In this document: positions 1-64,000 of the stretch, piece after piece
Position numbering within the stretch: position 1 is the first letter of the stretch
Layout of the letters: the number at the start of each line of letters is the position of its first letter
DNA from: Solirubrum puertoriconensis
GTDB taxonomy: Bacteria; Bacteroidota; Bacteroidia; Cytophagales; Hymenobacteraceae
Assembly (NCBI RefSeq): GCF_001483135.1
Contig: NZ_LNAL01000006.1
Location: forward strand, 620,003-684,002
DNA: 64,000 bases
Reading direction: 5' to 3'
Translations under genes and position numbers: made by a program
The notes under the pieces: model-generated
Database searches by the model: none
Seen by the model: only the letters and a program-made list of their open reading frames with translations
Told to the model about the DNA's origin: nothing

Positions 1-1
1 C

Positions 2-388
2 AATACGGCCATTGTGCTTTCGGCTGATATCGTGCCTGAGCTGTTCTCGGGTTTGGCCCTAGGTGTTGGGCTGGGGCTGCTAGTTGGCAAGCCGCTGGGC
101 ATTGTGGGCGTAACGTGGCTGGTGGTGCGCATGGGGCAGGGCCAACTGCCTACCAACGTCGACTGGCGCCGGTTTATCGGGTTGGGCTTTACGGCGGGCA
201 TCGGTTTTACCATGGCCATTTTCATTGCCACGCTCTCGTACCAAAACCCAGCCGCTGTTGATTTGGCCAAGCTGGCTGTGCTTATTGGGTCGGCAGTTTC
301 AGCCATTATCGGCATGACCATTCTGGCGCCAGGGCAGCTTGAGGAAGAACCCATCGACACAGTAGAGTTTCAGGAAAAAGCCAGTTAG
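2..388 (+). CDS. nhaA: Na+/H+ antiporter NhaA, C-terminal part (5' end outside window)
   Basis: Only the last 128 residues are in the window; the reading frame is open from base 2 with no start. Hydrophobic segments with the motifs GKPLGI and GIGFTMAIFIA are typical of the last transmembrane helices of NhaA, an inner-membrane sodium/proton antiporter for pH and sodium homeostasis. The protein ends with a short acidic cytoplasmic tail (QLEEEPIDTVEF). The gene is followed by a strong hairpin shared with the convergent aldolase gene. The family call is secure; the symbol follows from the family. Confidence 0.9.
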   Translation, partial: NTAIVLSADIVPELFSGLALGVGLGLLVGKPLGIVGVTWLVVRMGQGQLPTNVDWRRFIGLGFTAGIGFTMAIFIATLSYQNPAAVDLAKLAVLIGSAVSAIIGMTILAPGQLEEEPIDTVEFQEKAS

Positions 389-396
389 GGTATTCG

Positions 397-448
397 CCCC
401 AACAAACAAGGCCCCGCAACACTGGTTGCGGGGCCTTGTTTGTTGGGG
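397..448. terminator. Bidirectional terminator hairpin, 24-bp perfect stem
   Basis: The arms 397-420 and 425-448 are perfect reverse complements around a 4-nt loop (actg). The hairpin lies between the convergent nhaA and threonine aldolase genes and can serve both strands. Confidence 0.9.
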
Positions 449-461
449 CGGCTCTTTGCAT

Positions 462-1487
462 TTAGGCGTACTGCGGTACAGCGCGCAAAGCTTCGAGCAC
501 GCGTTCAATGCCAGCGTCGTCCACATCGAGGTGGGTTACGAAGCGCACCATCTGCGGACCAAAGGCCGAGGCTTTAACGCCGAACTCGCCTAGGTGAGCC
601 AGGAACTGGTCTTCGGTAAGACCCTCGCGCAGTCGGAAAATGACCAGGTTGGTTTCGGCCGGCAATACATACTCGACGTACGGCGCCTGCTCCAGCGCTT
701 CGGCCAACTGGCGGGCGCGGCGGTGGTCGTCGGCAAGGCGCTCCACGTGGTTTTCGAGGGCGTAGAGACCAGCTGCGGCTAAATACCCGGCTTGGCGCCA
801 GCCGCCGCCCATGGCTTTCCGAATGCGCTTGCACTTACGAATAAACTCCTGCGTGCCCACCAGCACCGAGCCCACGGGCGTACCCAGGCCTTTGCTCAGG
901 CAAATCGAAATCGAGTCGAACAGCTGGCCGTAGTCTTCGCTGCGCTGGCCAGTGGCTACCAAAGCGTTGAAGATGCGGGCCCCATCGAGATGCAGCGGAA
1001 TGCTTTTGCTTTGGGCTAGCTCGGCAATTTCTTCGAGGGCCTGCCAGCTGTAGCAGCTGCCGCCGCCGCGGTTGTGGGTGTTTTCGAGGCTGATGAGGCT
1101 GGTATTGGGGTAATGCACGTTTTCCGAGCGAATGGCCGCTGCCACTTGCGCGGCCGTAAGCCGGCCCCGGTCGCCGGGCAGCAGCGCCACCGAGGCACCC
1201 GAGTGAAAGGCAATGCCGCCCACTTCCCAGAGGTAGATATGCGAGGTTTGCTCGCACACCACCTCCGACATCGGCTGCGTGTGTGCTTTGATGGCAATTT
1301 GGTTGGTCATGGTGCCGGAGGGGCAGAACAAGCCGGCCTCCATGCCGAAGCGGCTGGCACATTCGTTTTCCAGCTCCCGCACGGTGGGGTCCTCTTCGTA
1401 CACGTCGTCGCCTACCTGCGCGCAGAACATGGCCTCTAGCATGGCAGGGGTAGGGCGGGTAATGGTATCGGAGCGTAAATCAATCAT
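462..1487 (-). CDS. ltaE: Low-specificity L-threonine aldolase
   Basis: A 341-residue PLP enzyme of fold type I that splits L-threonine or L-allo-threonine into glycine and acetaldehyde. The N-terminus MIDLRSDTIT is the family signature. GDDVYEEDP (about residues 26-34) and HLDGARIFNA (about 166-175) line the active site, and the PLP lysine is K199 in SICLSKGLGTPVGS. Length is normal for bacterial LtaE, and the ATG start lies at the conserved N-terminus. The gene stands alone, convergent with nhaA. Substrate preference (L or L-allo) cannot be read from sequence. Confidence 0.93.
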   Translation of the reverse strand: MIDLRSDTITRPTPAMLEAMFCAQVGDDVYEEDPTVRELENECASRFGMEAGLFCPSGTMTNQIAIKAHTQPMSEVVCEQTSHIYLWEVGGIAFHSGASVALLPGDRGRLTAAQVAAAIRSENVHYPNTSLISLENTHNRGGGSCYSWQALEEIAELAQSKSIPLHLDGARIFNALVATGQRSEDYGQLFDSISICLSKGLGTPVGSVLVGTQEFIRKCKRIRKAMGGGWRQAGYLAAAGLYALENHVERLADDHRRARQLAEALEQAPYVEYVLPAETNLVIFRLREGLTEDQFLAHLGEFGVKASAFGPQMVRFVTHLDVDDAGIERVLEALRAVPQYA

Positions 1488-1665
1488 GGTTATTGAGGTA
1501 GAAGCACCTAGGGTGCTGTTACGGTTGCTGATGAGCTAGCCAGGCCGCTTGGCTTGGCCATTTGTGGATACCAAACTACAGCCCGGGCGCGAACTTGCTG
1601 CTATATTTGCCGCCCGAATTGGCAACAATCACTGGGCGAGGAGCAAAACGTGTCGAACTTTTGCT

Positions 1666-1673
1666 TACCTTTG
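1666..1673 (+). promoter_or_regulatory. Bacteroidota -7 promoter element TACCTTTG
   Basis: An exact TAnnTTTG match 39 bp upstream of the small basic ORF at 1713. No clear -33 TTG is seen at the usual 17-23 nt spacing, so only the -7 part is supported. Confidence 0.5.
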
Positions 1674-1712
1674 CCCCCTCATTCTGCAGAATAGACTCAA
1701 ACCGACCGCGTC

Positions 1713-1871
1713 ATGACCGTTACTCGTCTTAAGCGTAAGCACCGCAAGAACATCGCCCGCGCCAACAACAAGGTGCAGGAAATTAAAGATCTGCTCCGCA
1801 CGCCCGTTCTGAAGAACGTGGACATCGAGGAGCTGAAGGCTAGCTTCAAAAAGAACGAAGCTGCTGCCTAA
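1713..1871 (+). CDS. Small basic helical protein, 52 aa, function unknown
   Basis: A short ORF translating as MTVTRLKRKHRKNIARANNK followed by a lysine/glutamate-rich helical stretch and ending EAAA. Residues 5-20 are strongly basic and the rest is amphipathic, so nucleic-acid or ribosome binding is possible but unproven. Support for a real gene comes from an exact TACCTTTG promoter element 39 bp upstream, a tightly placed 34-bp palindromic terminator downstream, and clean codon use. It has no membrane segment or signal peptide. I do not recognise a named family. Confidence 0.75.
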   Translation: MTVTRLKRKHRKNIARANNKVQEIKDLLRTPVLKNVDIEELKASFKKNEAAA

Positions 1872-1938
1872 GTTTTAAGCCGCGGCTTCCTCCGCGGGAA
1901 GCCGAAACGGCATCCCGGCCGGTCGGCTGGTAATAGCA

Positions 1939-1972
1939 AAAAGCGCCTTGCGTGGCCACGCAAGGCGCTTTT
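1939..1972 (+). terminator. Intrinsic terminator, 34-bp perfect palindrome with T tract
   Basis: The arms 1939-1955 and 1956-1972 are perfectly complementary, flanked by A and T runs (tttgtttttt follows). It sits 68 bp after the small basic ORF. Confidence 0.9.
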
Positions 1973-1980
1973 GTTTTTTG

Positions 1981-2078
1981 TGTAGCGCGGGCTGAAGCCC
2001 GCGTTTGCTAGAGCGATAAGTATTAAACGGAGTCTGAGGATTACGCTCACGCCAACGCGGGCTGAAGCCCGCGCTACA
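1981..2078. repeat. REP/BIME-like pair of palindromic repeats
   Basis: Two 25-bp copies of a palindromic unit (core cgcgggctgaagcccgcg), at 1981-2005 and 2054-2078, are arranged head to head. Each copy is a self-complementary hairpin, and together they form a larger inverted repeat that differs only at the central bases. This is the architecture of bacterial REP doublets. A related GTAGCGCGG...CCGCGCTAC unit occurs at 14975-15004. Confidence 0.75.
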
Positions 2079-2083
2079 GCGTA

Positions 2084-2578
2084 CTATACCCGCGGGCCGA
2101 GCTCCACTGCCTGCAACTGCTCCACTTTGCCATTCTCAACTTGGAATTTGAGCAGGGTGCGCACTTTGTGAAAGCCGTGCTTGCCGGCCGCGCCCGGGTT
2201 GAGGTGCAGTAAGCCCAACTGGCGGTCGGGCATGACGCGCAAAATGTGCGAGTGGCCGCAGATGAACAGCCCTGGCCGCTCTTGCTGCAGCAGCGGGCGG
2301 GCCGGTGGCGCGTAGCGGCCCGGGTAGCCGCCAATATGGGTGATGAGCACCTTTAGGCCATTCACCTCAAAAATCTGGTGCTCGGGGCAGCGCAGACGAA
2401 TGGTACGGTCGTCGATGTTGCCGTACACGGCGCGCAGGGGCGCTACTGCCTGCAACTCGTCAAGAACTTTCTCGTGGCCTACGTCGCCGGCGTGCCATAT
2501 CTCGTCGCAGCCTTGCAGGTGGTGCAAAATGCGGTCGTCGAGGTAGGTGTGGGTATCGGAGAGCAGGCCGATTTGCAT
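2084..2578 (-). CDS. YfcE/MJ0936-type metallophosphoesterase
   Basis: A 164-residue calcineurin-like phosphoesterase. Metal-binding motifs appear in order: SDTH (about residue 8), HAGDV, GNID (GN-D/H), ITHIGG and GHSH. The start is placed at MQIGLLSDTH because the family begins directly with the first metal motif. A longer in-frame ORF adds 20 residues of unlike sequence. Homologues hydrolyse phosphodiesters or nucleotide monophosphates with manganese; the true substrate is unknown. The protein is cytoplasmic, with no signal peptide. It is transcribed toward the REP pair. Confidence 0.88.
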   Translation of the reverse strand: MQIGLLSDTHTYLDDRILHHLQGCDEIWHAGDVGHEKVLDELQAVAPLRAVYGNIDDRTIRLRCPEHQIFEVNGLKVLITHIGGYPGRYAPPARPLLQQERPGLFICGHSHILRVMPDRQLGLLHLNPGAAGKHGFHKVRTLLKFQVENGKVEQLQAVELGPRV

Positions 2579-2826
2579 GGCGGTAGCGTTGAGGTTGCAG
2601 GTGCAAAGTACGCGCGCAACAAACCTAGGGTGCCACAATGAAGTGAATATTCGGGGAGCGTGTTACCTTTCTCGCTCATAACCGTATTCCGCCTAATTGG
2701 CCGTCACACCCGGCTACTTCAGCTGGCCTTTAGCACCCACGCACCTTTCGTAATACCGAAATTAATGCTGTGTTTTGCAGCCTGCCAGACGACCATCTGC
2801 TCCCATTTTCCTTCCGACTTGCCGCG

Positions 2827-3519
2827 ATGAACGTTTTCATCAACGACATCCCAATAATCATTAAGAAGACCTCCGAAAAGGTCTACAAGCACCGCTACGA
2901 CCTCATCCTGGGGCCCGAAGACGAGTTCATCTCGAAGGACCTGGTGGGTGATGTGCTGGTGCGCGACGTTACGCCGGCTTTTATCGACCGCATGCTGCGC
3001 CTGATGGAGGTAAAAAAGCTCAAGAAGCTTACCTCGCTCACGCTCATGACGAAAAAGAAAAAAGCCCTCATCCTGCACCTCAAAGACCAGTTTAAGATTG
3101 CGAAAGCCGCTGGTGGCTTGGTGGTGAAAGAGGGATTGGTGTTGATGATCTACCGCTTGGGCAAATGGGATTTGCCCAAGGGCAAGCTCAAGAAAGACGA
3201 AGACCCCGCCGAAGGCGCACTACGCGAAGTGGAGGAGGAGTGCAACATTAAGGTTTCGTTGGGCGACAAGCTGCCCAGCACGTGGCACTCTTACGCCTAC
3301 AACGGCAACAAGATTCTAAAGAAGACCAACTGGTACATAATGCAGTGCCTCGATGATACATTGATGAAGCCGCAGGCCGAAGAATACATCGAAGAAGTGC
3401 GCTGGATGCAGCCCCAGGAGGCGCTTAAAGCCCTCGATGAGTCATACGCCTCCATTTCGTTGGTGGTGCGCCACTACTTAAGTGAGGTGGCTGGTGCTGC
3501 TACCGTCAGTAACAAGTAG
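2827..3519 (+). CDS. NUDIX hydrolase with N-terminal extension
   Basis: A 230-residue protein: an N-terminal lysine-rich domain (residues 1-90) and a NUDIX fold (about 95-220). The NUDIX box runs from G119 to I141 (GKLKKDEDPAEG then ALREVEEECNI). It keeps the catalytic REVEEE glutamates but has Asn where the consensus has the last Gly. NUDIX enzymes cleave nucleoside diphosphates linked to another group; the substrate is not identifiable here. The start MNVFINDIP at 2827 was preferred over an upstream in-frame codon. A lipoprotein gene follows 51 bp downstream on the same strand. Confidence 0.85.
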   Translation: MNVFINDIPIIIKKTSEKVYKHRYDLILGPEDEFISKDLVGDVLVRDVTPAFIDRMLRLMEVKKLKKLTSLTLMTKKKKALILHLKDQFKIAKAAGGLVVKEGLVLMIYRLGKWDLPKGKLKKDEDPAEGALREVEEECNIKVSLGDKLPSTWHSYAYNGNKILKKTNWYIMQCLDDTLMKPQAEEYIEEVRWMQPQEALKALDESYASISLVVRHYLSEVAGAATVSNK

Positions 3520-3529
3520 CGTAAGCTTG

Positions 3530-3553
3530 CCGGGGCGGCCGCATTGGCCCCGG
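3530..3553 (+). terminator. Weak GC hairpin after the NUDIX gene
   Basis: Arms ccggggc (3530-3536) and gccccgg (3547-3553) with a 10-nt loop. No T run follows, so termination is uncertain and it may be only an intercistronic hairpin. Confidence 0.35.
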
Positions 3554-3570
3554 ATTCCTGCGTGTAGCGT

Positions 3571-4059
3571 ATGCGTTTGAACCGATCGTGCCTGCTGTTG
3601 CTAGTACTGCTGGCTTGCGCGGGTATTGCTTGTACCCGCACTACTCCTGCCGTCGAAGTTGATGCCTTACCGCCCAACCGGGCCAAGCGTGCGGCACCTC
3701 CAGTACTTAATGTACCGGATCTGGTAGGCCGCAACATTGACGAGGTGCGCAAAGCCCTTGGCAAGCCGCGCGAAACCCAAGCGTTGCCACTGGCTGCCGA
3801 ACCTACTGCCGTGCAGTTGCGCACAAGCCAAGCCGAGGAGTGGACGAATACCTTCGACTACCAAGGCGCCACCATCGTAGCCACCTTCAATGCCCACACC
3901 CGCAAAGTGCGCGATTTGGTGCTGCTTGGTACCAACGAAGACGAGCTAATGCGCCGCGGCAACCTCGATCTGGTAGGCGACACTTACTTGGTGCTGCCTG
4001 TGCCGAGCCCCGCCGAACCGTCGAAAATTATGGGAATCCGGGTGCTAGCCCGCAAGTAA
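3571..4059 (+). CDS. Predicted lipoprotein, unknown function
   Basis: A 162-residue protein with a lipoprotein signal: MRLNRSCLLLLVLLACAGIA then Cys21, a plausible lipobox (AGIAC). The mature part starts with a proline/alanine-rich linker, then NVPDLVGRNIDEVRKALGKP, which resembles the start of small beta-lactamase-inhibitor-like or PASTA-like folds, and beta-rich sequence to the end. It should be anchored in the periplasm or outer membrane. No confident family is recognised. It is convergent with coaD across a terminator. Confidence 0.75.
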   Translation: MRLNRSCLLLLVLLACAGIACTRTTPAVEVDALPPNRAKRAAPPVLNVPDLVGRNIDEVRKALGKPRETQALPLAAEPTAVQLRTSQAEEWTNTFDYQGATIVATFNAHTRKVRDLVLLGTNEDELMRRGNLDLVGDTYLVLPVPSPAEPSKIMGIRVLARK

Positions 4060-4070
4060 CTTGGTCCCGT

Positions 4071-4117
4071 AAACCCCGAACGCGGAACACCCTAGGGTGC
4101 TTCCGCGTTCGGGGTTT
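4071..4117. terminator. Bidirectional terminator; inner loop carries CCTAGG
   Basis: The 17-bp arms 4071-4087 and 4101-4117 are exact complements. The loop holds the palindrome caccctagggtg (4088-4099), which contains CCTAGG. It separates convergent genes. Confidence 0.85.
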
Positions 4118-4136
4118 GCTAAGGGTTGCTGAGCAC

Positions 4137-4604
4137 CTAGGGCTGTGGGGCCGGAGGCATCTGAAATGGCACGAAGTCATCGACGTTGCCGCCAAAGCGG
4201 TGAATCTCGCGGATGATGGTGCTGCTGATGGCGGCCAGAGCAGGGGAGGTAATCAGGAAAACGGTTTCTAGCTCGGGGTTTACGTGGCGGTTTGCTTGCG
4301 CAATGGTGTTTTCATACTCGAAATCGGTGGTATTGCGCAGGCCGCGCAGCAGAAACCGTGCACCCGTTTCGCGCGCAAAATCGGCCGTAAGGCCTTTGTA
4401 CGCCTGCACCGAAACACGCGGCTCGTCGCGAAACACCTCGTTTATGATATCAACCGTGTGCTCAACGGACAGGTAACGCGTTTTGCTGCTGTTGTTGCCG
4501 ATGGCAACGATGATGTGGTCGAATAGCTCGGTGCCGCGGCGTACCACATCGAGGTGGCCGTTGGTAAACGGGTCGAACGAGCCGGGAAATAAGGCAATGC
4601 GCAT
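4137..4604 (-). CDS. coaD: Phosphopantetheine adenylyltransferase
   Basis: A 155-residue enzyme of normal CoaD length. It joins 4'-phosphopantetheine and ATP to dephospho-CoA, the fourth step of coenzyme A synthesis. It shows the nucleotidyltransferase motif FPGSFDPFTNGH (His17), RGLRNTTDFEYE for phosphopantetheine binding, and the C-terminal ISSTIIREI motif. The stop TAG lies inside a CCTAGG palindrome at 4136-4141. The DUF3822 gene begins upstream on the same strand, ending 15 bp before coaD, which suggests co-transcription. Confidence 0.95.
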   Translation of the reverse strand: MRIALFPGSFDPFTNGHLDVVRRGTELFDHIIVAIGNNSSKTRYLSVEHTVDIINEVFRDEPRVSVQAYKGLTADFARETGARFLLRGLRNTTDFEYENTIAQANRHVNPELETVFLITSPALAAISSTIIREIHRFGGNVDDFVPFQMPPAPQP

Positions 4605-4619
4605 GCGCTAGGGTAGAGG

Positions 4620-5525
4620 TTACTCGCAGAGGTGCAGGCTGTACAACTCAAAGTAGCGGTACTCAAACACGTCGTTGAGGCGGTAGCTATAGCTGAGGTC
4701 GTAGGGGCGGTTGCCGAAACGCACGTTGCGGATGTACTTGCGCAGCACCGAAAACAGCTCCGAATCGTGCATCAGGTCGCCGTACACCGCTACGGGGTCG
4801 TCGTCGGGGTTCAGGCCAAGCTCCTGCATCACCAAGATGACGTAGTAAATAAAATCCTCGGGCGTGCTGAAGTTGAAAACGTTGCAGAACAGCGGGCGTT
4901 TTTCGCGCACCACGGCAATGGTAAGCTCGTGCGGGCCCACGCTCAGAAACAACCTAGGCGGGCCCTGCCGCTCGCTTTGGTGCACCACCCCCTCGAGCAA
5001 GGCGCTGGTTTGGTGCAGCAGCTTTTGCTGCGGATAAGTGCGCTCAAACCACTCGGCCAAGGCCTTTTCAATCGAGAAAACGCTTACTACCTCGCGGTTG
5101 GGGTGCAAAAAGCGGCGCACCACCTCGTGTTGCGGATCGAGCTGGTGGTGCAGGCGCAGGTAAGCGGCCTCGTCGCCATCGCGGAACAACGGGGCGGGCA
5201 ACAGCGTGAAATTGCGGTTTTGCACGGCCAGGCGCACGCGGTTCCACCCGGGTCGGCCCACTAGATCGTGGTGGCTGGCCAAGGCTTGCAGTTGGCCGGC
5301 TAAGGAGGTAGCGGGCTCAGGAGCATAGTCTTCGAGCACCACAAACTTGTTGCGGCGCACGTCGGCTACGCCCACGCGCAAGCCGTGGGCACCCGCGGTT
5401 AGGTACAGGTTGTAGCCCGCGAGGTTGGCGGTATCAAGGGTTTCGTCGCGCAGGCGGTGCAAGGCGGTAGGCAAAGCCGCAGTGGCAACGAAATCGGCAG
5501 AATCGGCGTGAGACACAGGCAGCAC
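4620..5525 (-). CDS. DUF3822 family protein
   Basis: A 301-residue cytoplasmic protein of the Bacteroidota-specific DUF3822 family, recognised from its overall pattern: an N-terminal actin/ASKHA-like beta pattern, FSIEKALAEWFERTY in the middle, then PRLFLSVGPHELTIAVV and FNFSTPEDFIYYV toward the C-terminus. The biochemical function is unknown. It sits 15 bp upstream of coaD; in related genomes DUF3822, an RsmD-like methyltransferase and coaD are often neighbours, and the methyltransferase is absent here. A near-consensus -7 element (TACCTTTA on the coding strand, 5544-5551) lies 19 bp upstream of the start. Confidence 0.8.
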   Translation of the reverse strand: MLPVSHADSADFVATAALPTALHRLRDETLDTANLAGYNLYLTAGAHGLRVGVADVRRNKFVVLEDYAPEPATSLAGQLQALASHHDLVGRPGWNRVRLAVQNRNFTLLPAPLFRDGDEAAYLRLHHQLDPQHEVVRRFLHPNREVVSVFSIEKALAEWFERTYPQQKLLHQTSALLEGVVHQSERQGPPRLFLSVGPHELTIAVVREKRPLFCNVFNFSTPEDFIYYVILVMQELGLNPDDDPVAVYGDLMHDSELFSVLRKYIRNVRFGNRPYDLSYSYRLNDVFEYRYFELYSLHLCE

Positions 5526-5576
5526 AGCAGAACTAATATCCGCTAAAGGTAAGCAGGCCGCCGTTTTATGCCGCTA

Positions 5577-6080
5577 TTAGCGCAGCCGGAGTTGCGGAAT
5601 ATACGCGTCGTCGGCGCTGATGAGGTCGCGCAGAATGGGGTGCACTTGCCGCGGCGGCAGCTTCACCAGCTCGCGCGGCGAAAGCCAGGCCAGCTGCGTG
5701 AGCAACTGCTTATCGGGGTGATGCTCGGGGTCGGAGCCTAGGCGCGGCAGCGCTTTGGGGTCGGTGGGCAGTACTTCAAAAAACATTTCGAGGGCTTGCA
5801 GCCGGTCGCCGTGGTACTCGTGCAGGTGCAAAAAGCGTCCAACTTGTACTAGCAGGCCAGTTTCTTCTTGAAACTCGCGCGCCACGCCCTCGCGCAGGGT
5901 TTCGCCAAACTGCCACCCGCCGCCTGGCGGCGACCAAAACGGTTCGTCGTTGGCCAACAGGCCCCGATGCGCAGTCAGAAGCAAGGAACCATCGTGCACG
6001 AGCAGGCCGCACACGCGCACGCGGGCACGTTCGGTGTAGGCTTGCAGCAACGATTCGGGTGAGGCGGAGGAAACAGGCAT
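5577..6080 (-). CDS. NUDIX hydrolase
   Basis: A 167-residue single-domain NUDIX protein. The NUDIX box starts at GGGWQFGETL and continues REGVAREFQEETGLL, a full match to GX5EX7REUXEEXGU. The fold begins at about residue 20 (VRVCGLLVHDG). The HRGLLANDEPFWSPPGG segment resembles ADP-ribose/CoA-type or MutT-like members, but the substrate cannot be fixed. It lies between DUF3822 and DUF4126 genes on the same strand, with gaps of 51 and 39 bp, so a loose operon is possible. Confidence 0.88.
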   Translation of the reverse strand: MPVSSASPESLLQAYTERARVRVCGLLVHDGSLLLTAHRGLLANDEPFWSPPGGGWQFGETLREGVAREFQEETGLLVQVGRFLHLHEYHGDRLQALEMFFEVLPTDPKALPRLGSDPEHHPDKQLLTQLAWLSPRELVKLPPRQVHPILRDLISADDAYIPQLRLR

Positions 6081-6119
6081 AGGTGTGGTAAGCGGAGCGG
6101 TAACAGGCCCCTAAACCTA

Positions 6120-6728
6120 TTAAATGCCGCTATGGTTGGGGCTGCTGGTCGAAAAATTTGCTTGCCGGCGCTGCCGCCAACGCCGCAACCGTCTGCCGAT
6201 GAATACGATAGCAGCTATTGCTACACCGGCTACCAGCAGCGGCAAAAGTAGGCCCAATACCGAGCCTACAATTGCCAAGGTGTTCTCGATGGTGGCCAGC
6301 ACGGGGTTGCCCAAGCCGCCAGTAGCAGCCGTTGAGCCCGTCCGTAGCACGGCCGTGCCAGTTTGGATAAGCCCCGCCGTGCCGCCGCCTACCAACACGC
6401 CCAAGCCCCAGCGCAGCACCGGGTTTAGCTCGGGCAAAGCAGCCGTCATCAGCAACGTGCCCGCTACAAACGAAGCCGGCGTGGTAAGCGAATCGAGCAA
6501 ATTATCGACCACCGGAAAGTAGTAGGCCAGCATTTCGGCCAGGGTGGCGGTGCCCAGCACACCTAAGGCGGCCCAAGTGCCCAGCCACGCAAAGCCCGGC
6601 GAAGGCGCCAAGTAGCCGGTGCGGTAAGCAATGCTGGCCGCCAACAGCGGCACAAATACCCGAAAGCCGCTGCACGCTGCCAAAGCCAAGCCCAACGCGC
6701 CCGAAATAAGATAGTCCGACAGGTTCAT
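6120..6728 (-). CDS. DUF4126 membrane protein
   Basis: A 202-residue integral membrane protein with about five hydrophobic helices (residues 5-30, 45-68, 88-105, 110-130, 150-178) and a basic C-terminus (GRRLRRWRQRRQ). It matches DUF4126: an early SGFRVFVPLL motif and a glycine-rich AVLVGGGTAGL-like region in the third quarter. Function is unknown; it may transport or scaffold in the inner membrane. It is divergent from the hotdog thioesterase gene. Confidence 0.82.
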   Translation of the reverse strand: MNLSDYLISGALGLALAACSGFRVFVPLLAASIAYRTGYLAPSPGFAWLGTWAALGVLGTATLAEMLAYYFPVVDNLLDSLTTPASFVAGTLLMTAALPELNPVLRWGLGVLVGGGTAGLIQTGTAVLRTGSTAATGGLGNPVLATIENTLAIVGSVLGLLLPLLVAGVAIAAIVFIGRRLRRWRQRRQANFSTSSPNHSGI

Positions 6729-6776
6729 GATTATCAGGGATGAAGCCTGCGAAAAGATACGTGCTTTGGGTGCTGA

Positions 6777-6808
6777 TTGGCGAAGGCCGACCTAGGGCGG
6801 TACCTTTG
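6777..6808 (+). promoter_or_regulatory. Bacteroidota promoter TTG-N21-TACCTTTG
   Basis: A -33 TTG at 6777-6779 and an exact -7 element at 6801-6808. The last G is 6 nt from the ATG at 6814, so transcription would start at or next to the start codon (leaderless mRNA). Confidence 0.65.
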
Positions 6809-6813
6809 CGGCA

Positions 6814-7272
6814 ATGTCTACTTCGCATACCACTGCCCCCACCGACGAACTCACGGCGCGTATTCGTCGCAAGCTGGAGCGCCAGCACTTTATGCACCTC
6901 ATCGGTGCCGACCTCACCACCATCGAGCCCGGCCGCGTGCAGGCCGAACTCGACCTAGGCAAGCAGCACCAGCAGCAGCGCGGGTTTGCCCACGGCGGCC
7001 TCGTAGCCACCATGGCCGACCTCGTAGCCGGCTTTGCCGGCGTTACGCTCATCCCCGACGACCACGGCCTCGTAACCGCCGAGCTGAAAGTAAGCTACCT
7101 GCACCCCGGCCTAGGTGATAAGCTCATTGCCACGGGTTGGGTGCTGAAAGGCGGCCGCCGCTTGCAGTTCTGCGAAGCTGAAGTGCGCGCTTTCGGCGGC
7201 AACAACCCCGAAGAAGGCTTGCTGATAGCGAAGGCTACGGCCACAATGGCTATCATCGAACCTGCTGGCTAA
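6814..7272 (+). CDS. PaaI-type hotdog-fold thioesterase
   Basis: A 152-residue hotdog protein of the PaaI/YigI-like group. It has the signature GFAHGGLVATMADLVAGFAG at about residues 63-82 (HGG loop and central helix, with Asp as the likely catalytic residue), then the beta-strands TAELKVSYLHPG and KATATMAII. Such enzymes hydrolyse acyl- or aryl-CoA thioesters in the cytoplasm, but the substrate is unknown. The start is supported by a promoter -7 element ending 6 nt upstream. The next gene begins 11 bp after its stop. Confidence 0.88.
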   Translation: MSTSHTTAPTDELTARIRRKLERQHFMHLIGADLTTIEPGRVQAELDLGKQHQQQRGFAHGGLVATMADLVAGFAGVTLIPDDHGLVTAELKVSYLHPGLGDKLIATGWVLKGGRRLQFCEAEVRAFGGNNPEEGLLIAKATATMAIIEPAG

Positions 7273-7283
7273 ACCATACCAAC

Positions 7284-7835
7284 GTGGCAATTAGCGGCGC
7301 CGAATACTGGAAGTATTACATCTCCTGGATACGCTATCAGCAGCGAGATTGGTACTTTCTGTGGCGTACTGCTGAAAACGAAGATGCCGTGTGGGCCAAC
7401 GAAGCAGGGCAGATTCCTGGCTTTGGCAGTCCTGCGGAGTTAATCGCGTTAGCCGGCAACCTAGGGGTAGAGGTGCAGGAGGAAGAACCGCGGTGCCAAA
7501 ATTTGGATGCTGCGCGGAATTGGATAGATGCACCGCACAAAAAAGTGCCTTGTCATGACTGCATGCATGCTTGGCACTTCTTCGACGACTTAGCCAATGG
7601 TGCAGGCGCTGAGTTTAGTGGCTGGATGCGGCGCGGCCCCGTCCGAAACCGTGTTTTCGATAAGCTATACGATTGCATAGGTTCTGGCAGATTTCAGCTG
7701 AGCGCCAACGGCAAGCCCAACATTGGAAACGCGAAGAGCGAAATACCCTCCGCCGTGTGCTGCAGCAAGGTTTTCGGCTCTGGGATAAATATGTGTACCA
7801 CGCGTCGAATAAGCCTGCCTAACTTGTTGTTCTAA
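7284..7835 (+). CDS. Unknown protein, probably frameshifted near its C-terminus
   Basis: An ORF from GTG, 11 bp after the thioesterase gene. Residues 1-130 look like real protein, rich in Trp and charged residues with a possible metal-binding CHDCMHAWHFFDD segment. After VFDKLYD the frame reads out as atypical sequence. From about 7664 another frame gives a coherent helical tail (RLHRFWQISAERQRQ, then HWKREERNTLRRV and GFRLWDKYVYHA) ending with TAA at 7820-7822. The simplest reading is a 1-base deletion between about 7664 and 7690. Family is not recognised. The intact protein would be near 178 residues. Confidence 0.6.
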   Translation: MAISGAEYWKYYISWIRYQQRDWYFLWRTAENEDAVWANEAGQIPGFGSPAELIALAGNLGVEVQEEEPRCQNLDAARNWIDAPHKKVPCHDCMHAWHFFDDLANGAGAEFSGWMRRGPVRNRVFDKLYDCIGSGRFQLSANGKPNIGNAKSEIPSAVCCSKVFGSGINMCTTRRISLPNLLF

Positions 7836-7853
7836 GAGCTGAGCTCAGCCACG

Positions 7854-9299
7854 ATGATAACTACCCGCATACCCTCCGTTCGCAACTATTTCCCCTACGA
7901 GCCCACCGAAGATCAATCGTATCTGTTTGGGCAGCTCGATGGTTTTCTGAAAGACCAACTGCCCGGCCGGAAGGTGTTTTTGCTGCGCGGCTACGCCGGT
8001 ACCGGCAAAACCACGGTGGTAAGCGCCTTGGTAAAGTGGCTCGATAAAATGGGCCGGAAGTACGTGCTGATGGCGCCCACGGGACGCGCGGCCAAGGTAA
8101 TGTCGCAGTACTCGGGGGTGCCGGCCAGCACCATTCACAAGCGCATTTACCGCAAATCGGGTGGTTCGGAGAGCATGGCTTTTGCGCGGCAGCCCAACCG
8201 CTCCGGCGAAACCATCTTTATCGTCGACGAAGCCTCGATGATTTCGAACGAGAAGTCGTTTGGCGAAAGTGCTTTGCTCGACGACCTGCTCGGCTACGTG
8301 TTCGAGAAAACCACTAACCGCCTGCTGCTCATTGGCGATACGGCCCAGCTGCCGCCGGTTGGCCAAAGCATTAGCCCGGCCCTCGACCCCGGCGTGCTGG
8401 CCAGCTCGTACCGCTGCCGCGTAGAGGCCGCCGAGCTGCGCCAGGTGATGCGCCAGGCCGAGTCGTCGGGTATCTTGATGAATGCCACCGTGCTGCGCGA
8501 AGAGCTGCGTGATGCGCAAGAAGCTACACCGGGCTCCGCCGAAGCCAACCCCAACATTCAATTCGTCACCAAAGGCTACCCCGACATTTACAAAATGGGC
8601 GGCGACAAGCTGGAGGACGGGTTGCGCTGGGCTTACCGGCACTACGGCCACGAGAATACCACCATTATCTGCCGCTCTAACAAAAACGCCAATCAGTATA
8701 ATCAACTGATTCGGCGCACCTTGTTTGATGCTGAAGATGAGATTGAAGCCGGTGACTACCTGATGGTGGTGCGCAACAACTACACTTGGCTGCCAGCCGA
8801 ATCGGAAGCGGGCTTTTTGGCCAACGGCGACTTTGTGGAGGTAACCAAAATTGTGCGCCGCATCGAAGAATTTGGTTGCCGCTTTGCCGACGCCCGCCTG
8901 CGCCTCGTCGACTACCCCGACGAGCCCGAGCTGGAGGCGCGCCTGCTGCTCGATACCCTACACACCGAAAGCCCCGCTTTCCCGGCCGACCGCTCTAAAG
9001 CGTTGTACGAAGCCGTAAGCGAGGACTACTCTCACCTAACTACCAAGAAGGAGAAAGCCGCCGCCATGCGCGCCGATCCGTACCTGAACGCCCTGCAGGT
9101 AAAGTTTGCCTACGCGCTTACCTGCCACAAGGCGCAGGGTGGCCAGTGGCCCGCTGTGTTCGTTGACCACGGTTTTCTGAAGGAAGACATGATCAACGCC
9201 GAGTTCACGCGTTGGCTCTATACGGCCGTTACACGTGCTTCCGAAAAGCTCTTCTTGCTGAATTTCAACGCCAAACTTGTTGACGGCGGCGCGGAATGA
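7854..9299 (+). CDS. RecD/Dda-like superfamily 1 DNA helicase
   Basis: A 481-residue ATP-dependent helicase. Walker A is GYAGTGKTT (46-54), motif Ia MAPTGRAAK, Walker B FIVDEASM, and motif III LIGDTAQLPPVG. A SH3-like insertion lies near residues 310-380, followed by the C-terminal UvrD_C_2-type motif ALTCHKAQGGQWPAVFVD and RWLYTAVTRASEKLF. Size and layout fit stand-alone RecD-like or Dda helicases of Bacteroidota, not a RecBCD subunit. It should translocate 5' to 3' on single-stranded DNA in repair or replication restart; this role is inferred. Confidence 0.9.
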   Translation: MITTRIPSVRNYFPYEPTEDQSYLFGQLDGFLKDQLPGRKVFLLRGYAGTGKTTVVSALVKWLDKMGRKYVLMAPTGRAAKVMSQYSGVPASTIHKRIYRKSGGSESMAFARQPNRSGETIFIVDEASMISNEKSFGESALLDDLLGYVFEKTTNRLLLIGDTAQLPPVGQSISPALDPGVLASSYRCRVEAAELRQVMRQAESSGILMNATVLREELRDAQEATPGSAEANPNIQFVTKGYPDIYKMGGDKLEDGLRWAYRHYGHENTTIICRSNKNANQYNQLIRRTLFDAEDEIEAGDYLMVVRNNYTWLPAESEAGFLANGDFVEVTKIVRRIEEFGCRFADARLRLVDYPDEPELEARLLLDTLHTESPAFPADRSKALYEAVSEDYSHLTTKKEKAAAMRADPYLNALQVKFAYALTCHKAQGGQWPAVFVDHGFLKEDMINAEFTRWLYTAVTRASEKLFLLNFNAKLVDGGAE

Positions 9300-9342
9300 A
9301 TCGGGCAGAGGCGGTGTTGCGGTAGCAACTTGAAGCTGCCGC

Positions 9343-9618
9343 ATGAAGCTTGTCTGCGCCCTAGGTATTGGTTGTTGGTTGTGGCTGGGCAGCGCCCAGT
9401 TGGCAAAGGCGCAGGTGCTGCCCGCTAAGCCGCAGCGCCGGTCCACGCCGCCCACCGATGCCAGTAGCAACAGGCCCTCGGTGTGGCGCAACCAAACTGC
9501 CCCCGAAGCCCGACAGCAGCTGCCGCTTTCGAAGCAGGATAAGCAAGCCTACGAAAACTGCCCCGACCCCAAACGGTACTCCCGCAAACACCGTCGCCGA
9601 ATGGTACGCATCTGGTAG
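9343..9618 (+). CDS. Small secreted basic protein, unknown
   Basis: A 91-residue ORF with a clear signal peptide (MKLVCALGIGCWLWLGSAQL, cleavage near AKAQ) and a proline/glutamine/arginine-rich mature part ending RYSRKHRRRMVRIW. It has one Cys in the mature region (ENCPDPKRY). There is no known domain. It lies between the helicase and the DUF1573 gene on the same strand. A real gene is likely because the signal peptide and codon use are good, but expression is unproven. Confidence 0.65.
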   Translation: MKLVCALGIGCWLWLGSAQLAKAQVLPAKPQRRSTPPTDASSNRPSVWRNQTAPEARQQLPLSKQDKQAYENCPDPKRYSRKHRRRMVRIW

Positions 9619-9717
9619 CTTTGTTCATCGCGGCTTCACGCAATTGGTCCGATTGTTGGCAAGCGGCGCGAAAGGCATAAATTGAATTACTCTCCAACTC
9701 TAACAGTCACCCGCACC

Positions 9718-10230
9718 ATGAAAAAGGCACTTGTACTGGCGCTGTCGCTCTCGTTGGCCGGCTTCGCCGCTCAGGCTCAAACCCCCGCGGCTCCCGCACA
9801 AGCCGCTACTGCCAAGGCCAATGGCCCCGCCATCAGCTTTACCGAGATGAAGTATGATTTCGGCAAAATCAAGCAGGGCGACGTGGTAGAGCACACGTTC
9901 AAGTTCAAGAACACGGGTACTGCTCCGCTGGTAATCTCGAACATCGGCACCAGCTGCGGCTGCACCACGCCCGACTGGACGAAGGACCCCATTATGCCGG
10001 GCAAAACCGGCAGCATTACGGCCAAGTTTAACTCGGCCGGCAAGCTGGGCATGCAAAACAAAGTCCTCACCATCGAGTCGAACGCCGCCGGTGGCAGCAC
10101 CATGGTTTCGCTGGTAGGCGAGATCCTCGACCCGGCTGCCGCTCCGGCTCCAGCAGAGGCCAGCGTTGAGGCTAAAACCAAAACCAAGGAAACCGAGACC
10201 AAAACCAAGGTAAAGGCCAAGAAGTCGTAA
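9718..10230 (+). CDS. DUF1573 domain secreted protein
   Basis: A 170-residue protein with signal peptide MKKALVLALSLSLAGFAAQA. A DUF1573 domain covers about residues 38-135 with the typical FGKIKQGDVVEHTFKFKNTG, a cysteine turn SCGCTTPDW and PGKTGSITAKFN. The fold is immunoglobulin/ASH-like, and the protein should be periplasmic or surface exposed. The tail after residue 140 is an Ala/Pro linker followed by an alternating Lys-Thr/Glu stretch (KTKTKETETKTKVKAKKS), probably disordered. The start was set at MKK, dropping 12 upstream in-frame codons. Function is unknown. Confidence 0.88.
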   Translation: MKKALVLALSLSLAGFAAQAQTPAAPAQAATAKANGPAISFTEMKYDFGKIKQGDVVEHTFKFKNTGTAPLVISNIGTSCGCTTPDWTKDPIMPGKTGSITAKFNSAGKLGMQNKVLTIESNAAGGSTMVSLVGEILDPAAAPAPAEASVEAKTKTKETETKTKVKAKKS

Positions 10231-10250
10231 TTACGGCTTAGCTGATAAAG

Positions 10251-10286
10251 CAAAGGCCCGGTTGGCAGCTGCCAACCGGGCCTTTG
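10251..10286. terminator. Bidirectional terminator, 36-bp perfect palindrome
   Basis: The arms 10251-10268 and 10269-10286 are exact complements (core ggcccggttggcag). It lies between convergent DUF1573 and DUF423 genes. Confidence 0.88.
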
Positions 10287-10308
10287 TGTTGTTGTGCGTT
10301 GCGGCTAC

Positions 10309-10689
10309 CTAGGCGAGGCGCATGGCTGCCACGGCCAGCATCACCCACCCGATGATAAACAGCACCCCGCCAATAGGCGTAATGGCGCCCAGCCAGCGCA
10401 GGCCCGTGAAGCACAGCAGGTACAACGAGCCGCTGAAGATGATGATGCCGGCGAGCCACAACCAGGCCACCGTGCCCAGGCTTACCGCATCGGGGCGTAC
10501 CAGGCGCAGTACACCTAGGGCCATGAGGGCAAGGGTATGGTAAAACTGATAGCGCACCGCGGTTTCGAAAGTCTCGAGCCGGCCGGTAGCCTCGAGGTGA
10601 GCCTTGAAGGCGTGGGCCCCAAAAGCCCCCAGCGAAACACCTAGGGCACCCAGAATGGCAGCGGTAATAATGATGAGGCGAGCAGTCAT
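10309..10689 (-). CDS. DUF423 (YgdD/TMEM256-like) membrane protein
   Basis: A 126-residue inner-membrane protein with four predicted helices. The conserved start region is ALGVSLGAFGAHAFKAHLE, followed by FETAVRYQFYHTLALMALG, both hallmarks of DUF423. The start was set at MTARLIIITA, eight codons after the longest ORF start. The stop TAG is inside CCTAGG at 10308-10313. Function is unknown across the family. It has its own promoter-like element upstream. Confidence 0.9.
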   Translation of the reverse strand: MTARLIIITAAILGALGVSLGAFGAHAFKAHLEATGRLETFETAVRYQFYHTLALMALGVLRLVRPDAVSLGTVAWLWLAGIIIFSGSLYLLCFTGLRWLGAITPIGGVLFIIGWVMLAVAAMRLA

Positions 10690-10729
10690 GCAGCGGAAGT
10701 AAAAGCTGAGCAAACGGTGGGGAGCATTG

Positions 10730-10762
10730 CAAAGGTAAGCGGCTTTTGGTGGGCACGGCCAA
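10730..10762 (-). promoter_or_regulatory. Promoter TTG-N22-TACCTTTG for the DUF423 gene
   Basis: On the minus strand a TTG (10762-10760) is followed after 22 nt by an exact -7 element (10737-10730), about 40 bp before the ATG at 10689. Confidence 0.6.
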
Positions 10763-10787
10763 AAGCCATGCCACAGCCGAGGTGCTC

Positions 10788-11465
10788 CTAGGCTGGGTAG
10801 GCGCGGCTGCCGAAGATGGCGCTGCCCACTCTGATGAGCGTGCTACCCTCCTCAATGGCCAAGCGAAAGTCACCGCTCATACCCATCGATATTTCGCTGA
10901 ACTCCTGGTTGTTATTGAAGAACTCGGCTTTCAGCCGTTCGAAGTAGCCGCGCAGCGTACCGAACTCTTGGCGCAGCTTGCTTTCGTCGTCGGTGTTAGT
11001 GGCGATGCCCATTACGCCAGCAATGCGCACGTGCTGCAGTTGTTGCACCGCCGCATCACGCAGCATGGTTTCGGCCTCTTCCCACGACAACCCGAACTTG
11101 GTTTCTTCGTCGGCGATGTGGAACTGCAGCAGCACGCGTATTTGGCGCTGATGCTTGGCCGCTTGGCGCTCCACTTCGAGCAGCAGCTTCAGGCTATCAA
11201 TGCTCTGAATGGTGTGCACAAACGGGGCGATGTACTTTACCTTGTTGGTTTGGAGGTGCCCGATGAGGTGCCACTCGATATCGGCGGGTAGCTCGGGCTG
11301 CTTGGCCGTGAGCTCCTGCACGCGGTTTTCGCCGAACAGCCGCTGCCCCGCGTCGTAGGCCTCTTGAATTAGCTCGACGGGGTGCGTTTTGGACACGGCA
11401 ACCAAGCGGCACCGGGTACCGGCCAACTCCTGCTGGAAAGCACGAATGTTATCTGCTATCGACAT
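10788..11465 (-). CDS. yggS: YggS/PROSC-type PLP homeostasis protein
   Basis: A 225-residue PLP-binding protein with the alanine-racemase-like barrel only. The PLP lysine is K26 in LVAVSKTHP. WHLIGHLQTNK (about 65-75), FGLSWEEAE and the C-terminal SMGMSGDFRLAIEEGSTLIR phosphate-binding motif are all present. It buffers free pyridoxal phosphate and affects amino-acid pools; no enzyme activity is expected. The start codon is 6 nt from an exact TACCTTTG element, so the mRNA may be leaderless. The stop TAG lies inside CCTAGG (10787-10792). Confidence 0.94.
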   Translation of the reverse strand: MSIADNIRAFQQELAGTRCRLVAVSKTHPVELIQEAYDAGQRLFGENRVQELTAKQPELPADIEWHLIGHLQTNKVKYIAPFVHTIQSIDSLKLLLEVERQAAKHQRQIRVLLQFHIADEETKFGLSWEEAETMLRDAAVQQLQHVRIAGVMGIATNTDDESKLRQEFGTLRGYFERLKAEFFNNNQEFSEISMGMSGDFRLAIEEGSTLIRVGSAIFGSRAYPA

Positions 11466-11470
11466 GGCGG

Positions 11471-11478
11471 CAAAGGTA
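11471..11478 (-). promoter_or_regulatory. -7 element TACCTTTG directly upstream of yggS
   Basis: An exact match on the minus strand, ending 6 nt before the ATG at 11465. No -33 TTG is evident. Confidence 0.55.
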
Positions 11479-11511
11479 GCGGCTGGCAGCGTGCCGCACC
11501 TTATGCGGCAC

Positions 11512-12561
11512 TTAGTCCTCCATGGCGCTTACCATAAAGGTATTTTTCAGCCCAAGCCACAGCAGCCACAAGCCAAGGCACCAATACAGGTAAAAGCGGT
11601 AGTAATCGTGGGTGTTGCGGTAGCGCGTCAGCTTTACCTCGGTTTTCTCGAGCTGATCAATCTGGGCAAATACGCGCTGCAAGGCCGAGTTATCGGTGGC
11701 CCGGAAGAACTGGCCCGCGCCGGCTTCGGCAATCTGGCGCATGGTGGTTTCGTCGAGGCGGGTTTCCACAAACCTAGGGCGGCCTTGTTCGTCGCGGCCG
11801 TAGGGCACGGTGCCGTCCTTGCCCAAGCCGATGGTGTAAAGCTTCAGCCCGAAGGCATGGGCGAGCTGCGCGGCCGTTAGCGGGTCGAGCGAGCCAGCGG
11901 TGTTTTCGCCATCGGAGAGGAGGATGCACACCCGCGAGCGGCCCGGCGAGTTGCGCAGGCGATTGGTGGCAACACCTAGGGCGGTGCCAATGGCCGTGCC
12001 GTCGGTAGGGATGAGCCCTAGGCGCAGGCCTTTGAGTTCTTCGGTGAGCAGCTCATAATCGGTGGTGAGAGGCAGTACCGAGTAGGCGTCGCCGGCAAAT
12101 GCTACTACGCCGATACGGTCGCCGCGGCGGCCGCGCACGAACGCCTGCGCCATGCGCTTGGCCGCTCCCAAGCGGTTGGGCTGAAAGTCTTGCAGCTCCA
12201 TGGAGGCCGACACGTCGACGGCCAGCACGATATCAATGCCGCGGCCCGATTGCTCCACGCGCTCGTCGGTGCGTTGGGGACGGGCCAGGGCCAGCAAGCC
12301 CATCATCAGGCTGAGCGCCAGCACAAAATCGGGCACAAAACGCAGCAACGAGCTCCAATGGCTGCGGGCCTGACCGCGCACAAAGGCTACGCCCAGCTTG
12401 CGGCGGCGGCGCTGGGCCAACGCTTCGCGCAGCAAAAACAGCAGCGGTACGGCGGCCAGCAGCAACAGCACCCGGGGGTGCGCCCAAGTGTAGCTGGTAA
12501 GGGTGGAGTAGCGGAGCCCATCGAACGCCGGTACTACTACTTGCTGCCAAAACTGCTCCAT
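11512..12561 (-). CDS. BatA-like vWA-domain membrane protein
   Basis: A 349-residue protein: an N-terminal helix near 30-46 (BatA N-terminal domain), a second at 76-95, a von Willebrand A domain at about 108-300, and a C-terminal helix at 323-342. The metal-ion-dependent adhesion site is intact (DVSAS at 116-120, then Thr in TDGTAIGTAL and LLSDGENTAG). Bat (Bacteroides aerotolerance) proteins are inner-membrane complexes acting with a MoxR ATPase and DUF58. It is the third gene of a DUF58 / linker-protein / BatA run. No BatB-E follows; yggS comes next. Confidence 0.88.
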   Translation of the reverse strand: MEQFWQQVVVPAFDGLRYSTLTSYTWAHPRVLLLLAAVPLLFLLREALAQRRRRKLGVAFVRGQARSHWSSLLRFVPDFVLALSLMMGLLALARPQRTDERVEQSGRGIDIVLAVDVSASMELQDFQPNRLGAAKRMAQAFVRGRRGDRIGVVAFAGDAYSVLPLTTDYELLTEELKGLRLGLIPTDGTAIGTALGVATNRLRNSPGRSRVCILLSDGENTAGSLDPLTAAQLAHAFGLKLYTIGLGKDGTVPYGRDEQGRPRFVETRLDETTMRQIAEAGAGQFFRATDNSALQRVFAQIDQLEKTEVKLTRYRNTHDYYRFYLYWCLGLWLLWLGLKNTFMVSAMED

Positions 12562-12641
12562 GCAGGTCGAAAGTTAAGCAGAAGCATTGGGAGGGCCGAT
12601 CATGAGCCTAGGTGCAGTAGCATGCATTGGGGCGAGACAAG

Positions 12642-13622
12642 CTACTTGCTGGCGGCTTGGCGGCGCAGCGACGCGGTGCGTACCAACTTGTAGCGGCGGT
12701 CGGCAAAGCGGCGGAGCAGCTCCAGGGCATGGTCGGTTTGCTCGGCGGCTTCGTCGGGCAATTGGTTGCCGTAAATCATGCGGTCGGAGAGACGCAGGGC
12801 CGTGGCTACGTCGGAGTCGCCCTGGTAATGAGCTACAATCTCGCGGGTGGTTAAGGTATTCAGCGAGTTGCCCTCGAGGCGGGCCAGGTAGTTCTTCCAG
12901 AGCGTGATGGAGCGTTCCATGTTGGCGAGCGAGCGGCTCAGCTGAAAACGCTCGAAGTGGCGGGCGTACTGTGCCATAAAGTACACGTGGTTGCGGGCCA
13001 TGCGGTAGCGCCGGTAACGCTGACGCAGGTTGCGCCCAAACGTCCACCAGATTACTCCCGCCGCCGCCAGCAATGCCAGCGCACCGGCAATCCAGTACGG
13101 GTAGTTGAACAGCGGCTCCACGGGCAACGGGCGCAAATCCTGGCGCAACGGGGGCAAGTCGGCGCCGGGGGCCACGGTGGGGGCCGTGCGCACCAACTGA
13201 ACGGCCGCAGGCGCGGCATACAAAAGCACGGTGTCGCGGCCGCGCAGCACCGTTACGGGCACTTGCAGCTGTTGTACCGAGTCGAGGGAGAACGTGCGCA
13301 AGGTGTAGCGGCACCGATCGAGGCTGATGCCATTAGTGGTGCGCGTAGGCCAGTACTCGCGCCGCACATACTCAAACGGTTTGAACTCGGCGGTGGAGTC
13401 GGGAAAAACCACATTGAGAGCAGGTTCGTGCCGGAACGTCAGCTCAAACTCCACCAACTCGCCAACCCGCACCGAGGGGCGCAAAAAACGGCCTTTCGGC
13501 AGCGAGTCGGGCACGGCTGCGGGTTGAGTGGCAGGTGCCTGCCTTGGGGCTTGGGCACTAGCACCTAGGGCGCCGAGCAGCAACACCAGCAGCCACAGCC
13601 AACAGAGTAAGCGAAGCTGCAT
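12642..13622 (-). CDS. Bat-operon membrane protein with signal peptide (between DUF58 and BatA)
   Basis: A 326-residue protein starting MQLRLLCWLWLLVLLLGALG (signal peptide). A periplasmic beta-rich part covers about 45-165 (VRVGELVEFELTF resembles BatD/oxygen-tolerance domains), a membrane helix lies near 192-212, and a helical cytoplasmic tail with many Arg/Tyr follows. Its ATG overlaps the DUF58 stop (TAATG, 13620-13624), so translation is coupled. Position and layout match the conserved linker gene of Bacteroidota bat operons. The exact role is unknown. Confidence 0.78.
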   Translation of the reverse strand: MQLRLLCWLWLLVLLLGALGASAQAPRQAPATQPAAVPDSLPKGRFLRPSVRVGELVEFELTFRHEPALNVVFPDSTAEFKPFEYVRREYWPTRTTNGISLDRCRYTLRTFSLDSVQQLQVPVTVLRGRDTVLLYAAPAAVQLVRTAPTVAPGADLPPLRQDLRPLPVEPLFNYPYWIAGALALLAAAGVIWWTFGRNLRQRYRRYRMARNHVYFMAQYARHFERFQLSRSLANMERSITLWKNYLARLEGNSLNTLTTREIVAHYQGDSDVATALRLSDRMIYGNQLPDEAAEQTDHALELLRRFADRRYKLVRTASLRRQAASK

Positions 13623-14545
13623 TAGGTAGTAGCCGATGACTGGGGTTGGGCACCGCGGCGGTTGCGCAGGCGAAACAGGTTGAGAAGCTGGGGCACGTAA
13701 TCGACATCGGTGGCGATGCTGAGAAACGACGTGCGGTGGCGGCGGCAAATCTGGCCGATTTGCTCGCGGTTTTGCTCGTAAGTGGCACGGTAGCGCGCCC
13801 GCCATGCCTTGGAGGAGGTATTTACCCACACAGTGCGGCCGGTTTCTTCGTCGCGGAGCGGCACAATACCCAGGGGCGGAAATTCCTTTTCGCGCCGATC
13901 AAGCAGCTGCACCACAATCAGGTCGTGCTTGCGGGCCAGCATGGTTAGCTCCCGTTCGTACTCGGTATCGATGAAGTCGGAGAGGAGCAGCACCAGGCTG
14001 CGGCGCTTCAGCAAACCTAAGGCCTGCCGGATGCCCGCGGCCACGTTGGTGCCGGGGCTTTGCGGCGCCAGTGAGAAAACCGATTTGATAAGCGCGTAGG
14101 CGTGGCGCAGGCCTTTGCCGGGCGGCAGGTACAACTCCTTCTGATCAGAAAAAGCCAACACGCCTAGCTGTGCATCTTGGCGCGCCGCCGAAAGGGCCAG
14201 AATACCGCAGATTTCGCGGGCTACATCGAGCTTGCGGCGGCCCTCGGCCCCCACGCGCTGCGAGCGGCTTACATCGAGCAGCAGCAGCACCGATTGCTCG
14301 CGCTCCTCTTTGTAAGTTTTCACGAAAGTGCCGTGCCCTTTGGCCGATACCGCCCAGTCGATGGCGCGTACCTCGTCGCCGTACTGGTACAGGCGCACCT
14401 CGTCGAACTCCAGCCCGGTGCCTTTAAACACCGAGTGAAAATCGCCCTGCAGCTGGGCATCCACCACCTTGCGAATGCGGATTTCGAGCTGGCGCAGGCG
14501 CCGTAAAATGCTTTGCAGGGAGTTGTCGGGGGTGGGCTGACTCAT
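13622..14545 (-). CDS. DUF58 domain protein
   Basis: A 307-residue cytoplasmic protein. The N-terminal half carries FKGTGLEFDEVRLYQYGDEV and RAIDWAVSAKGHGTFVKTYK, the DUF58 signature. The C-terminal half is vWA-like with DVSRSQ at about 92-97 and LLLSDFIDTEYE. It is the first gene of the bat-like operon (DUF58, linker protein, BatA). In most genomes a MoxR ATPase gene precedes DUF58, but here the upstream neighbour is a divergent lipoprotein gene, so MoxR must be elsewhere or absent. Confidence 0.9.
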   Translation of the reverse strand: MSQPTPDNSLQSILRRLRQLEIRIRKVVDAQLQGDFHSVFKGTGLEFDEVRLYQYGDEVRAIDWAVSAKGHGTFVKTYKEEREQSVLLLLDVSRSQRVGAEGRRKLDVAREICGILALSAARQDAQLGVLAFSDQKELYLPPGKGLRHAYALIKSVFSLAPQSPGTNVAAGIRQALGLLKRRSLVLLLSDFIDTEYERELTMLARKHDLIVVQLLDRREKEFPPLGIVPLRDEETGRTVWVNTSSKAWRARYRATYEQNREQIGQICRRHRTSFLSIATDVDYVPQLLNLFRLRNRRGAQPQSSATT

Positions 14546-14583
14546 GAGCGGTGGCTAAAATAACGCGTTGGAACCGCAGCTGT

Positions 14584-14591
14584 TATTTTTG
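14584..14591 (+). promoter_or_regulatory. -7 element TATTTTTG directly upstream of the DUF4296 gene
   Basis: Matches TAnnTTTG and ends 5 nt before the GTG start at 14596, suggesting a leaderless transcript. The nearest TTG is only 13 nt upstream, so the -33 part is weak. Confidence 0.5.
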
Positions 14592-14595
14592 TGCC

Positions 14596-14955
14596 GTGAA
14601 GCATCCTCTGATTGTATTCGTTTTGCTGCTGAACACGCTGCTGTTCAGCCAGTGCGACCGGCCCGAAGAGCCCGTGCGCCCCGCCCAGTTGTTGCCCCGC
14701 GACAAGATGGTGCGCGTACTCGTGGATTTGCACCTTACCGAAGCCCGGGTAGAAAACGCGGGTACTTCCCCCGATTCGGCCCGGGCCCTGTTCAACCGCG
14801 AGTCAAAGGCTTTGTACCAGCGGCACAACACCAGCGAAACATTGTTTCGGCAAAGCATGCAGTACTACGCTATCCACGGCAAGGACTTGGAGGAGATTTA
14901 TGGCGTAGTGATTGACAGCATTAATGCCCGCGAGGTGAAGCTGCCGCGGCAGTAG
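14596..14955 (+). CDS. DUF4296 lipoprotein
   Basis: A 119-residue lipoprotein read from GTG (the longest ORF starts at 14551). The signal KHPLIVFVLLLNTLLFSQ is followed by the lipid-attachment Cys20 (LFSQC). The mature part has the DUF4296 pattern: MVRVLVDLHLTEARV, a helical linker, and FRQSMQYYAIHGKDLEEIYG. The family is confined to Bacteroidota and has no known function. The start is supported by the -7 element 5 nt upstream, which would lie inside the longer ORF. Divergent from the DUF58 operon. Confidence 0.85.
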   Translation: MKHPLIVFVLLLNTLLFSQCDRPEEPVRPAQLLPRDKMVRVLVDLHLTEARVENAGTSPDSARALFNRESKALYQRHNTSETLFRQSMQYYAIHGKDLEEIYGVVIDSINAREVKLPRQ

Positions 14956-14974
14956 CACCTTCAGCAGTGCATTT

Positions 14975-15004
14975 GTAGCGCGGCGTAGCCAAAGTCCGCG
15001 CTAC
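14975..15004. repeat. REP-like inverted repeat (GTAGCGCGG / CCGCGCTAC)
   Basis: Nine-base arms 14975-14983 and 14996-15004 around a 12-nt centre, between convergent genes. The outer arm sequence is shared with the REP pair at 1981-2078. It may also act as a transcription terminator. Confidence 0.65.
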
Positions 15005-15015
15005 TGCCTTAGGTG

Positions 15016-15369
15016 CTAAGCCAAGCGGTTGCCGTTGGGCACAGGGCCGGCCAGCGAAGCCAGCACAATATGGCCCTCGGCATCGGGGGCGCCGGTTACC
15101 AGTACCTCGGAGCGAAATGGGCCTATCTGCTTTGCTGGGAAGTTGACCACGCACAGCACTTGACGGCCCACCAACGTTTCGGGCGTGTAATGCCTGGTGA
15201 TCTGGGCGCTCGATTTTTTCAAGCCTACCTCGGGGCCTAGGTCGATGAGCAGCTGATAAGCCGGCTTGCGCGCTTCGGGAAAGGGGCGGGCTTCCACAAT
15301 GGTGCCCACACGAACGTCGATGCGCTCGAAGTCGGACCAAGTAATTACAGGAGATTGTTCGGCTGACAT
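15016..15369 (-). CDS. csaA: CsaA-type tRNA-binding protein
   Basis: A 117-residue protein consisting of one OB-fold tRNA-binding domain (EMAP-II/Arc1p type): FERIDVRVGTIVEARPFPEA, QITRHYTPETLVGRQVLCVV, NFPAKQIGPFRSEVLVTGA. It matches Bacillus CsaA in length and motif order. The protein binds tRNA as a dimer and was described as a chaperone linked to secretion; the role in this organism is inferred. A near -7 element (TACCTTG) ends 6 nt before the ATG. Confidence 0.92.
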   Translation of the reverse strand: MSAEQSPVITWSDFERIDVRVGTIVEARPFPEARKPAYQLLIDLGPEVGLKKSSAQITRHYTPETLVGRQVLCVVNFPAKQIGPFRSEVLVTGAPDAEGHIVLASLAGPVPNGNRLA

Positions 15370-15396
15370 GGCCGCAAGGTACGCGGTGCGGTTGGT

Positions 15397-15419
15397 AGCG
15401 CAGAACGGATTTCTGCGCT
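15397..15419 (-). terminator. Short hairpin after the DUF922 gene
   Basis: Arms agcgcagaa (15397-15405) and ttctgcgct (15411-15419), 9 bp with a 5-nt loop. There is no T tract, so the call is tentative. Confidence 0.45.
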
Positions 15420-15426
15420 GCAGCTG

Positions 15427-16059
15427 CTAATAACCGGTATTTTGGGCTGTAGCCTCGGGCGCAGCAAAGGCCTGCAGTTGCGTGAGGCGCTGTTGTACCT
15501 GCTCGTGCCAGGCTTTTTGCTTCACCAGGTTCAGGCCGTGGTTGGTTTCAACGTCGTAGCGTTGCTGCTCGCGCTGCCAGGCCGTAATGGCTACCTTCAT
15601 CAGGTTGTTGAATGCCGGCTGTAGCCGCTCACAATCGAATTTGATGGTTTGCAGGCGTTGGCGCAGCATGCGGGCGTGCACCTCCGTGAGGTCGAAGTGT
15701 ACTTGCTCGTGGTGGAGCAGCGCGGCCGAAGCGGTTTGCGGCGCCTTCACCCACGATTCGGTAGGCGTGAAGGTGGCCTGCACGTTGGCCGAGAAAACGT
15801 AGTCTTTGCAGCCAATTTGCGCGCCGATGTTGGCCGTGGTGAGGGCGTGCAACGGGTCGGCGGTGTTGGGGCGGGCTTTAAAATCGGCCCAGGTAAGCGG
15901 GCGTTTGGCCGACCAAGCCAGCAGCTCGGGCTTTGCTTGGGCGGCGGGCTGTTGCTGCTGCACCGCGGGTTTGGGAGCTACCTGCTGCTGGGCAGGTGCG
16001 GTAAACGGAAGCGCCAAAAAAGAACGCAGAAGCAGCGGAAAGAGCAGCAGATCAAGCAT
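15427..16059 (-). CDS. DUF922 secreted zinc-protease-like protein
   Basis: A 210-residue protein with an N-terminal signal segment (residues 1-23), a glutamine/proline-rich linker (24-45), then a DUF922 domain. The motif LLHHEQVHFDLTEVHAR contains HEQVH at 117-121, a HExxH zinc-binding variant usual in this family, so it may be a metallopeptidase of the periplasm or surface. PLTWADFKARP (about 54-64) is the typical domain start. No partner is evident. The start follows the longest ORF. Confidence 0.82.
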   Translation of the reverse strand: MLDLLLFPLLLRSFLALPFTAPAQQQVAPKPAVQQQQPAAQAKPELLAWSAKRPLTWADFKARPNTADPLHALTTANIGAQIGCKDYVFSANVQATFTPTESWVKAPQTASAALLHHEQVHFDLTEVHARMLRQRLQTIKFDCERLQPAFNNLMKVAITAWQREQQRYDVETNHGLNLVKQKAWHEQVQQRLTQLQAFAAPEATAQNTGY

Positions 16060-16098
16060 AAATCGAAACCTAGAAAAGCGAAGCTACGTACTGCCGCG

Positions 16099-17478
16099 CT
16101 AACGCGCGAGCACGGCACTTTCGTTCATTGCCGAGCCGGCCACGGTGGTACTCTGCGTTTCGCGGGCGAAGCGGCGTAATAAGATAGCAGCTACCGACGA
16201 AAGACCCACTAGCAGGCCCACCCAAACACCCTGCGCACCCCAGTTAAGCCAAAAACCCAGCACGTAGCTGAGCGGCAGCGCTACCACCCAATAGGAGAGC
16301 AGGGCTACCAACGAAGGCACTTTCACGTCTTCGAGCCCGCGCAAGGCACCTAGACCTACTACCTGCAGGCCGTCGGAAATCTGGAACAAAGCCGCAATCA
16401 GCAGCAAGCTAGCTGCTTGGGCTACCACGGCGGGGTCGGAGTTGTAGAACAGCGGAATGTAGTGGCGGGCTATTACCAGCAGCAGCCCGCAGGTAGCCAT
16501 GAAGCCAAACGTGAGCAGGTAGGCCGTAAAGCCCGCTCGGCGTGCGCCGGCCATGTCGCCAATGCCGCGAAGGTTGCCCACCCGAATGGTAGCCGCTGTG
16601 GCCACGCCGCTCACGGCCATAAACGTTACCGAGGCCACGTTGATGGCAATTTGGTGAGCCGCCTGGGTGCTGGCCCCCAGCCAGCCGGCCATGATGGCCG
16701 AAACGCTGAACGCGCCTACTTCAAACACCAGGTGTGCTCCAATGGGCAGGCCGATATCGAGCAGGCGGCGCTGAATGTGCCACTCGGGCCGCCAGCTTAC
16801 GATGGCCTCGCGGTAGGGGCGCAGGCGCTCGGCGCGCAGTACGTACGCCGCCATGAGGGCCGCCATGATAACGCGGGCAATTAGGGTGGCCCAGGCGGCG
16901 CCCATCATGCCCAGGTTGGGAGCACCTAAGCGGCCGTACACAAAGGCGTAGCACAGCACGGCGTTTATCACGTTGGCCAGTACCGACAATATCATGGCCT
17001 GGCGCGTGAGGCCCAGTCCTTCGGCGAATTGGCGGAAGCCCTGAAACACCATCAGCGGAATCAGCGAAAGGAACATGACGCGCACCCACGGAGCGGCCAG
17101 CGCTACTACCTCCGTCGGTTGGTTGAGGTACCTCAGCAAAGGCGTAATCAGCCAGCCCAGGCCCGCCAACGCCACCCCCGCAAACGTGCTCATGATTACG
17201 CCGCCCGTAAGCAGCTGACCTAGGCGGGCAATGTCGCGCTGGCCATCGGCTGCGGCTACCAAGGGCGTAATGCCCATCGAGAGGCCCATGCCCAACACCA
17301 TCAGCAAGGTGGTAACGCTAACGCCCAACGATACCGCCGCAAGCGGCACGGTGCCGGTGTGGCCCACCACCATACTGTCGACTACGTTCACGAGCACGTG
17401 GCCCAACTGGCTCAGCATTACGGGGTAAGCAAGCAACAGAGTAGGACGAATGTGCGGGCGCAACGAAGCCAGAGCCAT
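16099..17478 (-). CDS. MATE family efflux transporter
   Basis: A 459-residue inner-membrane transporter of the MATE (NorM-like) family with about 12 helices in two six-helix halves: MLSQLGHVLVNVVDSMVVGH (helix 1 region), LGMGLSMGITPLVA, and the second half beginning GLPIGAHLVFEVGAFSVSA. It should export cationic drugs or metabolites using a sodium or proton gradient. The ATG at 17478 is preferred. A GTG at 17502 gives 8 more residues but overlaps an exact TACCTTTG promoter element. The substrate is unknown. Confidence 0.9.
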   Translation of the reverse strand: MALASLRPHIRPTLLLAYPVMLSQLGHVLVNVVDSMVVGHTGTVPLAAVSLGVSVTTLLMVLGMGLSMGITPLVAAADGQRDIARLGQLLTGGVIMSTFAGVALAGLGWLITPLLRYLNQPTEVVALAAPWVRVMFLSLIPLMVFQGFRQFAEGLGLTRQAMILSVLANVINAVLCYAFVYGRLGAPNLGMMGAAWATLIARVIMAALMAAYVLRAERLRPYREAIVSWRPEWHIQRRLLDIGLPIGAHLVFEVGAFSVSAIMAGWLGASTQAAHQIAINVASVTFMAVSGVATAATIRVGNLRGIGDMAGARRAGFTAYLLTFGFMATCGLLLVIARHYIPLFYNSDPAVVAQAASLLLIAALFQISDGLQVVGLGALRGLEDVKVPSLVALLSYWVVALPLSYVLGFWLNWGAQGVWVGLLVGLSSVAAILLRRFARETQSTTVAGSAMNESAVLAR

Positions 17479-17501
17479 AACCAAATCGAGTAAGCGAACC
17501 A

Positions 17502-17509
17502 CAAAGGTA
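17502..17509 (-). promoter_or_regulatory. -7 element TACCTTTG upstream of the MATE gene
   Basis: An exact match on the minus strand, 23 nt before the ATG at 17478. It argues for that start over the overlapping GTG. Confidence 0.5.
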
Positions 17510-17510
17510 A

Positions 17511-17550
17511 CCGCCCGGCCCGCTCCCTAGGTGGCGAGCGGGCCGGGCGG
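17511..17550 (-). terminator. Terminator after egtD, CCTAGG in the loop
   Basis: The 15-bp arms 17511-17525 and 17536-17550 are exact complements. The loop 17526-17535 starts with CCTAGG. It separates egtD from the MATE gene. Confidence 0.82.
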
Positions 17551-17589
17551 CAGGCGGCTGATGACTAGACGTAGGAGCTAAGCGCTTGG

Positions 17590-18612
17590 TTATCTATGCG
17601 GAGCGAAGAGCACGTCGGCAAACCAATTTTGCTCGTCGGTGAACACCTGCTGCACCGCCAACCCGGCGGCCGCACCCAGGGCCTCGATTTGGGGCAGCGT
17701 GAACTTGTAGGAGTTTTCGGTGTGAATGGTTTCCCAGGCCGCAAACGCGAAGCTGCGCCCTAGAGCGGCCACATGCACCTGCTGCGCCCGGCGGCTTACG
17801 AGGTAGGAGCGGATTACGCCCACTTGCGGGTCGTAGTCGGTGAAATGCTCCCACTGCCCTAGGTCGAAATCGGCGCCCAGCTCACGGTTAAGGCGGGTGA
17901 GCAGGTTCAGGTTGAAAGCAGCCGTTACGCCCTGGGCGTCGTCATAAGCAGCGCGAATCTGGCGCGGGTTTTTCTGCAGATCAAATCCGATAAGCAGGCG
18001 GTCGTTAGGGGTGAGCTGCTTGCTGAGCGCGGCCAGGAACTGTTGCCGGGCTTCGGGGTGAAAGTTGCCGATGTTGGAACCTAGGAACAGCAGCGCTTTG
18101 CGCCCCGCCTGCGTGCGCATTTGGGCCAGAGCCGCTGCATACTCGGCTACTAGGGGCTGCACCTGCAACGTGGGCATTTCGTGGCGCAGGCTGCTGGCTA
18201 AGCCCTCCAGCGCCGAGGCCGAAATATCAACCGGGGCATACACCACGTTGGCCTGGGCCTCAAGCAGCTGGCGCAGCAAGATCTTGGTTTTCAGCCCGTC
18301 GCCGGCGCCAAGCTCCAGCAAATGGAAAGCGGCTTGGTTTTCGGGCACCAAGGAAGCGCAAATAGCTGCGCGGTGCTGCGTAAGCACCTGAAACTCGGTG
18401 CGCGTGGGGTAATACTCCGGCAGCTCCATAATCTGCTGGAACAAGCGGCTGCCGGCATCGTCGTAGAAATACATAGACGACAACGCCCGCTGCGGCCGGC
18501 TTAGCCCCTCGAGCACGTGCTGCGCCAAGGCTGGATCGGCGGTTTGTGCGGCGCCAGCGGCCATAGTTGCAGATTGAGCTTGCTCCGGAGGGGCAGTATT
18601 GGTGATGGGCAT
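17590..18612 (-). CDS. egtD: L-histidine N-alpha-methyltransferase, EgtD type
   Basis: A 340-residue SAM-dependent methyltransferase that trimethylates histidine to hercynine, the first step of ergothioneine synthesis. LSSMYFYDDAGSRLFQQIME (about 44-63) is the family signature, the SAM site is ELGAGDGLK (100-108), then LLFLGSNIGNF and the C-terminal ENSYKFT substrate loop. The start MPITNTAPP was chosen over the 21-codon-longer ORF. It is transcribed 76 bp after egtB, so the two are probably an operon. Confidence 0.93.
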   Translation of the reverse strand: MPITNTAPPEQAQSATMAAGAAQTADPALAQHVLEGLSRPQRALSSMYFYDDAGSRLFQQIMELPEYYPTRTEFQVLTQHRAAICASLVPENQAAFHLLELGAGDGLKTKILLRQLLEAQANVVYAPVDISASALEGLASSLRHEMPTLQVQPLVAEYAAALAQMRTQAGRKALLFLGSNIGNFHPEARQQFLAALSKQLTPNDRLLIGFDLQKNPRQIRAAYDDAQGVTAAFNLNLLTRLNRELGADFDLGQWEHFTDYDPQVGVIRSYLVSRRAQQVHVAALGRSFAFAAWETIHTENSYKFTLPQIEALGAAAGLAVQQVFTDEQNWFADVLFAPHR

Positions 18613-18637
18613 GGTGCGGCAGAAGGAGTGGTAAGAA

Positions 18638-18659
18638 GCCCGCACCCTAGGTGGCGGGC
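18638..18659 (-). other. Hairpin with central CCTAGG between egtB and egtD
   Basis: Outer arms gcccgc (18638-18643) and gcgggc (18654-18659) surround an inner segment that contains CCTAGG at 18646-18651. It is too short to be a sure terminator and may mark mRNA processing between the two genes. Confidence 0.4.
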
Positions 18660-18688
18660 ACCCAATAACAAACAAGGGCAGCGAATGG

Positions 18689-20011
18689 CTATTTCACCAG
18701 CCTGATGCCGGTGTACTGCCAGCGCTTATCGGGGTGGAAGAAGTTGCGGTAGCTGAGCCGAATGTGGCTAAGGGGCGTGGCGCACGAGCCCCCGCGCAGC
18801 ACCATTTGGTTGATCATAAACTTGCCGTTGTACTCGCCTAGCGCGCCGGGTGCTTTCTGGTAACCGGGGTAAGGGTGGTAGGCCGAGTACGTCCACTCCC
18901 AACAGTCGCCGAGCAGCTGGTGGCACTGCGTCGGGTCGGCAGAGGCAGGCACAGGCGCCGGGTCGAAGCGGTTGCTTTCCAGGAACTGGCCCGCCATACC
19001 CTCGGGCGCAAAGTGCCGGGCCGCCACTTCCCATTCTTGCTCGGTGGGCAGGCGGGCACCGGCCCAGTGCGCGTAGGCATCGGCCTCGTAAAAGCTGATG
19101 TGCGTAACGGGCGCGGCGGGGTCGAGGGGCTGCAGGCCGTGGTGCGTAAAGCGGTGCCAGCTGCCGTCGGGCTGTTGCACCCAGTACAGCGGCGCTTGCC
19201 AGCCTTGTTGCTGCACCAAATCCCAGCCTTCGCCCAGCCAGTACCGGAAATCGGCGTAGCCACCGGCTTCCACAAACTGCAGGTACTCGGCATTGGTGAC
19301 CAAGCGGTTTTGCACCTGAAAGGGCTCCACGTACACCGTGTGCGCCCCAAGCTCGTTATCGAAGCAGAAGCCCGACGGGTCGCCGGTTTCGGGTTGGTAA
19401 CCAATGGTGCTTAGGCCGCCGGGTACTTGCAGCCAGGCTGGAGCTGGCGCGGCGGCCGTGGTGGGTACAACTACGTTCTGCTCGCCCCAGTAGGAGGGCG
19501 CCAATGGGTTGGTACTGAGGATGTACTTAATATCAGTAACGAGTAGCTCCTGGTGCTGCTGCTCGTGCTGCAGGCCAAGCTCCAGCACTTCGGCAAACGG
19601 GGCATCGGCTACGGCACGGTAGGGCGCAAGCAGTTGCTGCATGTGCTCATCAACGTAGGCCCGATAGGCGTACACATCGGCCAGCGGCGGGCGCGAAATG
19701 GTGCCGCGGTCGGCGCGATTTACGCGCGAGCCCAGCGAGTTGTAATACGAGTTGAAGAGGTAGGCATACTGCGGGTGGTACACGCGGTAGCCGGGCAGGT
19801 GCTCCTTCAGCAGAAAGGTTTCGAAAAACCAAGTGGTGTGGGCGAGGTGCCACTTGGGCGGGCTCACATCAATAATAGGCTGCACTACCGTGTCTTCGGG
19901 CAGCAAGGGGCGGCACAGCGCCTCGGTTTGGGTACGCACGGCGGCATAGCGTTCGGCAGCAGTAATGGCGGCCATAACCGAAAGTGGGGCAGGAGCAGCA
20001 ACAGTGGGCAT
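18689..20011 (-). CDS. egtB: Ergothioneine sulfoxide synthase EgtB-like, iron-dependent
   Basis: A 440-residue two-domain protein: an N-terminal DinB-like helical domain (about 18-165) and a C-terminal formylglycine-generating-enzyme-like (FGE-sulfatase) domain (about 190-440). Iron ligands are visible as HLAHTTWFFE (His55/58) and HEQQHQELL (H149, H153). The FGE part has WEWTYSAYHPYPGY and MVLRGGSCATP. EgtB joins hercynine to a thiol substrate with oxygen. No egtA, egtC or egtE is adjacent, so it may use cysteine directly or the other genes may lie elsewhere. It lies upstream of egtD. Confidence 0.92.
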   Translation of the reverse strand: MPTVAAPAPLSVMAAITAAERYAAVRTQTEALCRPLLPEDTVVQPIIDVSPPKWHLAHTTWFFETFLLKEHLPGYRVYHPQYAYLFNSYYNSLGSRVNRADRGTISRPPLADVYAYRAYVDEHMQQLLAPYRAVADAPFAEVLELGLQHEQQHQELLVTDIKYILSTNPLAPSYWGEQNVVVPTTAAAPAPAWLQVPGGLSTIGYQPETGDPSGFCFDNELGAHTVYVEPFQVQNRLVTNAEYLQFVEAGGYADFRYWLGEGWDLVQQQGWQAPLYWVQQPDGSWHRFTHHGLQPLDPAAPVTHISFYEADAYAHWAGARLPTEQEWEVAARHFAPEGMAGQFLESNRFDPAPVPASADPTQCHQLLGDCWEWTYSAYHPYPGYQKAPGALGEYNGKFMINQMVLRGGSCATPLSHIRLSYRNFFHPDKRWQYTGIRLVK

Positions 20012-20342
20012 AAGCGGCGGAAGCAGAAAACGTGGGCTAGCTACGAGAATGCGGCTAGTTAAGGCTTAGTACATAAGCCGAATACCGGCTGATTGTTGGG
20101 GTTAAATATCTGATTTTATGTATGTAGTGGCTGATAAATATATCCAGAAAATACTTGGCAAAACTCAACCCTGGGCAGGGGTGGGCGTACACAAAAGCCC
20201 GCCGCAAGGCTCTCGACTGGCCCGCTTAGGGCCGCCGTTGGTGCGGCGCCCGCCTAGGTGGCAACTGCGGCATCCGGCTGCGGCAGCGCCTGGCATCGGG
20301 GCCGCATTTGTGTATCACAACCATCACCTAACCGCATTTCCC
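20012..20342. other. 331-bp divergent intergenic region
   Basis: No convincing gene. It holds the start regions of egtB (left) and the disordered-protein gene (right), an AT-rich stretch near 20100-20150, a small inverted repeat ggctta/taagcc (20063-20068 and 20074-20079), and one CCTAGG at 20253. No clear TAnnTTTG element was found. Confidence 0.6.
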
Positions 20343-20738
20343 ATGGCTAATAATCAGCAAGGCAAACGCAGCCAGAACGACCCAAACGCACCGCAAAACC
20401 AAGGCGATAAACAAAGCATCCAGTCGTCGGACCAGGCGCAGCACATGGGCTCCACCGACCAGAACAGCTCCATCCAGAGCGGGGTGTCGGGCATTCCGAG
20501 CCAGATGCACGTAGGCGCCGACCGCGGCGATGACCTCGAGGATCAGGTAAATACCACCATGACGAGCGGCATGGGCCAAAACCGCGAAGGCGAAGGCCAA
20601 AACCAGAGCCGCCCCGGCAACTTCGGTACCAGCCCCACGCAGAAAGGCGGCGAAAGCCGCAGCGGTGGCGACACCGGCAGCGGCATGGGTACGCAAAGCG
20701 ACCAAAACGCCTCCAGCGGCAACCGCCGCAATGGCTAA
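20343..20738 (+). CDS. Low-complexity hydrophilic protein, probably disordered
   Basis: A 131-residue protein starting MANNQQGKRSQNDPNAPQNQ, made almost wholly of Gln, Asn, Gly, Ser, Asp and Thr with no hydrophobic core, signal peptide, Cys or aromatic cluster. It carries loose GxGxQxN-type repeats toward the C-terminus. Such composition suggests an intrinsically disordered, possibly stress-protective cytoplasmic protein, but this is a guess. A similar smaller protein follows at 20873. A longer ORF (20118) is open but its extension does not look coded. Confidence 0.7.
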   Translation: MANNQQGKRSQNDPNAPQNQGDKQSIQSSDQAQHMGSTDQNSSIQSGVSGIPSQMHVGADRGDDLEDQVNTTMTSGMGQNREGEGQNQSRPGNFGTSPTQKGGESRSGGDTGSGMGTQSDQNASSGNRRNG

Positions 20739-20766
20739 GCCCTAGGTGGCTACGTACAAAACTGCC

Positions 20767-20802
20767 AACTGCCCCTGCAGGCCCCGGTTTGCAGGGGCAG
20801 TT
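20767..20802 (+). terminator. Terminator hairpin between the two disordered-protein genes
   Basis: 13-bp arms 20767-20779 and 20790-20802 (aactgcccctgca / tgcaggggcagtt) with a 10-nt loop. Confidence 0.8.
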
Positions 20803-20872
20803 GCGCAACCGTTGGGTTCCGAATTGGCGTATGCCCATCAGCACCCGATGTTCAACTACACTCCCGACAATT

Positions 20873-21178
20873 ATGGCAGAGCAACAGGAGCCCAACTCGC
20901 AGCAGCAGAACCTGTGCGAGGATAAAATAGAGCAGAACACGCCCGGCAGCCAGAGCAGCAGCGGCATGAGCGACCAAATCAACGATTCGTTGGTGGATGC
21001 CATGGAGCGCGAAAAGCTGCAGCGCGGCGAAGACCTCGACGTGTCGGCCGATGCCCTAGGTGGCTTGGCCAACAACCAACCCCAAGGCAGCGTCACCGAG
21101 CAAAACCGCGACGGCCAGCAACCCGGCTCGCCCATCAACCGCGACCCGGAGGCCACTACCGGCCCGGTAGTCGACTAA
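20873..21178 (+). CDS. Small acidic low-complexity protein
   Basis: A 101-residue protein from MAEQQEPNSQQQNLCEDKIE, rich in Gln, Asn, Glu, Asp and Ser. It has one helical stretch (MSDQINDSLVDAMEREKLQR) and a disordered Pro/Asp tail. It resembles its upstream neighbour in composition but not in sequence. No family is recognised. The start is chosen at the ATG 20873 because upstream in-frame sequence crosses the terminator. A hairpin (21196-21238) lies downstream. Confidence 0.68.
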   Translation: MAEQQEPNSQQQNLCEDKIEQNTPGSQSSSGMSDQINDSLVDAMEREKLQRGEDLDVSADALGGLANNQPQGSVTEQNRDGQQPGSPINRDPEATTGPVVD

Positions 21179-21195
21179 GCAACATGCCCCTAGGT

Positions 21196-21238
21196 GGTGC
21201 CCCGCCGTGGCTGCTTTGGCGGCTGCGGCGGGGCACCC
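21196..21238 (+). terminator. Hairpin terminator preceding menC
   Basis: 12-bp arms 21196-21207 and 21227-21238 (ggtgccccgccg / cggcggggcacc), just after a CCTAGG at 21189. The right arm lies in the spacer of the menC promoter. Confidence 0.7.
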
Positions 21239-21246
21239 TACTTTTG
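21216..21246 (+). promoter_or_regulatory. Promoter TTG-N20-TACTTTTG for menC
   Basis: TTG at 21216-21218 and a TAnnTTTG element at 21239-21246, with the menC ATG 26 nt downstream at 21272. Confidence 0.6.
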
Positions 21247-21271
21247 GAGCCACCCACATTTGCCTGCACTC

Positions 21272-22339
21272 ATGGCTTTGCGTCTTCGTTACTCGCACCG
21301 CGCGTTGCGCTTCAACTTTCCGGCCCGCACCTCGCGCGGGGCGCTTACCGAGCACGTAGCCTGGTACCTGCACCTCTCGGATGATGCGGCGGGCATTGAA
21401 GGCATTGGCGAAGCGGCGCCGCTGGCCGGGCTCAGCCCCGATTACCGCCCCAATTTTGAGACGCGCCTGCAGCGCCTGTGCGAGGAATTCAACCACCTAG
21501 AGCTTGCCGAGGTACCCGCCAACTGGCTGCAGCTGGTGGAGCCCGAATGGCCCGCGTTGCGCTTCGGCCTCGAAACGGCGCTGCTCGATTACCAGCGCGG
21601 CGGCCGCCATCAGCTGTTCGACAACGCCTTCAGCCGCGGCGAAGCAGGTGTACGCATTAACGGTTTGGTATGGATGGGCGATGCCGCGTTCATGCAGGAG
21701 CAAATTCGGAAAAAACTGGCCGACGGTTACCGCTGCCTGAAAATGAAGATTGGCGGCATTGATTTCGAAACGGAGTTGGCCTTGCTGCGCAGCATCCGCC
21801 AGGTTGCCAGCCCCGCCGAGCTGGTGCTGCGTGTGGATGCCAACGGCGCGTTTGCCCTGCCCGATGCCCAGCGCAAGCTCGAGCAATTGGCCGAGTTTGC
21901 GTTGCACTCCATCGAGCAGCCCATAAAAGCCGGGCAGTGGCAATCCTTGGCCGCGCTGTGCCGCACCTCGCCCGTGCCCATCGCCCTCGATGAGGAGCTG
22001 ATTGGCGTAACCGACCTAGGGCAGCAGCGCATGTTGCTCGAGCAGGTGCAGCCCGCCTACGTGGTGCTCAAGCCCACGCTGCTGGGCGGCTTGTCCGCTG
22101 CGGGGCAGTGGATTGCCGAAGCTACCCGGCGCAACATTGGCTGGTGGATGACCTCGGCCCTGGAGTCGAATGTGGGCCTGAACGCCATCAGCCAGTACAC
22201 GGCCGAGTACCCCGTGGGCGATTTTGCACAGGGGTTGGGCACTGGCCAACTCTACCACAACAACGTGGCCAGCCCGCTGCAGGTGGCTGGCGGCCATTTG
22301 CACTACAACCCGATAGCGAGTTGGGAGCAGCCTAACTAA
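21272..22339 (+). CDS. menC: o-Succinylbenzoate synthase (enolase superfamily)
   Basis: A 355-residue enolase-superfamily enzyme. The catalytic KxK is in CLKMKIGG, metal ligands are in RVDANGAF, SIEQPI and ALDEELIG, and the second-half lysine is in VLKPTLLGG. TSALESNVGLNAI closes the barrel. It dehydrates SHCHC to o-succinylbenzoate in menaquinone synthesis, which fits Bacteroidota respiratory chemistry. A dipeptide-epimerase role is less likely from the motif set. The true start is MALRLRYSHRAL, 26 codons after the ORF start and 26 nt after a promoter element. Confidence 0.9.
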   Translation: MALRLRYSHRALRFNFPARTSRGALTEHVAWYLHLSDDAAGIEGIGEAAPLAGLSPDYRPNFETRLQRLCEEFNHLELAEVPANWLQLVEPEWPALRFGLETALLDYQRGGRHQLFDNAFSRGEAGVRINGLVWMGDAAFMQEQIRKKLADGYRCLKMKIGGIDFETELALLRSIRQVASPAELVLRVDANGAFALPDAQRKLEQLAEFALHSIEQPIKAGQWQSLAALCRTSPVPIALDEELIGVTDLGQQRMLLEQVQPAYVVLKPTLLGGLSAAGQWIAEATRRNIGWWMTSALESNVGLNAISQYTAEYPVGDFAQGLGTGQLYHNNVASPLQVAGGHLHYNPIASWEQPN

Positions 22340-22398
22340 AACATGTGGTTGCGGGGCGGAAAATTTTGTATCTTATTTCGCTCAAATTCATCAGCCCC

Positions 22399-23691
22399 AT
22401 GGCCTCGTCAAGCCCGTGTCGTTGTCCGTTGCTTGGCCGCGTGCGGCTTTGGGTGCTGGCATTAATGGTGGGTTTGGTAGTGGGGGCATGGGCACCTAGG
22501 GCTGGCGTGGCGCAAACGGTACCTTTTCGGCTAGCCCATAGCAAAAGCCCCAAGTATCGCATGCCGTTTATGCTGCAGCGCAACCTTATTGTAGTGCCTG
22601 TAATGCTCAACGGCCGCGGGCCCTACTACTTCATGCTCGATACGGGCGTGGGCACTTCGCTTATTACCGACCCGCGCCTGCGCGATTCGCTGGGTTTGCG
22701 GCTGGGGCAGCGTTTTTTGGTAGCCGGCGTAGGGGAGGAGGCGCCGCTGGTCGCTTTTCAGACCGACAGCGTACGCGTGCAGCTCGGCGACAAAGCTTCT
22801 TCGCCTAGCATCACGTTTCTGCTGCTTTCCGACGATATTTTCGACCTCTCGAGCTACGTGGGCCAGCCCATACACGGCATCTTGGGGGCCGATGTGTTCC
22901 GCAGTTTTGTGGTGGAGGTAGATGCCGAAGACCAGATGCTTATCCTGTACGACCCTGCCCGTTTTCAGGCGCCGCGGGGCCGCCGCTGGACGTACTTGCC
23001 CCTCGATATCGAAGGCGACAAATCCTACATCAACACGGAGGTAGCGCTCAACGACTCGGTGCGCATCCCGCTGAAGCTGATTCTGGACACTGGCGCCGGC
23101 CACGCGCTATCCATCGAAACCGGCTCCGACGCCCGCCTCACCCTGCCGCCCAAGCGCCTGCGCACCCACCTAGGGCGCGGCCTGAGTGGCGATGTGCACG
23201 GCTACCTGGGGCGCGTGCGCGGCATGCGCTTGGGGCGCTACTACCTCACGTCACTCATCACTTCTTTCCCCGACGACCAGGCCGTGCGTGCGAAAGTGGA
23301 GGTACCGCGCAACGGCAACGTGGGCTTCGAACTGCTCAAACGCTTCAACGTTATCATCGATTATCCGCACAATAAGCTGTGGCTGAAGCCGAACGCCTTG
23401 TATCGCGACCCGTTTGAGCACGATATGTGCGGCCTGGAGCTGCTGGCCACCGGGCCGCAGTACCGCCGCTACGTGGTGCAGCGCGTGGAGCCCGGTTCGC
23501 CGGCCGACAAGGCCAAAATCAAGCCGCGCGACGAGATTTTGTCGCTGAACCTGGCGCCGGCCGAGTCGTTTTCGCTTACCCAGCTCAGCCGCCTGCTTCA
23601 CTCGGCCGATGGCCGCGAGCTGATGCTCTTCTTGCGCCGCCCCGACGGCGAAATCTACGTGGCGCGCATCACCCTGAAACGGCAGATTTGA
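22399..23691 (+). CDS. Secreted retropepsin-like aspartyl protease with PDZ domain
   Basis: A 430-residue protein with a signal peptide (WVLALMVGLVVGAW, cleavage near GVAQ). Two retropepsin-like repeats each carry Asp-Thr-Gly: FMLDTGVGTSL (D81) and LILDTGAGHAL (D230). A PDZ domain follows (about 335-425, VVQRVEPGSPADKAKIKPRD). One chain thus supplies both catalytic aspartates, as in the Bacteroidota aspartyl-protease-PDZ family. It is expected in the periplasm or on the surface; substrates are unknown. The start is the ATG before MASSSPCRCP. It follows menC by 59 bp. Confidence 0.85.
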   Translation: MASSSPCRCPLLGRVRLWVLALMVGLVVGAWAPRAGVAQTVPFRLAHSKSPKYRMPFMLQRNLIVVPVMLNGRGPYYFMLDTGVGTSLITDPRLRDSLGLRLGQRFLVAGVGEEAPLVAFQTDSVRVQLGDKASSPSITFLLLSDDIFDLSSYVGQPIHGILGADVFRSFVVEVDAEDQMLILYDPARFQAPRGRRWTYLPLDIEGDKSYINTEVALNDSVRIPLKLILDTGAGHALSIETGSDARLTLPPKRLRTHLGRGLSGDVHGYLGRVRGMRLGRYYLTSLITSFPDDQAVRAKVEVPRNGNVGFELLKRFNVIIDYPHNKLWLKPNALYRDPFEHDMCGLELLATGPQYRRYVVQRVEPGSPADKAKIKPRDEILSLNLAPAESFSLTQLSRLLHSADGRELMLFLRRPDGEIYVARITLKRQI

Positions 23692-23784
23692 GGCGCCATG
23701 ATCAGGAATCGGCCAAACGCGTATCTTGGGTTCAACCCCGGAGCCCACGGGGGCTTCCACCAGCTTCGTAGTGCCCCCGTTCCG

Positions 23785-24969
23785 ATGTCCTCGGCCACCG
23801 TACCTGCAGCCTCTACCCAGCCGCCCAACTCGGCCGCCATTCGGGCCAATCAGCACATCTACTACGATTACTACGACCAGGACTTCGTGCGGGCCCTCGA
23901 CGAAAACATCCTGCAGCTGCTCGACCGCGTCTGGTTTCGTTCCGAATTGGTCGGCTTCGAGGAAAATTACCCCGAGCGCAACAACCCGCACCGGCCGCTC
24001 ATTTTCTGCTCCAACCACTCGGGCATGGCTTTCCCCTGGGACGCCATTGTGGCCCTCTCGCACCTTTACCGTCGCGTACCGCACGAGTCCGATTTGCCCC
24101 GGCCGTTGTCGGCGCCCTTGCTCAGCCAATCGGCCCTGATGAACCCCTTCCTGCTCCGCGACTTCTGGAAGCGGGCCGGCTGTGTGGATGCCACCACGCT
24201 GAACTTCGAGACGATGATGTACTACAACGAACACAACCTGATGCTGTACCCCGAGGGGGTGCCCGGCATCGGCAAGGGGTTCAACCGTAAGTACCAACTG
24301 CAGCGCTTGGCTAGCAGCATCGTGCGCCTCAGTATTCAGCACAACACCGATTTGGTGCTGTTTTCCACCGTCAACGGCGAGTACCTCAACCCCGGCGCCT
24401 ACAGCTGGGATTGGCTCAACAACCTGAGCAAGAAAATCGGCATTCCGTTTTTGCCCGTTACGCTGCTGCTCATCGGCATCATCCTGCAGCCCTGGATGTT
24501 TTACATGGCTTTTCCGGCCAAGCTCACCTTTGTGCTAGGTAGCCGCATACGCCCCGCCGATTGGGTAGATAAACCCTTCGACGAGCTTACCCGCGAAGAC
24601 TTTGTAGACCTAGCCGAGCGCGTGCAGAAACAGATGCAGCTAGAGCTTGATGACGCCGTGGCACGCTACGGGCAGCAACCCTACTGCTTGGGCGAGCTGT
24701 GGCAGCGCATCAAGCAAAACTGGCGCTACTTTCCGTTCTTTCTGCCGCCATTCTGGCCCATGTTGTTTCATGAGTTCGAAAGGCAATATTCCAAGAAGGG
24801 GCGTAAGCATTTTCGCCTGAAGCTCATGGGTTTTGGTACCACGATGCGGCTGCTGTGGCGTAACCCGTTTGTTATTAATTTCTTTATACCGATCCTGGGC
24901 TGGATACCCATAGCTATCCGGGGATACTACAAAAACCGCATTGGGCAAAAGCTACCCGGCCAGCGGTAG
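23785..24969 (+). CDS. PlsC-like glycerolipid acyltransferase
   Basis: A 394-residue protein of the lysophospholipid acyltransferase superfamily, MGAT/DGAT-like group. The catalytic block is FCSNHSGMAFPWDAI (NHxSG-like His and Asp), with acceptor-binding LMLYPEGVPGIGKGFNRK further on. A hydrophobic segment lies at about 250-280 (FLPVTLLLIGIILQPWMFYM), and the C-terminus is rich in aromatic and basic residues, so it is membrane-associated. It probably transfers acyl groups to a glycerol or alcohol lipid. The start is set at MSSATVPAAS; an upstream ATG at 23698 overlaps the protease gene end region. Confidence 0.82.
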   Translation: MSSATVPAASTQPPNSAAIRANQHIYYDYYDQDFVRALDENILQLLDRVWFRSELVGFEENYPERNNPHRPLIFCSNHSGMAFPWDAIVALSHLYRRVPHESDLPRPLSAPLLSQSALMNPFLLRDFWKRAGCVDATTLNFETMMYYNEHNLMLYPEGVPGIGKGFNRKYQLQRLASSIVRLSIQHNTDLVLFSTVNGEYLNPGAYSWDWLNNLSKKIGIPFLPVTLLLIGIILQPWMFYMAFPAKLTFVLGSRIRPADWVDKPFDELTREDFVDLAERVQKQMQLELDDAVARYGQQPYCLGELWQRIKQNWRYFPFFLPPFWPMLFHEFERQYSKKGRKHFRLKLMGFGTTMRLLWRNPFVINFFIPILGWIPIAIRGYYKNRIGQKLPGQR

Positions 24970-25215
24970 CGGCTGCATGTAAGCAGGGAGGGGCTGTTAG
25001 TAGAAAATTTCTAAGAACGCGGGAGAGTACAATACCCTCCAAAAGCACTATATTTTCAACTCAACACGAGCGGGTTGCGTACTCAGGATAGCGTTTGCTT
25101 TTGAGTGCACAAGCGCAGTTTCGAGTTAATTATTAGTCAGTTAAGCTCTTCGAATGCAGGCCCGCATAGCTGGTCTGCTCGCCCGCCCTGCGCTACCCAC
25201 CTGCTTTTTCTTCCC

Positions 25216-26220
25216 ATGCCTTCCTTTCAGCATCAGCTGGTCAAAACCTTGCTTTCGGCAGCAGCCGGGCCCATTGCCCGTCGGCGGCCTACCATCAATA
25301 CCTTGCGCCTAGGGCTAGAGCTCAGCACCCTGCTGCAGTTTATGCCTTGGAATGTGCACTTCGAGCGGGCCGACACGGGCACTACCGGCGTGGTGGCCGA
25401 GTGGATTGAGCCCGACGGCGCCGACCGCAGCCGCGTGCTGCTGTACCTGCACGGGGGCGCCTATGTAATGGGTTCCCTCAACACGCACCGTGGTTTTATT
25501 GGCGCCTTGGCGCAGCACTGCGGCCTGCGCGCCCTATCGGCCGATTACCGCAAAGCGCCCGAGCACCCTTTTCCGGCCGCGTTGCACGATGCCGCCGCCG
25601 CTTGGCAATGGCTGCTCAGCCAAGGCTACCGCCCACAGGATATCATTTTAGCTGGTGACTCGGCCGGTGGCGGTTTGGTGCTGGCCCTGATGCTGCACCT
25701 GCGCGAAGCTGGCTTGCCCCAGCCCGCAGCTGCCTTGTGCCTTTCGCCCTGGAGCGACCTAGCCATACCAGGTGGCGCCGCTTACAACTCGGGCAAATTG
25801 CCCGATGAGGCCAAGCTGGTGGAGGCACTCGAAATAAAAGCATGGGGTCAGCAGTACGCCGGCAACACCCCGCTTACGCACCCCATGCTCTCGCCCTTGT
25901 TTGCCGAGCTGCACGATTTGCCGCCGTTGCTGCTGCAAGTATCCGATGGCGAATTGCTGTACCCCGATACTCTGGCTTTGGCTGCAAAAGCGCGTGCAGC
26001 CGGTGTGCCCGTAACCCTGCAAACCTTCGAAGGATTGGTGCACTGGTGGCACTTGTTTTGGCGCACCGTGCCCGAGGCGAAAGTGGCCTTGCAGCAGGCC
26101 GCCAATTTCGTGCAAGGCGTGTGGCGCGCCCAGACCGCTGCTGGGCAATTGCTAACCCCAAAACACCTAGGCGCACGTCGGCCAAAAGCCGTTCGGACGG
26201 TGGCCAGAGCGGCGGCTTAG
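25216..26220 (+). CDS. Alpha/beta hydrolase, HSL-type esterase
   Basis: A 334-residue esterase/lipase of the hormone-sensitive-lipase family. The oxyanion motif HGGAYVMGS starts at His79, the nucleophile elbow GDSAGGG has Ser149, and the acid and His lie in VSDGELLYPD and GLVHWWHLF. SADYRKAPEHPFPAALHD is the conserved second signature. It hydrolyses short or medium acyl esters; no signal peptide is apparent. The start was moved to MPSFQHQLVK. Its C-terminus (GARRPKAVRTVARAAA) is short and basic. Confidence 0.88.
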   Translation: MPSFQHQLVKTLLSAAAGPIARRRPTINTLRLGLELSTLLQFMPWNVHFERADTGTTGVVAEWIEPDGADRSRVLLYLHGGAYVMGSLNTHRGFIGALAQHCGLRALSADYRKAPEHPFPAALHDAAAAWQWLLSQGYRPQDIILAGDSAGGGLVLALMLHLREAGLPQPAAALCLSPWSDLAIPGGAAYNSGKLPDEAKLVEALEIKAWGQQYAGNTPLTHPMLSPLFAELHDLPPLLLQVSDGELLYPDTLALAAKARAAGVPVTLQTFEGLVHWWHLFWRTVPEAKVALQQAANFVQGVWRAQTAAGQLLTPKHLGARRPKAVRTVARAAA

Positions 26221-26304
26221 CTGGCGCCAAATACACGAGCTAATGGTTGAGAAAAATCATGCAAAAAATTGGTGCTCAATCATCCGCGAATATTTACCTT
26301 TTCG

Positions 26305-26312
26305 TAGGTTTG
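26305..26312 (+). promoter_or_regulatory. -7 element TAGGTTTG upstream of the phasin gene
   Basis: A TAnnTTTG match in an AT-rich stretch, 85 bp before the ATG at 26397. The -33 part is not evident. Confidence 0.4.
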
Positions 26313-26396
26313 TGACAGGTAGTCGGCATGCATACTATTTTGGGTTTGCCTCACCAGCCGCGCCGGTTTTAGTTAACCTCAACCATTTCTCAAGTC

Positions 26397-26888
26397 ATGG
26401 AAGACCTGTTTAAGAAGTTCATCTACGCTGGCGTTGGGTTTGTTTCGCGCACCAACGACCGGGTGCAGGACACTATCAACCAGCTGGTGCAGGAAAACAA
26501 GCTCTCGCAAAAAGAGGGGCAGAAAATCCTGAATGAGCTGCAGAAAAACACCGACACCAAGCGCAAGGAGTTCGAAACCCAAATCAACAGCATTGCCAAG
26601 CGCGTGATGAAGGGCATGGGTGTAGCTTCGAACTCGGAGGTGGAAGAGCTGAAGAAAGCCGTGAAGGGCACCGGCAGCAAAACCGCCAGCACCGCTACCA
26701 AAGCTTCGGGCACCACGGCCACGGCCAGCAAAACCAAGAGCACTACGGCTAAAAAAGCTGAAAGCACGACAACTGCTGCTCCTGCTAAAAAAGCCGCTAC
26801 GGGCGGTAGCAAAAGCAGCTCGAGCAAGAAATCGAGCACTTCGGCTGCTACCGGCAGCACCGCTGCTACCGCTACCGACAACGCATAA
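26397..26888 (+). CDS. Phasin-family (PhaF/PhaI-like) protein
   Basis: A 163-residue protein: an amphipathic helical N-terminal half (MEDLFKKFIYAGVGFVSRTN, then coiled-coil sequence with QLVQENKLSQKEGQKILNEL) and a C-terminal Lys/Ala/Ser/Thr-rich tail like histone-H1-type PhaF tails. Phasins coat polyhydroxyalkanoate granules, and basic tails bind DNA. PHA metabolism is not shown in this window. The UbiB-family kinase gene follows 104 bp later. Alternative: a general stress-related coiled-coil protein. Confidence 0.75.
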   Translation: MEDLFKKFIYAGVGFVSRTNDRVQDTINQLVQENKLSQKEGQKILNELQKNTDTKRKEFETQINSIAKRVMKGMGVASNSEVEELKKAVKGTGSKTASTATKASGTTATASKTKSTTAKKAESTTTAAPAKKAATGGSKSSSSKKSSTSAATGSTAATATDNA

Positions 26889-26908
26889 GTTTGCACATGC
26901 ACTTGCAT

Positions 26909-26937
26909 AGCCCCGCCGGCCCTAGGTCGGCGGGGCT
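26909..26937 (+). terminator. Terminator hairpin with CCTAGG loop
   Basis: 10-bp arms agccccgccg (26909-26918) and cggcggggct (26928-26937) around the loop gccctaggt, followed by ttctttt. Confidence 0.88.
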
Positions 26938-26992
26938 TTCTTTTGCGCAATAGCAACTGGACCGCGCCCGATTTTTTCCGATTTTGGCGACA

Positions 26993-28675
26993 ATGTTCAA
27001 AAACACGATTACCAACCTCGGTCGCATTAGCCAAGTGGTGGAGGTGCTGCTGCGCTATGGCTTCGAAGATGCCGTAACCACCACCGCACTGCGCCGGCTG
27101 GTGCCCGAGCGGCAGCGCCGCAGCTGGCAGCACGGCTCGCAGTCGGTATTCGAGATGTCGCGGTGGGAGCGAGTGCGCATGGTTATAGAGGAGCTGGGCC
27201 CCACGTTCATCAAGCTGGCGCAGGTGCTCAGCAACCGCGCCGATTTGCTGCCCCAGCCCTTGGTTGATGAATTTGCCAAGCTGCAGAGCAGCGTACCACC
27301 CTTCGACAGTACCGTGGCCCGCCAAATTGTGGCGCAGGAGCTGGGCCGCCCCATCGAGGAGGTGTTCAGCGAGTTCGACGACGTGCCCCTAGGTTCGGCC
27401 TCCATTGGGCAGGTGCACCGCGCCCGCCTGATAGAGGGCGACGAGGTGGTGGTGAAGGTGCAGCGCCCCGATGCGCGCGACAAAATCACCACCGACCTCA
27501 GCTTGCTGCGCGAGCTGGTGCGCCTAACCGGTGGCTACTTGCGCCGCCAAGGCATCAGCAACCCGCAGGACATTGTGGAGGCCTTCGAGCGCAGCATGAT
27601 GCAGGAGCTCGATTACACCTCGGAGGCGCGGGCCATGGAGCAGTTCCGCAAGCTCTACGCCGAGTACCACACGTTTTACGTGCCCGAGCCGCACCGCAAC
27701 CTCAGCACGGCCAAGGTGCTCGTCATCGAGTTTATCAGCGGCTGTAAAATCACTGATAAAGACCAGTTGCTGCGCTGGAACCTCGACCCCGCCACGGTGG
27801 CCGAAACCGGCATGGATATTTACCTGACGCAGATTTTCGAGTTCGGGATTTTCCACGCCGATCCGCACCCCGGCAACGTGCTGGTGCGCCCCGATGGCAG
27901 CATTGTGCTCATCGACTTTGGCATGGTGGGCCGCCTTACTAAGCAGCAGAAGTACGCGTTTGCGGGCGTGTTCATTAGCATGGGGCAACAAGATGCCCGC
28001 GGCATGGCACTCAACTTCCGGCGACTAGCCCTTACCTCGGATATCCGCGACATGCGCTCCTTCGAGGCCGAGTTGCAGCAGCTCATCGACGACTTTACTG
28101 GGCTCGATGTGAAGGAAATGAGCATGAGCGCCCTAGCCGAGCGCCTGCAAGGTGTCATCTACCGCTACAAGCTGCAAGTGCCCGGCTCGGTGTTCTTGAT
28201 TTTGCGGGCGTTGGTAATCCTCGAAGGCATTGGCAAGGTGCTACACCCGGCTTTCAACACCTTTGAGTTTGTGCGCCCTTATGGCCGCCGGCTGATTTTG
28301 GAGCAGTACTCCATGAGCAACATCAGTGCCGAGCTGCAGTACACCGGGCAGCAGCTGCTGGCCCTCATGTACACGCTGCCCACCGATTTGCGCCAGATTG
28401 TGCGCAAACTCTCCAAAGGCGATTTGCGCGTGCAGGCCCAGCTTTCGGGCTACGCGCCGCTGCTCAGCACCGCCGAGAAGCTGGTATCGCGCACCATAAT
28501 CACACTGCTGGCGGTAGCGTTTCTGTTGTTCTCGGGCTTGTCGTTGCTTGGTAATTACCCGACTGGACAAATGCCTTATTATCGCGGCCTGCCAGCCGTA
28601 ACGTGGTTTGGATTAGGTGCCACGGCATTTTGGCTGATGGTGTTGTTTATCATAACCATCAGAAAGGAAAAGTAG
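26993..28675 (+). CDS. UbiB/ABC1/ADCK-family atypical kinase
   Basis: A 560-residue membrane protein of the UbiB family. The canonical KxGQ motif appears here as KLAQ (K74-Q77, in TFIKLAQVLSNRADLLP), so the Gly is replaced by Ala. The ATP-binding loop is GSASIGQVHRA, and catalytic motifs are HADPHPGNVL and LIDFGMVGR. Two C-terminal transmembrane helices are predicted (about 500-555). UbiB proteins act in quinone metabolism or lipid transport; Bacteroidota make menaquinone, so the partner is uncertain. The ATG at 26993 is preferred over an upstream TTG. Confidence 0.88.
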   Translation: MFKNTITNLGRISQVVEVLLRYGFEDAVTTTALRRLVPERQRRSWQHGSQSVFEMSRWERVRMVIEELGPTFIKLAQVLSNRADLLPQPLVDEFAKLQSSVPPFDSTVARQIVAQELGRPIEEVFSEFDDVPLGSASIGQVHRARLIEGDEVVVKVQRPDARDKITTDLSLLRELVRLTGGYLRRQGISNPQDIVEAFERSMMQELDYTSEARAMEQFRKLYAEYHTFYVPEPHRNLSTAKVLVIEFISGCKITDKDQLLRWNLDPATVAETGMDIYLTQIFEFGIFHADPHPGNVLVRPDGSIVLIDFGMVGRLTKQQKYAFAGVFISMGQQDARGMALNFRRLALTSDIRDMRSFEAELQQLIDDFTGLDVKEMSMSALAERLQGVIYRYKLQVPGSVFLILRALVILEGIGKVLHPAFNTFEFVRPYGRRLILEQYSMSNISAELQYTGQQLLALMYTLPTDLRQIVRKLSKGDLRVQAQLSGYAPLLSTAEKLVSRTIITLLAVAFLLFSGLSLLGNYPTGQMPYYRGLPAVTWFGLGATAFWLMVLFIITIRKEK

Positions 28676-28801
28676 AACTGTTCCGCCCGCCGATGCTTTT
28701 CACTTTTTCAGGAGCATTTCATTGCAGCAACGCCGCAGGGCCATGAACTTTGCACCCGTATAGCCCGGCCGGATACATCGGCCGCGTTTGGGATCTGCAC
28801 T

Positions 28802-30952
28802 GTGCGTTTTTGTACTGTTTTTCGTTTGCTCGGCGCCCTGTTGGGGCTGTTGTTCTTGACTCCGGTTACCGCCAAAGCGCAAAGCGCGCTGCTGCGCGAT
28901 GTAATCATTCGCACCGATACGGCCTCGTACCAGCTCAGCCGGAACACGGTGAACGTGCAAGGCGAACCGACACTGTTTTTCTGGTTTCGGCGCGACGATG
29001 AAACCGTGGAATTGCGCTTGTTACCTGAGAGCAAGCTGCCTGGCCAAAAACCCTTGCGCCTGCGCCGCTCCGCTGATTTTCAGCAGCTCGATTCGCTCAC
29101 GCTCGAAGCTGACGGCACGTACCGCACCCGCCTGAAATTTCAGGACCTCACGAGCAGCCAGTTCATCCGGTTGGTGGTGGAACAGCCCGCCGATGCACCG
29201 GGCCAGGAGCCTTGGCGTGATGTGGTGCCTTTGCTGCCCGTGGCACGTACTACGGTATCTGTTCGCCGCACCGATGATGAGCTGTACGTTGGCGAGGAGA
29301 AGGTTTTAGAGCTGAACAGCTCAAACCCACGCAACGTGCGCGCTACCGGCGAATGGGTGCGCGGCGAAGATTTCGATTACCGCATCGTGCGCGAGCAAAA
29401 CGGCACTTTGCGCCTGCACGTGCTACCTAACCAGCTCGGCCGCAAAGCCCTAGGTGTGCGACTGCAAACCGAGCGCCCGCAGCTGCTGAGCGGTGGCAAG
29501 CTCAGCTACCAGTTGCCACTGCTGCGCCAGGAGTTTACAGTAAAAGCCTCGCGCCTGCGCTTTTTGTCGCCCGATAAGCGCAGCATTACGCTCGACGACC
29601 TAAGCCGCCGCCGGGGGGTGGAGCTGATTTTGGACAACGGCCGCGCGTTTGAGCTGCGCCGTACCTACCGCCTCGAAGACCAGGAAGAGCCCGGCGGAGC
29701 ACTTATCGCCGAGCTCTACACGCGCCAGTACCTCAGCAACGACCGCGTGCTCTGCTACCTGCGCCCTTACAACACGCACCGCCAAACCGAGGGCTACCTC
29801 TACATCAAGCAAAACGACCAAGCGCAGTACGTCACCAACCTCGATATTACGCCCAAAACCACCATTACCAGCGTGCAGGTGCTGCACCGCGGCGGCGACT
29901 GGACGTCGTCGCTCAACGTGAGCCCCGGCGAAACCGTGGACGTGCGCCTGGAAGGGGAGGGGCTGCAGAAAGCGCGCTTTCACCTCGAAGATTTGCAGGT
30001 AATTCCGTCCGATTCCTCGGTACGTACCGAGTCGAGGGTAGTGCTGCGGGTGCAGGTGCCCGTAACGTTTGATAAGCGCAAGAGCACCATTCTGAACGCC
30101 GGGCAGCCCACCGGCTATGCGCTTACGGTGCGCGAATTTCAGCGCCCGCACCCGCTCGATTTTGTGTCGGTGAGCTACGGCGAATCGTCGCGGCCGATTA
30201 CGCGCCTTAATGGCCCAGTGCTGTACGAGCATACCATCCGCGACGTGGTGTTCAACTTCAACACAAATGGCATCGATACCGAAAAGTCGCTCTATGGCAA
30301 GCAGTTTCTGAGCTTTGAAATACGCACGCTCAACAGCAAAGGCGAACTAATTGAAATTCGCAACGTCGAGAACGTGGTTATCTGCCCCGGCGACAACTCG
30401 CCCCGCGCCGCCTTTTACCAGGATAAACAATGCCGCACCGACCCGTTGAGCCTCAACAGCCTCCTAGGTCGCAAAACCTACGACCTCGACGAGTGGAGCC
30501 GCATTGTGGTTGTGGTGCGCCACCAAGCCGCGCAGTACAGCGAACCAGTTTCCACGCAAACGGTTGAGCTGGTGCTTAAGCGCAAGTTCAAGTTTGACAT
30601 CGACGTGAGCTTCCCGGCCGGCTTGCTTACTAAGCGGATGAAAGAAACCGGGTACAGCTCGTTTGGCGGTATTTCGCTGGCTACGCTGGCGCAGTTTAGC
30701 TTCTATCACCCCGAAAAAATCAACCGCCTGCGACCGTACAAAGTGGGTGCGGGCTTTGTGGCCATCAACGCCTTCAACCTCAGCTCCGACCCTAATGCCT
30801 ACCGCGACCTAGGGTTGGTGGTGTTGGGCTCGGTGTACCCCACGCGCCGCGAGGCTAAGCTCACCTTCCCGTTGTACCTAGGCGGTGGTTACCTGCTCTC
30901 GAAGAAAGACTGGTTCTTCCTTCTGGGGCCGGGTATTGGGGTGCGACTATAA
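28802..30952 (+). CDS. Large secreted envelope protein, unknown
   Basis: A 716-residue protein from a GTG start with a signal peptide (residues 1-27, ending AKAQ). The body is beta-rich with several Ig-like or Big-like stretches, and the last 130 residues (SFPAGLLTKRMKETGYSSFG to FFLLGPGIGVRL) alternate like an outer-membrane beta-barrel end. It has no Por/T9SS tail or recognisable domain. It probably spans or is attached to the outer membrane. Convergent with phosphoglucomutase across a hairpin. Confidence 0.7.
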   Translation: MRFCTVFRLLGALLGLLFLTPVTAKAQSALLRDVIIRTDTASYQLSRNTVNVQGEPTLFFWFRRDDETVELRLLPESKLPGQKPLRLRRSADFQQLDSLTLEADGTYRTRLKFQDLTSSQFIRLVVEQPADAPGQEPWRDVVPLLPVARTTVSVRRTDDELYVGEEKVLELNSSNPRNVRATGEWVRGEDFDYRIVREQNGTLRLHVLPNQLGRKALGVRLQTERPQLLSGGKLSYQLPLLRQEFTVKASRLRFLSPDKRSITLDDLSRRRGVELILDNGRAFELRRTYRLEDQEEPGGALIAELYTRQYLSNDRVLCYLRPYNTHRQTEGYLYIKQNDQAQYVTNLDITPKTTITSVQVLHRGGDWTSSLNVSPGETVDVRLEGEGLQKARFHLEDLQVIPSDSSVRTESRVVLRVQVPVTFDKRKSTILNAGQPTGYALTVREFQRPHPLDFVSVSYGESSRPITRLNGPVLYEHTIRDVVFNFNTNGIDTEKSLYGKQFLSFEIRTLNSKGELIEIRNVENVVICPGDNSPRAAFYQDKQCRTDPLSLNSLLGRKTYDLDEWSRIVVVVRHQAAQYSEPVSTQTVELVLKRKFKFDIDVSFPAGLLTKRMKETGYSSFGGISLATLAQFSFYHPEKINRLRPYKVGAGFVAINAFNLSSDPNAYRDLGLVVLGSVYPTRREAKLTFPLYLGGGYLLSKKDWFFLLGPGIGVRL

Positions 30953-30978
30953 TTGCCTAGTTAGCAATAAACTGCAAC

Positions 30979-31008
30979 AAAAAGGCCAGCTATACAGCTG
31001 GCCTTTTT
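30979..31008. terminator. Bidirectional terminator hairpin
   Basis: 13-bp perfect arms 30979-30991 and 30996-31008 (aaaaaggccagct / agctggccttttt) with loop atac, between convergent genes. Confidence 0.9.
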
Positions 31009-31025
31009 GTTTGATGCTACACTGC

Positions 31026-32774
31026 TTACTGGAGTTGCATTTCCTGAATGATCTGCTTAATGCGGCCATCCAGCTGCTGCTGGGCTTGCTCGAAATCGGC
31101 GCCGTTGCCGAAAGGCTGCTTCAGGCTGAAGTAGAACTTGATTTTAGGCTCGGTACCCGAGGGGCGGGCCGACACCTTGGAGCCATCTTCGGTGAGGAAC
31201 TGCAGCACGTTGCTACGCTCCAACTCAATGGACTGCTCTTGGCCGGTGCGCAAGTCGCGGGCAACTTGCTGCTGGTAGTCGAGCAGCTGCACCACGGGAG
31301 AGCCACCTAGGGTGGCGGGCGGGTTCTGGCGCAGCTGGGCCATCATTTCCTGAATTTCCTCGGCGCCGCGCTGGCCTTTCTTGGTCAGCGAAATCAGATC
31401 TTCTTTGTACAGGCCGTAGGTGCGGTACATCTGCACCATTTCCTCGTACAGGGTGCGGCCTTGGTCTTTGGCAACGGCGGCCATTTCGGCAATCAGGCAG
31501 CAAGCCGAAACGGCGTCTTTGTCGCGTACGAAATCGCCGATCATGAAGCCGTAGCTTTCCTCGCCGCCGCCGATGTAGTAATGGCCTTCGTTGCGGGCCT
31601 CTAGGTCGCGGATGATGCCGGCGATGTACTTAAAGCCGGTGAGCGTTTGGTAGGAGCGGATGCCGTAGTGCTTGGCCACGTCGCCGAGCACGTCGCTCGT
31701 CACGATGGTGTACACAATGTAGTCCTTTTCCTGATCGAGCTTGCCGGCTTGCTGGCGGGCCGATACGAGGTAGTGCGTAAACAGCGCGGCGGTTTGGTTG
31801 CCGTTCACGAGCACCCATTCGCCCTGCGTGTTCTTCACGCCGATACCCACGCGGTCGGCGTCGGGGTCGGTGGCAATTACGATGTCGGCGTCGAGCTGCT
31901 TGGCTTGGTCGAGGGCCATTTGCATGGCTACTTTCTCCTCCGGGTTCGGCGACTTTACGGTGGGGAAATTGCCATCGGGCGTGGCCTGCTCCTGCACAAT
32001 GTGGATGTTGTCGAAGCCGAAGCGCTGCAGCGCCTTGGGCACCATGGTAATGCCGGTGCCGTGCAGCGGCGTGTACACGATTTTGAGGTCGTGCTGGCGC
32101 TTAATGGCATCGGGGTTGATGCTCAGCTTAGCCACCTCGCCTAGGTACGCGTTGTCAAGCTCTTCGCCGATGATGTGAATGCGCGATGAATCGGCCGCGA
32201 ACTTCACTTCGTCCACGGAGTGGATGGCGTTTACCTCGCGGATGATGTTTTTGTCGTGCGGAGCTACTACCTGAGCGCCGTCGTTCCAGTACACTTTGTA
32301 GCCGTTGTACTCCTTGGGGTTGTGCGAGGCCGTAACCACGCAGCCGCTGTGGCAGCCTAGGTGCCGGATGGCGAAAGACAGCTCGGGGGTGGGGCGGAGT
32401 GCCTCGAATAGGTACACCGTAATGCCGTTGGCCGAGAAAATGCCGGCTGCGGTTTCGGCGAAGGTGCGCGAGTTCAGGCGCGAGTCGTGGGCAATGGCCA
32501 CCTTGATTTCTTCGCCCGGAAACTGCTGCAGCAGGTAGTTGCACAGGCCCTGCGTGGCCATACCTAAGGTGTAGCGGTTCATGCGGTTCGAGCCCACGCC
32601 CATGATGCCGCGCAAGCCGCCGGTGCCAAACTCCAGGTCGCGGTAAAAGGCGTCGCTCAGGGCTTCGTCGTCCCCGGCTTCTTGCAGGCGGCGGATTTCG
32701 GCCTTGGTTTCGTCGTCGTAATTGCCGCTAAGCCAGGTGCTGATTTTTTGCTGGATGTCAGAAGAGAGAGGCAT
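31026..32774 (-). CDS. Phosphoglucomutase / phosphomannomutase
   Basis: A 582-residue phosphohexomutase with all four domains. The phosphoserine is S150 in VVTASHNPKEYNGYK, metal binding is in ATDPDADRVGIG, the sugar-binding loop is GGGEESYGF, and the phosphate-binding SARPSGTEPKIK is near the C-terminus. Length fits the pgcA-like group (alpha-phosphoglucomutase). It interconverts glucose-1- and glucose-6-phosphate (or the mannose pair) for glycogen and surface polysaccharide. The symbol is withheld because substrate preference is not visible. Confidence 0.93.
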   Translation of the reverse strand: MPLSSDIQQKISTWLSGNYDDETKAEIRRLQEAGDDEALSDAFYRDLEFGTGGLRGIMGVGSNRMNRYTLGMATQGLCNYLLQQFPGEEIKVAIAHDSRLNSRTFAETAAGIFSANGITVYLFEALRPTPELSFAIRHLGCHSGCVVTASHNPKEYNGYKVYWNDGAQVVAPHDKNIIREVNAIHSVDEVKFAADSSRIHIIGEELDNAYLGEVAKLSINPDAIKRQHDLKIVYTPLHGTGITMVPKALQRFGFDNIHIVQEQATPDGNFPTVKSPNPEEKVAMQMALDQAKQLDADIVIATDPDADRVGIGVKNTQGEWVLVNGNQTAALFTHYLVSARQQAGKLDQEKDYIVYTIVTSDVLGDVAKHYGIRSYQTLTGFKYIAGIIRDLEARNEGHYYIGGGEESYGFMIGDFVRDKDAVSACCLIAEMAAVAKDQGRTLYEEMVQMYRTYGLYKEDLISLTKKGQRGAEEIQEMMAQLRQNPPATLGGSPVVQLLDYQQQVARDLRTGQEQSIELERSNVLQFLTEDGSKVSARPSGTEPKIKFYFSLKQPFGNGADFEQAQQQLDGRIKQIIQEMQLQ

Positions 32775-32977
32775 AAATGCGAAAGTTCGGGTGGCGTTTG
32801 TACGTCAAAGAAAAAGGAAGTTTGAATACAGAGAAGCTTGATTAGGATAAAGCTCACATTATCATGCGATTGAACTAGGTTCGGTTTTTTGCGCACTTGC
32901 AGTAGTCAAAGCAGCAACGCCTAGGCATGCTGGCTTGGCTGCTCCGCCGCCGTTCAGTTCTTTTTCCATTACCCGCT

Positions 32978-33160
32978 ATGAAAACAATTCACCGCCTGGT
33001 TAGCCTGCTCATGTTTATGTTGCTGGCCTTGCTCGTAGCCCTGCCTTTTGCCGTGGCATTTGCCCAAGCACCTGCCGAGCGTGGTCAGCTGGCCGTTCAA
33101 GCTACCACCGAGCAGCAGCGTGTCATTGCCCAAGCTTCAAGTGTGTCTGATAAGCAGTAA
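32978..33160 (+). CDS. Short secreted or membrane-anchored peptide, unknown
   Basis: A 60-residue ORF with an N-terminal signal/anchor (MKTIHRLVSLLMFMLLALLV, then alanine-rich to AQAPAERGQ) and a hydrophilic tail. A longer ORF starts at 32927. It is divergent from phosphoglucomutase and followed by a strong terminator at 33203-33237. A real small gene is plausible; there are no homologues I recognise. Confidence 0.5.
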   Translation: MKTIHRLVSLLMFMLLALLVALPFAVAFAQAPAERGQLAVQATTEQQRVIAQASSVSDKQ

Positions 33161-33202
33161 CCGCTTGCTGCAGCCCTAGGTAAGGCAACTCGGTAGTAAC
33201 AC

Positions 33203-33237
33203 CAACGGCGCCGAAGCAAGTAGCTCCGGCGCCGTTG
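33203..33237. terminator. Terminator hairpin (caacggcgcc / ggcgccgttg)
   Basis: 10-bp arms 33203-33212 and 33228-33237 between the small + gene and the convergent LamG gene. Confidence 0.78.
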
Positions 33238-33261
33238 TAGCTTGCTTTGCTGTGCTGGAGC

Positions 33262-34242
33262 TTACTGCACCACCATGGTGCGCGAAACGGTTTGCCCCTC
33301 GGTAGTAAGTTGGTAGCGGTACAGGCCGCTGCGCAACGAGCCGCGGAATGGCACCGTGTAGGTACCGGCGGCGCGTTTCTCGTCGAGGAGCGTGGCTACT
33401 AGCCGGCCGGTTACATCAAGCACGGTTAGGCGTACCGGGGCGGCGCGCTGCAGCGTGAAGGTGATGTTGGTTTCGTTGCGGAAAGGGTTGGGGTAGCTGG
33501 GTTGCAGCGTAGCCTGTGCTGCCTCTGTGTTTTTGCGCGAGCTGGTAACAACTGACGTTACGACTGTTGGGTCGCTGTCGTCGGCAGCGGCGCTGGTACC
33601 TAGGGTGCCAACGGGGCCGCCTGCCACTTGGTTGGCTACGGTTTGGCCCGTTACGTTTTCGAATTTGTAGTAAGCCAGCAGCGTGGCGGGCGCAGTGGCT
33701 ACCCCGCTTTGCATATCGTTCAGGATTTGCCCGCTGCGGTCGTCCTTCCACACCATCACCTCGTCGATGTAGCCTTGCCAGCCCGTGTCGCCAGTATTGT
33801 GGCCAATGCCGAGGGTGTTTACGGTGGGCAGCGTCCAGGGAGCTTTCGTGGAGGTGCCTACTTGGGTGCCGTTCACGAATAAGGCGCCGTTGGTGCCGTC
33901 CCAGGTGTATGCTACGTGCGTCCAGGCGCGCATTGGCACGCGGCCACCCGAAACCACGTTGTACAACTCCAACTGGCCCTGGCTATTTATGCCAAACCAC
34001 GGGGTGTCGTCGCCGAATTCCATAATGGTAAACCGGCCGGTGCCACCCGAGTACGAGGTGCCGGTGTAGTACACCCATGCTTCCATGGTTACGGCGCCGT
34101 TGGGAGCCTGCAAGGGTACGGTTACTTTCGAAGATTTGCTGCTGGTAAAGCCCAAACAATGGCCGCCTTGTTGAGCGAATGCACCGAAGCTAAGGCCGCT
34201 ACCCAGCAGTATGCCGAGGGCGGTGCGGAGAACTGTTTTCAT
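33262..34242 (-). CDS. LamG-like jellyroll protein with T9SS sorting domain
   Basis: A 326-residue protein with a signal peptide (MKTVLRTALGILLGSGLSFG, ending AFAQ), a LamG/concanavalin-like domain (about 27-215: VTMEAWVYYTG, WTHVAYTWDGTNG, GWQGYIDEVMVW), and a C-terminal Por-type sorting domain (YPNPFRNETNITFTL, RLVATLLDEKRAAG, SGLYRYQL, ending MVVQ). It should be exported by T9SS and may bind sugars or proteins outside the cell. It is a paralogue of the gene at 34458 and is encoded right after it. Confidence 0.88.
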   Translation of the reverse strand: MKTVLRTALGILLGSGLSFGAFAQQGGHCLGFTSSKSSKVTVPLQAPNGAVTMEAWVYYTGTSYSGGTGRFTIMEFGDDTPWFGINSQGQLELYNVVSGGRVPMRAWTHVAYTWDGTNGALFVNGTQVGTSTKAPWTLPTVNTLGIGHNTGDTGWQGYIDEVMVWKDDRSGQILNDMQSGVATAPATLLAYYKFENVTGQTVANQVAGGPVGTLGTSAAADDSDPTVVTSVVTSSRKNTEAAQATLQPSYPNPFRNETNITFTLQRAAPVRLTVLDVTGRLVATLLDEKRAAGTYTVPFRGSLRSGLYRYQLTTEGQTVSRTMVVQ

Positions 34243-34410
34243 AGTGGTGGAGAGCTGTATTAAGAAATGACTGATGATACTGAACTCCACAGAATAAAGT
34301 TTAATGTTGTCTTATAATAATATAAAGCCTCGTTGTACAATCCCTCGTTTGCAGCACGAAATCCACTCACTATTTTCTGAAAAGTACCATACCTATCAAA
34401 AAAGGATAAA

Positions 34411-34432
34411 CCCCGACCATTGCTGGCCGGGG
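34411..34432 (-). terminator. Terminator after the 34458 gene
   Basis: On the minus strand, 9-bp arms with one mismatch (34432-34424 and 34419-34411) and loop gcaa are followed by a T-rich stretch. Confidence 0.7.
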
Positions 34433-34457
34433 CTTACCCAGTACGGAGAAAAGGTGT

Positions 34458-35441
34458 TTACTGAACTACCATGCGCTGCGTGTGGCGCTGCCCATCAAAG
34501 GTTAACTGGCACATATACACCCCCGCCGATAAGTTGCCAAGTGGTAGCTGCGCGGTATGGCTGCCTGCGGGTTTTACTTCATCAAGAAGGGTAGCTACTT
34601 CTTTGCCCGTAGCATCGAGCACCGATAAGCGCACGTGCCCACTGCGGGTAAGAGAAAAAGGGACGGAACCTTGCCCCACTACGGGGTTGGGGAAAGTGGG
34701 CTGCAGCTTACCTAGGGCCACTTCGGAGCGCGGCCGGGTGCTGTTTACCACCGCCGAGGTGAAGATGGGGTCGTTCGGTTCGGGAGCGTTGGTGCTGCCC
34801 AATACCCCGTGGGGGCCCAACGTGGCTTGGCTCATAGCCGCCTGCCCCGTGCTTTCATCAAACTTAAAGTAGGCCAGCAGGGCCGGGCTACTGGTGTTGT
34901 TGCCGTTTTGCCGGTCGCTCTGGATTTGGGCGGGCGTGCGGGCCACGTTCCATATCATCACTTCATCCAAGTAGCCTTGCCAGCCCGTGTCGCTCGAGTG
35001 GTATCCTATGCCCATGGTGGTGCCGGTAGTGGGCGGCGCAGTGGTGGAGAATTTTACCTCGTTGCCATCAATATAGAGGCGGCTGGTGGTACCGTCCCAG
35101 GTGTAGGCCACGTGCGTCCAGGTGCGTACGGGTACGGTGCCGCCGATTACGGTATTGTACACCTGCAGCTCGCCCGTCTGATTCACGCCAAACCACGGCG
35201 CATCGTTGCCGAACTCCATAATGGTGTTGAAGATACCGCCGTTGACAAAGGCAGTGCCGCTGTAGTACACCCACGCTTCCAGGGTAAACGGGCCCGCAGG
35301 CGCATTCAGGTTCACGGATACTTTGTCTGATTCGGCGCTGGTTAGGCCCAGAAAGTTGCCGCCGCGCTGGGCCTGGCTGCTCAGGCTGAGGCCAGTACCT
35401 AGGACGGTAAGCACACAAGCTTTGCGGATAAACTGCTTCAT
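34458..35441 (-). CDS. LamG-like jellyroll protein with T9SS sorting domain (paralogue)
   Basis: A 327-residue protein with the same plan as its neighbour: signal peptide MKQFIRKACVLTVLGTGLSL, LamG-like domain (FTLEAWVYYSGTAF, RTWTHVAYTWDGTTS, GWQGYLDEVMIWN), and a type A sorting domain (TFPNPVVGQGSVPFSL, KEVATLLDEVKPAG, SAGVYMCQL, ending RMVVQ). The two share most core motifs and are a tandem duplication. A terminator lies between them, so each may be regulated alone. Confidence 0.88.
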   Translation of the reverse strand: MKQFIRKACVLTVLGTGLSLSSQAQRGGNFLGLTSAESDKVSVNLNAPAGPFTLEAWVYYSGTAFVNGGIFNTIMEFGNDAPWFGVNQTGELQVYNTVIGGTVPVRTWTHVAYTWDGTTSRLYIDGNEVKFSTTAPPTTGTTMGIGYHSSDTGWQGYLDEVMIWNVARTPAQIQSDRQNGNNTSSPALLAYFKFDESTGQAAMSQATLGPHGVLGSTNAPEPNDPIFTSAVVNSTRPRSEVALGKLQPTFPNPVVGQGSVPFSLTRSGHVRLSVLDATGKEVATLLDEVKPAGSHTAQLPLGNLSAGVYMCQLTFDGQRHTQRMVVQ

Positions 35442-35600
35442 GGAGTAGGTTGAAATAGGTTGGTCGAATTAGTCGGGATGTGGGGCCGCGCTTGCCCTAT
35501 ATAGAAGCTGTAAGTGCGGTTACCTAGGGCCAAAGCACGGGGATAGTCGCCTGCTCGTCAATAACATAATTGTGTGGTAGGGCGCTTGCCGGGCACAAAA

Positions 35601-35630
35601 AAGCCCCGGCTACCTAGGCAGCCGGGGCTT
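35601..35630. terminator. Terminator with CCTAGG in the loop
   Basis: 11-bp arms aagccccggct (35601-35611) and agccggggctt (35620-35630) around loop acctaggc, downstream of hppD on the minus strand. Confidence 0.85.
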
Positions 35631-35653
35631 GTTGCGTGGGCAAAATGCCCTTA

Positions 35654-36787
35654 TTACAGGTTGCCGCGCAGGGCTTGTTCGCGCTCAATGGCTTCGAACA
35701 AGGCCTTGAAGTTGCCCTTGCCAAAGCTCTTGGCGCCTTTGCGCTGGATGATTTCGTAGAATACGGTGGGGCGGTCTTCTACCGGCTTCGTGAAGATTTG
35801 CAGCAGGTAACCTTCGTCGTCGCGGTCGACGAGCAAGTTCAGCTCTTTGATGGACTGCAGGTCTTCGTCGATGTGGCCCACGCGCTCAAGCAGGTCGTCG
35901 TAATAGGTGTCGGGTACCGTCAGGAACTCCACGCCGCGGCGGCGCAACTCCGTTACGGTGGTCCGGATGTCGTGCGTAATCAGCGCCATGTGCTGCACGC
36001 CGGCATCGTGGTAGAAATCGAGGTATTCCTCAATCTGCGACTTTTTCTTGCCTTCGGCGGGCTCGTTGATGGGGAACTTCACGAAGCCGTTGCCATTCGA
36101 CACCACCTTCGACATCAGCGCCGAGTACTCCGTCGAAATGTCGTCGTCGTCGAAGGTGATGAGCAGTTTAAAGCCCATCACGTCCTCGTAAAACTTCACC
36201 CACTGGTTCATCTGGCCCCAGCCCACGTTGCCCACGCAGTGGTCGACGTACTGCAGCCCCACCGGGTTGCCCTGCGGAACGTTGCTCTTGCGGGCTACAA
36301 AACCAGGCAGGAAGGGCCCGTTGTACTTGGAGCGCTCCACGAAGGTGTGAATGGTTTCGCCGTAGGTGTAAATGCCCGCTAGCGTAACCTCGCCGTTAGC
36401 ATCGGAAATGGTGTACGGCTCGAAGGCCGGCTTGGCGCCGCGCTTGGTGGTTTCCTCGAATGACTTGCGCGCGTCGTCAACCCACAAGGCCATTACCTTC
36501 ACGCCGTCGCCGTGCTTGGCTACGTGCTGGGTAATGTCGGAGTCGGGGAGCAGCGAAGTGGTAAGCACCAGCCGGATTTTATTTTGCTGCAGCACGTACG
36601 AAGCACGGTCGCGTACGCCCGTTTCGGGGCCGGCATAAGCTACCAGCTCAAACCCAAACGCCGCCTGATAGAAATAGGCCGACTGCTTGGCGTTACCGAC
36701 GTAAAACTCAATGTAATCGGTGCCGTTTAGAGGTAGGAAATCAGCGGTAGCGGGAGTGGCCGCGGCGGCCGGTGTCATCGTTTCCAT
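35654..36787 (-). CDS. hppD: 4-Hydroxyphenylpyruvate dioxygenase
   Basis: A 377-residue VOC-fold dioxygenase with two glyoxalase-like halves. Iron ligands H183 (in VDHCVGNV), H266 (in GVQHMALITHD) and E345 (in FYEIIQRKG) are present, with the C-terminal GNFKALFEAIEREQALRG typical of HPPD. It converts 4-hydroxyphenylpyruvate to homogentisate in tyrosine catabolism. No homogentisate 1,2-dioxygenase is in the window. Divergent from the next gene across a 157-bp AT-moderate region. Confidence 0.95.
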   Translation of the reverse strand: METMTPAAAATPATADFLPLNGTDYIEFYVGNAKQSAYFYQAAFGFELVAYAGPETGVRDRASYVLQQNKIRLVLTTSLLPDSDITQHVAKHGDGVKVMALWVDDARKSFEETTKRGAKPAFEPYTISDANGEVTLAGIYTYGETIHTFVERSKYNGPFLPGFVARKSNVPQGNPVGLQYVDHCVGNVGWGQMNQWVKFYEDVMGFKLLITFDDDDISTEYSALMSKVVSNGNGFVKFPINEPAEGKKKSQIEEYLDFYHDAGVQHMALITHDIRTTVTELRRRGVEFLTVPDTYYDDLLERVGHIDEDLQSIKELNLLVDRDDEGYLLQIFTKPVEDRPTVFYEIIQRKGAKSFGKGNFKALFEAIEREQALRGNL

Positions 36788-36944
36788 ACGCAGGAGCGGG
36801 GGGTCGGGTGGTAAAACGGGTGTCGGGAATACTTTCGTAAAAATACTGTTTCAGGGTAATTTGTGCCCGACGGCTCCGTTTTCTTGAATCTTTCACAAAT
36901 TTGCCAATGCAGCCGCGCACCAGCGCCGCCGTCATTTTTCGACT

Positions 36945-37322
36945 ATGGATACCAACGCCCTCAATAAAGCCCTCGCGGCTCTGCTGAAGAAAAAGCACGA
37001 ATTGCACCAACTCGCTTACAGCGACGCCCGCTACGACGACGTAGAGGAAGAACTGCACGACCTCGAAGACGACTTCAACGAGGAATACGGCGAATTCCTG
37101 GAAGCCGCGCTGGAAAAAGTACACGGCGAGCTGGGCTCCGATACCGATGTGTTGTTGCCCACTGCCTACTTGCCCAACGGCCCCGAGCCCACCGCCGAAG
37201 ACGGCGTCTGGATCGACTCGGAGAAGTACCCCGGCAAGGTACGCTTGGTGCTGCTGCCCAGCCCCACGCGCCTGGTGCTCAACACCAGCAAAGGCCAGCA
37301 GCACGAGCTCTGGAAAGCTTAG
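36945..37322 (+). CDS. Conserved-looking acidic coiled-coil protein, unknown
   Basis: A 125-residue cytoplasmic protein: a highly charged N-terminal helix (MDTNALNKALAALLKKKHEL to EEELHDLEDDFNEEYGEFLE), then a beta-like domain (GVWIDSEKYPGKVRLVLLPS, TRLVLNTSKGQQHELW). No family is named. Divergent from hppD; a terminator follows at 37347-37380. Confidence 0.8.
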   Translation: MDTNALNKALAALLKKKHELHQLAYSDARYDDVEEELHDLEDDFNEEYGEFLEAALEKVHGELGSDTDVLLPTAYLPNGPEPTAEDGVWIDSEKYPGKVRLVLLPSPTRLVLNTSKGQQHELWKA

Positions 37323-37346
37323 TTAATCAGTTGTTAGGTAATGGTT

Positions 37347-37380
37347 GCCAGTTGTCCGCCGCGTATGGCGGATAACTGGC
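37347..37380 (+). terminator. Terminator hairpin with T tract
   Basis: 14-bp arms 37347-37360 and 37367-37380 with one G-T pair, followed by ttctgttttt. Confidence 0.85.
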
Positions 37381-37437
37381 TTCTGTTTTTTACCCCGCAC
37401 AGGTAGCCGACGTCGCCAACGCCAAAAACCAACTTAC

Positions 37438-37788
37438 ATGCTCTACCGCGTAGCCGAGCTAGCCGATTGGCAGCAGGCCCAGCAAACGGGCTTTTTCGCC
37501 AGCGCCGATTTGCAGGCCGAAGGGTTCATTCATACCTCCGAGCTGCACCAGCTCTTGGAAACAGCCAACCGTTACTACCTAGGGCGCACCGATGTGGTGC
37601 TGCTCGAGCTCGACGAAGCGGCCCTAGGTGCTGCTGGGGTGGTGGTAAAGCGGGAGTGGGCCGAAAGCCGCGGGCAGTACTTTGCACACGTGTTTGGGCC
37701 CATACCATTGGCGGCCGTTGTGCGGATCATTGTTATGCAGCCTGACCCCGATGGCCAGTTCCGGATGCCAACTCCGCTGCAGGGTTAA
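37438..37788 (+). CDS. DUF952 family protein
   Basis: A 116-residue protein of the DUF952 family. It starts at MLYRVAELADWQQAQQTGFF, with the core EGFIHTSELHQLLETANRYY, and continues DVVLLELDE and FAHVFGPIPLAAVV. The fold is ADP-ribosyltransferase-like by family. Function is unknown. The start was placed 31 codons inside the long ORF, after the terminator of the upstream gene. Confidence 0.85.
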   Translation: MLYRVAELADWQQAQQTGFFASADLQAEGFIHTSELHQLLETANRYYLGRTDVVLLELDEAALGAAGVVVKREWAESRGQYFAHVFGPIPLAAVVRIIVMQPDPDGQFRMPTPLQG

Positions 37789-38056
37789 TTTCGTGGCAAG
37801 TTGTTGAGGTACCCAGGGCCAAACGTTTACCAACTGGCTCCTGACGGCAGCAACTTGGCTATGTTGGAAAAAACGAAGAGATAACCCTGTTGAAATCAAG
37901 TATTTTAGGTTGTTATTTAACTATTCTGATGTAATCCAATGTTATATAACGATTAGTCGAGGCCAGGTAAACGCTGTGGCGTAATCTTGCCGCTGTGGAG
38001 CTTCGCTTGGCCTGTAGCGTGCCCGGCAGAGCCGCACACTGCTCTACCTCACGACT

Positions 38057-40501
38057 ATGATACACAACTTACTGAAGGCAAGTATCCTAGCTGGTGTTTT
38101 GCTTGGGTTGCCGGACATCGGCTACGGGCAAATCACCAACGCCCTTTGGCAAAAGGTACCCGCACCCGATGCGCTTCGGGCAACAACCCCGACCGGCCAG
38201 TGGTACACGCTCGATGCAACCCAACTTCGCTCGCGTTTAGCACAGGCTCCACCCGAAACACGGCCGCAAGAGGCCGTGCCGCTCGAGCTGCCGTACCCCG
38301 ATGGCACCCTGCACCGCTTTGCCATTACCCAAGTGCCCGTGATGGCGCCGGCGCTTGCTGCTCGTTACCCGCAGATACAGGCCTATGCGGGCCGCGGCAT
38401 CGATGAGCCGGCCGCTACGGTGCGACTGGAGTGGCTAGCTACCGGACTGCACGCGCAGGTTACCACCCCCCAAGGCGTGCTGGCCATCGGCACCGAAGCC
38501 CAGGCGCCTGGCCGCTACCAAAGCCGCCAGCAAACTCCTACTGATTTTAACTGCCAGGCCATTGAGCTTACCGGCAACGATGCCCGCCCCATGGGCGGTA
38601 CGCCCCCAACTGCGCCGGCTCCGTACGGAACGCAACTGCGTACGCTGCGCTTGGCACTGGCCGCCACCGGCGAATACGTGCAAAGCCTAGGCGGCGGCAG
38701 CGTTGCCGGTACCTTGGCCAGCATGGTCACGCTCGTCAACAGCATCAATGCGGTGTATGAGCGTGACTTATCGATGCGCTTGCAGTTGGTAGCCGATACC
38801 GATAAGCTCATCTACCTCGATGCCAACTCCGACCCCTACGACAACAGCAGCCCTTCGGCGCTGATGAATGCCAACGATGCGGTGGTGAATAATGCCCTAG
38901 GTGCGGGCACGTACGATATCGGGCACGTGCTGGGCTACCGCTCGGGTGGGTATTCCGGCGTGGCTTACGTGGGGGTAGTGTGCTCGTCCACGCGCCCGGC
39001 GGGAGGGTCGTCCACGGGCGCATCGGCCGCGCTGATGGCCACAGTTGTAACGCACGAAATCGGGCATCAGCTGGGCTCTGGCCATACCTTCAACGGCGAC
39101 AAAGGCAACTGTGCGGGTGGCAACCGCAGCGCAAACCTGGCTTACGAGCCTGGCGCTGGCAACACCATCATGTCGTACGATTCGCGTTGTGCCCCCGATA
39201 ACGTAGGTAGCGCCGTGCGGTACTTTCATGCCGGCAGCATCAGCGCCATATGGGGGCGGCTGCGCTGCGGCACCCTTTCGGCCAATGGCAACAGCGCGCC
39301 TAGCGTGAGCGTGCCGCCCAGCGGCTATGTCATCCCGAAGGGCACCCCGTTTACCCTGGAGGGCAGTGGCTCGGACCCCGACGGCGACGCCCTGGGGTAC
39401 TCGTGGGAGCAGCTAGACCTAGGCGAGCCCAGCGGCCTGGACGGCGCAGCTACCGATGCTTCGGGCCCACCGCTGTTCCGCAGCTACGCACCGCAGGCCA
39501 GTCCTGCGCGCACTTTCCCGAACATGGCGGCCGTGCTTTCGGGCAGCTCGTCGCTAGGCGAAATACTGCCGCTGGTGGCACGCACGCTCAACTTCCGACT
39601 CACCGCCCGCGACAATCGGGGCGGGGTAGCCGCCGCCAACACGGCCCTAACCGTAGCCGATGCCGGGCCATTCAGTGTAACAGCCCCGAATACGGCCCTG
39701 ACGCTGGCACCAGGTAGCACCTATACCCTCAGTTGGGACGTGCTGGGCACCGACCAGGCACCCGTAAACTGCACCAACGTGCAGGTGCTGTTTTCGGCCG
39801 ATGGGGGCACTACTTTCCCTACGGTACTGCTGGCCAGCACGCCCAACGATGGCAGCGCCGAAATTCAGCTGCCCCGGCTCAACACCACGAAAGGACGCTT
39901 GAAAATTCAGGCCGTTAACAATGTCTTTTTCGCTGTCAACAACGCCAACATTACGCTGGCTGGTACGCTACCGGTGGAGCTAACGGCTTTTCGGGCCGAA
40001 GCGCGGGGTGCCGTGGCGCACTTGTCGTGGACGACCGCGCTGGAGCGGAACAACCAAGGCTTTGCGGTGGAGGCTGCCCCCGACGGCATCAACTTCCGCC
40101 GGATAGCGTGGGTGCCGGGGCGGGGCAACAGCACCGTTACCACCTCGTACCATTACGCCGATAACGGCCTGAGCGGCTATGGCGCTACCACGGTGTACTA
40201 CCGCTTGCGCCAGATCGACCAAGACGGCACCGAAATCGTTTCGCCGGCCCAAATCGTGGTTATAACTCCCGATGCCACCTCTGGTTTGCAGCTCTGGCCT
40301 AACCCCGTGCATGAGCGCGTAACGGTATCTGGGCCCGCCCCCGGCCAACTTCTGTACTTGCTCGATCTTGCCGGGCGAGAAGTGCTGCGTACCACGCTGC
40401 CCGCTTCCGGAACCTTGGAGCTGCGCTTGCCCGCCGGCTTGCCACAGGGCGTTTACATGGTGCGCAACGGGGCAGCGTCGGGGCGGCTTATCGTTCAATA
40501 A
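38057..40501 (+). CDS. T9SS-secreted reprolysin-like zinc metalloprotease
   Basis: An 814-residue protein: signal peptide (MIHNLLKASILAGVLLGLPD), propeptide-like region (about 25-180), and an M12B-like metallopeptidase domain (about 195-410) with HEIGHQLGSGH (333-343) and Met-turn IMSYDSRC. A beta-sandwich region follows with PKGTPFTLEGSGSDPDGDAL (a PKD/cadherin-like motif), then another beta domain and a Por-type sorting domain (LWPNPVHERVTVSG, ending SGRLIVQ). It is expected to be secreted or surface-bound and to digest protein. A large terminator follows. Confidence 0.92.
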   Translation: MIHNLLKASILAGVLLGLPDIGYGQITNALWQKVPAPDALRATTPTGQWYTLDATQLRSRLAQAPPETRPQEAVPLELPYPDGTLHRFAITQVPVMAPALAARYPQIQAYAGRGIDEPAATVRLEWLATGLHAQVTTPQGVLAIGTEAQAPGRYQSRQQTPTDFNCQAIELTGNDARPMGGTPPTAPAPYGTQLRTLRLALAATGEYVQSLGGGSVAGTLASMVTLVNSINAVYERDLSMRLQLVADTDKLIYLDANSDPYDNSSPSALMNANDAVVNNALGAGTYDIGHVLGYRSGGYSGVAYVGVVCSSTRPAGGSSTGASAALMATVVTHEIGHQLGSGHTFNGDKGNCAGGNRSANLAYEPGAGNTIMSYDSRCAPDNVGSAVRYFHAGSISAIWGRLRCGTLSANGNSAPSVSVPPSGYVIPKGTPFTLEGSGSDPDGDALGYSWEQLDLGEPSGLDGAATDASGPPLFRSYAPQASPARTFPNMAAVLSGSSSLGEILPLVARTLNFRLTARDNRGGVAAANTALTVADAGPFSVTAPNTALTLAPGSTYTLSWDVLGTDQAPVNCTNVQVLFSADGGTTFPTVLLASTPNDGSAEIQLPRLNTTKGRLKIQAVNNVFFAVNNANITLAGTLPVELTAFRAEARGAVAHLSWTTALERNNQGFAVEAAPDGINFRRIAWVPGRGNSTVTTSYHYADNGLSGYGATTVYYRLRQIDQDGTEIVSPAQIVVITPDATSGLQLWPNPVHERVTVSGPAPGQLLYLLDLAGREVLRTTLPASGTLELRLPAGLPQGVYMVRNGAASGRLIVQ

Positions 40502-40537
40502 CCTGCTGCGTTCCTCGACGCTGCTAAAATTAGCATG

Positions 40538-40583
40538 TCAAGAAAAAGCCCGCCAGCAGTGCTGCTGGCGGGCTTTTTCTTGA
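40538..40583. terminator. Bidirectional terminator, 22-bp perfect stem
   Basis: The arms 40538-40559 and 40562-40583 are exact complements with a 2-nt loop, between convergent genes. Confidence 0.9.
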
Positions 40584-40656
40584 TGTGCTTCGGAGGACTA
40601 GTTACGCTACCAGGCGCCGGCCGCGTAACCGATGGCTGATTGGGGCAGCCAAACCG

Positions 40657-41238
40657 TTATTTAATGGCAATGGGCAGCTCCATGGTTTCCCAGCGCAGCA
40701 CCACGCCGGGGCTGGTTACGGTGTAAGTAAGGCGCTCCATCATGGCGGCTTTGCGGGGCGTCACGGTTACGCGCAGGGCGTCCTGGGCTTGGTCGTACTT
40801 AAAAGAGCCCCACTGATTGGCTGTTTTGTTGAAAATAGCCGTCCAGGCTTGCTCCGTTGGAATTACGAAGAATGCATACGTACCAGCGGGCAGCTGCTTG
40901 CCCTCTACGGTTACGGGCTTATCGAAGGTGATGGTGGTAGCCTCGTTGGCACCGGCACGCCACACTTGGTTGTAGGGTACCAGCTCGCCCCAGATTTTGC
41001 GGCCTTTTACCGCCGGGCTGCTGTACTTAACGGTGACGTTGGCATTGCCGGCTTTGCCGGTGGCGGTGGCCGCCGGGCTGGGCTTAGCCTGGGCCTGATC
41101 TTGGCTGGGAACTATGGCCCCAATCGGCTTAACCTTGGGCTCGGATTGGGTTTGTACCTGCGCTTGTGTGTGCAGAGCAGCCAGTGTGCCTAAGCCGAAG
41201 AGTACAGGAGCGAAGAATGGTCGGAGGGAGGTTCGCAT
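40657..41238 (-). CDS. DUF2911 secreted protein
   Basis: A 193-residue protein with signal peptide (MRTSLRPFFAPVLFGLGTLA, ending HTQA), a glutamine/proline linker, and a DUF2911 domain (VTVKYSSPAVKGRKIWGELV, YNQVWRAGANEATTITFDK, LPAGTYAFFVIPTEQAWTAI). The family is common in Bacteroidota, periplasmic or outer-surface, with no known function. Divergent from the broken lipoprotein gene at 41376. Confidence 0.88.
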   Translation of the reverse strand: MRTSLRPFFAPVLFGLGTLAALHTQAQVQTQSEPKVKPIGAIVPSQDQAQAKPSPAATATGKAGNANVTVKYSSPAVKGRKIWGELVPYNQVWRAGANEATTITFDKPVTVEGKQLPAGTYAFFVIPTEQAWTAIFNKTANQWGSFKYDQAQDALRVTVTPRKAAMMERLTYTVTSPGVVLRWETMELPIAIK

Positions 41239-41375
41239 AGCTTTTGGGTAAGAAGAAAGGTGAATTGGTAAACAGAAGCATGAGCAAGATAGAAGTTGCT
41301 TCAGTAGTATAGAATGGCACGAATATTTGTGCCAACGGAGCTACTTGGTTTCTGCCACTTTACCCAGTCAACCTT

Positions 41376-42224
41376 ATGCGCTTTGCTACTCCATTGCTAT
41401 TCCTAGGTACCTCTCTAAGCTTAGTAGGGTGCGTGCCGCAATACTATGTTTCTATTAAGCCCGCCGGCAGCGCTGCGCGTTGGGAAAACGGGCTGGAGCT
41501 GGTAGCCGCCCAAGTCGATAGCGTAGAGGCAGACATGGCCGTAGCTGCCATGGCCGGCAATTACCTGGAGTTCGACGTGACGGTGCGCAACCGCAGCTCG
41601 CGTGCCGTGTTGGTAGCGCCCGAGCAGTTTTACCTAGAGGCCAGCTTCCCGCCGAGTGCAAGTCCCAACACACCTGCTCCTACGGGTGCGGTGCGCGTTC
41701 CGGCTGTTAATCCCGAAGACGCCATTCTGAAGCTGCAGTAGGACGCGGCGTACCACGACAAGAAATCCACCGCTGTTTCGGCTATCGAAATTTTATCTGG
41801 CATCAACGAGGTGGCCCAGGACCTGAGCAGCCGCAAACGAAAGGAAACCGAAGCGCAGCGCAACGCCCGCAACACCGCCTACCAAGCCGAAATGAATGGC
41901 TACCAGCAGGAGCGCACCGACCACGCCGTGCGGGCTGCTGCCGTGCGCGATGAGCTGCGGGCCGCTGAAGAGGGAATGCTGCGCAAAACCACCCTCGGCC
42001 CGGGTTTTGCCCTCCGCGGCCGCGTACGCTTTCAGCGCTCCGCCGACGCGGCCGACCGCCTACGGGTGGTAGTGCCCGTAAGCGGCCGCCAATTGGCCGG
42101 CGAATTCACCCAATTCCGCTACCGCCCCAACGCTTCTCAGCCCGCCATGGCGCAGGCGGCACCTAGGGCGCTGCCGGCCGCTAGCCAACCAACTCAGCCA
42201 GCTCCAGCCACCGTTCGCCCTTAG
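41376..42224 (+). pseudogene. Lipoprotein gene interrupted by an in-frame TAG
   Basis: One reading frame runs from 41376 to 42224 but contains a TAG at 41739-41741 (codon 122). Before it: a lipoprotein signal (MRFATPLLFLGTSLSLVG then Cys19) and a beta-rich part ending EDAILKLQ. After it: DAAYHDKKSTAVSAIEILSG and a helical charged region, then beta sequence and a Pro/Ala tail, all in the same frame. This is a single-base nonsense change or sequence error. Upstream part alone would be a 121-residue lipoprotein. The 3' end overlaps the convergent ABC-F gene by 44 bp. Family not recognised. Confidence 0.72.
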
Positions 42225-44073
42225 CATCGAGGTCGGCATCGAGCTGTTGCAGGCGGGCGGCCCACTCGGCTAGTTGCTGGTGGGTGCCGCTGCCGCTGTT
42301 CATCTGCTCCACGAGCTGCTTTTTTTCGTCTTCGAGCTGGCCAATGGCGGCTTCCAGCTGCTCGTATTCTTTTTTCTCGGCAAAGGAGGCCCGGCGGGCT
42401 TTGCTAGGTGCCGAAGCCGGAGTGGCCGCTACCGCTGCGGCATCCTTGGCTGCTTTGGCCGCGGCCGCGGCGGCTTCGGTAGCCTGCTGATCCTTGAGAA
42501 ACTGGCGGTAGTCGGTGTAGTTGCCGGGGAACAGGCGCACGCGCCCGCCGGGCTCCAGCACCAGCAGTTGCTCTACCAGCCGGTCCATAAAGTACCGGTC
42601 GTGCGATACGAGTACCAAGCACCCGGCGAAGTTGAGCAGGAAGTCTTCCAGAATGTTGAGCGTCACGATGTCTAGGTCGTTCGTGGGCTCGTCGAGAATC
42701 AGGAAGTTGGGATTCTTGATGAGTACGCGCAGTAGCTGCAAGCGCCGCTTTTCGCCCCCGCTGAGCTTGCCCACCAAGGTGTATTGCTGCGCCGGCGGAA
42801 ACAAGAAATGTTGCAGCAGCTGCGACGCGGTGAGCACAGAGCCATCGGCCATTTCCACCACCTCGGCTACTTCCTTCACCACGTCAATCACGCGCTGATC
42901 GTCGGTGTACTGTAGCTCTTGCTGCGTGTAGTAACCGAACACGGTGGTTTGGCCGGCCTCCACTTCGCCGCTATCGGGCTGCAGGCGCTGCGTAAGAATG
43001 TTGAGCAGGGTGGTTTTGCCGGCGCCGTTGGGCCCCACAATACCTAGGCGCTCCTTCTTGCGGAACACGTGGCTGAAATCATTCAGCACGGTTTTCTCGC
43101 CGAAACGCTTCATCAGGTGTTTGGCCTCGAGCACCTTGTTACCCTGGCGCGTCGATTTCACCGACAGCTCTACCTGCTGCTGAGGGCCGCGGCCTTTGGC
43201 TTTTTCTTGAGTGTCGTAAAACGCCTCGATGCGGGCTTTTTGCTTGGTGCCGCGGGCTTGCGGCTGGCGGCGCATCCACTCAAGCTCCTTGCGTAACAGG
43301 TTGCGGGCTTTTTCTACCTCGGCGGCTTCCATTAGCTCGCGCTCGGCCTTTTTCTCTACGTAGTAAGCGTAGTTGCCTTGGTAGCGGTGCACCTGGCCGC
43401 GGTCGAGCTCCACAATTTCGTTGGCCACGCGGTCGAGAAAGTACCTGTCGTGGGTTACCATCAACAGCGTGAGGGTGGGGGAGGCCAAGCGGTTTTCGAG
43501 CCACTCAATGGTATCGAGGTCGAGGTGGTTGGTGGGCTCGTCGAGAATGATGATTTCCGGTTCCTCAATCAGCAAGCGGGCCAGGGCCACGCGCTTTTGC
43601 TGCCCACCCGACAGCGAACCTACCCGCTGTTCGAGGTCGTGGATGCCCAGCTGACCTAGGATTTGCCGCACCTGCGCCTCGTAATCCCAGGCATTCAAAG
43701 CATCCATGCGCTGCAGAGCGTGCTGCAGCTCGGTAGGGTCGGCGGCGTCGCCTTTCAGCATCAGGCGCTCGTAGTCGCGCACGGCCTCAAGGGTGGCGTT
43801 TTCGCCCGCGAAAATGCTCTGCTGAACAGTGAGGTTGTTATCGAAGGTGGGTTGCTGCGACAAAAAGCCCAGGCGCATGCCGTTGCGCATGCTCACCAAG
43901 CCGGTGTCGGGCGGCTCGAGCCCGGCCAGCACCCGCAGCAGCGAGGTTTTGCCCGACCCGTTTACGCCCACCAGCGCCACGCGCTGGCCTTGTTGCAACC
44001 CAAACGACAAATCGCGGAACAACCAGCGGTCCGCGTAATTCTTCGATATATTCTCAGCCGACAGCAGATTCAT
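42181..44073 (-). CDS. ABC-F family ATPase (Uup/EttA-like)
   Basis: A 630-residue protein with two nucleotide-binding domains and no membrane segment. Domain 1 has GVNGSGKTS, LSGGQQKRVALARL and IIILDEPTNHLD; the linker is charged; domain 2 has GPNGAGKTT, LSGGEKRRLQLL and LILDEPTNDLD. A C-terminal coiled-coil extension (about 540-630) with KKEYEQLEAAIGQLEDEKKQ fits Uup. ABC-F proteins act on ribosomes or DNA. The ATG is 6 nt from an exact TACCTTTG element. Confidence 0.93.
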   Translation of the reverse strand: MNLLSAENISKNYADRWLFRDLSFGLQQGQRVALVGVNGSGKTSLLRVLAGLEPPDTGLVSMRNGMRLGFLSQQPTFDNNLTVQQSIFAGENATLEAVRDYERLMLKGDAADPTELQHALQRMDALNAWDYEAQVRQILGQLGIHDLEQRVGSLSGGQQKRVALARLLIEEPEIIILDEPTNHLDLDTIEWLENRLASPTLTLLMVTHDRYFLDRVANEIVELDRGQVHRYQGNYAYYVEKKAERELMEAAEVEKARNLLRKELEWMRRQPQARGTKQKARIEAFYDTQEKAKGRGPQQQVELSVKSTRQGNKVLEAKHLMKRFGEKTVLNDFSHVFRKKERLGIVGPNGAGKTTLLNILTQRLQPDSGEVEAGQTTVFGYYTQQELQYTDDQRVIDVVKEVAEVVEMADGSVLTASQLLQHFLFPPAQQYTLVGKLSGGEKRRLQLLRVLIKNPNFLILDEPTNDLDIVTLNILEDFLLNFAGCLVLVSHDRYFMDRLVEQLLVLEPGGRVRLFPGNYTDYRQFLKDQQATEAAAAAAKAAKDAAAVAATPASAPSKARRASFAEKKEYEQLEAAIGQLEDEKKQLVEQMNSGSGTHQQLAEWAARLQQLDADLDAKGERWLELAELVG

Positions 44074-44078
44074 ACTTG

Positions 44079-44086
44079 CAAAGGTA
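44079..44086 (-). promoter_or_regulatory. -7 element TACCTTTG directly upstream of the ABC-F gene
   Basis: An exact match on the minus strand that ends 6 nt before the start codon, consistent with a leaderless mRNA. Confidence 0.55.
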
Positions 44087-44344
44087 GATCACGAATCCGC
44101 ACCGATTTCTGAGGGGCCGCCGATTTCGGCGACCGAGGCTGCACCATGCCAAGCCGCCGTAGCCGACCAAATGCCTTCGCCGCCCTCAAATACGATGCTT
44201 CGGATACAAACCGCTTGCCCCGGCAATTTGTGCCACCATATCGGCGCTAGCCCAAAACGGAAAGCACGCGCTGGCACCGACCCCCAATGAGCCGCTACCG
44301 ACGCGTGCTGTGCGTCCGCTCCAAAAGAGGCAGTAAAAGCCAGG

Positions 44345-44584
44345 TCAGATAACGCGCACCCGATCTACGTGCACATCGTCGCGCAAAATCTCGAGGCCTT
44401 TGTAGGCTAGGGGGCGGCCCGTGTTGGTGGTTAAGTCGCCACCGTCGGCGTGCAAGCCGGCTACATCGAGCACTAGCTGCGTGTACTTCCGCTCACCAAG
44501 TTCGATGGCTACCGGACGGCCTTGTTCAGTATTGTAATGAGCAAGCGCCTGGTCGATTTCCTCCAGAATGACGCTTCGGTTCAT
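44345..44584 (-). CDS. Small conserved-type protein, unknown
   Basis: A 79-residue ORF: MNRSVILEEIDQALAHYNTE, then QGRPVAIELGERKYTQLVLD and a short C-terminus with HVDRVRVI. A longer start at 44617 adds 11 residues. It is hydrophilic and mixed alpha/beta, with no signal. It stands alone between the ABC-F gene and murI. Not recognised; a real gene is likely from composition. Confidence 0.65.
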   Translation of the reverse strand: MNRSVILEEIDQALAHYNTEQGRPVAIELGERKYTQLVLDVAGLHADGGDLTTNTGRPLAYKGLEILRDDVHVDRVRVI

Positions 44585-44826
44585 ATAAGCAGAAGTAGTT
44601 TGCTGAGCAACATACACAATTGCTGCGAAATGCTATAGGGGCAAAGTAGCCAACCCCGTAAGCAAGGCTGCGCTAATACATCTACTGCGTAGCACGTAGG
44701 TGCTGCCACGCACTTTGCTGGCCTAGGTAACAGGAATTGCGGGGTGTTCCGCCTCAATGTTCAGTTGCTTGCTGCAAGGCTATTGGGCCAGAGGCTACCT
44801 AGGGCAGTTGCACTGCAAAAGCGCTG

Positions 44827-44834
44827 TAACTTCG
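44827..44834 (+). promoter_or_regulatory. -7-like element TAACTTCG upstream of murI
   Basis: One mismatch to TAnnTTTG; ends 6 nt before the ATG at 44840, the same spacing as other leaderless candidates. Confidence 0.4.
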
Positions 44835-44839
44835 GGCCC

Positions 44840-45670
44840 ATGTCTGTACTTGCATCCATGCCCGATTCGCGCCCTATTGGAGTATTTGATAGCGGTATTG
44901 GGGGCCTGACGGTGGCCCGCGCCGTAAACCAGTTGTTGCCCCACGAGCGGCTGGTATACTTTGGCGATACCGCCCACTTGCCCTACGGCGACAAATCGAC
45001 AGCGGCTATCCAGGCTTATAGCGTGAAGATTTGCGATTTGCTGCTGCGCCAGCACTGCAAGGTTATTCTGATTGCCTGCAACTCGGCCTCGGCGGCCGCC
45101 TACGAGTTGGTACGCGAGTATGTAGGCTCCAAGGCCCGCGTGCTGAACGTTATCGACCCAATTGTGCAGCAAGTAGGCTTGCACTACGCCGGCCGCGAGG
45201 TAGGCCTTATCGGCACCAAGCAAACCGTGGGCTCCAACGTGTACCGCAAAAAGCTCGATCAGCTCGACCGAGACATCCGCTTGCACGCGTTGGCCACGCC
45301 CTTGCTGGCCCCCATGATTGAAGAAGGCTTTGTGCGCGGAGCTGTTAGCCAAAGCGTCATCAACACGTACCTCTCCGACGGTGCCCTGGAGGGCATTGAG
45401 GCACTGGTGTTGGCCTGCACACACTACCCGCTTATTCGGGAGCAAATAGCGGAGTATTACCAAGGGCAGGTTGATGTGCTCGATCCGTCCGACTCGGTTG
45501 CGCTTGCCTTGCAACACCTGCTGCAAACCCATGGTTTGTCGGCTTCGCCAGCCGAGCGCCCGCCGCAGCACCACTTCTACGTGTCCGATTTTACGCCTTC
45601 GTTCGAAGAAAGCACCCGACTATTTTTTGGGCAGGAGGTAAACCTCGAGCATTACCCGCTTTGGGAGTAG
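44840..45670 (+). CDS. murI: Glutamate racemase
   Basis: A 276-residue enzyme making D-glutamate for peptidoglycan. It has IGVFDSGIGGLTVARAV, LPYGDKS, and the two catalytic cysteines C80 (LIACNSASAA) and C193 (LACTHYPLIR). The ATG at 44840 is chosen; 44858 is an alternative. The longest ORF starts at 44744, upstream of the promoter element. Confidence 0.95.
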   Translation: MSVLASMPDSRPIGVFDSGIGGLTVARAVNQLLPHERLVYFGDTAHLPYGDKSTAAIQAYSVKICDLLLRQHCKVILIACNSASAAAYELVREYVGSKARVLNVIDPIVQQVGLHYAGREVGLIGTKQTVGSNVYRKKLDQLDRDIRLHALATPLLAPMIEEGFVRGAVSQSVINTYLSDGALEGIEALVLACTHYPLIREQIAEYYQGQVDVLDPSDSVALALQHLLQTHGLSASPAERPPQHHFYVSDFTPSFEESTRLFFGQEVNLEHYPLWE

Positions 45671-45935
45671 GGGCCGCAACCTAATTCATTGTATTACAGT
45701 CCGGCTTCGTCTTCAGGCGGGGTCGGGCTTTTTGTTTGAAGTTGAGACAGCCAACTGCCGAGCTTGCACTTTACGGTTAGAGTTTAATCTTTTTAGGAAA
45801 ATACATTCAAAATGTTGAATAATTAGAATATTCAATTACGTTTACACAATAGCATTTATCTTATTTATTGATGGATGCTACAATGAATGATTGTCAGTTT
45901 TAGCTGCCCCGCATTGGGGCCTAACCCTAGGTGTT
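45671..45935. promoter_or_regulatory. AT-rich control region upstream of csgE, with TTGAA/TTCAA half-sites
   Basis: 265 bp with no ORF. A weak hairpin with a T run near 45696-45733 may end murI. In the AT-rich part, TTCAA (45806-45810), TTGAAT (45815-45820) and ATTCAA (45830-45835) form two overlapping inverted repeats, a possible operator for the curli genes. The binding protein is unknown. Confidence 0.45.
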
Positions 45936-46556
45936 ATGAAAGCACCCGCTGCTTGGCCCATACCTCCGGTACCTACCGTTTGTTGGTGGCGCCCGTGGTT
46001 GTTGGCAGTAGCTAGCGTAGCGCTGTTTTGGTCGGCCGCATTGCCTGCCCACGCCCAGGCCGAGAAGAAAGTACCTACCCGCACCGATGCCCCCAGCCAG
46101 CGGGCCGCTGTGCCCGCTCGCGAAAACAAATCGGCGCCGCTGCCGCCCAAAAAGCTCGAGGAGGCTTTGCAGTTGCTGCTCAGCGCCGACTCGGTGCGTA
46201 AGAGTGCGCCCAGGGCCCTAGGGCCTGAGTCGGCGGGCTTGGTTATCGACCAAACCATCACCAAAATCGGCCACGACTTCTACGATGCCTTTTATGCCGT
46301 GTTCGAGCCGCCACCCGGCGTAAGCGAGTACTCCGTGGTAATTGCCGAGCGCCCCGCGCGTATGGGCAACTCCGCCTTGGTGGTCGTATCCGTCGACAAC
46401 ACCGAACTGCTGGAAATGCCCATGCAGGCGCGTTACGACGTGATTGAGGCCTCGGCCGCCGATGCCGCCGCATCTGTGTATGGCTACCTCGAATCGGTGC
46501 GCAACCTCAGTCAGCAACTCGAGCAAGGCGAATTGCGCGGCACGGCGCAGTACTAG
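45936..46556 (+). CDS. csgE: CsgE-family curli assembly protein
   Basis: A 206-residue secreted protein. A signal/anchor lies at about residues 18-40, followed by a Lys/Pro-rich linker and the CsgE domain at about 95-195 (LVIDQTITKIGHDFYDAFYA, YSVVIAERPARMGNSALVVV, AAASVYGYL). In E. coli, CsgE is a periplasmic adaptor that gates CsgG and feeds curlin. Start at 45936 just after a CCTAGG. It opens the cluster csgE-csgF-csgG with gaps of 38 and 56 bp. Confidence 0.92.
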   Translation: MKAPAAWPIPPVPTVCWWRPWLLAVASVALFWSAALPAHAQAEKKVPTRTDAPSQRAAVPARENKSAPLPPKKLEEALQLLLSADSVRKSAPRALGPESAGLVIDQTITKIGHDFYDAFYAVFEPPPGVSEYSVVIAERPARMGNSALVVVSVDNTELLEMPMQARYDVIEASAADAAASVYGYLESVRNLSQQLEQGELRGTAQY

Positions 46557-46594
46557 GCTGCTACCCCTTTTATTCTTCCACCTTACCCCACCTG

Positions 46595-47041
46595 ATGTTT
46601 ATGAAAATATGGTTTACCGGATTTGTGTGGTTGCTACTGGGGCTGCTGGCTCGCCCCGCCGCTGCCCAGGACTTGGTGTATGAGCCTAAAAATCCTTCGT
46701 TTGGGGGCGGCAATACCTTCAACTACCAATGGTTGTTGAGTTCAGCCTCGGCCCAAAACACCATTGAGGATACCAACGCGCGCAACGGCGGCCTAGAGCG
46801 CGAAAACGCCGATCCGCTCACCAGTTTTGCCGACAACCTGAACAAGCAGCTGCTGGCTCAGCTCACCAACCGCTTTATTACCTCGCAGTTTGGCAGCGGC
46901 ACCGGCCCCGTGAAGCCGGGCAGCTACACCGTGGGCATTTACCAGATTGAAGTGGTACCCGGCTCCAACGGCGTCACAATCAAAATCACCGACTCGGGCA
47001 CTGGTAACCAAACCACCGTTACCATTCCCAACGTGCCCTAG
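46595..47041 (+). CDS. csgF: CsgF-family curli assembly protein
   Basis: A 148-residue secreted protein: signal peptide (FMKIWFTGFVWLLLGLLARP, ending AAAQ), then the CsgF signature DLVYEPKNPSFGGGNTFNYQ directly at the mature N-terminus, a helical middle and a beta-rich end. CsgF plugs the CsgG pore from outside and couples nucleation to secretion. Stop TAG is inside CCTAGG (47037-47042). ATG 46601 is an alternative start. Confidence 0.93.
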   Translation: MFMKIWFTGFVWLLLGLLARPAAAQDLVYEPKNPSFGGGNTFNYQWLLSSASAQNTIEDTNARNGGLERENADPLTSFADNLNKQLLAQLTNRFITSQFGSGTGPVKPGSYTVGIYQIEVVPGSNGVTIKITDSGTGNQTTVTIPNVP

Positions 47042-47097
47042 GTGGCGCATTGCCTGCGGTTTCTCTCTACCTCCCAGCTTTATTGCCCGCCAAACGT

Positions 47098-48507
47098 ATG
47101 AACACTTTGCTGTTGCGCCCTGCGCACCGGCTGGCACTGGCGGCCACGCTCGTGGCCGGCGGGTGCGCGCCGTATTTTCACCAGCCCCTCGGTACCCAAC
47201 CCGCCCGCCTAGGTGCCGAAGTAAACGCCAACGCCGAACTACGCGACCTGCCCCAACCGCGCGAAAAAGCCGTAGTGGCCGTTTACAAGTTTCGCGACCA
47301 AACCGGGCAGTACAAACCCACTTCCAGTGGCTCTAGCTTCTCCACAGCCGTAACACAGGGCACCACCACCATTCTGATGCGGGCCTTGGAAGAATCGCGC
47401 TGGTTTGATGCCATTGAGCGCGAAAACTTAAGCAACCTGCTGAACGAGCGTAAAATTATCCGCTCAACGCGCGCCGAGTATTCGGAGCAAACCGGCCAGC
47501 GCCAACCGCCGCTGCCGCCGCTGCTCTTTGCGGGCGTAATCCTCGAAGGCGGCATCATCTCATACGATGCCAACATACTGACGGGCGGCGCCGGGCTGCG
47601 CTACTTCGGCGCCGGGGCCTCGGGCCAGTACCGCCAAGACCGCGTAACCGTGTACCTGCGTGCCATCAGCACGGCCAATGGGCGCGTGCTCAAAACCGTG
47701 TACACCAGCAAAACCATTCTGTCGCAGCAGGTCGATGCCGGCTTGTTTCGCTTCGTGAACTTTAAGCGTCTGCTCGAAACCGAAACCGGCTTTACTTACA
47801 ACGAGCCCAGCGAAATGGCTGTTAAGGAGGCCATCGAGAAATCGGTGCGGGCCATGGTGTTTGAGGGCATCAAGGACGGTTTGTGGGCGCCCCGCAACCC
47901 CGAGGAAGCGAACGGCCCAGGGATGCGCGCCTACCTGCAGGAAAAGGAAGAGAACCTAACCGTTGATGTGCTCGGCCGCGACATGCGCCCGCGCCGTAGC
48001 ACCTTGGGTATTGGCCTCTCGGCAGGCCTGCAGCGTTACAGCGGCGATTTTGCCAACCCGCTCATTCGGCCGCAAGGCGCGCTTACACTGCGCTACCAAC
48101 TGGGCACGGGTCGCTGGAGCGCCTTTGCAGCCGTAGGTCGGGGGCAGCTTTCAGCCGAAAAGTACCTCGATCGTACGCTTAATTACACGGAAGGGGGCAT
48201 CAGCTACCGGCTGTTCCCGCTTGATGCATTTACACCTGTGGTGTTTGCGGGCGGCGGCGTAACGCTGCCCTTGCGCGTGCGGGGCGGTGCGCCAACCTCG
48301 CCCGTGCCGCATACCTTATTTGGCCTAGGTGCCGAACTGCTTCTGACCAAGCGCTTGGGGCTTAATGCCAGCTTGGAAAACCGCTATTTCCTCAGCGATA
48401 AGCTCGACAATATGCCCCATGGCTCTTACAACGACTACACTTGGGGGGGGCGCGTAGGGTTTACGTACTACTTAGGAGCCGCCACTTCCGCACGCAAAGA
48501 CAAATAG
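47098..48507 (+). CDS. csgG: CsgG-type curli export pore lipoprotein with C-terminal barrel-like domain
   Basis: A 469-residue lipoprotein, far longer than E. coli CsgG (277). The lipobox ends at Cys23 (LVAGGC). The CsgG domain spans about 30-285 (AVVAVYKFRDQTGQYKPTSS, FDAIERENLSNLLNERKIIR, EGGIISYDANILTGG, KTVYTSKTILSQ). Residues about 305-469 form an alternating, aromatic-ended segment (LGIGLSAGLQRYSGDF, YRLFPLDAFTPVVFAGGG, VGFTYYLG) like an OmpA/OmpW-type barrel. It should form the outer-membrane curlin pore; the extra domain's job is unknown. Confidence 0.93.
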   Translation: MNTLLLRPAHRLALAATLVAGGCAPYFHQPLGTQPARLGAEVNANAELRDLPQPREKAVVAVYKFRDQTGQYKPTSSGSSFSTAVTQGTTTILMRALEESRWFDAIERENLSNLLNERKIIRSTRAEYSEQTGQRQPPLPPLLFAGVILEGGIISYDANILTGGAGLRYFGAGASGQYRQDRVTVYLRAISTANGRVLKTVYTSKTILSQQVDAGLFRFVNFKRLLETETGFTYNEPSEMAVKEAIEKSVRAMVFEGIKDGLWAPRNPEEANGPGMRAYLQEKEENLTVDVLGRDMRPRRSTLGIGLSAGLQRYSGDFANPLIRPQGALTLRYQLGTGRWSAFAAVGRGQLSAEKYLDRTLNYTEGGISYRLFPLDAFTPVVFAGGGVTLPLRVRGGAPTSPVPHTLFGLGAELLLTKRLGLNASLENRYFLSDKLDNMPHGSYNDYTWGGRVGFTYYLGAATSARKDK

Positions 48508-48709
48508 CTCCACTATCAATAAACTGATAATTAATAACTTAAGCGTTAATTCTAGCTATTAAACAATATTGAGAAAAAATTGAATAAAAAATTTACTCGA
48601 CAGTATTTGAATATTAGGAAAGCTTCATATATTTGAACTGTCTATCCGGAAAAGACAAAAACTACTTACAAAATTTATAGTACAACACATCCCCAAACCT
48701 TCCAACATC
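48508..48709. promoter_or_regulatory. AT-rich control region upstream of the first curlin gene
   Basis: 202 bp, strongly AT-rich, no ORF. Three TTGAA sites at 48580, 48607 and 48633 are 27 and 26 bp apart on the same strand, about two and a half helical turns. Possible operator array or A-tract promoter; tentative. Confidence 0.4.
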
Positions 48710-49375
48710 ATGAAAAAAATTCAACTTCTTGCTGCTGCATTGCTGATCTCGGGCGCTGCTTTCGCTCAAACTACTCCTAACGCTAAACCCGCTGCTCAAG
48801 GCCGTACCGCTGGCATCCGCGCGTTGCCTGGCAACGTACAAATTGGTGCCACCAGCCGCAACAGCGTCCTCGTTGACAATGATTCGTATCTGCAACAAAT
48901 TGGCACTAATAACTACGGCAGCGTAAGCCAGATTGGTACCGACCACAGCGCCGATATGTATCAGAACGGCACGGGCAACGATGCTTACCAGACGCAGCGC
49001 GGTGTATCGCCAATCAACGGCGGCAATGTGGCTTATTCTTCGCAATACGGCACCCGCAACTACGTTGACCAAGATCAGAACGGTTACCGCCAGGAGGCTA
49101 TTGTAGAACAAGGCGCTGCAGGTGCTAACGTAACCGAGAACTACGCAGTACAAGAGCAAGACGGTGATTTCAACTACGGCTTCATCGACCAAGACAGCGA
49201 CCGTAACTTCGCTCACCAGAAGCAATCTAACACTGCTTTCTCGGGCGATGGCAACTTTGCCGACACCCGCCAAGGCAACGGAGTTGCCGGCTCGGGCAAC
49301 GCCGACCGTCAGTGGAGCCAAGTGGTACAGAGCGGCAACGGCAACGCCGCTATCGTTCGCCAAGACCACGACTAA
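48710..49375 (+). CDS. Curlin-repeat amyloid subunit (CsgA-like)
   Basis: A 221-residue secreted protein with signal peptide MKKIQLLAAALLISGAAFAQ. The mature part has about eight curlin repeats of the type QxGxxNxAxxxQxG, for example YLQQIGTNNYGSVSQIGTDH and YQNGTGNDAYQTQRG. Later units are acidic and less regular (QEQDGDFNYGFIDQDSDRN). It is likely the main fibre subunit, secreted through CsgG. A terminator follows at 49411. Whether it is major or minor subunit is inferred from order. Confidence 0.88.
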   Translation: MKKIQLLAAALLISGAAFAQTTPNAKPAAQGRTAGIRALPGNVQIGATSRNSVLVDNDSYLQQIGTNNYGSVSQIGTDHSADMYQNGTGNDAYQTQRGVSPINGGNVAYSSQYGTRNYVDQDQNGYRQEAIVEQGAAGANVTENYAVQEQDGDFNYGFIDQDSDRNFAHQKQSNTAFSGDGNFADTRQGNGVAGSGNADRQWSQVVQSGNGNAAIVRQDHD

Positions 49376-49410
49376 CAGCTAAGCGCGGGTGCGCTATAAC
49401 ACCCTTAGCA

Positions 49411-49441
49411 CCGGATCCGCTTGCTCGGCAAGCGGGTCCGG
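49411..49441 (+). terminator. Terminator between the curlin genes
   Basis: 13-bp arms 49411-49423 and 49429-49441 with one G-T pair and loop ctcgg, followed by tttgct. Confidence 0.8.
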
Positions 49442-49476
49442 TTTGCTAGGTTACGGCGTACCCATTAGCCAAAGCC

Positions 49477-50058
49477 ATGAGCAAATTATTGGCACTTTTG
49501 ACCGGGGGCTTGCTGATGATCGGCACAGCCCCGGCCTGGGCCCAGCAACGGGCAAGCGAAGCAGCCGGCGCCGAGCAACGCTTGGCCGAGGAAATCGGGC
49601 TGGAGAGGTTGCCCGCGGCGGCGCCGAGCCCTCTGAACGCCAACAACGTGGCTACACTGCAGCAGCAGGGGGTAGAAAACCGCGCGCAAGCCGTTCAAAA
49701 TAACCCGGGTTTACTCTCCAACCTAGCCTTAATTCGGCAGGTAGGCGCCAGCAACGAAGCTCAGCTTAGCCAAACCGGCAGCGGCAACCGATCCACGGTG
49801 CAGCAGCAGGGCAACCGCAACCACGTATCGAGTTCGGTGGTCGGCAACGACAACGAAATTGAGGTAGTGCAACGCGGTAGCCAGAACGTCGTCAGCAGCG
49901 AAGTAGTGAACGACGGGCGGCAGTACACCATTCTGCAGCAGGGCAGCAACAACCGGCTGAATCAGGTGGAAACTTCGCCTGCTTCGCCCAAAGGCTACAC
50001 CGTGGAGATGCGCGGCAACGGCATCAACATCACGATTGAGCAGGGCAAAGCCTGGTAG
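49477..50058 (+). CDS. Second curlin-repeat protein (CsgB-like)
   Basis: A 193-residue secreted protein with signal peptide (MSKLLALLTGGLLMIGTAPA, ending WAQ), a helical alanine/glutamate segment (about 25-50), then five or six degenerate curlin units (QLSQTGSGNRSTVQQQGNRN, VVQRGSQNVVSSEVV, ILQQGSNNRLNQ, MRGNGINITIEQG). It is less regular than the first curlin and has the helical leader, so a nucleator (CsgB-like) role is plausible but unproven. Its own terminator lies at 50076. Confidence 0.85.
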   Translation: MSKLLALLTGGLLMIGTAPAWAQQRASEAAGAEQRLAEEIGLERLPAAAPSPLNANNVATLQQQGVENRAQAVQNNPGLLSNLALIRQVGASNEAQLSQTGSGNRSTVQQQGNRNHVSSSVVGNDNEIEVVQRGSQNVVSSEVVNDGRQYTILQQGSNNRLNQVETSPASPKGYTVEMRGNGINITIEQGKAW

Positions 50059-50423
50059 CTGTTAGCCACCGGCCGCCCGGGCTAGCGCAACATAAACGTA
50101 GCGCTAGCCCGGGTTAGGCGCGGCAGATGCAGTAAATAAATACATATGAATAATCGAATTTATATTTTACCTTACCTCATCCGTGCCGCTCAGCCGAATG
50201 TGGTTCGCGTGCTTTGCTTTGTTGGCTTGCCCCCGTTGGGCTAAGCCGTGCCGATGTGCGCAAAATTGCATTGGGCGGTTGGTGCCGCCCTTGGCCAGCA
50301 CAGCGTTGGCTACCAGGGGAGCCGTGCCCTAGGTGCCAAGGCAACTGGCCTGCGTGGGCCGCAACTTGCCCCCTTCTTGCATAACCCGCAGTATTGCTAC
50401 TTCTACTACATCCTCCTTCCACC
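50059..50423 (+). other. 365-bp intergenic region with terminator and AT-rich segment
   Basis: Holds the terminator of the second curlin gene (50076-50113), a short AT-rich stretch near 50130-50175 and one CCTAGG at 50328. No ORF with coding character. Confidence 0.6.
50076..50113 (+). terminator. Terminator after the second curlin gene
   Basis: 13-bp perfect arms cccgggctagcgc (50076-50088) and gcgctagcccggg (50101-50113), loop 12 nt. Confidence 0.8.
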
Positions 50424-51941
50424 ATGCTTGTTTGTTTTACCCGCTTCGCCTTAGCCTGGCGCCCGCTCCGCCTGTGGGCATGGCTGATTGCCCTGCTACT
50501 GACAGCTTGCACCGAAGACCCCGTGGAGCCCCTGCTGGTCGGCCACATTGAAGGGGTGGTACGGGACAGTCGCACCAACGCGCCCATTCCCAATGTGGCT
50601 ATCAGCACCAATCCGGCCTCTACTTCGCTTACCTCCGATGCCGCTGGCCAGTTCAGCTTCCGCGACCTAGAGATTGGCAAGTATGCCCTAAACGTACGCC
50701 GTGCCGGTTACCGTACCGAAACCGTGAACGTAACCGTCAGCGAGGGCAAAGCCACCTCCGTAACGGTGGTGCTCGAGCAATCGACGAACAACCAGCGCCC
50801 CAACGCCCCGGCCAAACCTTTCCCAGGCAACACCGCCACCAACCAAGAGGTAAACCTGAAGCTGAAGTGGAAGGCCACCGACCCCGACGCAGGCGACTCC
50901 CTGCGCTACGACGTGGTGCTGTACCAGAGCAACTCTAGCCAGCAGCAGGCATTGCTCAGCAACAGCCGCGACACCACGGTGCAAGTGACTGGGCTGAAAT
51001 TCAACACCACGTATTTCTGGCAGGTAACCGTACGCGACAAAGCCGGCGAAACCGTGCGCGGCGACGTTTGGACGTTCACGACCAAACCCATGCCCGAACT
51101 GCGCTATTTGTTTGCCCGCGAAACCAACGGCAATACCGATGTGTACGCCTCCGACGGAGCGGCCGATGGCGTTACAATTCGACTCACCAGCGCGGCCAGC
51201 ATCGAAACCGCCCCGCAGCTTAGCCCCACCCGCGACCGAATTGCCTACGCCAGCAATGCTACTGGGCAGTTTCAGCTCTACACCATGAACCGCGACGGCT
51301 CCGATGTCCGCCGTGTTACCAACATTCCGCTCGATGGGTACCACACTACCGGCAATGCCTACCGCTGGTCGCCCGACGGAGCGCAGCTGATTTACGCCAA
51401 CTACGACCGACTGTACCGCATCAACCGCGACGGCACCGGCCTCACGCTCCTGGCTACGGCACCCGTAGGGCGCCACTTCGGTGAGATGGATTGGTCGGAG
51501 TTGCAAAACGAAATTATGGTCCAAACCATCGGGTCAAACGTATTCGATGCGGAAGTGTATGCCTACCGGGCCAATGGCATCTTGCTGGGCATGTCCCTGG
51601 GTAATTTGCCCGGCCGCACCGACTCGCCTTGCTACAGCTTAGATGGTAAAAATTGGTTGTATACCCGCGATGTATCCGGCGTTAACAATATTACTGGCCG
51701 GCAACTGGATGCGCGCATTTTTGCGGCCAAGAGCGACGGATCGGGAGTAGTTGATTTATCTGCCAAAAAGCCCGCCGGAACCAACGATTTATACCCACGC
51801 TACTCGCCCGATGGCTCAAAGATCATCTTTGTAAATCGGGTGAACGACAACATTACACCCCCTGAAGTGTGGATAATGGATACCGATGGAAGTAACCGGA
51901 AGCTGCTTTTTCAAGCCGCTACGTTGCCCGATTGGAGGTAG
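50424..51941 (+). CDS. Lipoprotein with carboxypeptidase-regulatory, Fn3 and TolB-like (PD40) domains
   Basis: A 505-residue lipoprotein: lipobox LLLTAC with the attachment Cys near residue 29. A carboxypeptidase-regulatory-like domain (about 40-120, IEGVVRDSRTNAPIPNVAIS), an Fn3 domain (about 125-220, NLKLKWKATDPDAGDSLRYD, TYFWQVTVRDKAGE), and PD40/TolB-like propeller repeats (IAYASNATGQFQLYTMNRDG, RWSPDGAQLIYANYDRLYRI, YSPDGSKIIFVNRVND). It is likely at the outer face of the outer membrane. Co-location with curlin genes suggests a fibre-docking or matrix role, which is inference. Confidence 0.88.
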   Translation: MLVCFTRFALAWRPLRLWAWLIALLLTACTEDPVEPLLVGHIEGVVRDSRTNAPIPNVAISTNPASTSLTSDAAGQFSFRDLEIGKYALNVRRAGYRTETVNVTVSEGKATSVTVVLEQSTNNQRPNAPAKPFPGNTATNQEVNLKLKWKATDPDAGDSLRYDVVLYQSNSSQQQALLSNSRDTTVQVTGLKFNTTYFWQVTVRDKAGETVRGDVWTFTTKPMPELRYLFARETNGNTDVYASDGAADGVTIRLTSAASIETAPQLSPTRDRIAYASNATGQFQLYTMNRDGSDVRRVTNIPLDGYHTTGNAYRWSPDGAQLIYANYDRLYRINRDGTGLTLLATAPVGRHFGEMDWSELQNEIMVQTIGSNVFDAEVYAYRANGILLGMSLGNLPGRTDSPCYSLDGKNWLYTRDVSGVNNITGRQLDARIFAAKSDGSGVVDLSAKKPAGTNDLYPRYSPDGSKIIFVNRVNDNITPPEVWIMDTDGSNRKLLFQAATLPDWR

Positions 51942-51954
51942 AGTGTGAAAGGTC

Positions 51955-52024
51955 AAACCCTTCCGCAAACAACCGGGGCGGCTCCTTGCATAAGGAGCCG
52001 CCCCGGTTGTTTGCGGAAGGGTTT
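51955..52024 (+). terminator. Very long perfect hairpin, 33-bp stem, 4-nt loop
   Basis: Arms 51955-51987 and 51992-52024 are exact complements with loop gcat. It follows the curli-locus lipoprotein gene by 13 bp. The T run is short (gttt), but the stem is unusually long. Confidence 0.88.
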
Positions 52025-52425
52025 CAATTCTAATGACTTGAATATTAAATATCAATATTTGTTTATTCTTTGGCAATGCCAAGAAATGTTTGAGGCGGAA
52101 AGTAGGTACTTCAATTTATGTTCCTGAATTTCGCGTGTGATTGAGTTTGGATGACAACAAGTAGAATGCGACGTTTCAAATGTTTGCAAGCTTCTGTGCG
52201 GGATAGTTGGCTGAGGAACATATTATTTTTACTGTAGAGGTAACTGAAAAATGGAGAGTGGCACAAGATGTGAGGGTATAGCTGCAAAATGTGCAAACTT
52301 CAATTTGAACAAACCTGGTAAGTTGAAATAAAATCTGAGAAAAATCAAGACCCTTTTGAATGCTTGAGCGTATTTCACGCCGTAACCGCATTCTTCAACC
52401 CTTTGTAACCCTTTGTTTTCTATAT
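52025..52425. other. AT-rich intergenic region upstream of the T9SS gene
   Basis: About 400 bp with no ORF of coding character. It contains an inverted repeat TTCAA-T-TTGAA (52299-52309) and a duplicated aaccctttg near 52397-52415, just before the ATG. Likely promoter and operator region of the large gene at 52426. Confidence 0.5.
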
Positions 52426-55400
52426 ATGAAAAACGCTTACTTACGCGCAGTCCGGCGAGATAGTAGCTGGCAATTTTGCGCGCTTTTGTTCATGCTGTTA
52501 AGCATGTCGTTTGCCAGCTTTGCGCAGACGATTTCGCTGACACCGAACGAGGCTGGTGACCCCCAAAACTTCGGCAGCGTTACCGTTGGCCAGGTTTCGA
52601 CTAACAGAACATTCACACTTTCTGCTAGCGGTCTAAGAAACTCGTTGCAACTAATAGCGCCCGATCAATTCGAAGTAAGCTTAAGCGCTACTTCTGGTTT
52701 TTCATCTACTCTTACGTTTACACCAAATGCCGGTAACGTAAGCTCAACGACTATTTTCGCCCGTTTCCGACCAACCCAAGCTGGTACGGTGAATGCGGAT
52801 GAAAATTTTCTGTTTGCGCAGTCAATCGTTCGTTCAACGCCTCCCCCTTCAATTGTTTATTCTGATTTCATCCGTGTAACGGGTGTTGGGGTAGCGGCGG
52901 CTCCCGAAATTCAGGTCAGCCCTGCAGCGCTTGGTTTCGGCAATCAGACCATCAATACCAGCTCGGCGCCGCAATCAATTACTGTTACGGGCTTGTCTCT
53001 TTCAGAGCCCATTTCGGTTACTGCTCCTGCCGGCTTTTTGGTTAGCAACGGTGGTGCCTTTGCAGCCACCACCACGCTTCCTGCTTCTGGCGGCACCGTA
53101 GATGTAGTATTCAATCCTACGGTGGTGCAGAACTACGTGGACGTAGTAACGTTCAGCAGCGCTGGTGCTGCAAGCAAAACAGTTTCGGTATCGGGCACAG
53201 GTGAGTTCCCGCAGGCTGTACTGAATGTAACTCCGACCAACATAAATTTTGGCACCATTGATCAGGGCTCTACCAGCCAAGTACAGTCCATTCAGGTAAG
53301 CGGTAGTTTTCTGTCAACAGATGGCAGCGGCACGGTTTCGGTTAGCGCCCCCAACGGTTTTCTGATCCGTACGGGCAGCAACAACTTTGGTCCTGGCCCC
53401 ATAGCCCTGCCGATCGTAAACGGCAGCTTAGCGCAAACCACGGTTGACGTAATCTTTGCGCCCAACACTTCCGGATCGTTCAGCGGCAATGTGTCGTTTG
53501 TGGCGCCGCGCATCACGCGCGATGTAGCTGTTCAAGGTCAAGCCAATGCTGTTACCACGCCCACCATTACGGTTAACCCCGACAACCTGAACTTCCAGAC
53601 AGTTTCAAATTCGGGTTCGGGCCAGACGCTTAGCTTTACTGTGCGCGCCATCAACTTGACCGAACCGTTGGTGCTTACGGGTTCGTCGAGCAACATAGTA
53701 TTCCGCGATGCTTCTTCTGGAGGTGGTTTTGTAAATGGTTCGCTCAGCATCAATCCAGAGGCTGACAAATCGTTGGTACGCGTAATTGAGGTGAGATTGG
53801 CTGGCCCGTTCCCCAGCGGCACAACCAGCTTTGAAGGCACCATCGCAGCCAGCAGTGCTGGAGCTGTCACCCGCACAATTACAGTTAGAGCTTCTCCGGT
53901 TTTGGCAGGTAATTCAGTTATCAACGTATCCGGCGACCTAGTTCAGTTCTCGACGGTGCCCGGTGAGCCTTCGGCTACGCAGAGCTACACGGTTGAGGGC
54001 TCGAACCTGCTGCAACCCGTGACGGTGCAAGCTCCGCCTTTCTTCCAGATTAGCACAACGCCTAATTTTGATTTCCTAAACGGAGCCACCGGTAATTCGC
54101 TACAGTTTGTACCGGATCGTGGTAATGATTTGATTACCAAAACGGTTTACATCCGCTACCTGCCGCCGAATGCGCGCGACGATGCCGAAAGCATTTTGCA
54201 CTCAAGCGACCCTGCGCAGGGCGTGGCTAAACCCGTGACAGGTACCAGCCAGCCGACGATATTCCTGGCCAATGCTTTCAGTGAAGTTCGTCAGGTAGTA
54301 ATTAATACTACTTCGGCTGCGCAGCAAATAACGCTTCGTGCTGAGCGCGTGCGCCGTCCGATTACCATTTCAACCACGGTTGAACCCAATACCTTCAACC
54401 CAAGCAATACTCAGCAATTCGAGTTTTCGCTAACGGGCGCCGAAGGGTCCTACCAGAACGCGGTGACGATTAATCCAAATGCCACCACGTTCAGCGTAAA
54501 TCAGCAAATTTTTGTGCGTTACAAACCCACTTACCTGGGTAGCGCCCTAGGTCAGCTGCGTTACCAGAGTACTGACTTCACAACCTCTGGCTTGCAGTTC
54601 TTCCAGAATAACGGTCTGCTATCGGGTCGTTCTATCGACACCCAGCCGACCAAAGAGGTTACTCTGCAAGATGGCACGCTGCGCGTTACGCGCTCGGGTA
54701 GCAATGCTACGGTTGAGTTCCTGTTGCCCCCCAACTACGTGGCTGAAGGATACGGCGAGGGTCGTCTGATTGTAGCAAGCGAAAGCGCCGCTCTGCCACC
54801 CACAAATCAGCCTGTCGATGGTACCTCTTACCAAACGGGTAACCAGCGTTACGGCGATGGTCCGCAACTAGCACCGGGCTACTTCTCGGTATACTCTGGT
54901 CCGAACTCGGTAGCAGTAATTGAGAACCTTGATCCGACCAAAGACTACTACTTCTACATCTTTGAGTTCAACAACGTATTCCGTTTGGGCAACACCGACT
55001 TCGCTGTGCAAACGGCGGAGAACTACAAGACCCCAACCATTCCGGATCCCATCGTTGGTATTCGCGTACCTGGCCAGCCGCAGCCCCCGCTGCCTGTTGA
55101 GCTGGTTTCGTTTGAGGCTAAACTGCGCAATGGCAAGGTGTACCTGAACTGGGCTACTGCTCAGGAGAAGAACAACCGTGGTTTTGAAGTGGAGCGTAGC
55201 CAGAACGGTAACGAATTCGCTAGCATCGGCTTCAAAGCAGGTCACGGTACCTCGGCCCAGCGTCATGAGTATAGCCTCGTTGATGAGCAGCCCTTGGCCG
55301 GTGTTTCGTACTACCGCCTGAAGCAGATCGACAACGACAGTAAGTTTAACTACTCGCCCGTGTTGACGGTGAAGAACGGCCGCGTTGCTGACGTAGCTGT

Positions 55401-55617
55401 TTACCCGAACCCGGTAGATGATGTACTAAACGTACGCTTGAGCCAAGGCGGAACCGATGCAGAGGTTGTCGTATCTGATTTGCTTGGCCGCACGGTACTC
55501 CGTGGCAAGCTCTCGGCTAATGGCACCTTCAACACCAGCAGCCTGCAACCCGGCAACTACGTTGTAACCATTACAAGTGGTGCTGAGAAAGTAACCCGCA
55601 AAGTGACGAAGCGCTAA
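52426..55617 (+). CDS. Large T9SS-secreted multidomain protein
   Basis: A 1063-residue protein: signal peptide (MLLSMSFASFAQ near residues 25-36), then about six to seven repeats of a beta domain of about 100 residues with the pattern I-V-P-x-x-L-x-FG-x4-S-x2-Q and AP-x-GF-x-VS (Ig-like, resembling choice-of-anchor or ASH domains), a region like VELVSFEAKLRNGKVYLNWA (Bacteroidota Fn3-like), and a type A sorting domain (VYPNPVDDVLNVRL, LGRTVLRGKL, VTRKVTKR). Expected on the cell surface. Function unknown. The terminator is at 55637. Confidence 0.88.
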   Translation: MKNAYLRAVRRDSSWQFCALLFMLLSMSFASFAQTISLTPNEAGDPQNFGSVTVGQVSTNRTFTLSASGLRNSLQLIAPDQFEVSLSATSGFSSTLTFTPNAGNVSSTTIFARFRPTQAGTVNADENFLFAQSIVRSTPPPSIVYSDFIRVTGVGVAAAPEIQVSPAALGFGNQTINTSSAPQSITVTGLSLSEPISVTAPAGFLVSNGGAFAATTTLPASGGTVDVVFNPTVVQNYVDVVTFSSAGAASKTVSVSGTGEFPQAVLNVTPTNINFGTIDQGSTSQVQSIQVSGSFLSTDGSGTVSVSAPNGFLIRTGSNNFGPGPIALPIVNGSLAQTTVDVIFAPNTSGSFSGNVSFVAPRITRDVAVQGQANAVTTPTITVNPDNLNFQTVSNSGSGQTLSFTVRAINLTEPLVLTGSSSNIVFRDASSGGGFVNGSLSINPEADKSLVRVIEVRLAGPFPSGTTSFEGTIAASSAGAVTRTITVRASPVLAGNSVINVSGDLVQFSTVPGEPSATQSYTVEGSNLLQPVTVQAPPFFQISTTPNFDFLNGATGNSLQFVPDRGNDLITKTVYIRYLPPNARDDAESILHSSDPAQGVAKPVTGTSQPTIFLANAFSEVRQVVINTTSAAQQITLRAERVRRPITISTTVEPNTFNPSNTQQFEFSLTGAEGSYQNAVTINPNATTFSVNQQIFVRYKPTYLGSALGQLRYQSTDFTTSGLQFFQNNGLLSGRSIDTQPTKEVTLQDGTLRVTRSGSNATVEFLLPPNYVAEGYGEGRLIVASESAALPPTNQPVDGTSYQTGNQRYGDGPQLAPGYFSVYSGPNSVAVIENLDPTKDYYFYIFEFNNVFRLGNTDFAVQTAENYKTPTIPDPIVGIRVPGQPQPPLPVELVSFEAKLRNGKVYLNWATAQEKNNRGFEVERSQNGNEFASIGFKAGHGTSAQRHEYSLVDEQPLAGVSYYRLKQIDNDSKFNYSPVLTVKNGRVADVAVYPNPVDDVLNVRLSQGGTDAEVVVSDLLGRTVLRGKLSANGTFNTSSLQPGNYVVTITSGAEKVTRKVTKR

Positions 55618-55636
55618 GAAGCCTTCGGCATGATAA

Positions 55637-55670
55637 CAAAAAGCCCCTGCCAATCGGCAGGGGCTTTTTG
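55637..55670 (+). terminator. Terminator hairpin (15-bp stem, T tract)
   Basis: Arms caaaaagcccctgcc (55637-55651) and ggcaggggctttttg (55656-55670), loop aatc. Confidence 0.9.
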
Positions 55671-55789
55671 TTTGGTTATCAAGGTGAAGCAGCTCAACAA
55701 TAGAAGAATAATGCAATTGTGTTGAACTCTGTTTAACGGCAAGTGTTAGGGCTGCTATCCAGAGCTAGTCGTAACTCATTAGTCGTTCT

Positions 55790-57448
55790 ATGATTTCAAC
55801 TTCTTCTAAATTTCTGGTTTGTGGATTGATGCTCAGGGTGTGCTGGCTTGTGCTACTTGTAGGTAGCAGCAGCGTTGCATTAGCCCAAACCTACATTACC
55901 CCTCTGCATACCGGGCGCATCGCTGATTTTGCTTCGTGGTCGTACAGCCCGGAAGTAAACACTCAAACAGTAGGAAGCAACGACTATCTGCGACTTGCAC
56001 ATGCCGCGGCAACTGTAGTTACGCCCACGCTCAACTTTGCTAATTACACTACCAAGTCGCTTAGCTTTCGGGTGCGCACCTTCAACGGGGTTGATGCTAC
56101 GAAGAACACCATAACGGTTTCAGTGTCGGCGGACAACGGTGCTACCTGGTCGGCCGGCACTTACACCCGCACCCCAAGCTCCAGCACACTCACTGCGGTT
56201 AGTGCCATCGACTTATCAGCCATCAACGCTGCTCAGGTCAAAATTCGCTTTCAGAGCCTAGGTGCCGATGGCTCGGTAGGTGCGGGCATTGATGACATTG
56301 CTATAACTGGCAACGTAAACACCGCAAGCGTTAGCATCGGAGCACCCGTGCTGGCTGAAACTACGGTGTGCGCAGGCGCTAACTTGAGCGTATCGTTTGC
56401 CACTACTGGCAACTTCGGCAGCAACAATGTATTTGCGGCCCAACTCTCCGACGCTGCCGGCAACTTTACCAACCCAGTAATAATTGGTAGTGGTAGCAGC
56501 TCACCCATTGCGGCTGTGGTGCCGGCTACTTCAGCAGCTGGCACGGGTTACTTGGTGCGAGTGGTATCGAGCAACCCCAGCGTTAGCAGTGCCAATTCGG
56601 CTACGTTGCAAGTAGTGAAACCTGGGGTGAGCGTTACGCCAGCTAGTGTGCAAACGGTTGCCCTAGGTAGCAGTGGATCAACGCTGACCGCTACCGAAAC
56701 AGCAGGAGCAATTCGGCGGCAGTGGGCAGTAGCTACAAATGCTGCTGGTCCGTTTACGGCCATCGGCGGAGAGGTGGGAGCAACTTACACACCCAATTTC
56801 TCGGCTGCCGGCTCGTATTATGTGGTTGCGCAATCGGAGTTTGGTACACCTTGCAATTCCGTCGTGCGAAGCAACGTGGTGCAGGTAAACGTAACGCTAC
56901 CTAAAACATTGCTGCGCTGGGATGGAGGAGGAGATGGTGTATCATTTGCCGATGCCAACAACTGGAGTCCTGACCTAGCACCCGCTGATGGTTACGATCT
57001 GTTGCTTGACCATACGTTTATAGCGTCGGCCTACCAAGTGGTGCTGCCGGCTGGCACCCCTATTCCTTTAAGCTTGTCCTCGTTGATTGTGAACCCGAGC
57101 GGCGGTGCTGCCATTACGGTGACGTTGCCGAACACCAACACCACCGACGACTACTTGCGGTTTACGCGCGCTACCGATGCATTGGTGCTGTACAACGGTG
57201 CAACCTTCGTGAACAACTCAGGCTCGGGCAGCGGTACCCCCGTTGATGTAAGTACTGCGGGTAGCAACTTTATTATATACAACGGAGGAGCGTACGTGCA
57301 CCGGACCAACCGCTCGGTTTCGGTACTACTGGATAATCTATCGGCCGCTGAGGGCACCGAAAACGGGCTTTTCGCTTTCGAAACTATCGGTACCAGCAGC
57401 TCTACCGTGTCGCTTAACGGCCGCACGTTTGGCGTTTCGGGCGGTTAG
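55790..57448 (+). CDS. T9SS protein, 5' part of a frameshifted gene
   Basis: A 552-residue ORF ending at 57448 in SLNGRTFGVSGG. It has a signal peptide (VCWLVLLVGSSSVALAQ), a choice-of-anchor-like beta domain (SLSFRVRTFNGVDATKNTIT, ITGN), an Ig-like region (about 190-360) and a beta-solenoid-like stretch near 380-550. The next ORF (57429-58910), in the frame one base ahead, continues the same kind of sequence (SGNISYSSSG) and carries the sorting domain. A 1-base insertion near 57435-57450, in cgggcgg, restores one frame of about 1039 residues. Treat as one gene, broken or mis-sequenced. Confidence 0.8.
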   Translation: MISTSSKFLVCGLMLRVCWLVLLVGSSSVALAQTYITPLHTGRIADFASWSYSPEVNTQTVGSNDYLRLAHAAATVVTPTLNFANYTTKSLSFRVRTFNGVDATKNTITVSVSADNGATWSAGTYTRTPSSSTLTAVSAIDLSAINAAQVKIRFQSLGADGSVGAGIDDIAITGNVNTASVSIGAPVLAETTVCAGANLSVSFATTGNFGSNNVFAAQLSDAAGNFTNPVIIGSGSSSPIAAVVPATSAAGTGYLVRVVSSNPSVSSANSATLQVVKPGVSVTPASVQTVALGSSGSTLTATETAGAIRRQWAVATNAAGPFTAIGGEVGATYTPNFSAAGSYYVVAQSEFGTPCNSVVRSNVVQVNVTLPKTLLRWDGGGDGVSFADANNWSPDLAPADGYDLLLDHTFIASAYQVVLPAGTPIPLSLSSLIVNPSGGAAITVTLPNTNTTDDYLRFTRATDALVLYNGATFVNNSGSGSGTPVDVSTAGSNFIIYNGGAYVHRTNRSVSVLLDNLSAAEGTENGLFAFETIGTSSSTVSLNGRTFGVSGG

Positions 57449-58910
57449 TGGCAACATCAGCTATTCATCCTCAGGAACTAACCCGCTAACCATCCGAGGT
57501 AATTTAGAGATTGAGCAGGGGGCTACGCTGGTTATAAACCTCAACGCCGATGTTACCCTGCGCGGAAACCTTATCAACAACGGCAACTTCCGGTTTTCGC
57601 CCAGTAGCAGTACGGCTCGTCCGCGGCTGGTTTTTGCCGGCAGCATGGCTCAGATCATTAGCGGCACGGCCCTAGGTAGTACCACTGGATTATCGTATTT
57701 AGGGCCAAACGTGGTGCTGCAACTCAACAATGCCAGTGGGTTAACGCTAGCAACTTCCGTAACACTGAATGCAGTTTCGGCCTCTGCCTCCAACAATGGG
57801 GGGCTGGAGTTGCTAAATGGCAAGCTCACAACCGCACCAAGTAGCGTGCTTACGCTGGCGGCCAATGCTGCTTTGCTAGGTACTGCCACCGCTAACAGTT
57901 ATGTAAGCGGGCCTATGATCCGCGAAGTGACTCTGGTAGCGCCCTCGGGGGCAGAACAGCCTGCCAGTAATACTGTGCTAGAGTTTCCGGTTGGCTCAGG
58001 AACACGCTTACGCACAGCAGCATTAGCGGTGACGCCAAGCTCTTCGGGAACTGCTACGTACTCCGTGGAGGTGGTTGAACAGGCTGCTCCCGCTCTGGCC
58101 TTGCCTGCATCGTTGGAGCGAGTATCGGGCGTGCGCTACTACCGAGTGCAACGCCTAGGTGGTTCGGCTTCAATTGCCCAAGCCAGCATTACGCTGCCAG
58201 TGGCGGCCGATGATTATGTAAGCAACCCCGCCGGGTTACGGGTAGCAGCCGTAGGTAAAGAGCAGAATGCCTATTCCGATTTGCAAGGCACAGTTAACGG
58301 CAATTTCATTACTGCCCCGATTCCAGTAACACTCATTCCGCAGCTCAGTGTATTTACGTTGGCTAGTGCCCTAGGTGCCAACAACCCATTACCAGTTGAG
58401 CTAACATCATTTGCCGCAACAAGGCAGGGGCAAGGTGTACAGTTGCGTTGGCAAACGGCACAGGAGATGAACAGTGCTTGGTTTGAAGTGCAACGCAGCA
58501 CTGATGGTAAGCACTTCGTGGCTATTGAGCGGCTTGCCGCCGCGGGTACTAGCAGTTCGCAGCGTACCTACTCTTGGAACGACGTGGCAGCACCGACTGG
58601 GGTACTTTACTACCGCTTATTGCAGATGGATTCCGATGGTGCATCAAAGTATTCACGTGCGGTTACCGTCGCTTCCGTAAACCTGCATTCTGTGCGAATA
58701 TTCCCAAATCCTGCTACTGATGTAATCAGGCTAGATGCTACACCGCAACTTGTTCGCTGGCAGGTGCACAACAACCTAGGGCAGGTACTGCGGCAAGGCA
58801 CCGCCACCGGGTCGGTTAGCATACCGGTAAGTGATTTGCGTGCCGGAACGTACTTTCTGCACGTCTTCAGTGGCGCGCAACACTACAAAGAACGTTTTGT
58901 CAAACGCTAA
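57429..58910 (+). CDS. T9SS protein, 3' part of the frameshifted gene, with sorting domain
   Basis: A 493-residue ORF opened by a TTG inside the upstream frame; not a separate gene by content. Residues 10-300 are beta-helix-like (LVINLNADVTLRGNLINNGN, VTLNAVSASASNNGG), residues about 320-410 are Fn3-like (VELTSFAATRQGQGVQLRWQ, YYRLLQMDSDG), and the end is a Por sorting domain (RIFPNPATDVIRLD, LGQVLRQG, SVSIPVSDLRAGTYFLHV, ERFVKR). It shares its layout with the upstream 52426 gene. Confidence 0.8.
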   Translation: MAFRAVSGNISYSSSGTNPLTIRGNLEIEQGATLVINLNADVTLRGNLINNGNFRFSPSSSTARPRLVFAGSMAQIISGTALGSTTGLSYLGPNVVLQLNNASGLTLATSVTLNAVSASASNNGGLELLNGKLTTAPSSVLTLAANAALLGTATANSYVSGPMIREVTLVAPSGAEQPASNTVLEFPVGSGTRLRTAALAVTPSSSGTATYSVEVVEQAAPALALPASLERVSGVRYYRVQRLGGSASIAQASITLPVAADDYVSNPAGLRVAAVGKEQNAYSDLQGTVNGNFITAPIPVTLIPQLSVFTLASALGANNPLPVELTSFAATRQGQGVQLRWQTAQEMNSAWFEVQRSTDGKHFVAIERLAAAGTSSSQRTYSWNDVAAPTGVLYYRLLQMDSDGASKYSRAVTVASVNLHSVRIFPNPATDVIRLDATPQLVRWQVHNNLGQVLRQGTATGSVSIPVSDLRAGTYFLHVFSGAQHYKERFVKR

Positions 58911-58919
58911 TCAACAACG

Positions 58920-58979
58920 GTTGGCCCCAACCAGCAAGGGCCGCTGCAAACACTGCGGCCCTTGCTGGTTGGGGCCAAC
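58920..58979 (+). terminator. Long terminator hairpin, 25-bp perfect stem
   Basis: The arms 58920-58944 and 58955-58979 are exact complements with a 10-nt loop, 9 bp after the T9SS gene stop. Confidence 0.9.
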
Positions 58980-59053
58980 TCAACATTGATGTGTGCTCAA
59001 TATATTCTTGCTCGATCTTGTAAACTGCAAGGCGTGCATACCCAATTCTAAAT

Positions 59054-59101
59054 CAACAAAGCAAAGAGGCCGCCCATCTGGGCGGCCTCTTTGCTTTGTT
59101 G
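59054..59101. terminator. Bidirectional terminator, 23-bp perfect stem
   Basis: Arms 59054-59076 and 59079-59101, loop of 2 nt, downstream of iscA on the minus strand. Confidence 0.9.
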
Positions 59102-59116
59102 GCATTACCCGGTGAA

Positions 59117-59443
59117 TTATACCGAGAAACTCTCGCCGCAACCGCAGGTGCGCGAAGCATTGGGGTTGTTAAAGAAAAAACCTTTGCCGTTGAGCCCATC
59201 AGAGAAATCGAGCTCGGTGCCGGCTAGGTAGAGAAAGCTTTTCATATCGACTACTACGCGCACGCCCTTATCCTCGAACTCTTGGTCCATGGGCTTTACT
59301 TCGTCATCAAAGTCGAGCTTGTACGAGAGGCCCGAGCAGCCTCCACCAGCTACCGAAGCACGCAGGCGGAAAGACTCATTCAGCCCTGCATCGCTGCGCA
59401 GGCGCTCGACTTTCTCCTTGGCTTTATCTGAAACGGTAATCAT
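59117..59443 (-). CDS. IscA/SufA-type iron-sulfur carrier protein
   Basis: A 108-residue HesB/IscA-like protein with the three cysteines C36 (GGGCSGLSY), C100 and C102 (TCGCGESF), and the motif GLNGKGFFFNNPNA. It carries [2Fe-2S] or [4Fe-4S] clusters to targets. It is last in the run iscS-iscU-unknown-iscA; no hscA, hscB or fdx follows. IscA and SufA cannot be separated by sequence alone. Confidence 0.93.
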   Translation of the reverse strand: MITVSDKAKEKVERLRSDAGLNESFRLRASVAGGGCSGLSYKLDFDDEVKPMDQEFEDKGVRVVVDMKSFLYLAGTELDFSDGLNGKGFFFNNPNASRTCGCGESFSV

Positions 59444-59508
59444 GTCAATGAATGATGGTCAGGTGTTGGTTGCAGGACAGTGGCCCGGCCTAGGTGAATA
59501 ACAACCAA

Positions 59509-59916
59509 CTAGGAAGAAGGATTCAGCACAACGCTGAAGACCGTAATGGTGTTCAAGTCGCGACCGTAGTAGAGCTTATCCAAAGCTTCGTACACGTTGT
59601 GCGCCCGGAAGTAGGAGGTCTGCAACTCTTTATCGCCGCGGGCCCGCCACTGCAGGGTGTAGGAGCTTTCGTTGTCGCGAAAGTTCTGTACATAGGCCAG
59701 CATCTTGCGCAGCGCGTCGAGCTTGTCGTAACCTACTTCGTAGCGAAACAAGAAGCTTTGGTGGTGGCGCGGATTCACCGTAATCAAATCCAAACGCACC
59801 TGCCCATCGAGCTGGCGAAAATCGAAGAGCAGATTACCGGGCTGCATGCCCAGCGTGTCCTCAATCAGCCGCTGAATGCGGGCGCTTTCAACGTGTACGT
59901 CGTTGGAAACTTCCAT
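59509..59916 (-). CDS. Unknown protein between iscU and iscA
   Basis: A 135-residue cytoplasmic protein: MEVSNDVHVESARIQRLIED, LFDFRQLDGQVRLDLITVNP, then helical YEVGYDKLDALRKMLAYVQN and VYEALDKLYYGRDLNTIT. Not recognised. Its place inside the isc cluster suggests a link to Fe-S biogenesis or a chance neighbour; flanking hairpins at 59941 may separate its mRNA from iscU. Confidence 0.7.
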   Translation of the reverse strand: MEVSNDVHVESARIQRLIEDTLGMQPGNLLFDFRQLDGQVRLDLITVNPRHHQSFLFRYEVGYDKLDALRKMLAYVQNFRDNESSYTLQWRARGDKELQTSYFRAHNVYEALDKLYYGRDLNTITVFSVVLNPSS

Positions 59917-59940
59917 GCGGTAGGTATTGGCATGTTAGCC

Positions 59941-60002
59941 ATTAGGGCTTAGGCTTAGGAGGCGGAGATATATTCCGGCCAGCCTAATACCTAAGCCCTA
60001 AT
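59941..60002 (-). repeat. Inverted repeat downstream of iscU
   Basis: 13-bp arms attagggcttagg (59941-59953) and cctaagccctaat (59990-60002) with 36 nt between. It could end or process the iscS-iscU mRNA. Confidence 0.6.
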
Positions 60003-60014
60003 GCCTGAACCCTA

Positions 60015-60431
60015 TTAGTGGTGCGACTTGGCCTCTTCCAGTGCCGGAAGACCGTTCTTTACACGGTAGTCGTTGATAGCAGCTTTGATGGCGTCTTCGG
60101 CCAACACCGAGCAGTGGATCTTAACGGGCGGCAAGGCCAACTCTTCCACAATCTCCATGTTGTCGATGGCCAGCGCTTCGTCTACTGACTTGCCCTTCAG
60201 CCACTCGGTAGCGAGCGACGACGAAGCAATGGCCGAGCCACAGCCAAACGTCTTGAACTTGGCATCGGTGATGATGTTGGTGGCTTCGTCAACCTCAATC
60301 TGCAGGCGCATTACGTCGCCGCACTCAGGAGCGCCTACCAGGCCGGTGCCTACAGTCTTTTTGCTTTTATCCAGCGTACCCACGTTGCGCGGGTTGCTGT
60401 AATGGTCGATTACTTTATCGGAGTAAGCCAT
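60015..60431 (-). CDS. iscU: Fe-S cluster scaffold IscU
   Basis: A 138-residue scaffold on which IscS-derived sulfur and iron are assembled. The cysteines are C37 (APECGDVM), C64 (TFGCGSAIA) and C107 (KIHCSVLAEDA), with D39 and the chaperone-recognition LPPVK (100-104). The N-terminus MAYSDKVIDHYSNPRNVG is the family signature. It lies after iscS with a 116-bp gap holding an inverted repeat. Confidence 0.95.
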   Translation of the reverse strand: MAYSDKVIDHYSNPRNVGTLDKSKKTVGTGLVGAPECGDVMRLQIEVDEATNIITDAKFKTFGCGSAIASSSLATEWLKGKSVDEALAIDNMEIVEELALPPVKIHCSVLAEDAIKAAINDYRVKNGLPALEEAKSHH

Positions 60432-60452
60432 GACGGACTTAAAGTAGTTTAA

Positions 60453-60536
60453 GAGTTTTGAGTTTAGGAGTTTGTGAGTTCAAGAGGGGGAGAAGTGCTG
60501 CTATAGCAATTCATGCATTCCCAAACTCAAAAACTC
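60453..60536 (-). repeat. Imperfect inverted repeat upstream of iscU
   Basis: GAGTTTTGAGTTTAGG (60453-60468) and CCCAAACTCAAAAACTC (60520-60536) pair with one bulge and a near-A/T-rich arm. It lies in the iscS-iscU intergenic region. Confidence 0.45.
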
Positions 60537-60547
60537 ACCAACTGATC

Positions 60548-61762
60548 TTAGTGTTCGGCCCACTCGATAGAGTTGAGGTCGATGCCTTCTTTGAACATCT
60601 CCCACAGCGGCGACATCTCGCGGAGCTTTGTTACAGCTTCTTTTACGTGGCCGATGGCGTAATCGATTTGCTCATCGGTAGTGAAGCGCGATAGACCAAA
60701 GCGCAGCGAAGAGTGCGCCAGGTCGTCGCTCAGACCCAGGGCCTTAAGCACGTACGAAGGCTCCAACGAAGCCGAAGTACAGGCCGAGCCCGACGAAACG
60801 GCTAGGTCTTTCACACCCATCATCAGGCCTTCACCTTCCACGTACTTAAAGGAGATGTTGGTAGTGTGCGGCAGGCGGTGTTCGCGCGAACCGTTTACGT
60901 AGCTTTCTTCCAGCGTCAGCAACTCGCGCTCCAAACGGTCGCGCATCGCAGCGATGCGCTGGGTGTCGGCGTCCATATCCAGGCGGGCTAGCTCGCAGGC
61001 TTTGCCCAAGCCCACAATGCCGGGCACGTTGAGGGTGCCCGAGCGCATGCCGCGCTCGTGGCCGCCGCCGTCCATTTGAGCGGTTACCTTCACGCGCGGG
61101 TTCTTGCGGCGTACGTACAGAGCACCGATGCCCTTGGGGCCGTACATTTTGTGGCCCGAAAACGACATCAAATCAATGCCGTCGGCGATTACGTCGACGG
61201 GAATTTTGCCCACCGATTGGGTGCCGTCGGTGAAGAACAGCGCACCGTGCTTCTTGGCAATAGCCGAGATTTCGCGGATGGGCTGAATCACGCCGATTTC
61301 GTTGTTGGCATACATGATGCTCACCAGAATGGTCTGGGGTGTCATGGCTGCTTCCAGCTCGTTCAGGTCGATGAGACCCTCGGCGTTAACAGGTAGGTAA
61401 GTTACGCGGGCACCCAGTTTCTCGAGGTGCTTGCAGGTATCGAGCACGGCTTTGTGCTCAGTAGTGGCGGTGATGATGTGGTTGCCCTTCTGAGCATACA
61501 TCTCGAACACGCCTTTGATAGCAAGGTTATCCGACTCGGTTGCGCCCGAGGTGAAGATGATTTCCTTGGGGTCGCAGTTGATTAGCTGCGCAATTTGCTC
61601 GCGGGCATAATCCACGGCTTCTTCGGCTTGCCAGCCAAAGGCGTGGTTGCGCGAGGCAGCGTTGCCGAAATGCTCGGTGAAGTAAGGCAACATGGCCTCC
61701 AACACGCGCGGATCGAGCGGGGTGGTGGCGTTGTTGTCGAGGTAAATGGGCAGCTTGAGCAT
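60548..61762 (-). CDS. iscS: Cysteine desulfurase IscS
   Basis: A 404-residue PLP enzyme providing sulfur from cysteine. It has His104 ([10 protein letters not shown]), the PLP lysine K205 ([12 protein letters not shown]) and the catalytic cysteine C328 ([14 protein letters not shown]), and the IscS-type N-terminus [16 protein letters not shown]. Size and C-terminal loop fit the IscS/NifS group. The start is MLKLPIYLD at 61762; a longer ORF begins at 61873. A near-consensus -7 element (61783-61790) is 21 nt upstream. Confidence 0.95.
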
Positions 61763-61840
61763 AATGCTTTCTATTGTCGGCGTAAAGGTAGCTAGCGGAG
61801 AATGATTCGCCACTAGAACAGCAAAGTTGACGCGTAGGTT

Positions 61841-61848
61841 TACTTTTG
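61841..61848 (+). promoter_or_regulatory. -7 element TACTTTTG upstream of the epimerase gene
   Basis: Matches TAnnTTTG, 67 bp before the ATG at 61915, in the divergent region with iscS. The -33 part is not evident. Confidence 0.45.
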
Positions 61849-61914
61849 CTCCACAAAAGTAGACACAATCCAAATAAGCTCGGCATAGCGGCCGCAGCCT
61901 TTATCTGAACCCTC

Positions 61915-62340
61915 ATGTTTACCAATCTGGAACACCTAGGCTTAGCCGTAAACGACCTCGAAGCGGCCACTACGCTTTACACTACGTTGCTCGGGATGGA
62001 GCCTTACAAACGCGAAACCGTGGAAAGCGAAGGCGTGGATACGGTGTTCTTTAAAGTAGGCGGCTCAAAGATTGAACTGCTAGGTGGCACCACGCCCGAA
62101 AGCGCTATTACCAAGTTTGTGGCCAAGAAGGGGGAAGGTATTCACCACGTGGCGTTTGAAGTGAGCGACATCAGGGCTGAGATGCAGCGCCTGCGCGAAG
62201 CGGGGTTTACGTTGCTAAACGAGCAGCCCAAACGCGGCGCCGATAACAAGCTGGTGTGCTTTGTGCACCCCAAGAGCGCACACGGCGTATTGGTAGAGCT
62301 CTGCCAGGAAATTACCTCTTCGGATCTGGAGGTCGACTAA
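61915..62340 (+). CDS. mce: Methylmalonyl-CoA epimerase
   Basis: A 141-residue VOC-fold enzyme interconverting (R)- and (S)-methylmalonyl-CoA. NLEHLGLAVNDLEAATTLY with His7, KIELLGGTTPESAITKFVAK, GIHHVAFEVSDI and VELCQE supply the four metal ligands. The gene would serve propionate or branched-chain breakdown; the mutase is not in this window. ATG 61915. Confidence 0.93.
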   Translation: MFTNLEHLGLAVNDLEAATTLYTTLLGMEPYKRETVESEGVDTVFFKVGGSKIELLGGTTPESAITKFVAKKGEGIHHVAFEVSDIRAEMQRLREAGFTLLNEQPKRGADNKLVCFVHPKSAHGVLVELCQEITSSDLEVD

Positions 62341-62348
62341 CTTCTTTT

Positions 62349-62924
62349 ATGAACTACTTTCAACAGGAGGTTGAAGCAGCCGTGGATGCGCTGCTGATGC
62401 AGCTGGTCATTTTGTACCCCTCCGATACGGTATGGGGGATTGGTTGCGATGCGGAGGTGCCCCGAGCGGTTGAGAAAGTGCATAAACTAAAGCAACGACC
62501 AGGCGAAAAAGGCTGTATTATATTGGTAGCCGACGAAGCTATGTTTGCTCGCTACGCCGAGCAAGTGCCCGACAACCTAGGCCAACTGCTAGCCGAGCAG
62601 CAGCGCCCTACTACTTACGTGGTGAAGGGCAGCCGCTTGGTGGCGCCCAACCTTCTGGCTGCCGACGGTACCATTGGCCTGCGCGTGGTGCGCGGCGACG
62701 AGTTTACCCACAAAGTGGTGCGGCGGCTAGGCCACGGACTGGTCTCTACCTCCGCGAACATCAGTGGGCAACCCACGCCGGCTATTTACAAGGAAATTGA
62801 CCCTGCCATTGTGCGCGGAGTCGACCATGTGGTAAACTGGCGGCAAGACGACGAAAAGCGCTCGGAACCCTCACGCATAGTACGTGTACTGGCCAATGGT
62901 TCGCTCGAGTTGTTACGCGATTAG
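62349..62924 (+). CDS. Sua5/YciO/TsaC-family threonylcarbamoyl-AMP synthase
   Basis: A 191-residue enzyme of the YrdC/Sua5 domain: LYPSDTVWGIGCDAEVPRAV, KLKQRPGEKGCIILV, TYVVKGSRLVAPNL, GHGLVSTSANISGQPTP. It makes threonylcarbamoyl-AMP for tRNA t6A, or is the YciO paralogue; the short length favours a TsaC-type single domain. The start is the ATG at 62349, 8 bp after mce, so the two may be co-transcribed. Confidence 0.9.
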   Translation: MNYFQQEVEAAVDALLMQLVILYPSDTVWGIGCDAEVPRAVEKVHKLKQRPGEKGCIILVADEAMFARYAEQVPDNLGQLLAEQQRPTTYVVKGSRLVAPNLLAADGTIGLRVVRGDEFTHKVVRRLGHGLVSTSANISGQPTPAIYKEIDPAIVRGVDHVVNWRQDDEKRSEPSRIVRVLANGSLELLRD

Positions 62925-63362
62925 GACTCGGCTACAGCAGCATGCGCATAGTTTCATAGCTATGCCTTGAGCAAAAATGCTTCTCACCGTTAGCAACGCT
63001 GACCGTTGGAATTGCGGGGCAGAGCACGTACAGGCGGCAGGTGCGTACTTGCAATTAGTCTCCTTTGCACTTCAGCATAGGTATTAAGCCCACCAACAGC
63101 GTCGCTACGCGCAAACCGAACAGCAAACGGACGAGGAAGGCTGCTTCACAAAAAGTCAAACGGCACTGATGAGGGAAGGCTAGGATCATCTCACACGTGT
63201 TTTGAACCGACCCGTGCAGGCACACAGCACTCTAGCGCTTGCTTTAACTGCCTGAAGTCGAAACGTACAAGCCGCCGGATGGATTGCAATGCAAGCCCGA
63301 TAACAAGCGGCCCTATAGAGCAGGGGTATGGTTGCTAAACCGGCGTTGCCGAACTTTGCGGC
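62925..63362 (+). other. 438-bp intergenic region before cca
   Basis: No ORF of coding character and no recognisable RNA. It holds a small palindrome near 62945-62964 (gcatag...ctatgc) and, at its right end, a -7-like GAACTTTG (63351-63358) that ends 5 nt before the cca ATG. A structured RNA cannot be excluded by eye. Confidence 0.5.
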
Positions 63363-64000
63363 ATGAAACACCCCCAGTTACCCGACCTTTTTTTGTTTCG
63401 CACCATAGCCGAAGCGGCTCAGGAACTGGGCTACCCAGCATTTGTAATCGGCGGTTACGTGCGCGACCTAGCGCTGGAGCGCCCCAGCAAAGATGTGGAC
63501 GTGGTGTGCGTGGGCGATGGGATTACCCTGGCGCAAGCGGTCGGCCGTAAGTTACCCAACCGCCCCCGCGTAACCGTGTTCAAGAACTTTGGCACGGCCA
63601 TGTTGCCCACGCCCGAAATAGTGCTGGAGTTTGTGGGTGCCCGCAAAGAAAGCTACCGGGCCGAATCGCGCAAACCGGAGGTGCAGGCCGGAACCCTCGA
63701 GGAAGACTTGGCTCGCCGCGACTTCACCATCAATGCCCTAGGCCTGAGCCTGAACGCCGACGACTTCGGTACGCTCGTTGACCGCTATAACGGCATACAG
63801 GACCTGCAGGATAAGATTATCCGCACGCCGCTCGATCCGGATATCACTTTTTCCGACGACCCATTGCGCATGATGCGGGCCGTTCGGTTTGCCACGCAGT
63901 TAAACTTCGACATCGACCCCGATACTTTTGATGCCATCGGTCGAAATAAGGAACGCATCAAGATTGTATCGCAGGAGCGGATTACCGACGAGCTGAACAA
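63363..64000 (+). CDS. cca: CCA tRNA nucleotidyltransferase, N-terminal part (3' end outside window)
   Basis: The frame from ATG 63363 is open to the window edge (212 codons). It has the class II nucleotidyltransferase signature VIGGYVRDLALERPSKDVDV, then ARRDFTINALGLSLN and DDPLRMMRAVRFATQLNF, typical of CCA-adding enzymes and PcnB. It adds CCA to tRNA 3' ends. The rest is cut off, so PcnB cannot be fully excluded, though the neighbours do not suggest it. Confidence 0.9.
   Translation, partial: MKHPQLPDLFLFRTIAEAAQELGYPAFVIGGYVRDLALERPSKDVDVVCVGDGITLAQAVGRKLPNRPRVTVFKNFGTAMLPTPEIVLEFVGARKESYRAESRKPEVQAGTLEEDLARRDFTINALGLSLNADDFGTLVDRYNGIQDLQDKIIRTPLDPDITFSDDPLRMMRAVRFATQLNFDIDPDTFDAIGRNKERIKIVSQERITDELN

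What the first reader, a model, noticed from the sequence alone, without database searches (positions are those of the whole stretch)
1..64000. CCTAGG is heavily over-used across the window (about 81 copies by hand count)
Counting by eye gives about 81 CCTAGG sites, roughly one per 800 bp. Base composition alone predicts far fewer (about 20 with an assumed GC near 58%), and CTAG words are usually rare in bacteria. In genes the site almost always falls as xxC-CTA-GGx, a Leu-Gly pair using the otherwise uncommon Leu codon CTA, or CCT-AGG (Pro-Arg), so synonymous codon choice appears driven by the site. Flanks are biased (A/G/C before; T/G/C after, rarely A). It resembles a highly iterated palindrome. 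Possible roles: methylation or restriction site, DNA-structure or repair signal, or neutral drift.
Basis: seen in the sequence. Interest (0 to 1): 0.72.

Follow-up and report, generated by a model that had tools for sequence, protein, structure and literature searches.

The report
Lineage-specific repeated DNA word, CCTAGG
This bacterium and two close relatives carry thousands of scattered copies of one short DNA word that their sister species almost lack, other relatives hoard different words, and searches for the enzymes usually blamed found none shared by the carriers, so an unknown process seems to write or keep these marks.

Summary
The window has exactly 81 CCTAGG; the genome has 6212, against 136 for the word read backwards. 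In genes the excess survives synonymous shuffling (48 seen, 6.1 expected); density is twice as high outside genes. Two sister species share it (5678, 5325 copies); the other five held of the genus have 123-249. In the family, 12 of 204 genomes have over 2000.

The unit is mostly the asymmetric word ACCTAGG(G/C), not a palindrome. Other genomes use other words at similar density: CCCTAGGG, AACCTAGGT, AGTGGCCTAG, CCTACCC, and, in a second genus (probably Pontibacter), AAGTATA in 23 of 50 species.

Methylation is not supported: of four methylase families searched, none is in all three carriers, and this genome's single hit lies beside a SmaI-like nuclease gene. Vsr and the type IV pilus platform were not found in this genome, and its word has no Chi-like strand bias. 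I favour drive by a sequence-specific DNA-recognition system, most plausibly self-DNA uptake by the pilus-free competence route known in Riemerella. That mechanism is inferred; a test of one receptor candidate was inconclusive and the responsible gene is not found.

The parts
1..64000 (.). 81 dispersed CCTAGG sites, mostly within ACCTAGG(G/C) or its reverse complement. Starts: 58, 589, 1507, 2624, 4091, 4136, 4953, 5737, 6791, 6954, 7110, 7460, 9360, 10308, 10514, 10640, 10787, 11773, 11975, 12017, 12607, 13564, 15236, 17219, 17526, 17858, 18080, 18646, 20253, 20741, 21055, 21189, 22015, 22495, 23169, 25308, 26166, 26921, 27388, 29449, 30463, 30808, 30877, 31306, 32140, 32356, 32920, 33175, 33599, 34711, 35398, 35523, 35613, 37578, 37623, 38686, 38896, 39418, 41402, 42162, 43043, 43655, 44722, 44798, 45926, 46217, 47037, 47208, 48324, 50328, 54546, 56257, 56662, 57671, 58154, 58370, 58775, 59489, 61935, 62576, 63737.
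   Evidence: positions; flanks; orthologous sequence.
22014..22021 (+). Example of a site kept in the three carriers: ACCTAGGG in the window, G004 and G007; five low relatives have ACCCGCGC, AGCCAGCC, ATGCCGCC, AGCCGGCG and AGCCGGCC.
32355..32362 (-). Example one step from the ancestral-like state: GCCTAGGT (that is ACCTAGGC on the - strand) in the window, G004, G007 and G003; GCCCAGGT in G001, G002, G005 and G006.
27387..27394 (-). Example of a site found in the window only: CCCTAGGT; CCCTGGGT in G004 and G007, CGCTGGGC in the five low relatives.

Best explanation
CCTAGG here is the core of a lineage-specific, highly iterated word, mostly ACCTAGG(G/C), that accumulated all over the chromosome, probably on the stem of a three-species clade, and is being kept there. 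It is one dialect of a family-wide habit: other species of the family accumulate other words of 6-10 bp at about 1-2 per kb. Shown: the words, their dispersal, the asymmetry, the near-lack in sister species and in two plasmid-like contigs, and that none of four methylase families was found in all three carriers. Inferred: a fast-evolving protein recognises the word in duplex DNA and drives its build-up. The most likely such process is preferential uptake of self DNA (a DNA uptake sequence) by a competence machine without type IV pili, as known in the Bacteroidota genus Riemerella: DNA that carries the word is taken up and recombined more often, so the word spreads until most fragments carry a copy.
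For: Thousands of strand-symmetric, dispersed words, several of them non-palindromic, differing between related species, as in the uptake-sequence dialects of Neisseriaceae (known to me from the listing and recall). No strand polarity of the window's word (98:96). Sites arise by several kinds of substitution, transversions included, and not by one mutation chemistry. Words nearly absent from G000:C4 and from the 20 kb sampled of G123:C2. Counts per 20 kb more even than Poisson in 6 of 9 genomes. Riemerella is competent without pilus homologues and R. columbina prefers its own DNA (passages and sections of PMC8459023 and PMC7965970).
Against: No uptake or competence data exist for this organism in the calls made. 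The T2SS/type IV pilus platform is in only 4 of 204 family genomes. The DUF5689 receptor idea gave contradictory results: association in g4, opposite tendency in g6. Words one letter off CCTAGG are not enriched as the word is (0.6-2.1 fold against 34 fold), sharper than I recall for uptake words. Close pairs are rarer than expected, so there are no frequent inverted pairs as I recall for uptake words. Three of nine genomes are not evenly spaced, and pooling all nine shows no evenness. Many genomes of the family show no word.
Confidence: 0.35

Rival explanations
1. A host-encoded, sequence-specific repair, nicking or recombination enzyme of unknown kind biases fixation towards the word during replication or repair, without DNA uptake.
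For: Sharp, all-or-none specificity for CCTAGG; words on both strands alike; general rise of CTAG in G088 and G104.
Against: Words one letter off are not depleted as a converting enzyme might leave them; two plasmid-like contigs escape; Vsr is in 6 of 28 genomes, not in G000 or G004.
Confidence: 0.25
2. The cyanobacterial HIP model: an orphan methylase marks the word and methyl-directed mismatch repair creates and keeps it (Elhai 2015).
For: Density (about 1.3 per kb) and sporadic, lineage-specific alternates resemble HIPs (sections of PMC4390886).
Against: No family of PF00145, PF01555, PF02384 and PF02086 is found in all of G000, G004 and G007; G000's one hit sits beside a SmaI-like nuclease gene; several words are not palindromes. 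Other methylase families (for example MT-A70, Eco57I) were not searched, and the first-look search can miss members, as it did for DUF5689 in G007.
Confidence: 0.15
3. The words are Chi-like recombination hotspots read by AddAB/RecBCD-type enzymes that differ between lineages.
For: Chi words are short, abundant and species-specific (recalled). GGGTAGG in G019 is leading-strand biased, 164:81.
Against: The window's word is balanced, 98:96, and TGGCCTA in G043 is 104:112; AAGTATA in G154 is 110:82. The G019 bias is only about one s.d. above words of equal G-C difference (0.67 against 0.55 +/- 0.10). AddAB/RecBCD were not searched.
Confidence: 0.1
4. Base composition, codon or amino-acid usage, or neutral drift produces the excess.
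For: Leu-Gly pairs are common and the DNA is GC-rich.
Against: Synonymous shuffles, z = 18; higher density outside genes; more than 20-fold difference between congeners.
Confidence: 0.01

Closest known systems
Highly iterated palindromes of cyanobacteria (HIP1 GCGATCGC and alternates; Elhai 2015, PMC4390886: abstract and sections 2.3, 2.5.3, 2.6 and part of 3.4 read)
   Same: Short words at about 0.5-2.5 per kb, dispersed in the whole genome, with different words in sporadic lineages.
   Different: The unit here is asymmetric, several family words are not palindromic, and no methylase of four families is found in all three carriers; the paper reports at least one putative methylase for every genome with such a word. 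The paper's main text has no mention of CCTAGG, Hymenobacter or Bacteroidetes.
DNA uptake sequences of Neisseriaceae and Pasteurellaceae (listing only; details recalled)
   Same: About one word per kb on both strands, non-palindromic words, dialects between related species.
   Different: The pilus platform gene is in 4 of 204 genomes and in no carrier; no frequent close pairs; sharp specificity of the window's word; uptake untested.
Pilus-free natural transformation of Riemerella (PMC8459023, PMC7965970: passages, abstract of the first, one section of each)
   Same: Same phylum; no pilus homologues; R. columbina prefers its own DNA.
   Different: Only AT-rich k-mers were listed there as putative uptake words; no link to the words found here has been shown; my DUF5689 test was inconclusive.
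Chi recombination sites (recalled)
   Same: Short, abundant, species-specific words.
   Different: No strand polarity for the window's word.

Membership tests
Highly iterated palindrome (HIP) | Dispersed word at about 0.5-2.5 copies per kb | tested here: met
   6212 in 4.80 Mb; 1.17-1.60 per kb in the sampled stretches of G000 other than C4.
Highly iterated palindrome (HIP) | The enriched unit is a palindrome | tested here: not met
   Core CCTAGG is palindromic, but 250 of 283 sites have exactly one A/T arm and only 9 have both; AAGTATA and CCTACCC in relatives are not palindromes. CCCTAGGG in G072 is one.
Highly iterated palindrome (HIP) | A cognate methylase in the genome | tested here: not met
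   PF00145, PF01555, PF02384, PF02086: none in all of G000, G004, G007. Further families not searched.
DNA uptake sequence (DUS/USS) | Roughly one word per kb on both strands without polarity | tested here: met
   98:96 by leading strand; densities.
DNA uptake sequence (DUS/USS) | Related species have different dialects | tested here: met
   Words of G000/G004/G007, G072, G030/G123/G036, G043/G137, G019/G044, G154.
DNA uptake sequence (DUS/USS) | Type IV pilus machinery that binds the word | tested here: not met
   PF00482 in 4 of 204 genomes, none of the 12 with over 2000 CCTAGG.
DNA uptake sequence (DUS/USS) | Word-carrying DNA is preferred in uptake | not testable with these tools
   Needs transformation experiments.
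DNA uptake sequence (DUS/USS) | Frequent inverted close pairs near gene ends (recalled) | tested here: not met
   11 spacings under 50 bp where 19 are expected by chance, 48 under 200 bp where 69 are expected.
Pilus-free competence receptor (DUF5689) | Gene present where words are abundant | tested here: inconclusive
   g4: 6 of 9 high against 11 of 111 others; g6: 3 of 23 high against 9 of 27 others. The model missed G007.
Chi site | Leading-strand polarity | tested here: not met
   98:96 for ACCTAGG in G000.
Type II restriction site | Site avoided in the host genome | tested here: not met
   About four-fold excess over composition.

The most novel reading that the evidence does not exclude
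Hymenobacteraceae, and perhaps other Cytophagales, carry DNA uptake words in many dialects, served by a competence machine without type IV pili. This would extend uptake words beyond the two families for which I know them and point to a new kind of DNA receptor.
Probability: 0.3. Interest if true: 0.9.

Novelty: new variant of a known kind. Interest (0 to 1): 0.75.

Why it matters
Thousands of sites gained in one clade while sister species lack them point to a strong evolutionary force with no assigned cause. The family is a natural experiment: carriers and non-carriers in one genus, several different words, complete or nearly complete genomes. It can separate the two standing explanations of iterated words, methylation and pilus-borne DNA uptake, because neither machine was found in the window's genome, and it makes the search for the driver directly testable.

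Tried and rejected
Methylase explanation: four Pfam families searched in 23-24 genomes, no member in all three carriers. Vsr: 6 of 28 genomes, no pattern. Pilus-borne uptake: platform gene in 4 of 204. Chi: no polarity of the window's word. DUF5689 as receptor: inconclusive.

Words dropped: ACGCTCTG (G006) and CTAAGCGC (G005) as mostly local clusters. GGTCACC and GAGACAA in G138 were weak and not pursued. No strong word was seen in 20-kb stretches of G001, G002, G003, G032, G040, G060, G064, G087 and G118, nor in 80-100 kb of G001, G002 and G005. G088 and G104 have the most CCTAGG (8806, 8591), yet in 60 and 41 kb no single word stood out against the pooled genomes; CTAG in general is raised there. 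G087 has the small DUF5689 form but no word was found in 20 kb. G018 and G024 gave only about 1.3 and 1.6 kb and were left out.

Evenness: G019 was left out of the pooled test after its uneven counts had been seen. With it, the pooled chi-square is about 53.5 on 53 degrees of freedom (my sum), that is, no evenness overall. The plasmid-like stretch of G123 and the contig G000:C4 were also left out of that test.

Ortholog table: sites without aligned sequence were left out, so denominators differ (71 of 81 in G004 and in G007; 37, 46, 40, 18 and 15 in G001, G005, G002, G006 and G003). The maximal-order Markov model was set aside as uninformative.
Full report
Check of the observation. The window holds exactly 81 CCTAGG. 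Composition predicts about 20; Markov models of order 1-3 predict 13.7, 10.3 and 16.3. The whole genome holds 6212, against 136 of the word read backwards. In 61 predicted genes of the window 48 sites compare with 6.1 +/- 2.3 in 300 synonymous shuffles (z = 18), while four other palindromes stay within z -2.9 to +2.7. In 204 kb of the genome, 171 of 182 coding sites read xxC-CTA-GGx; CTA is used in 171 of 274 Leu-Gly pairs after C and in 29 of 238 otherwise; density is 1.11/kb in genes and 2.26/kb outside. The gene calls are my own codon-score calls, not curated annotation.

The unit. Of 283 sites in 216.5 kb, ACCTAGGG (either strand) makes 140, ACCTAGGC 91, ACCTAGGA 19, ACCTAGGT 9 and all others 24. 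Were the two flanks independent, about 63 sites would have both A/T arms and about 78 none (my arithmetic). So the enriched word is asymmetric, with no strong extension beyond it in G000. Of the 40 noncoding sites printed (of 89), 35 have exactly one arm, so codons do not explain this. Specificity is sharp: against the low relatives of the genus CCTAGG is raised 34-fold, while words one letter off change 0.6-2.1 fold. Words of other genomes are less sharp: one-off words rise up to 2.8-fold for AAGTATA in G154, and one of CTAGGCCA in G043 rises 39-fold.

Distribution. Of 8 genomes held of the genus, G000, G004 and G007 have 6212, 5678 and 5325 sites; the other five have 123-249. Of 204 family genomes, 12 have at least 2000, 9 have 507-1209 and 183 have 54-468. 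In the aligned part of the window G004 and G007 are 85% and 87% identical to it and the five low relatives 77-80%, so the gain probably lies on the stem of the three (no tree was built). CCTAGG is kept at 48 of 71 and 51 of 71 aligned places in G004 and G007 (mean of other hexamers with four G/C: 0.48 and 0.54; CCTAGG ranks 24 of 342 and 39 of 373, so it is well kept but not exceptional), and at 0 of 37, 0 of 46, 1 of 40, 0 of 18 and 1 of 15 in G001, G005, G002, G006 and G003. Over the three carriers 37 aligned places have the word in all three, 25 in two and 31 in one, so sites come and go. At 31 sites with a low-relative consensus, 13 are one step away, 11 two and 7 three or four; the central T/A comes from C (21) and from G (13), the outer C mostly from G (12), which is not one mutation chemistry. 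At coding sites Leu-Gly is kept in 80 of 82 carrier comparisons (192 of 213 at other Leu-Gly pairs); low relatives have it in 73 of 118 (210 of 289 elsewhere, p = 0.03), so some sites may have arisen with an amino-acid change.

Dialects. k-mer scans of 20-kb stretches from 29 family genomes and larger samples of 14 show other dispersed words: G072 CCCTAGGG (64 seen, 3.1 expected in 100 kb); G030 AACCTAGGT (30, 1.3 in 60 kb); G123 ACCTAGCT (67, 8.9) and ACCTAGGT (45, 8.6) in 140 kb; G043 AGTGGCCTAG (47, 0.2 in 120 kb), with G137 alike and G129 and G041 weaker; G019 CCTACCC (273, 39 in 220 kb), with G044 alike; G154 AAGTATA (214, 24 in 220 kb). AAGTATA reaches at least 2000 on the forward strand in 23 of 50 genomes of genus g6, up to 5911, with near-equal reverse counts, against about 130-320 per strand for the reversed control in those 23 (tally). 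Two named Pontibacter loci have 55 and 43 copies in 21.7 kb each and one Spirosoma locus has ACGTATC 23 times. The words named here all contain a TA step, which may be chance. Several genomes show no word (see Tried and rejected).

Behaviour. Counts per 20-kb stretch have variance/mean 0.22, 0.15, 0.18, 0.38, 0.51 and 0.02 in G000, G007, G123, G154, G043 and G030, but 1.12, 1.45 and 3.35 in G004, G072 and G019. Pooled without G019, which I left out after seeing its uneven counts, the lower-tail p is 0.001; with it there is no evenness overall. Other hexamers in the same stretches have a median of 0.98-1.12 in the seven genomes checked. Close pairs are rarer than expected (48 under 200 bp against 69). 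The words are nearly absent from the 12.5-kb contig G000:C4 (0.16/kb) and from 20 kb sampled of the 190-kb contig G123:C2 (0.10/kb against 2.10-2.45); the first carries plasmid replication and transfer genes, the second is plasmid-like only by size and lack of the word. The window's word has no strand polarity (98:96).

Mechanism tests. Of the carriers G000, G004 and G007, PF00145 is found in G007 only, PF01555 in G000 and G007, PF02384 in G004 and G007 and PF02086 in none. G000's single hit lies next to a SmaI-like nuclease gene on C4; that SmaI cuts CCCGGG is recalled. Families beyond these four were not searched, and a first-look search can miss members. Vsr is in 6 of 28 genomes, among the carriers of this genus in G007 only. 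The T2SS/type IV pilus platform is in 4 of 204, none of the 12 high genomes. Bacteroidota can be competent without pili: R. anatipestifer needs ComEC, DprA, ComF and RecA and four proteins unlike known machinery, one with DUF5689 (PMC8459023: abstract, passages, section 19), and R. columbina prefers its own DNA, though the k-mers listed there are plain AT-rich strings (PMC7965970: passages, section 16). I therefore searched DUF5689 in 204 genomes. A small form (my cut, frame under 500 aa) goes with high CCTAGG in g4 (6 of 9 against 11 of 111, p = 2e-4, not corrected for kinship) but not with AAGTATA in g6 (3 of 23 against 9 of 27). At the three loci that I examined it lies between SusD-like and phosphoesterase genes, unlike the Riemerella pair. 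A different DUF5689 protein of 344 aa lies between MutS2 and MurB in G000, and its homologue in the same place in G004 and G007; the search had missed G007, so its absence from the low relatives is not established. The test is inconclusive.

Conclusion. The excess is real and not compositional. I do not file it as a HIP, because palindromy of the unit and a cognate methylase were tested and not met, nor as a classical uptake sequence, because the pilus machine is missing and uptake is untested. It works most like uptake words, at a confidence of 0.35. In print: searches for CCTAGG with Hymenobacter (none), CCTAGG with methyl and overrepresented (six papers, none on Hymenobacter by title), highly iterated palindrome (ten, on cyanobacteria or methods by title and abstract start), uptake words with Bacteroidetes (none; one, on type VI secretion), Hymenobacter with natural transformation (three, none on its competence by title), Hymenobacter with overrepresented, oligonucleotide or palindrome (262 hits, 12 listed, one of these with Hymenobacter, on LexA) found no earlier report. 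Only the open library was searched.

Noticed in passing
Family genomes, for example G113, G121, G023, G026, G082, G084 (control columns): GGATCC, used only as the reversed control, is nearly absent from many genomes of genus g4: by my count 32 of 204 family genomes have 10 or fewer copies, two have none. This looks like avoidance of a restriction site.
   Followed up: no
L007 (G000:C4) 5493-6386 + and 6408-7271 -: A 12.5-kb plasmid carries an N6_N4 methylase gene next to a SmaI-like nuclease gene; CCCGGG is mildly low in the window's genes (8 seen, 16.2 in shuffles).
   Followed up: partly
L216, L224, L243: A gene group SusD-like, DUF5689, MetallophosN phosphoesterase, which may serve phosphate or nucleic-acid scavenging.
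   Followed up: partly
L246 5256-6290 -, with L247 5037-6068 - and L248 15899-16900 -: A DUF5689 protein with weak Fn3-like domain between MutS2 and MurB in the three carriers; whether low relatives lack it is unknown.
   Followed up: partly
G088 and G104 stretches (L015, L129-L132): The usual avoidance of CTAG is gone (O/E 1.41 and 1.09), with CCTAGG and GCTAGC raised.
   Followed up: partly
G019 stretches L035, L096-L105: CCTACCC also occurs as overlapping or tandem CTACCCTACC (32 seen, 0.4 expected), unevenly spread and leading-strand biased.
   Followed up: partly
L030 (G006) about 7624-10813; L029 (G005) about 8683-8776: Local clusters of ACGCTCTG and of CTAAGCGC with its reverse complement, repeats of another kind.
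   Followed up: no
L002 (G000:C6:200001-220000): Five of the nine ACCTAGGT (both arms) seen in G000 lie in this one 20-kb stretch.
   Followed up: no
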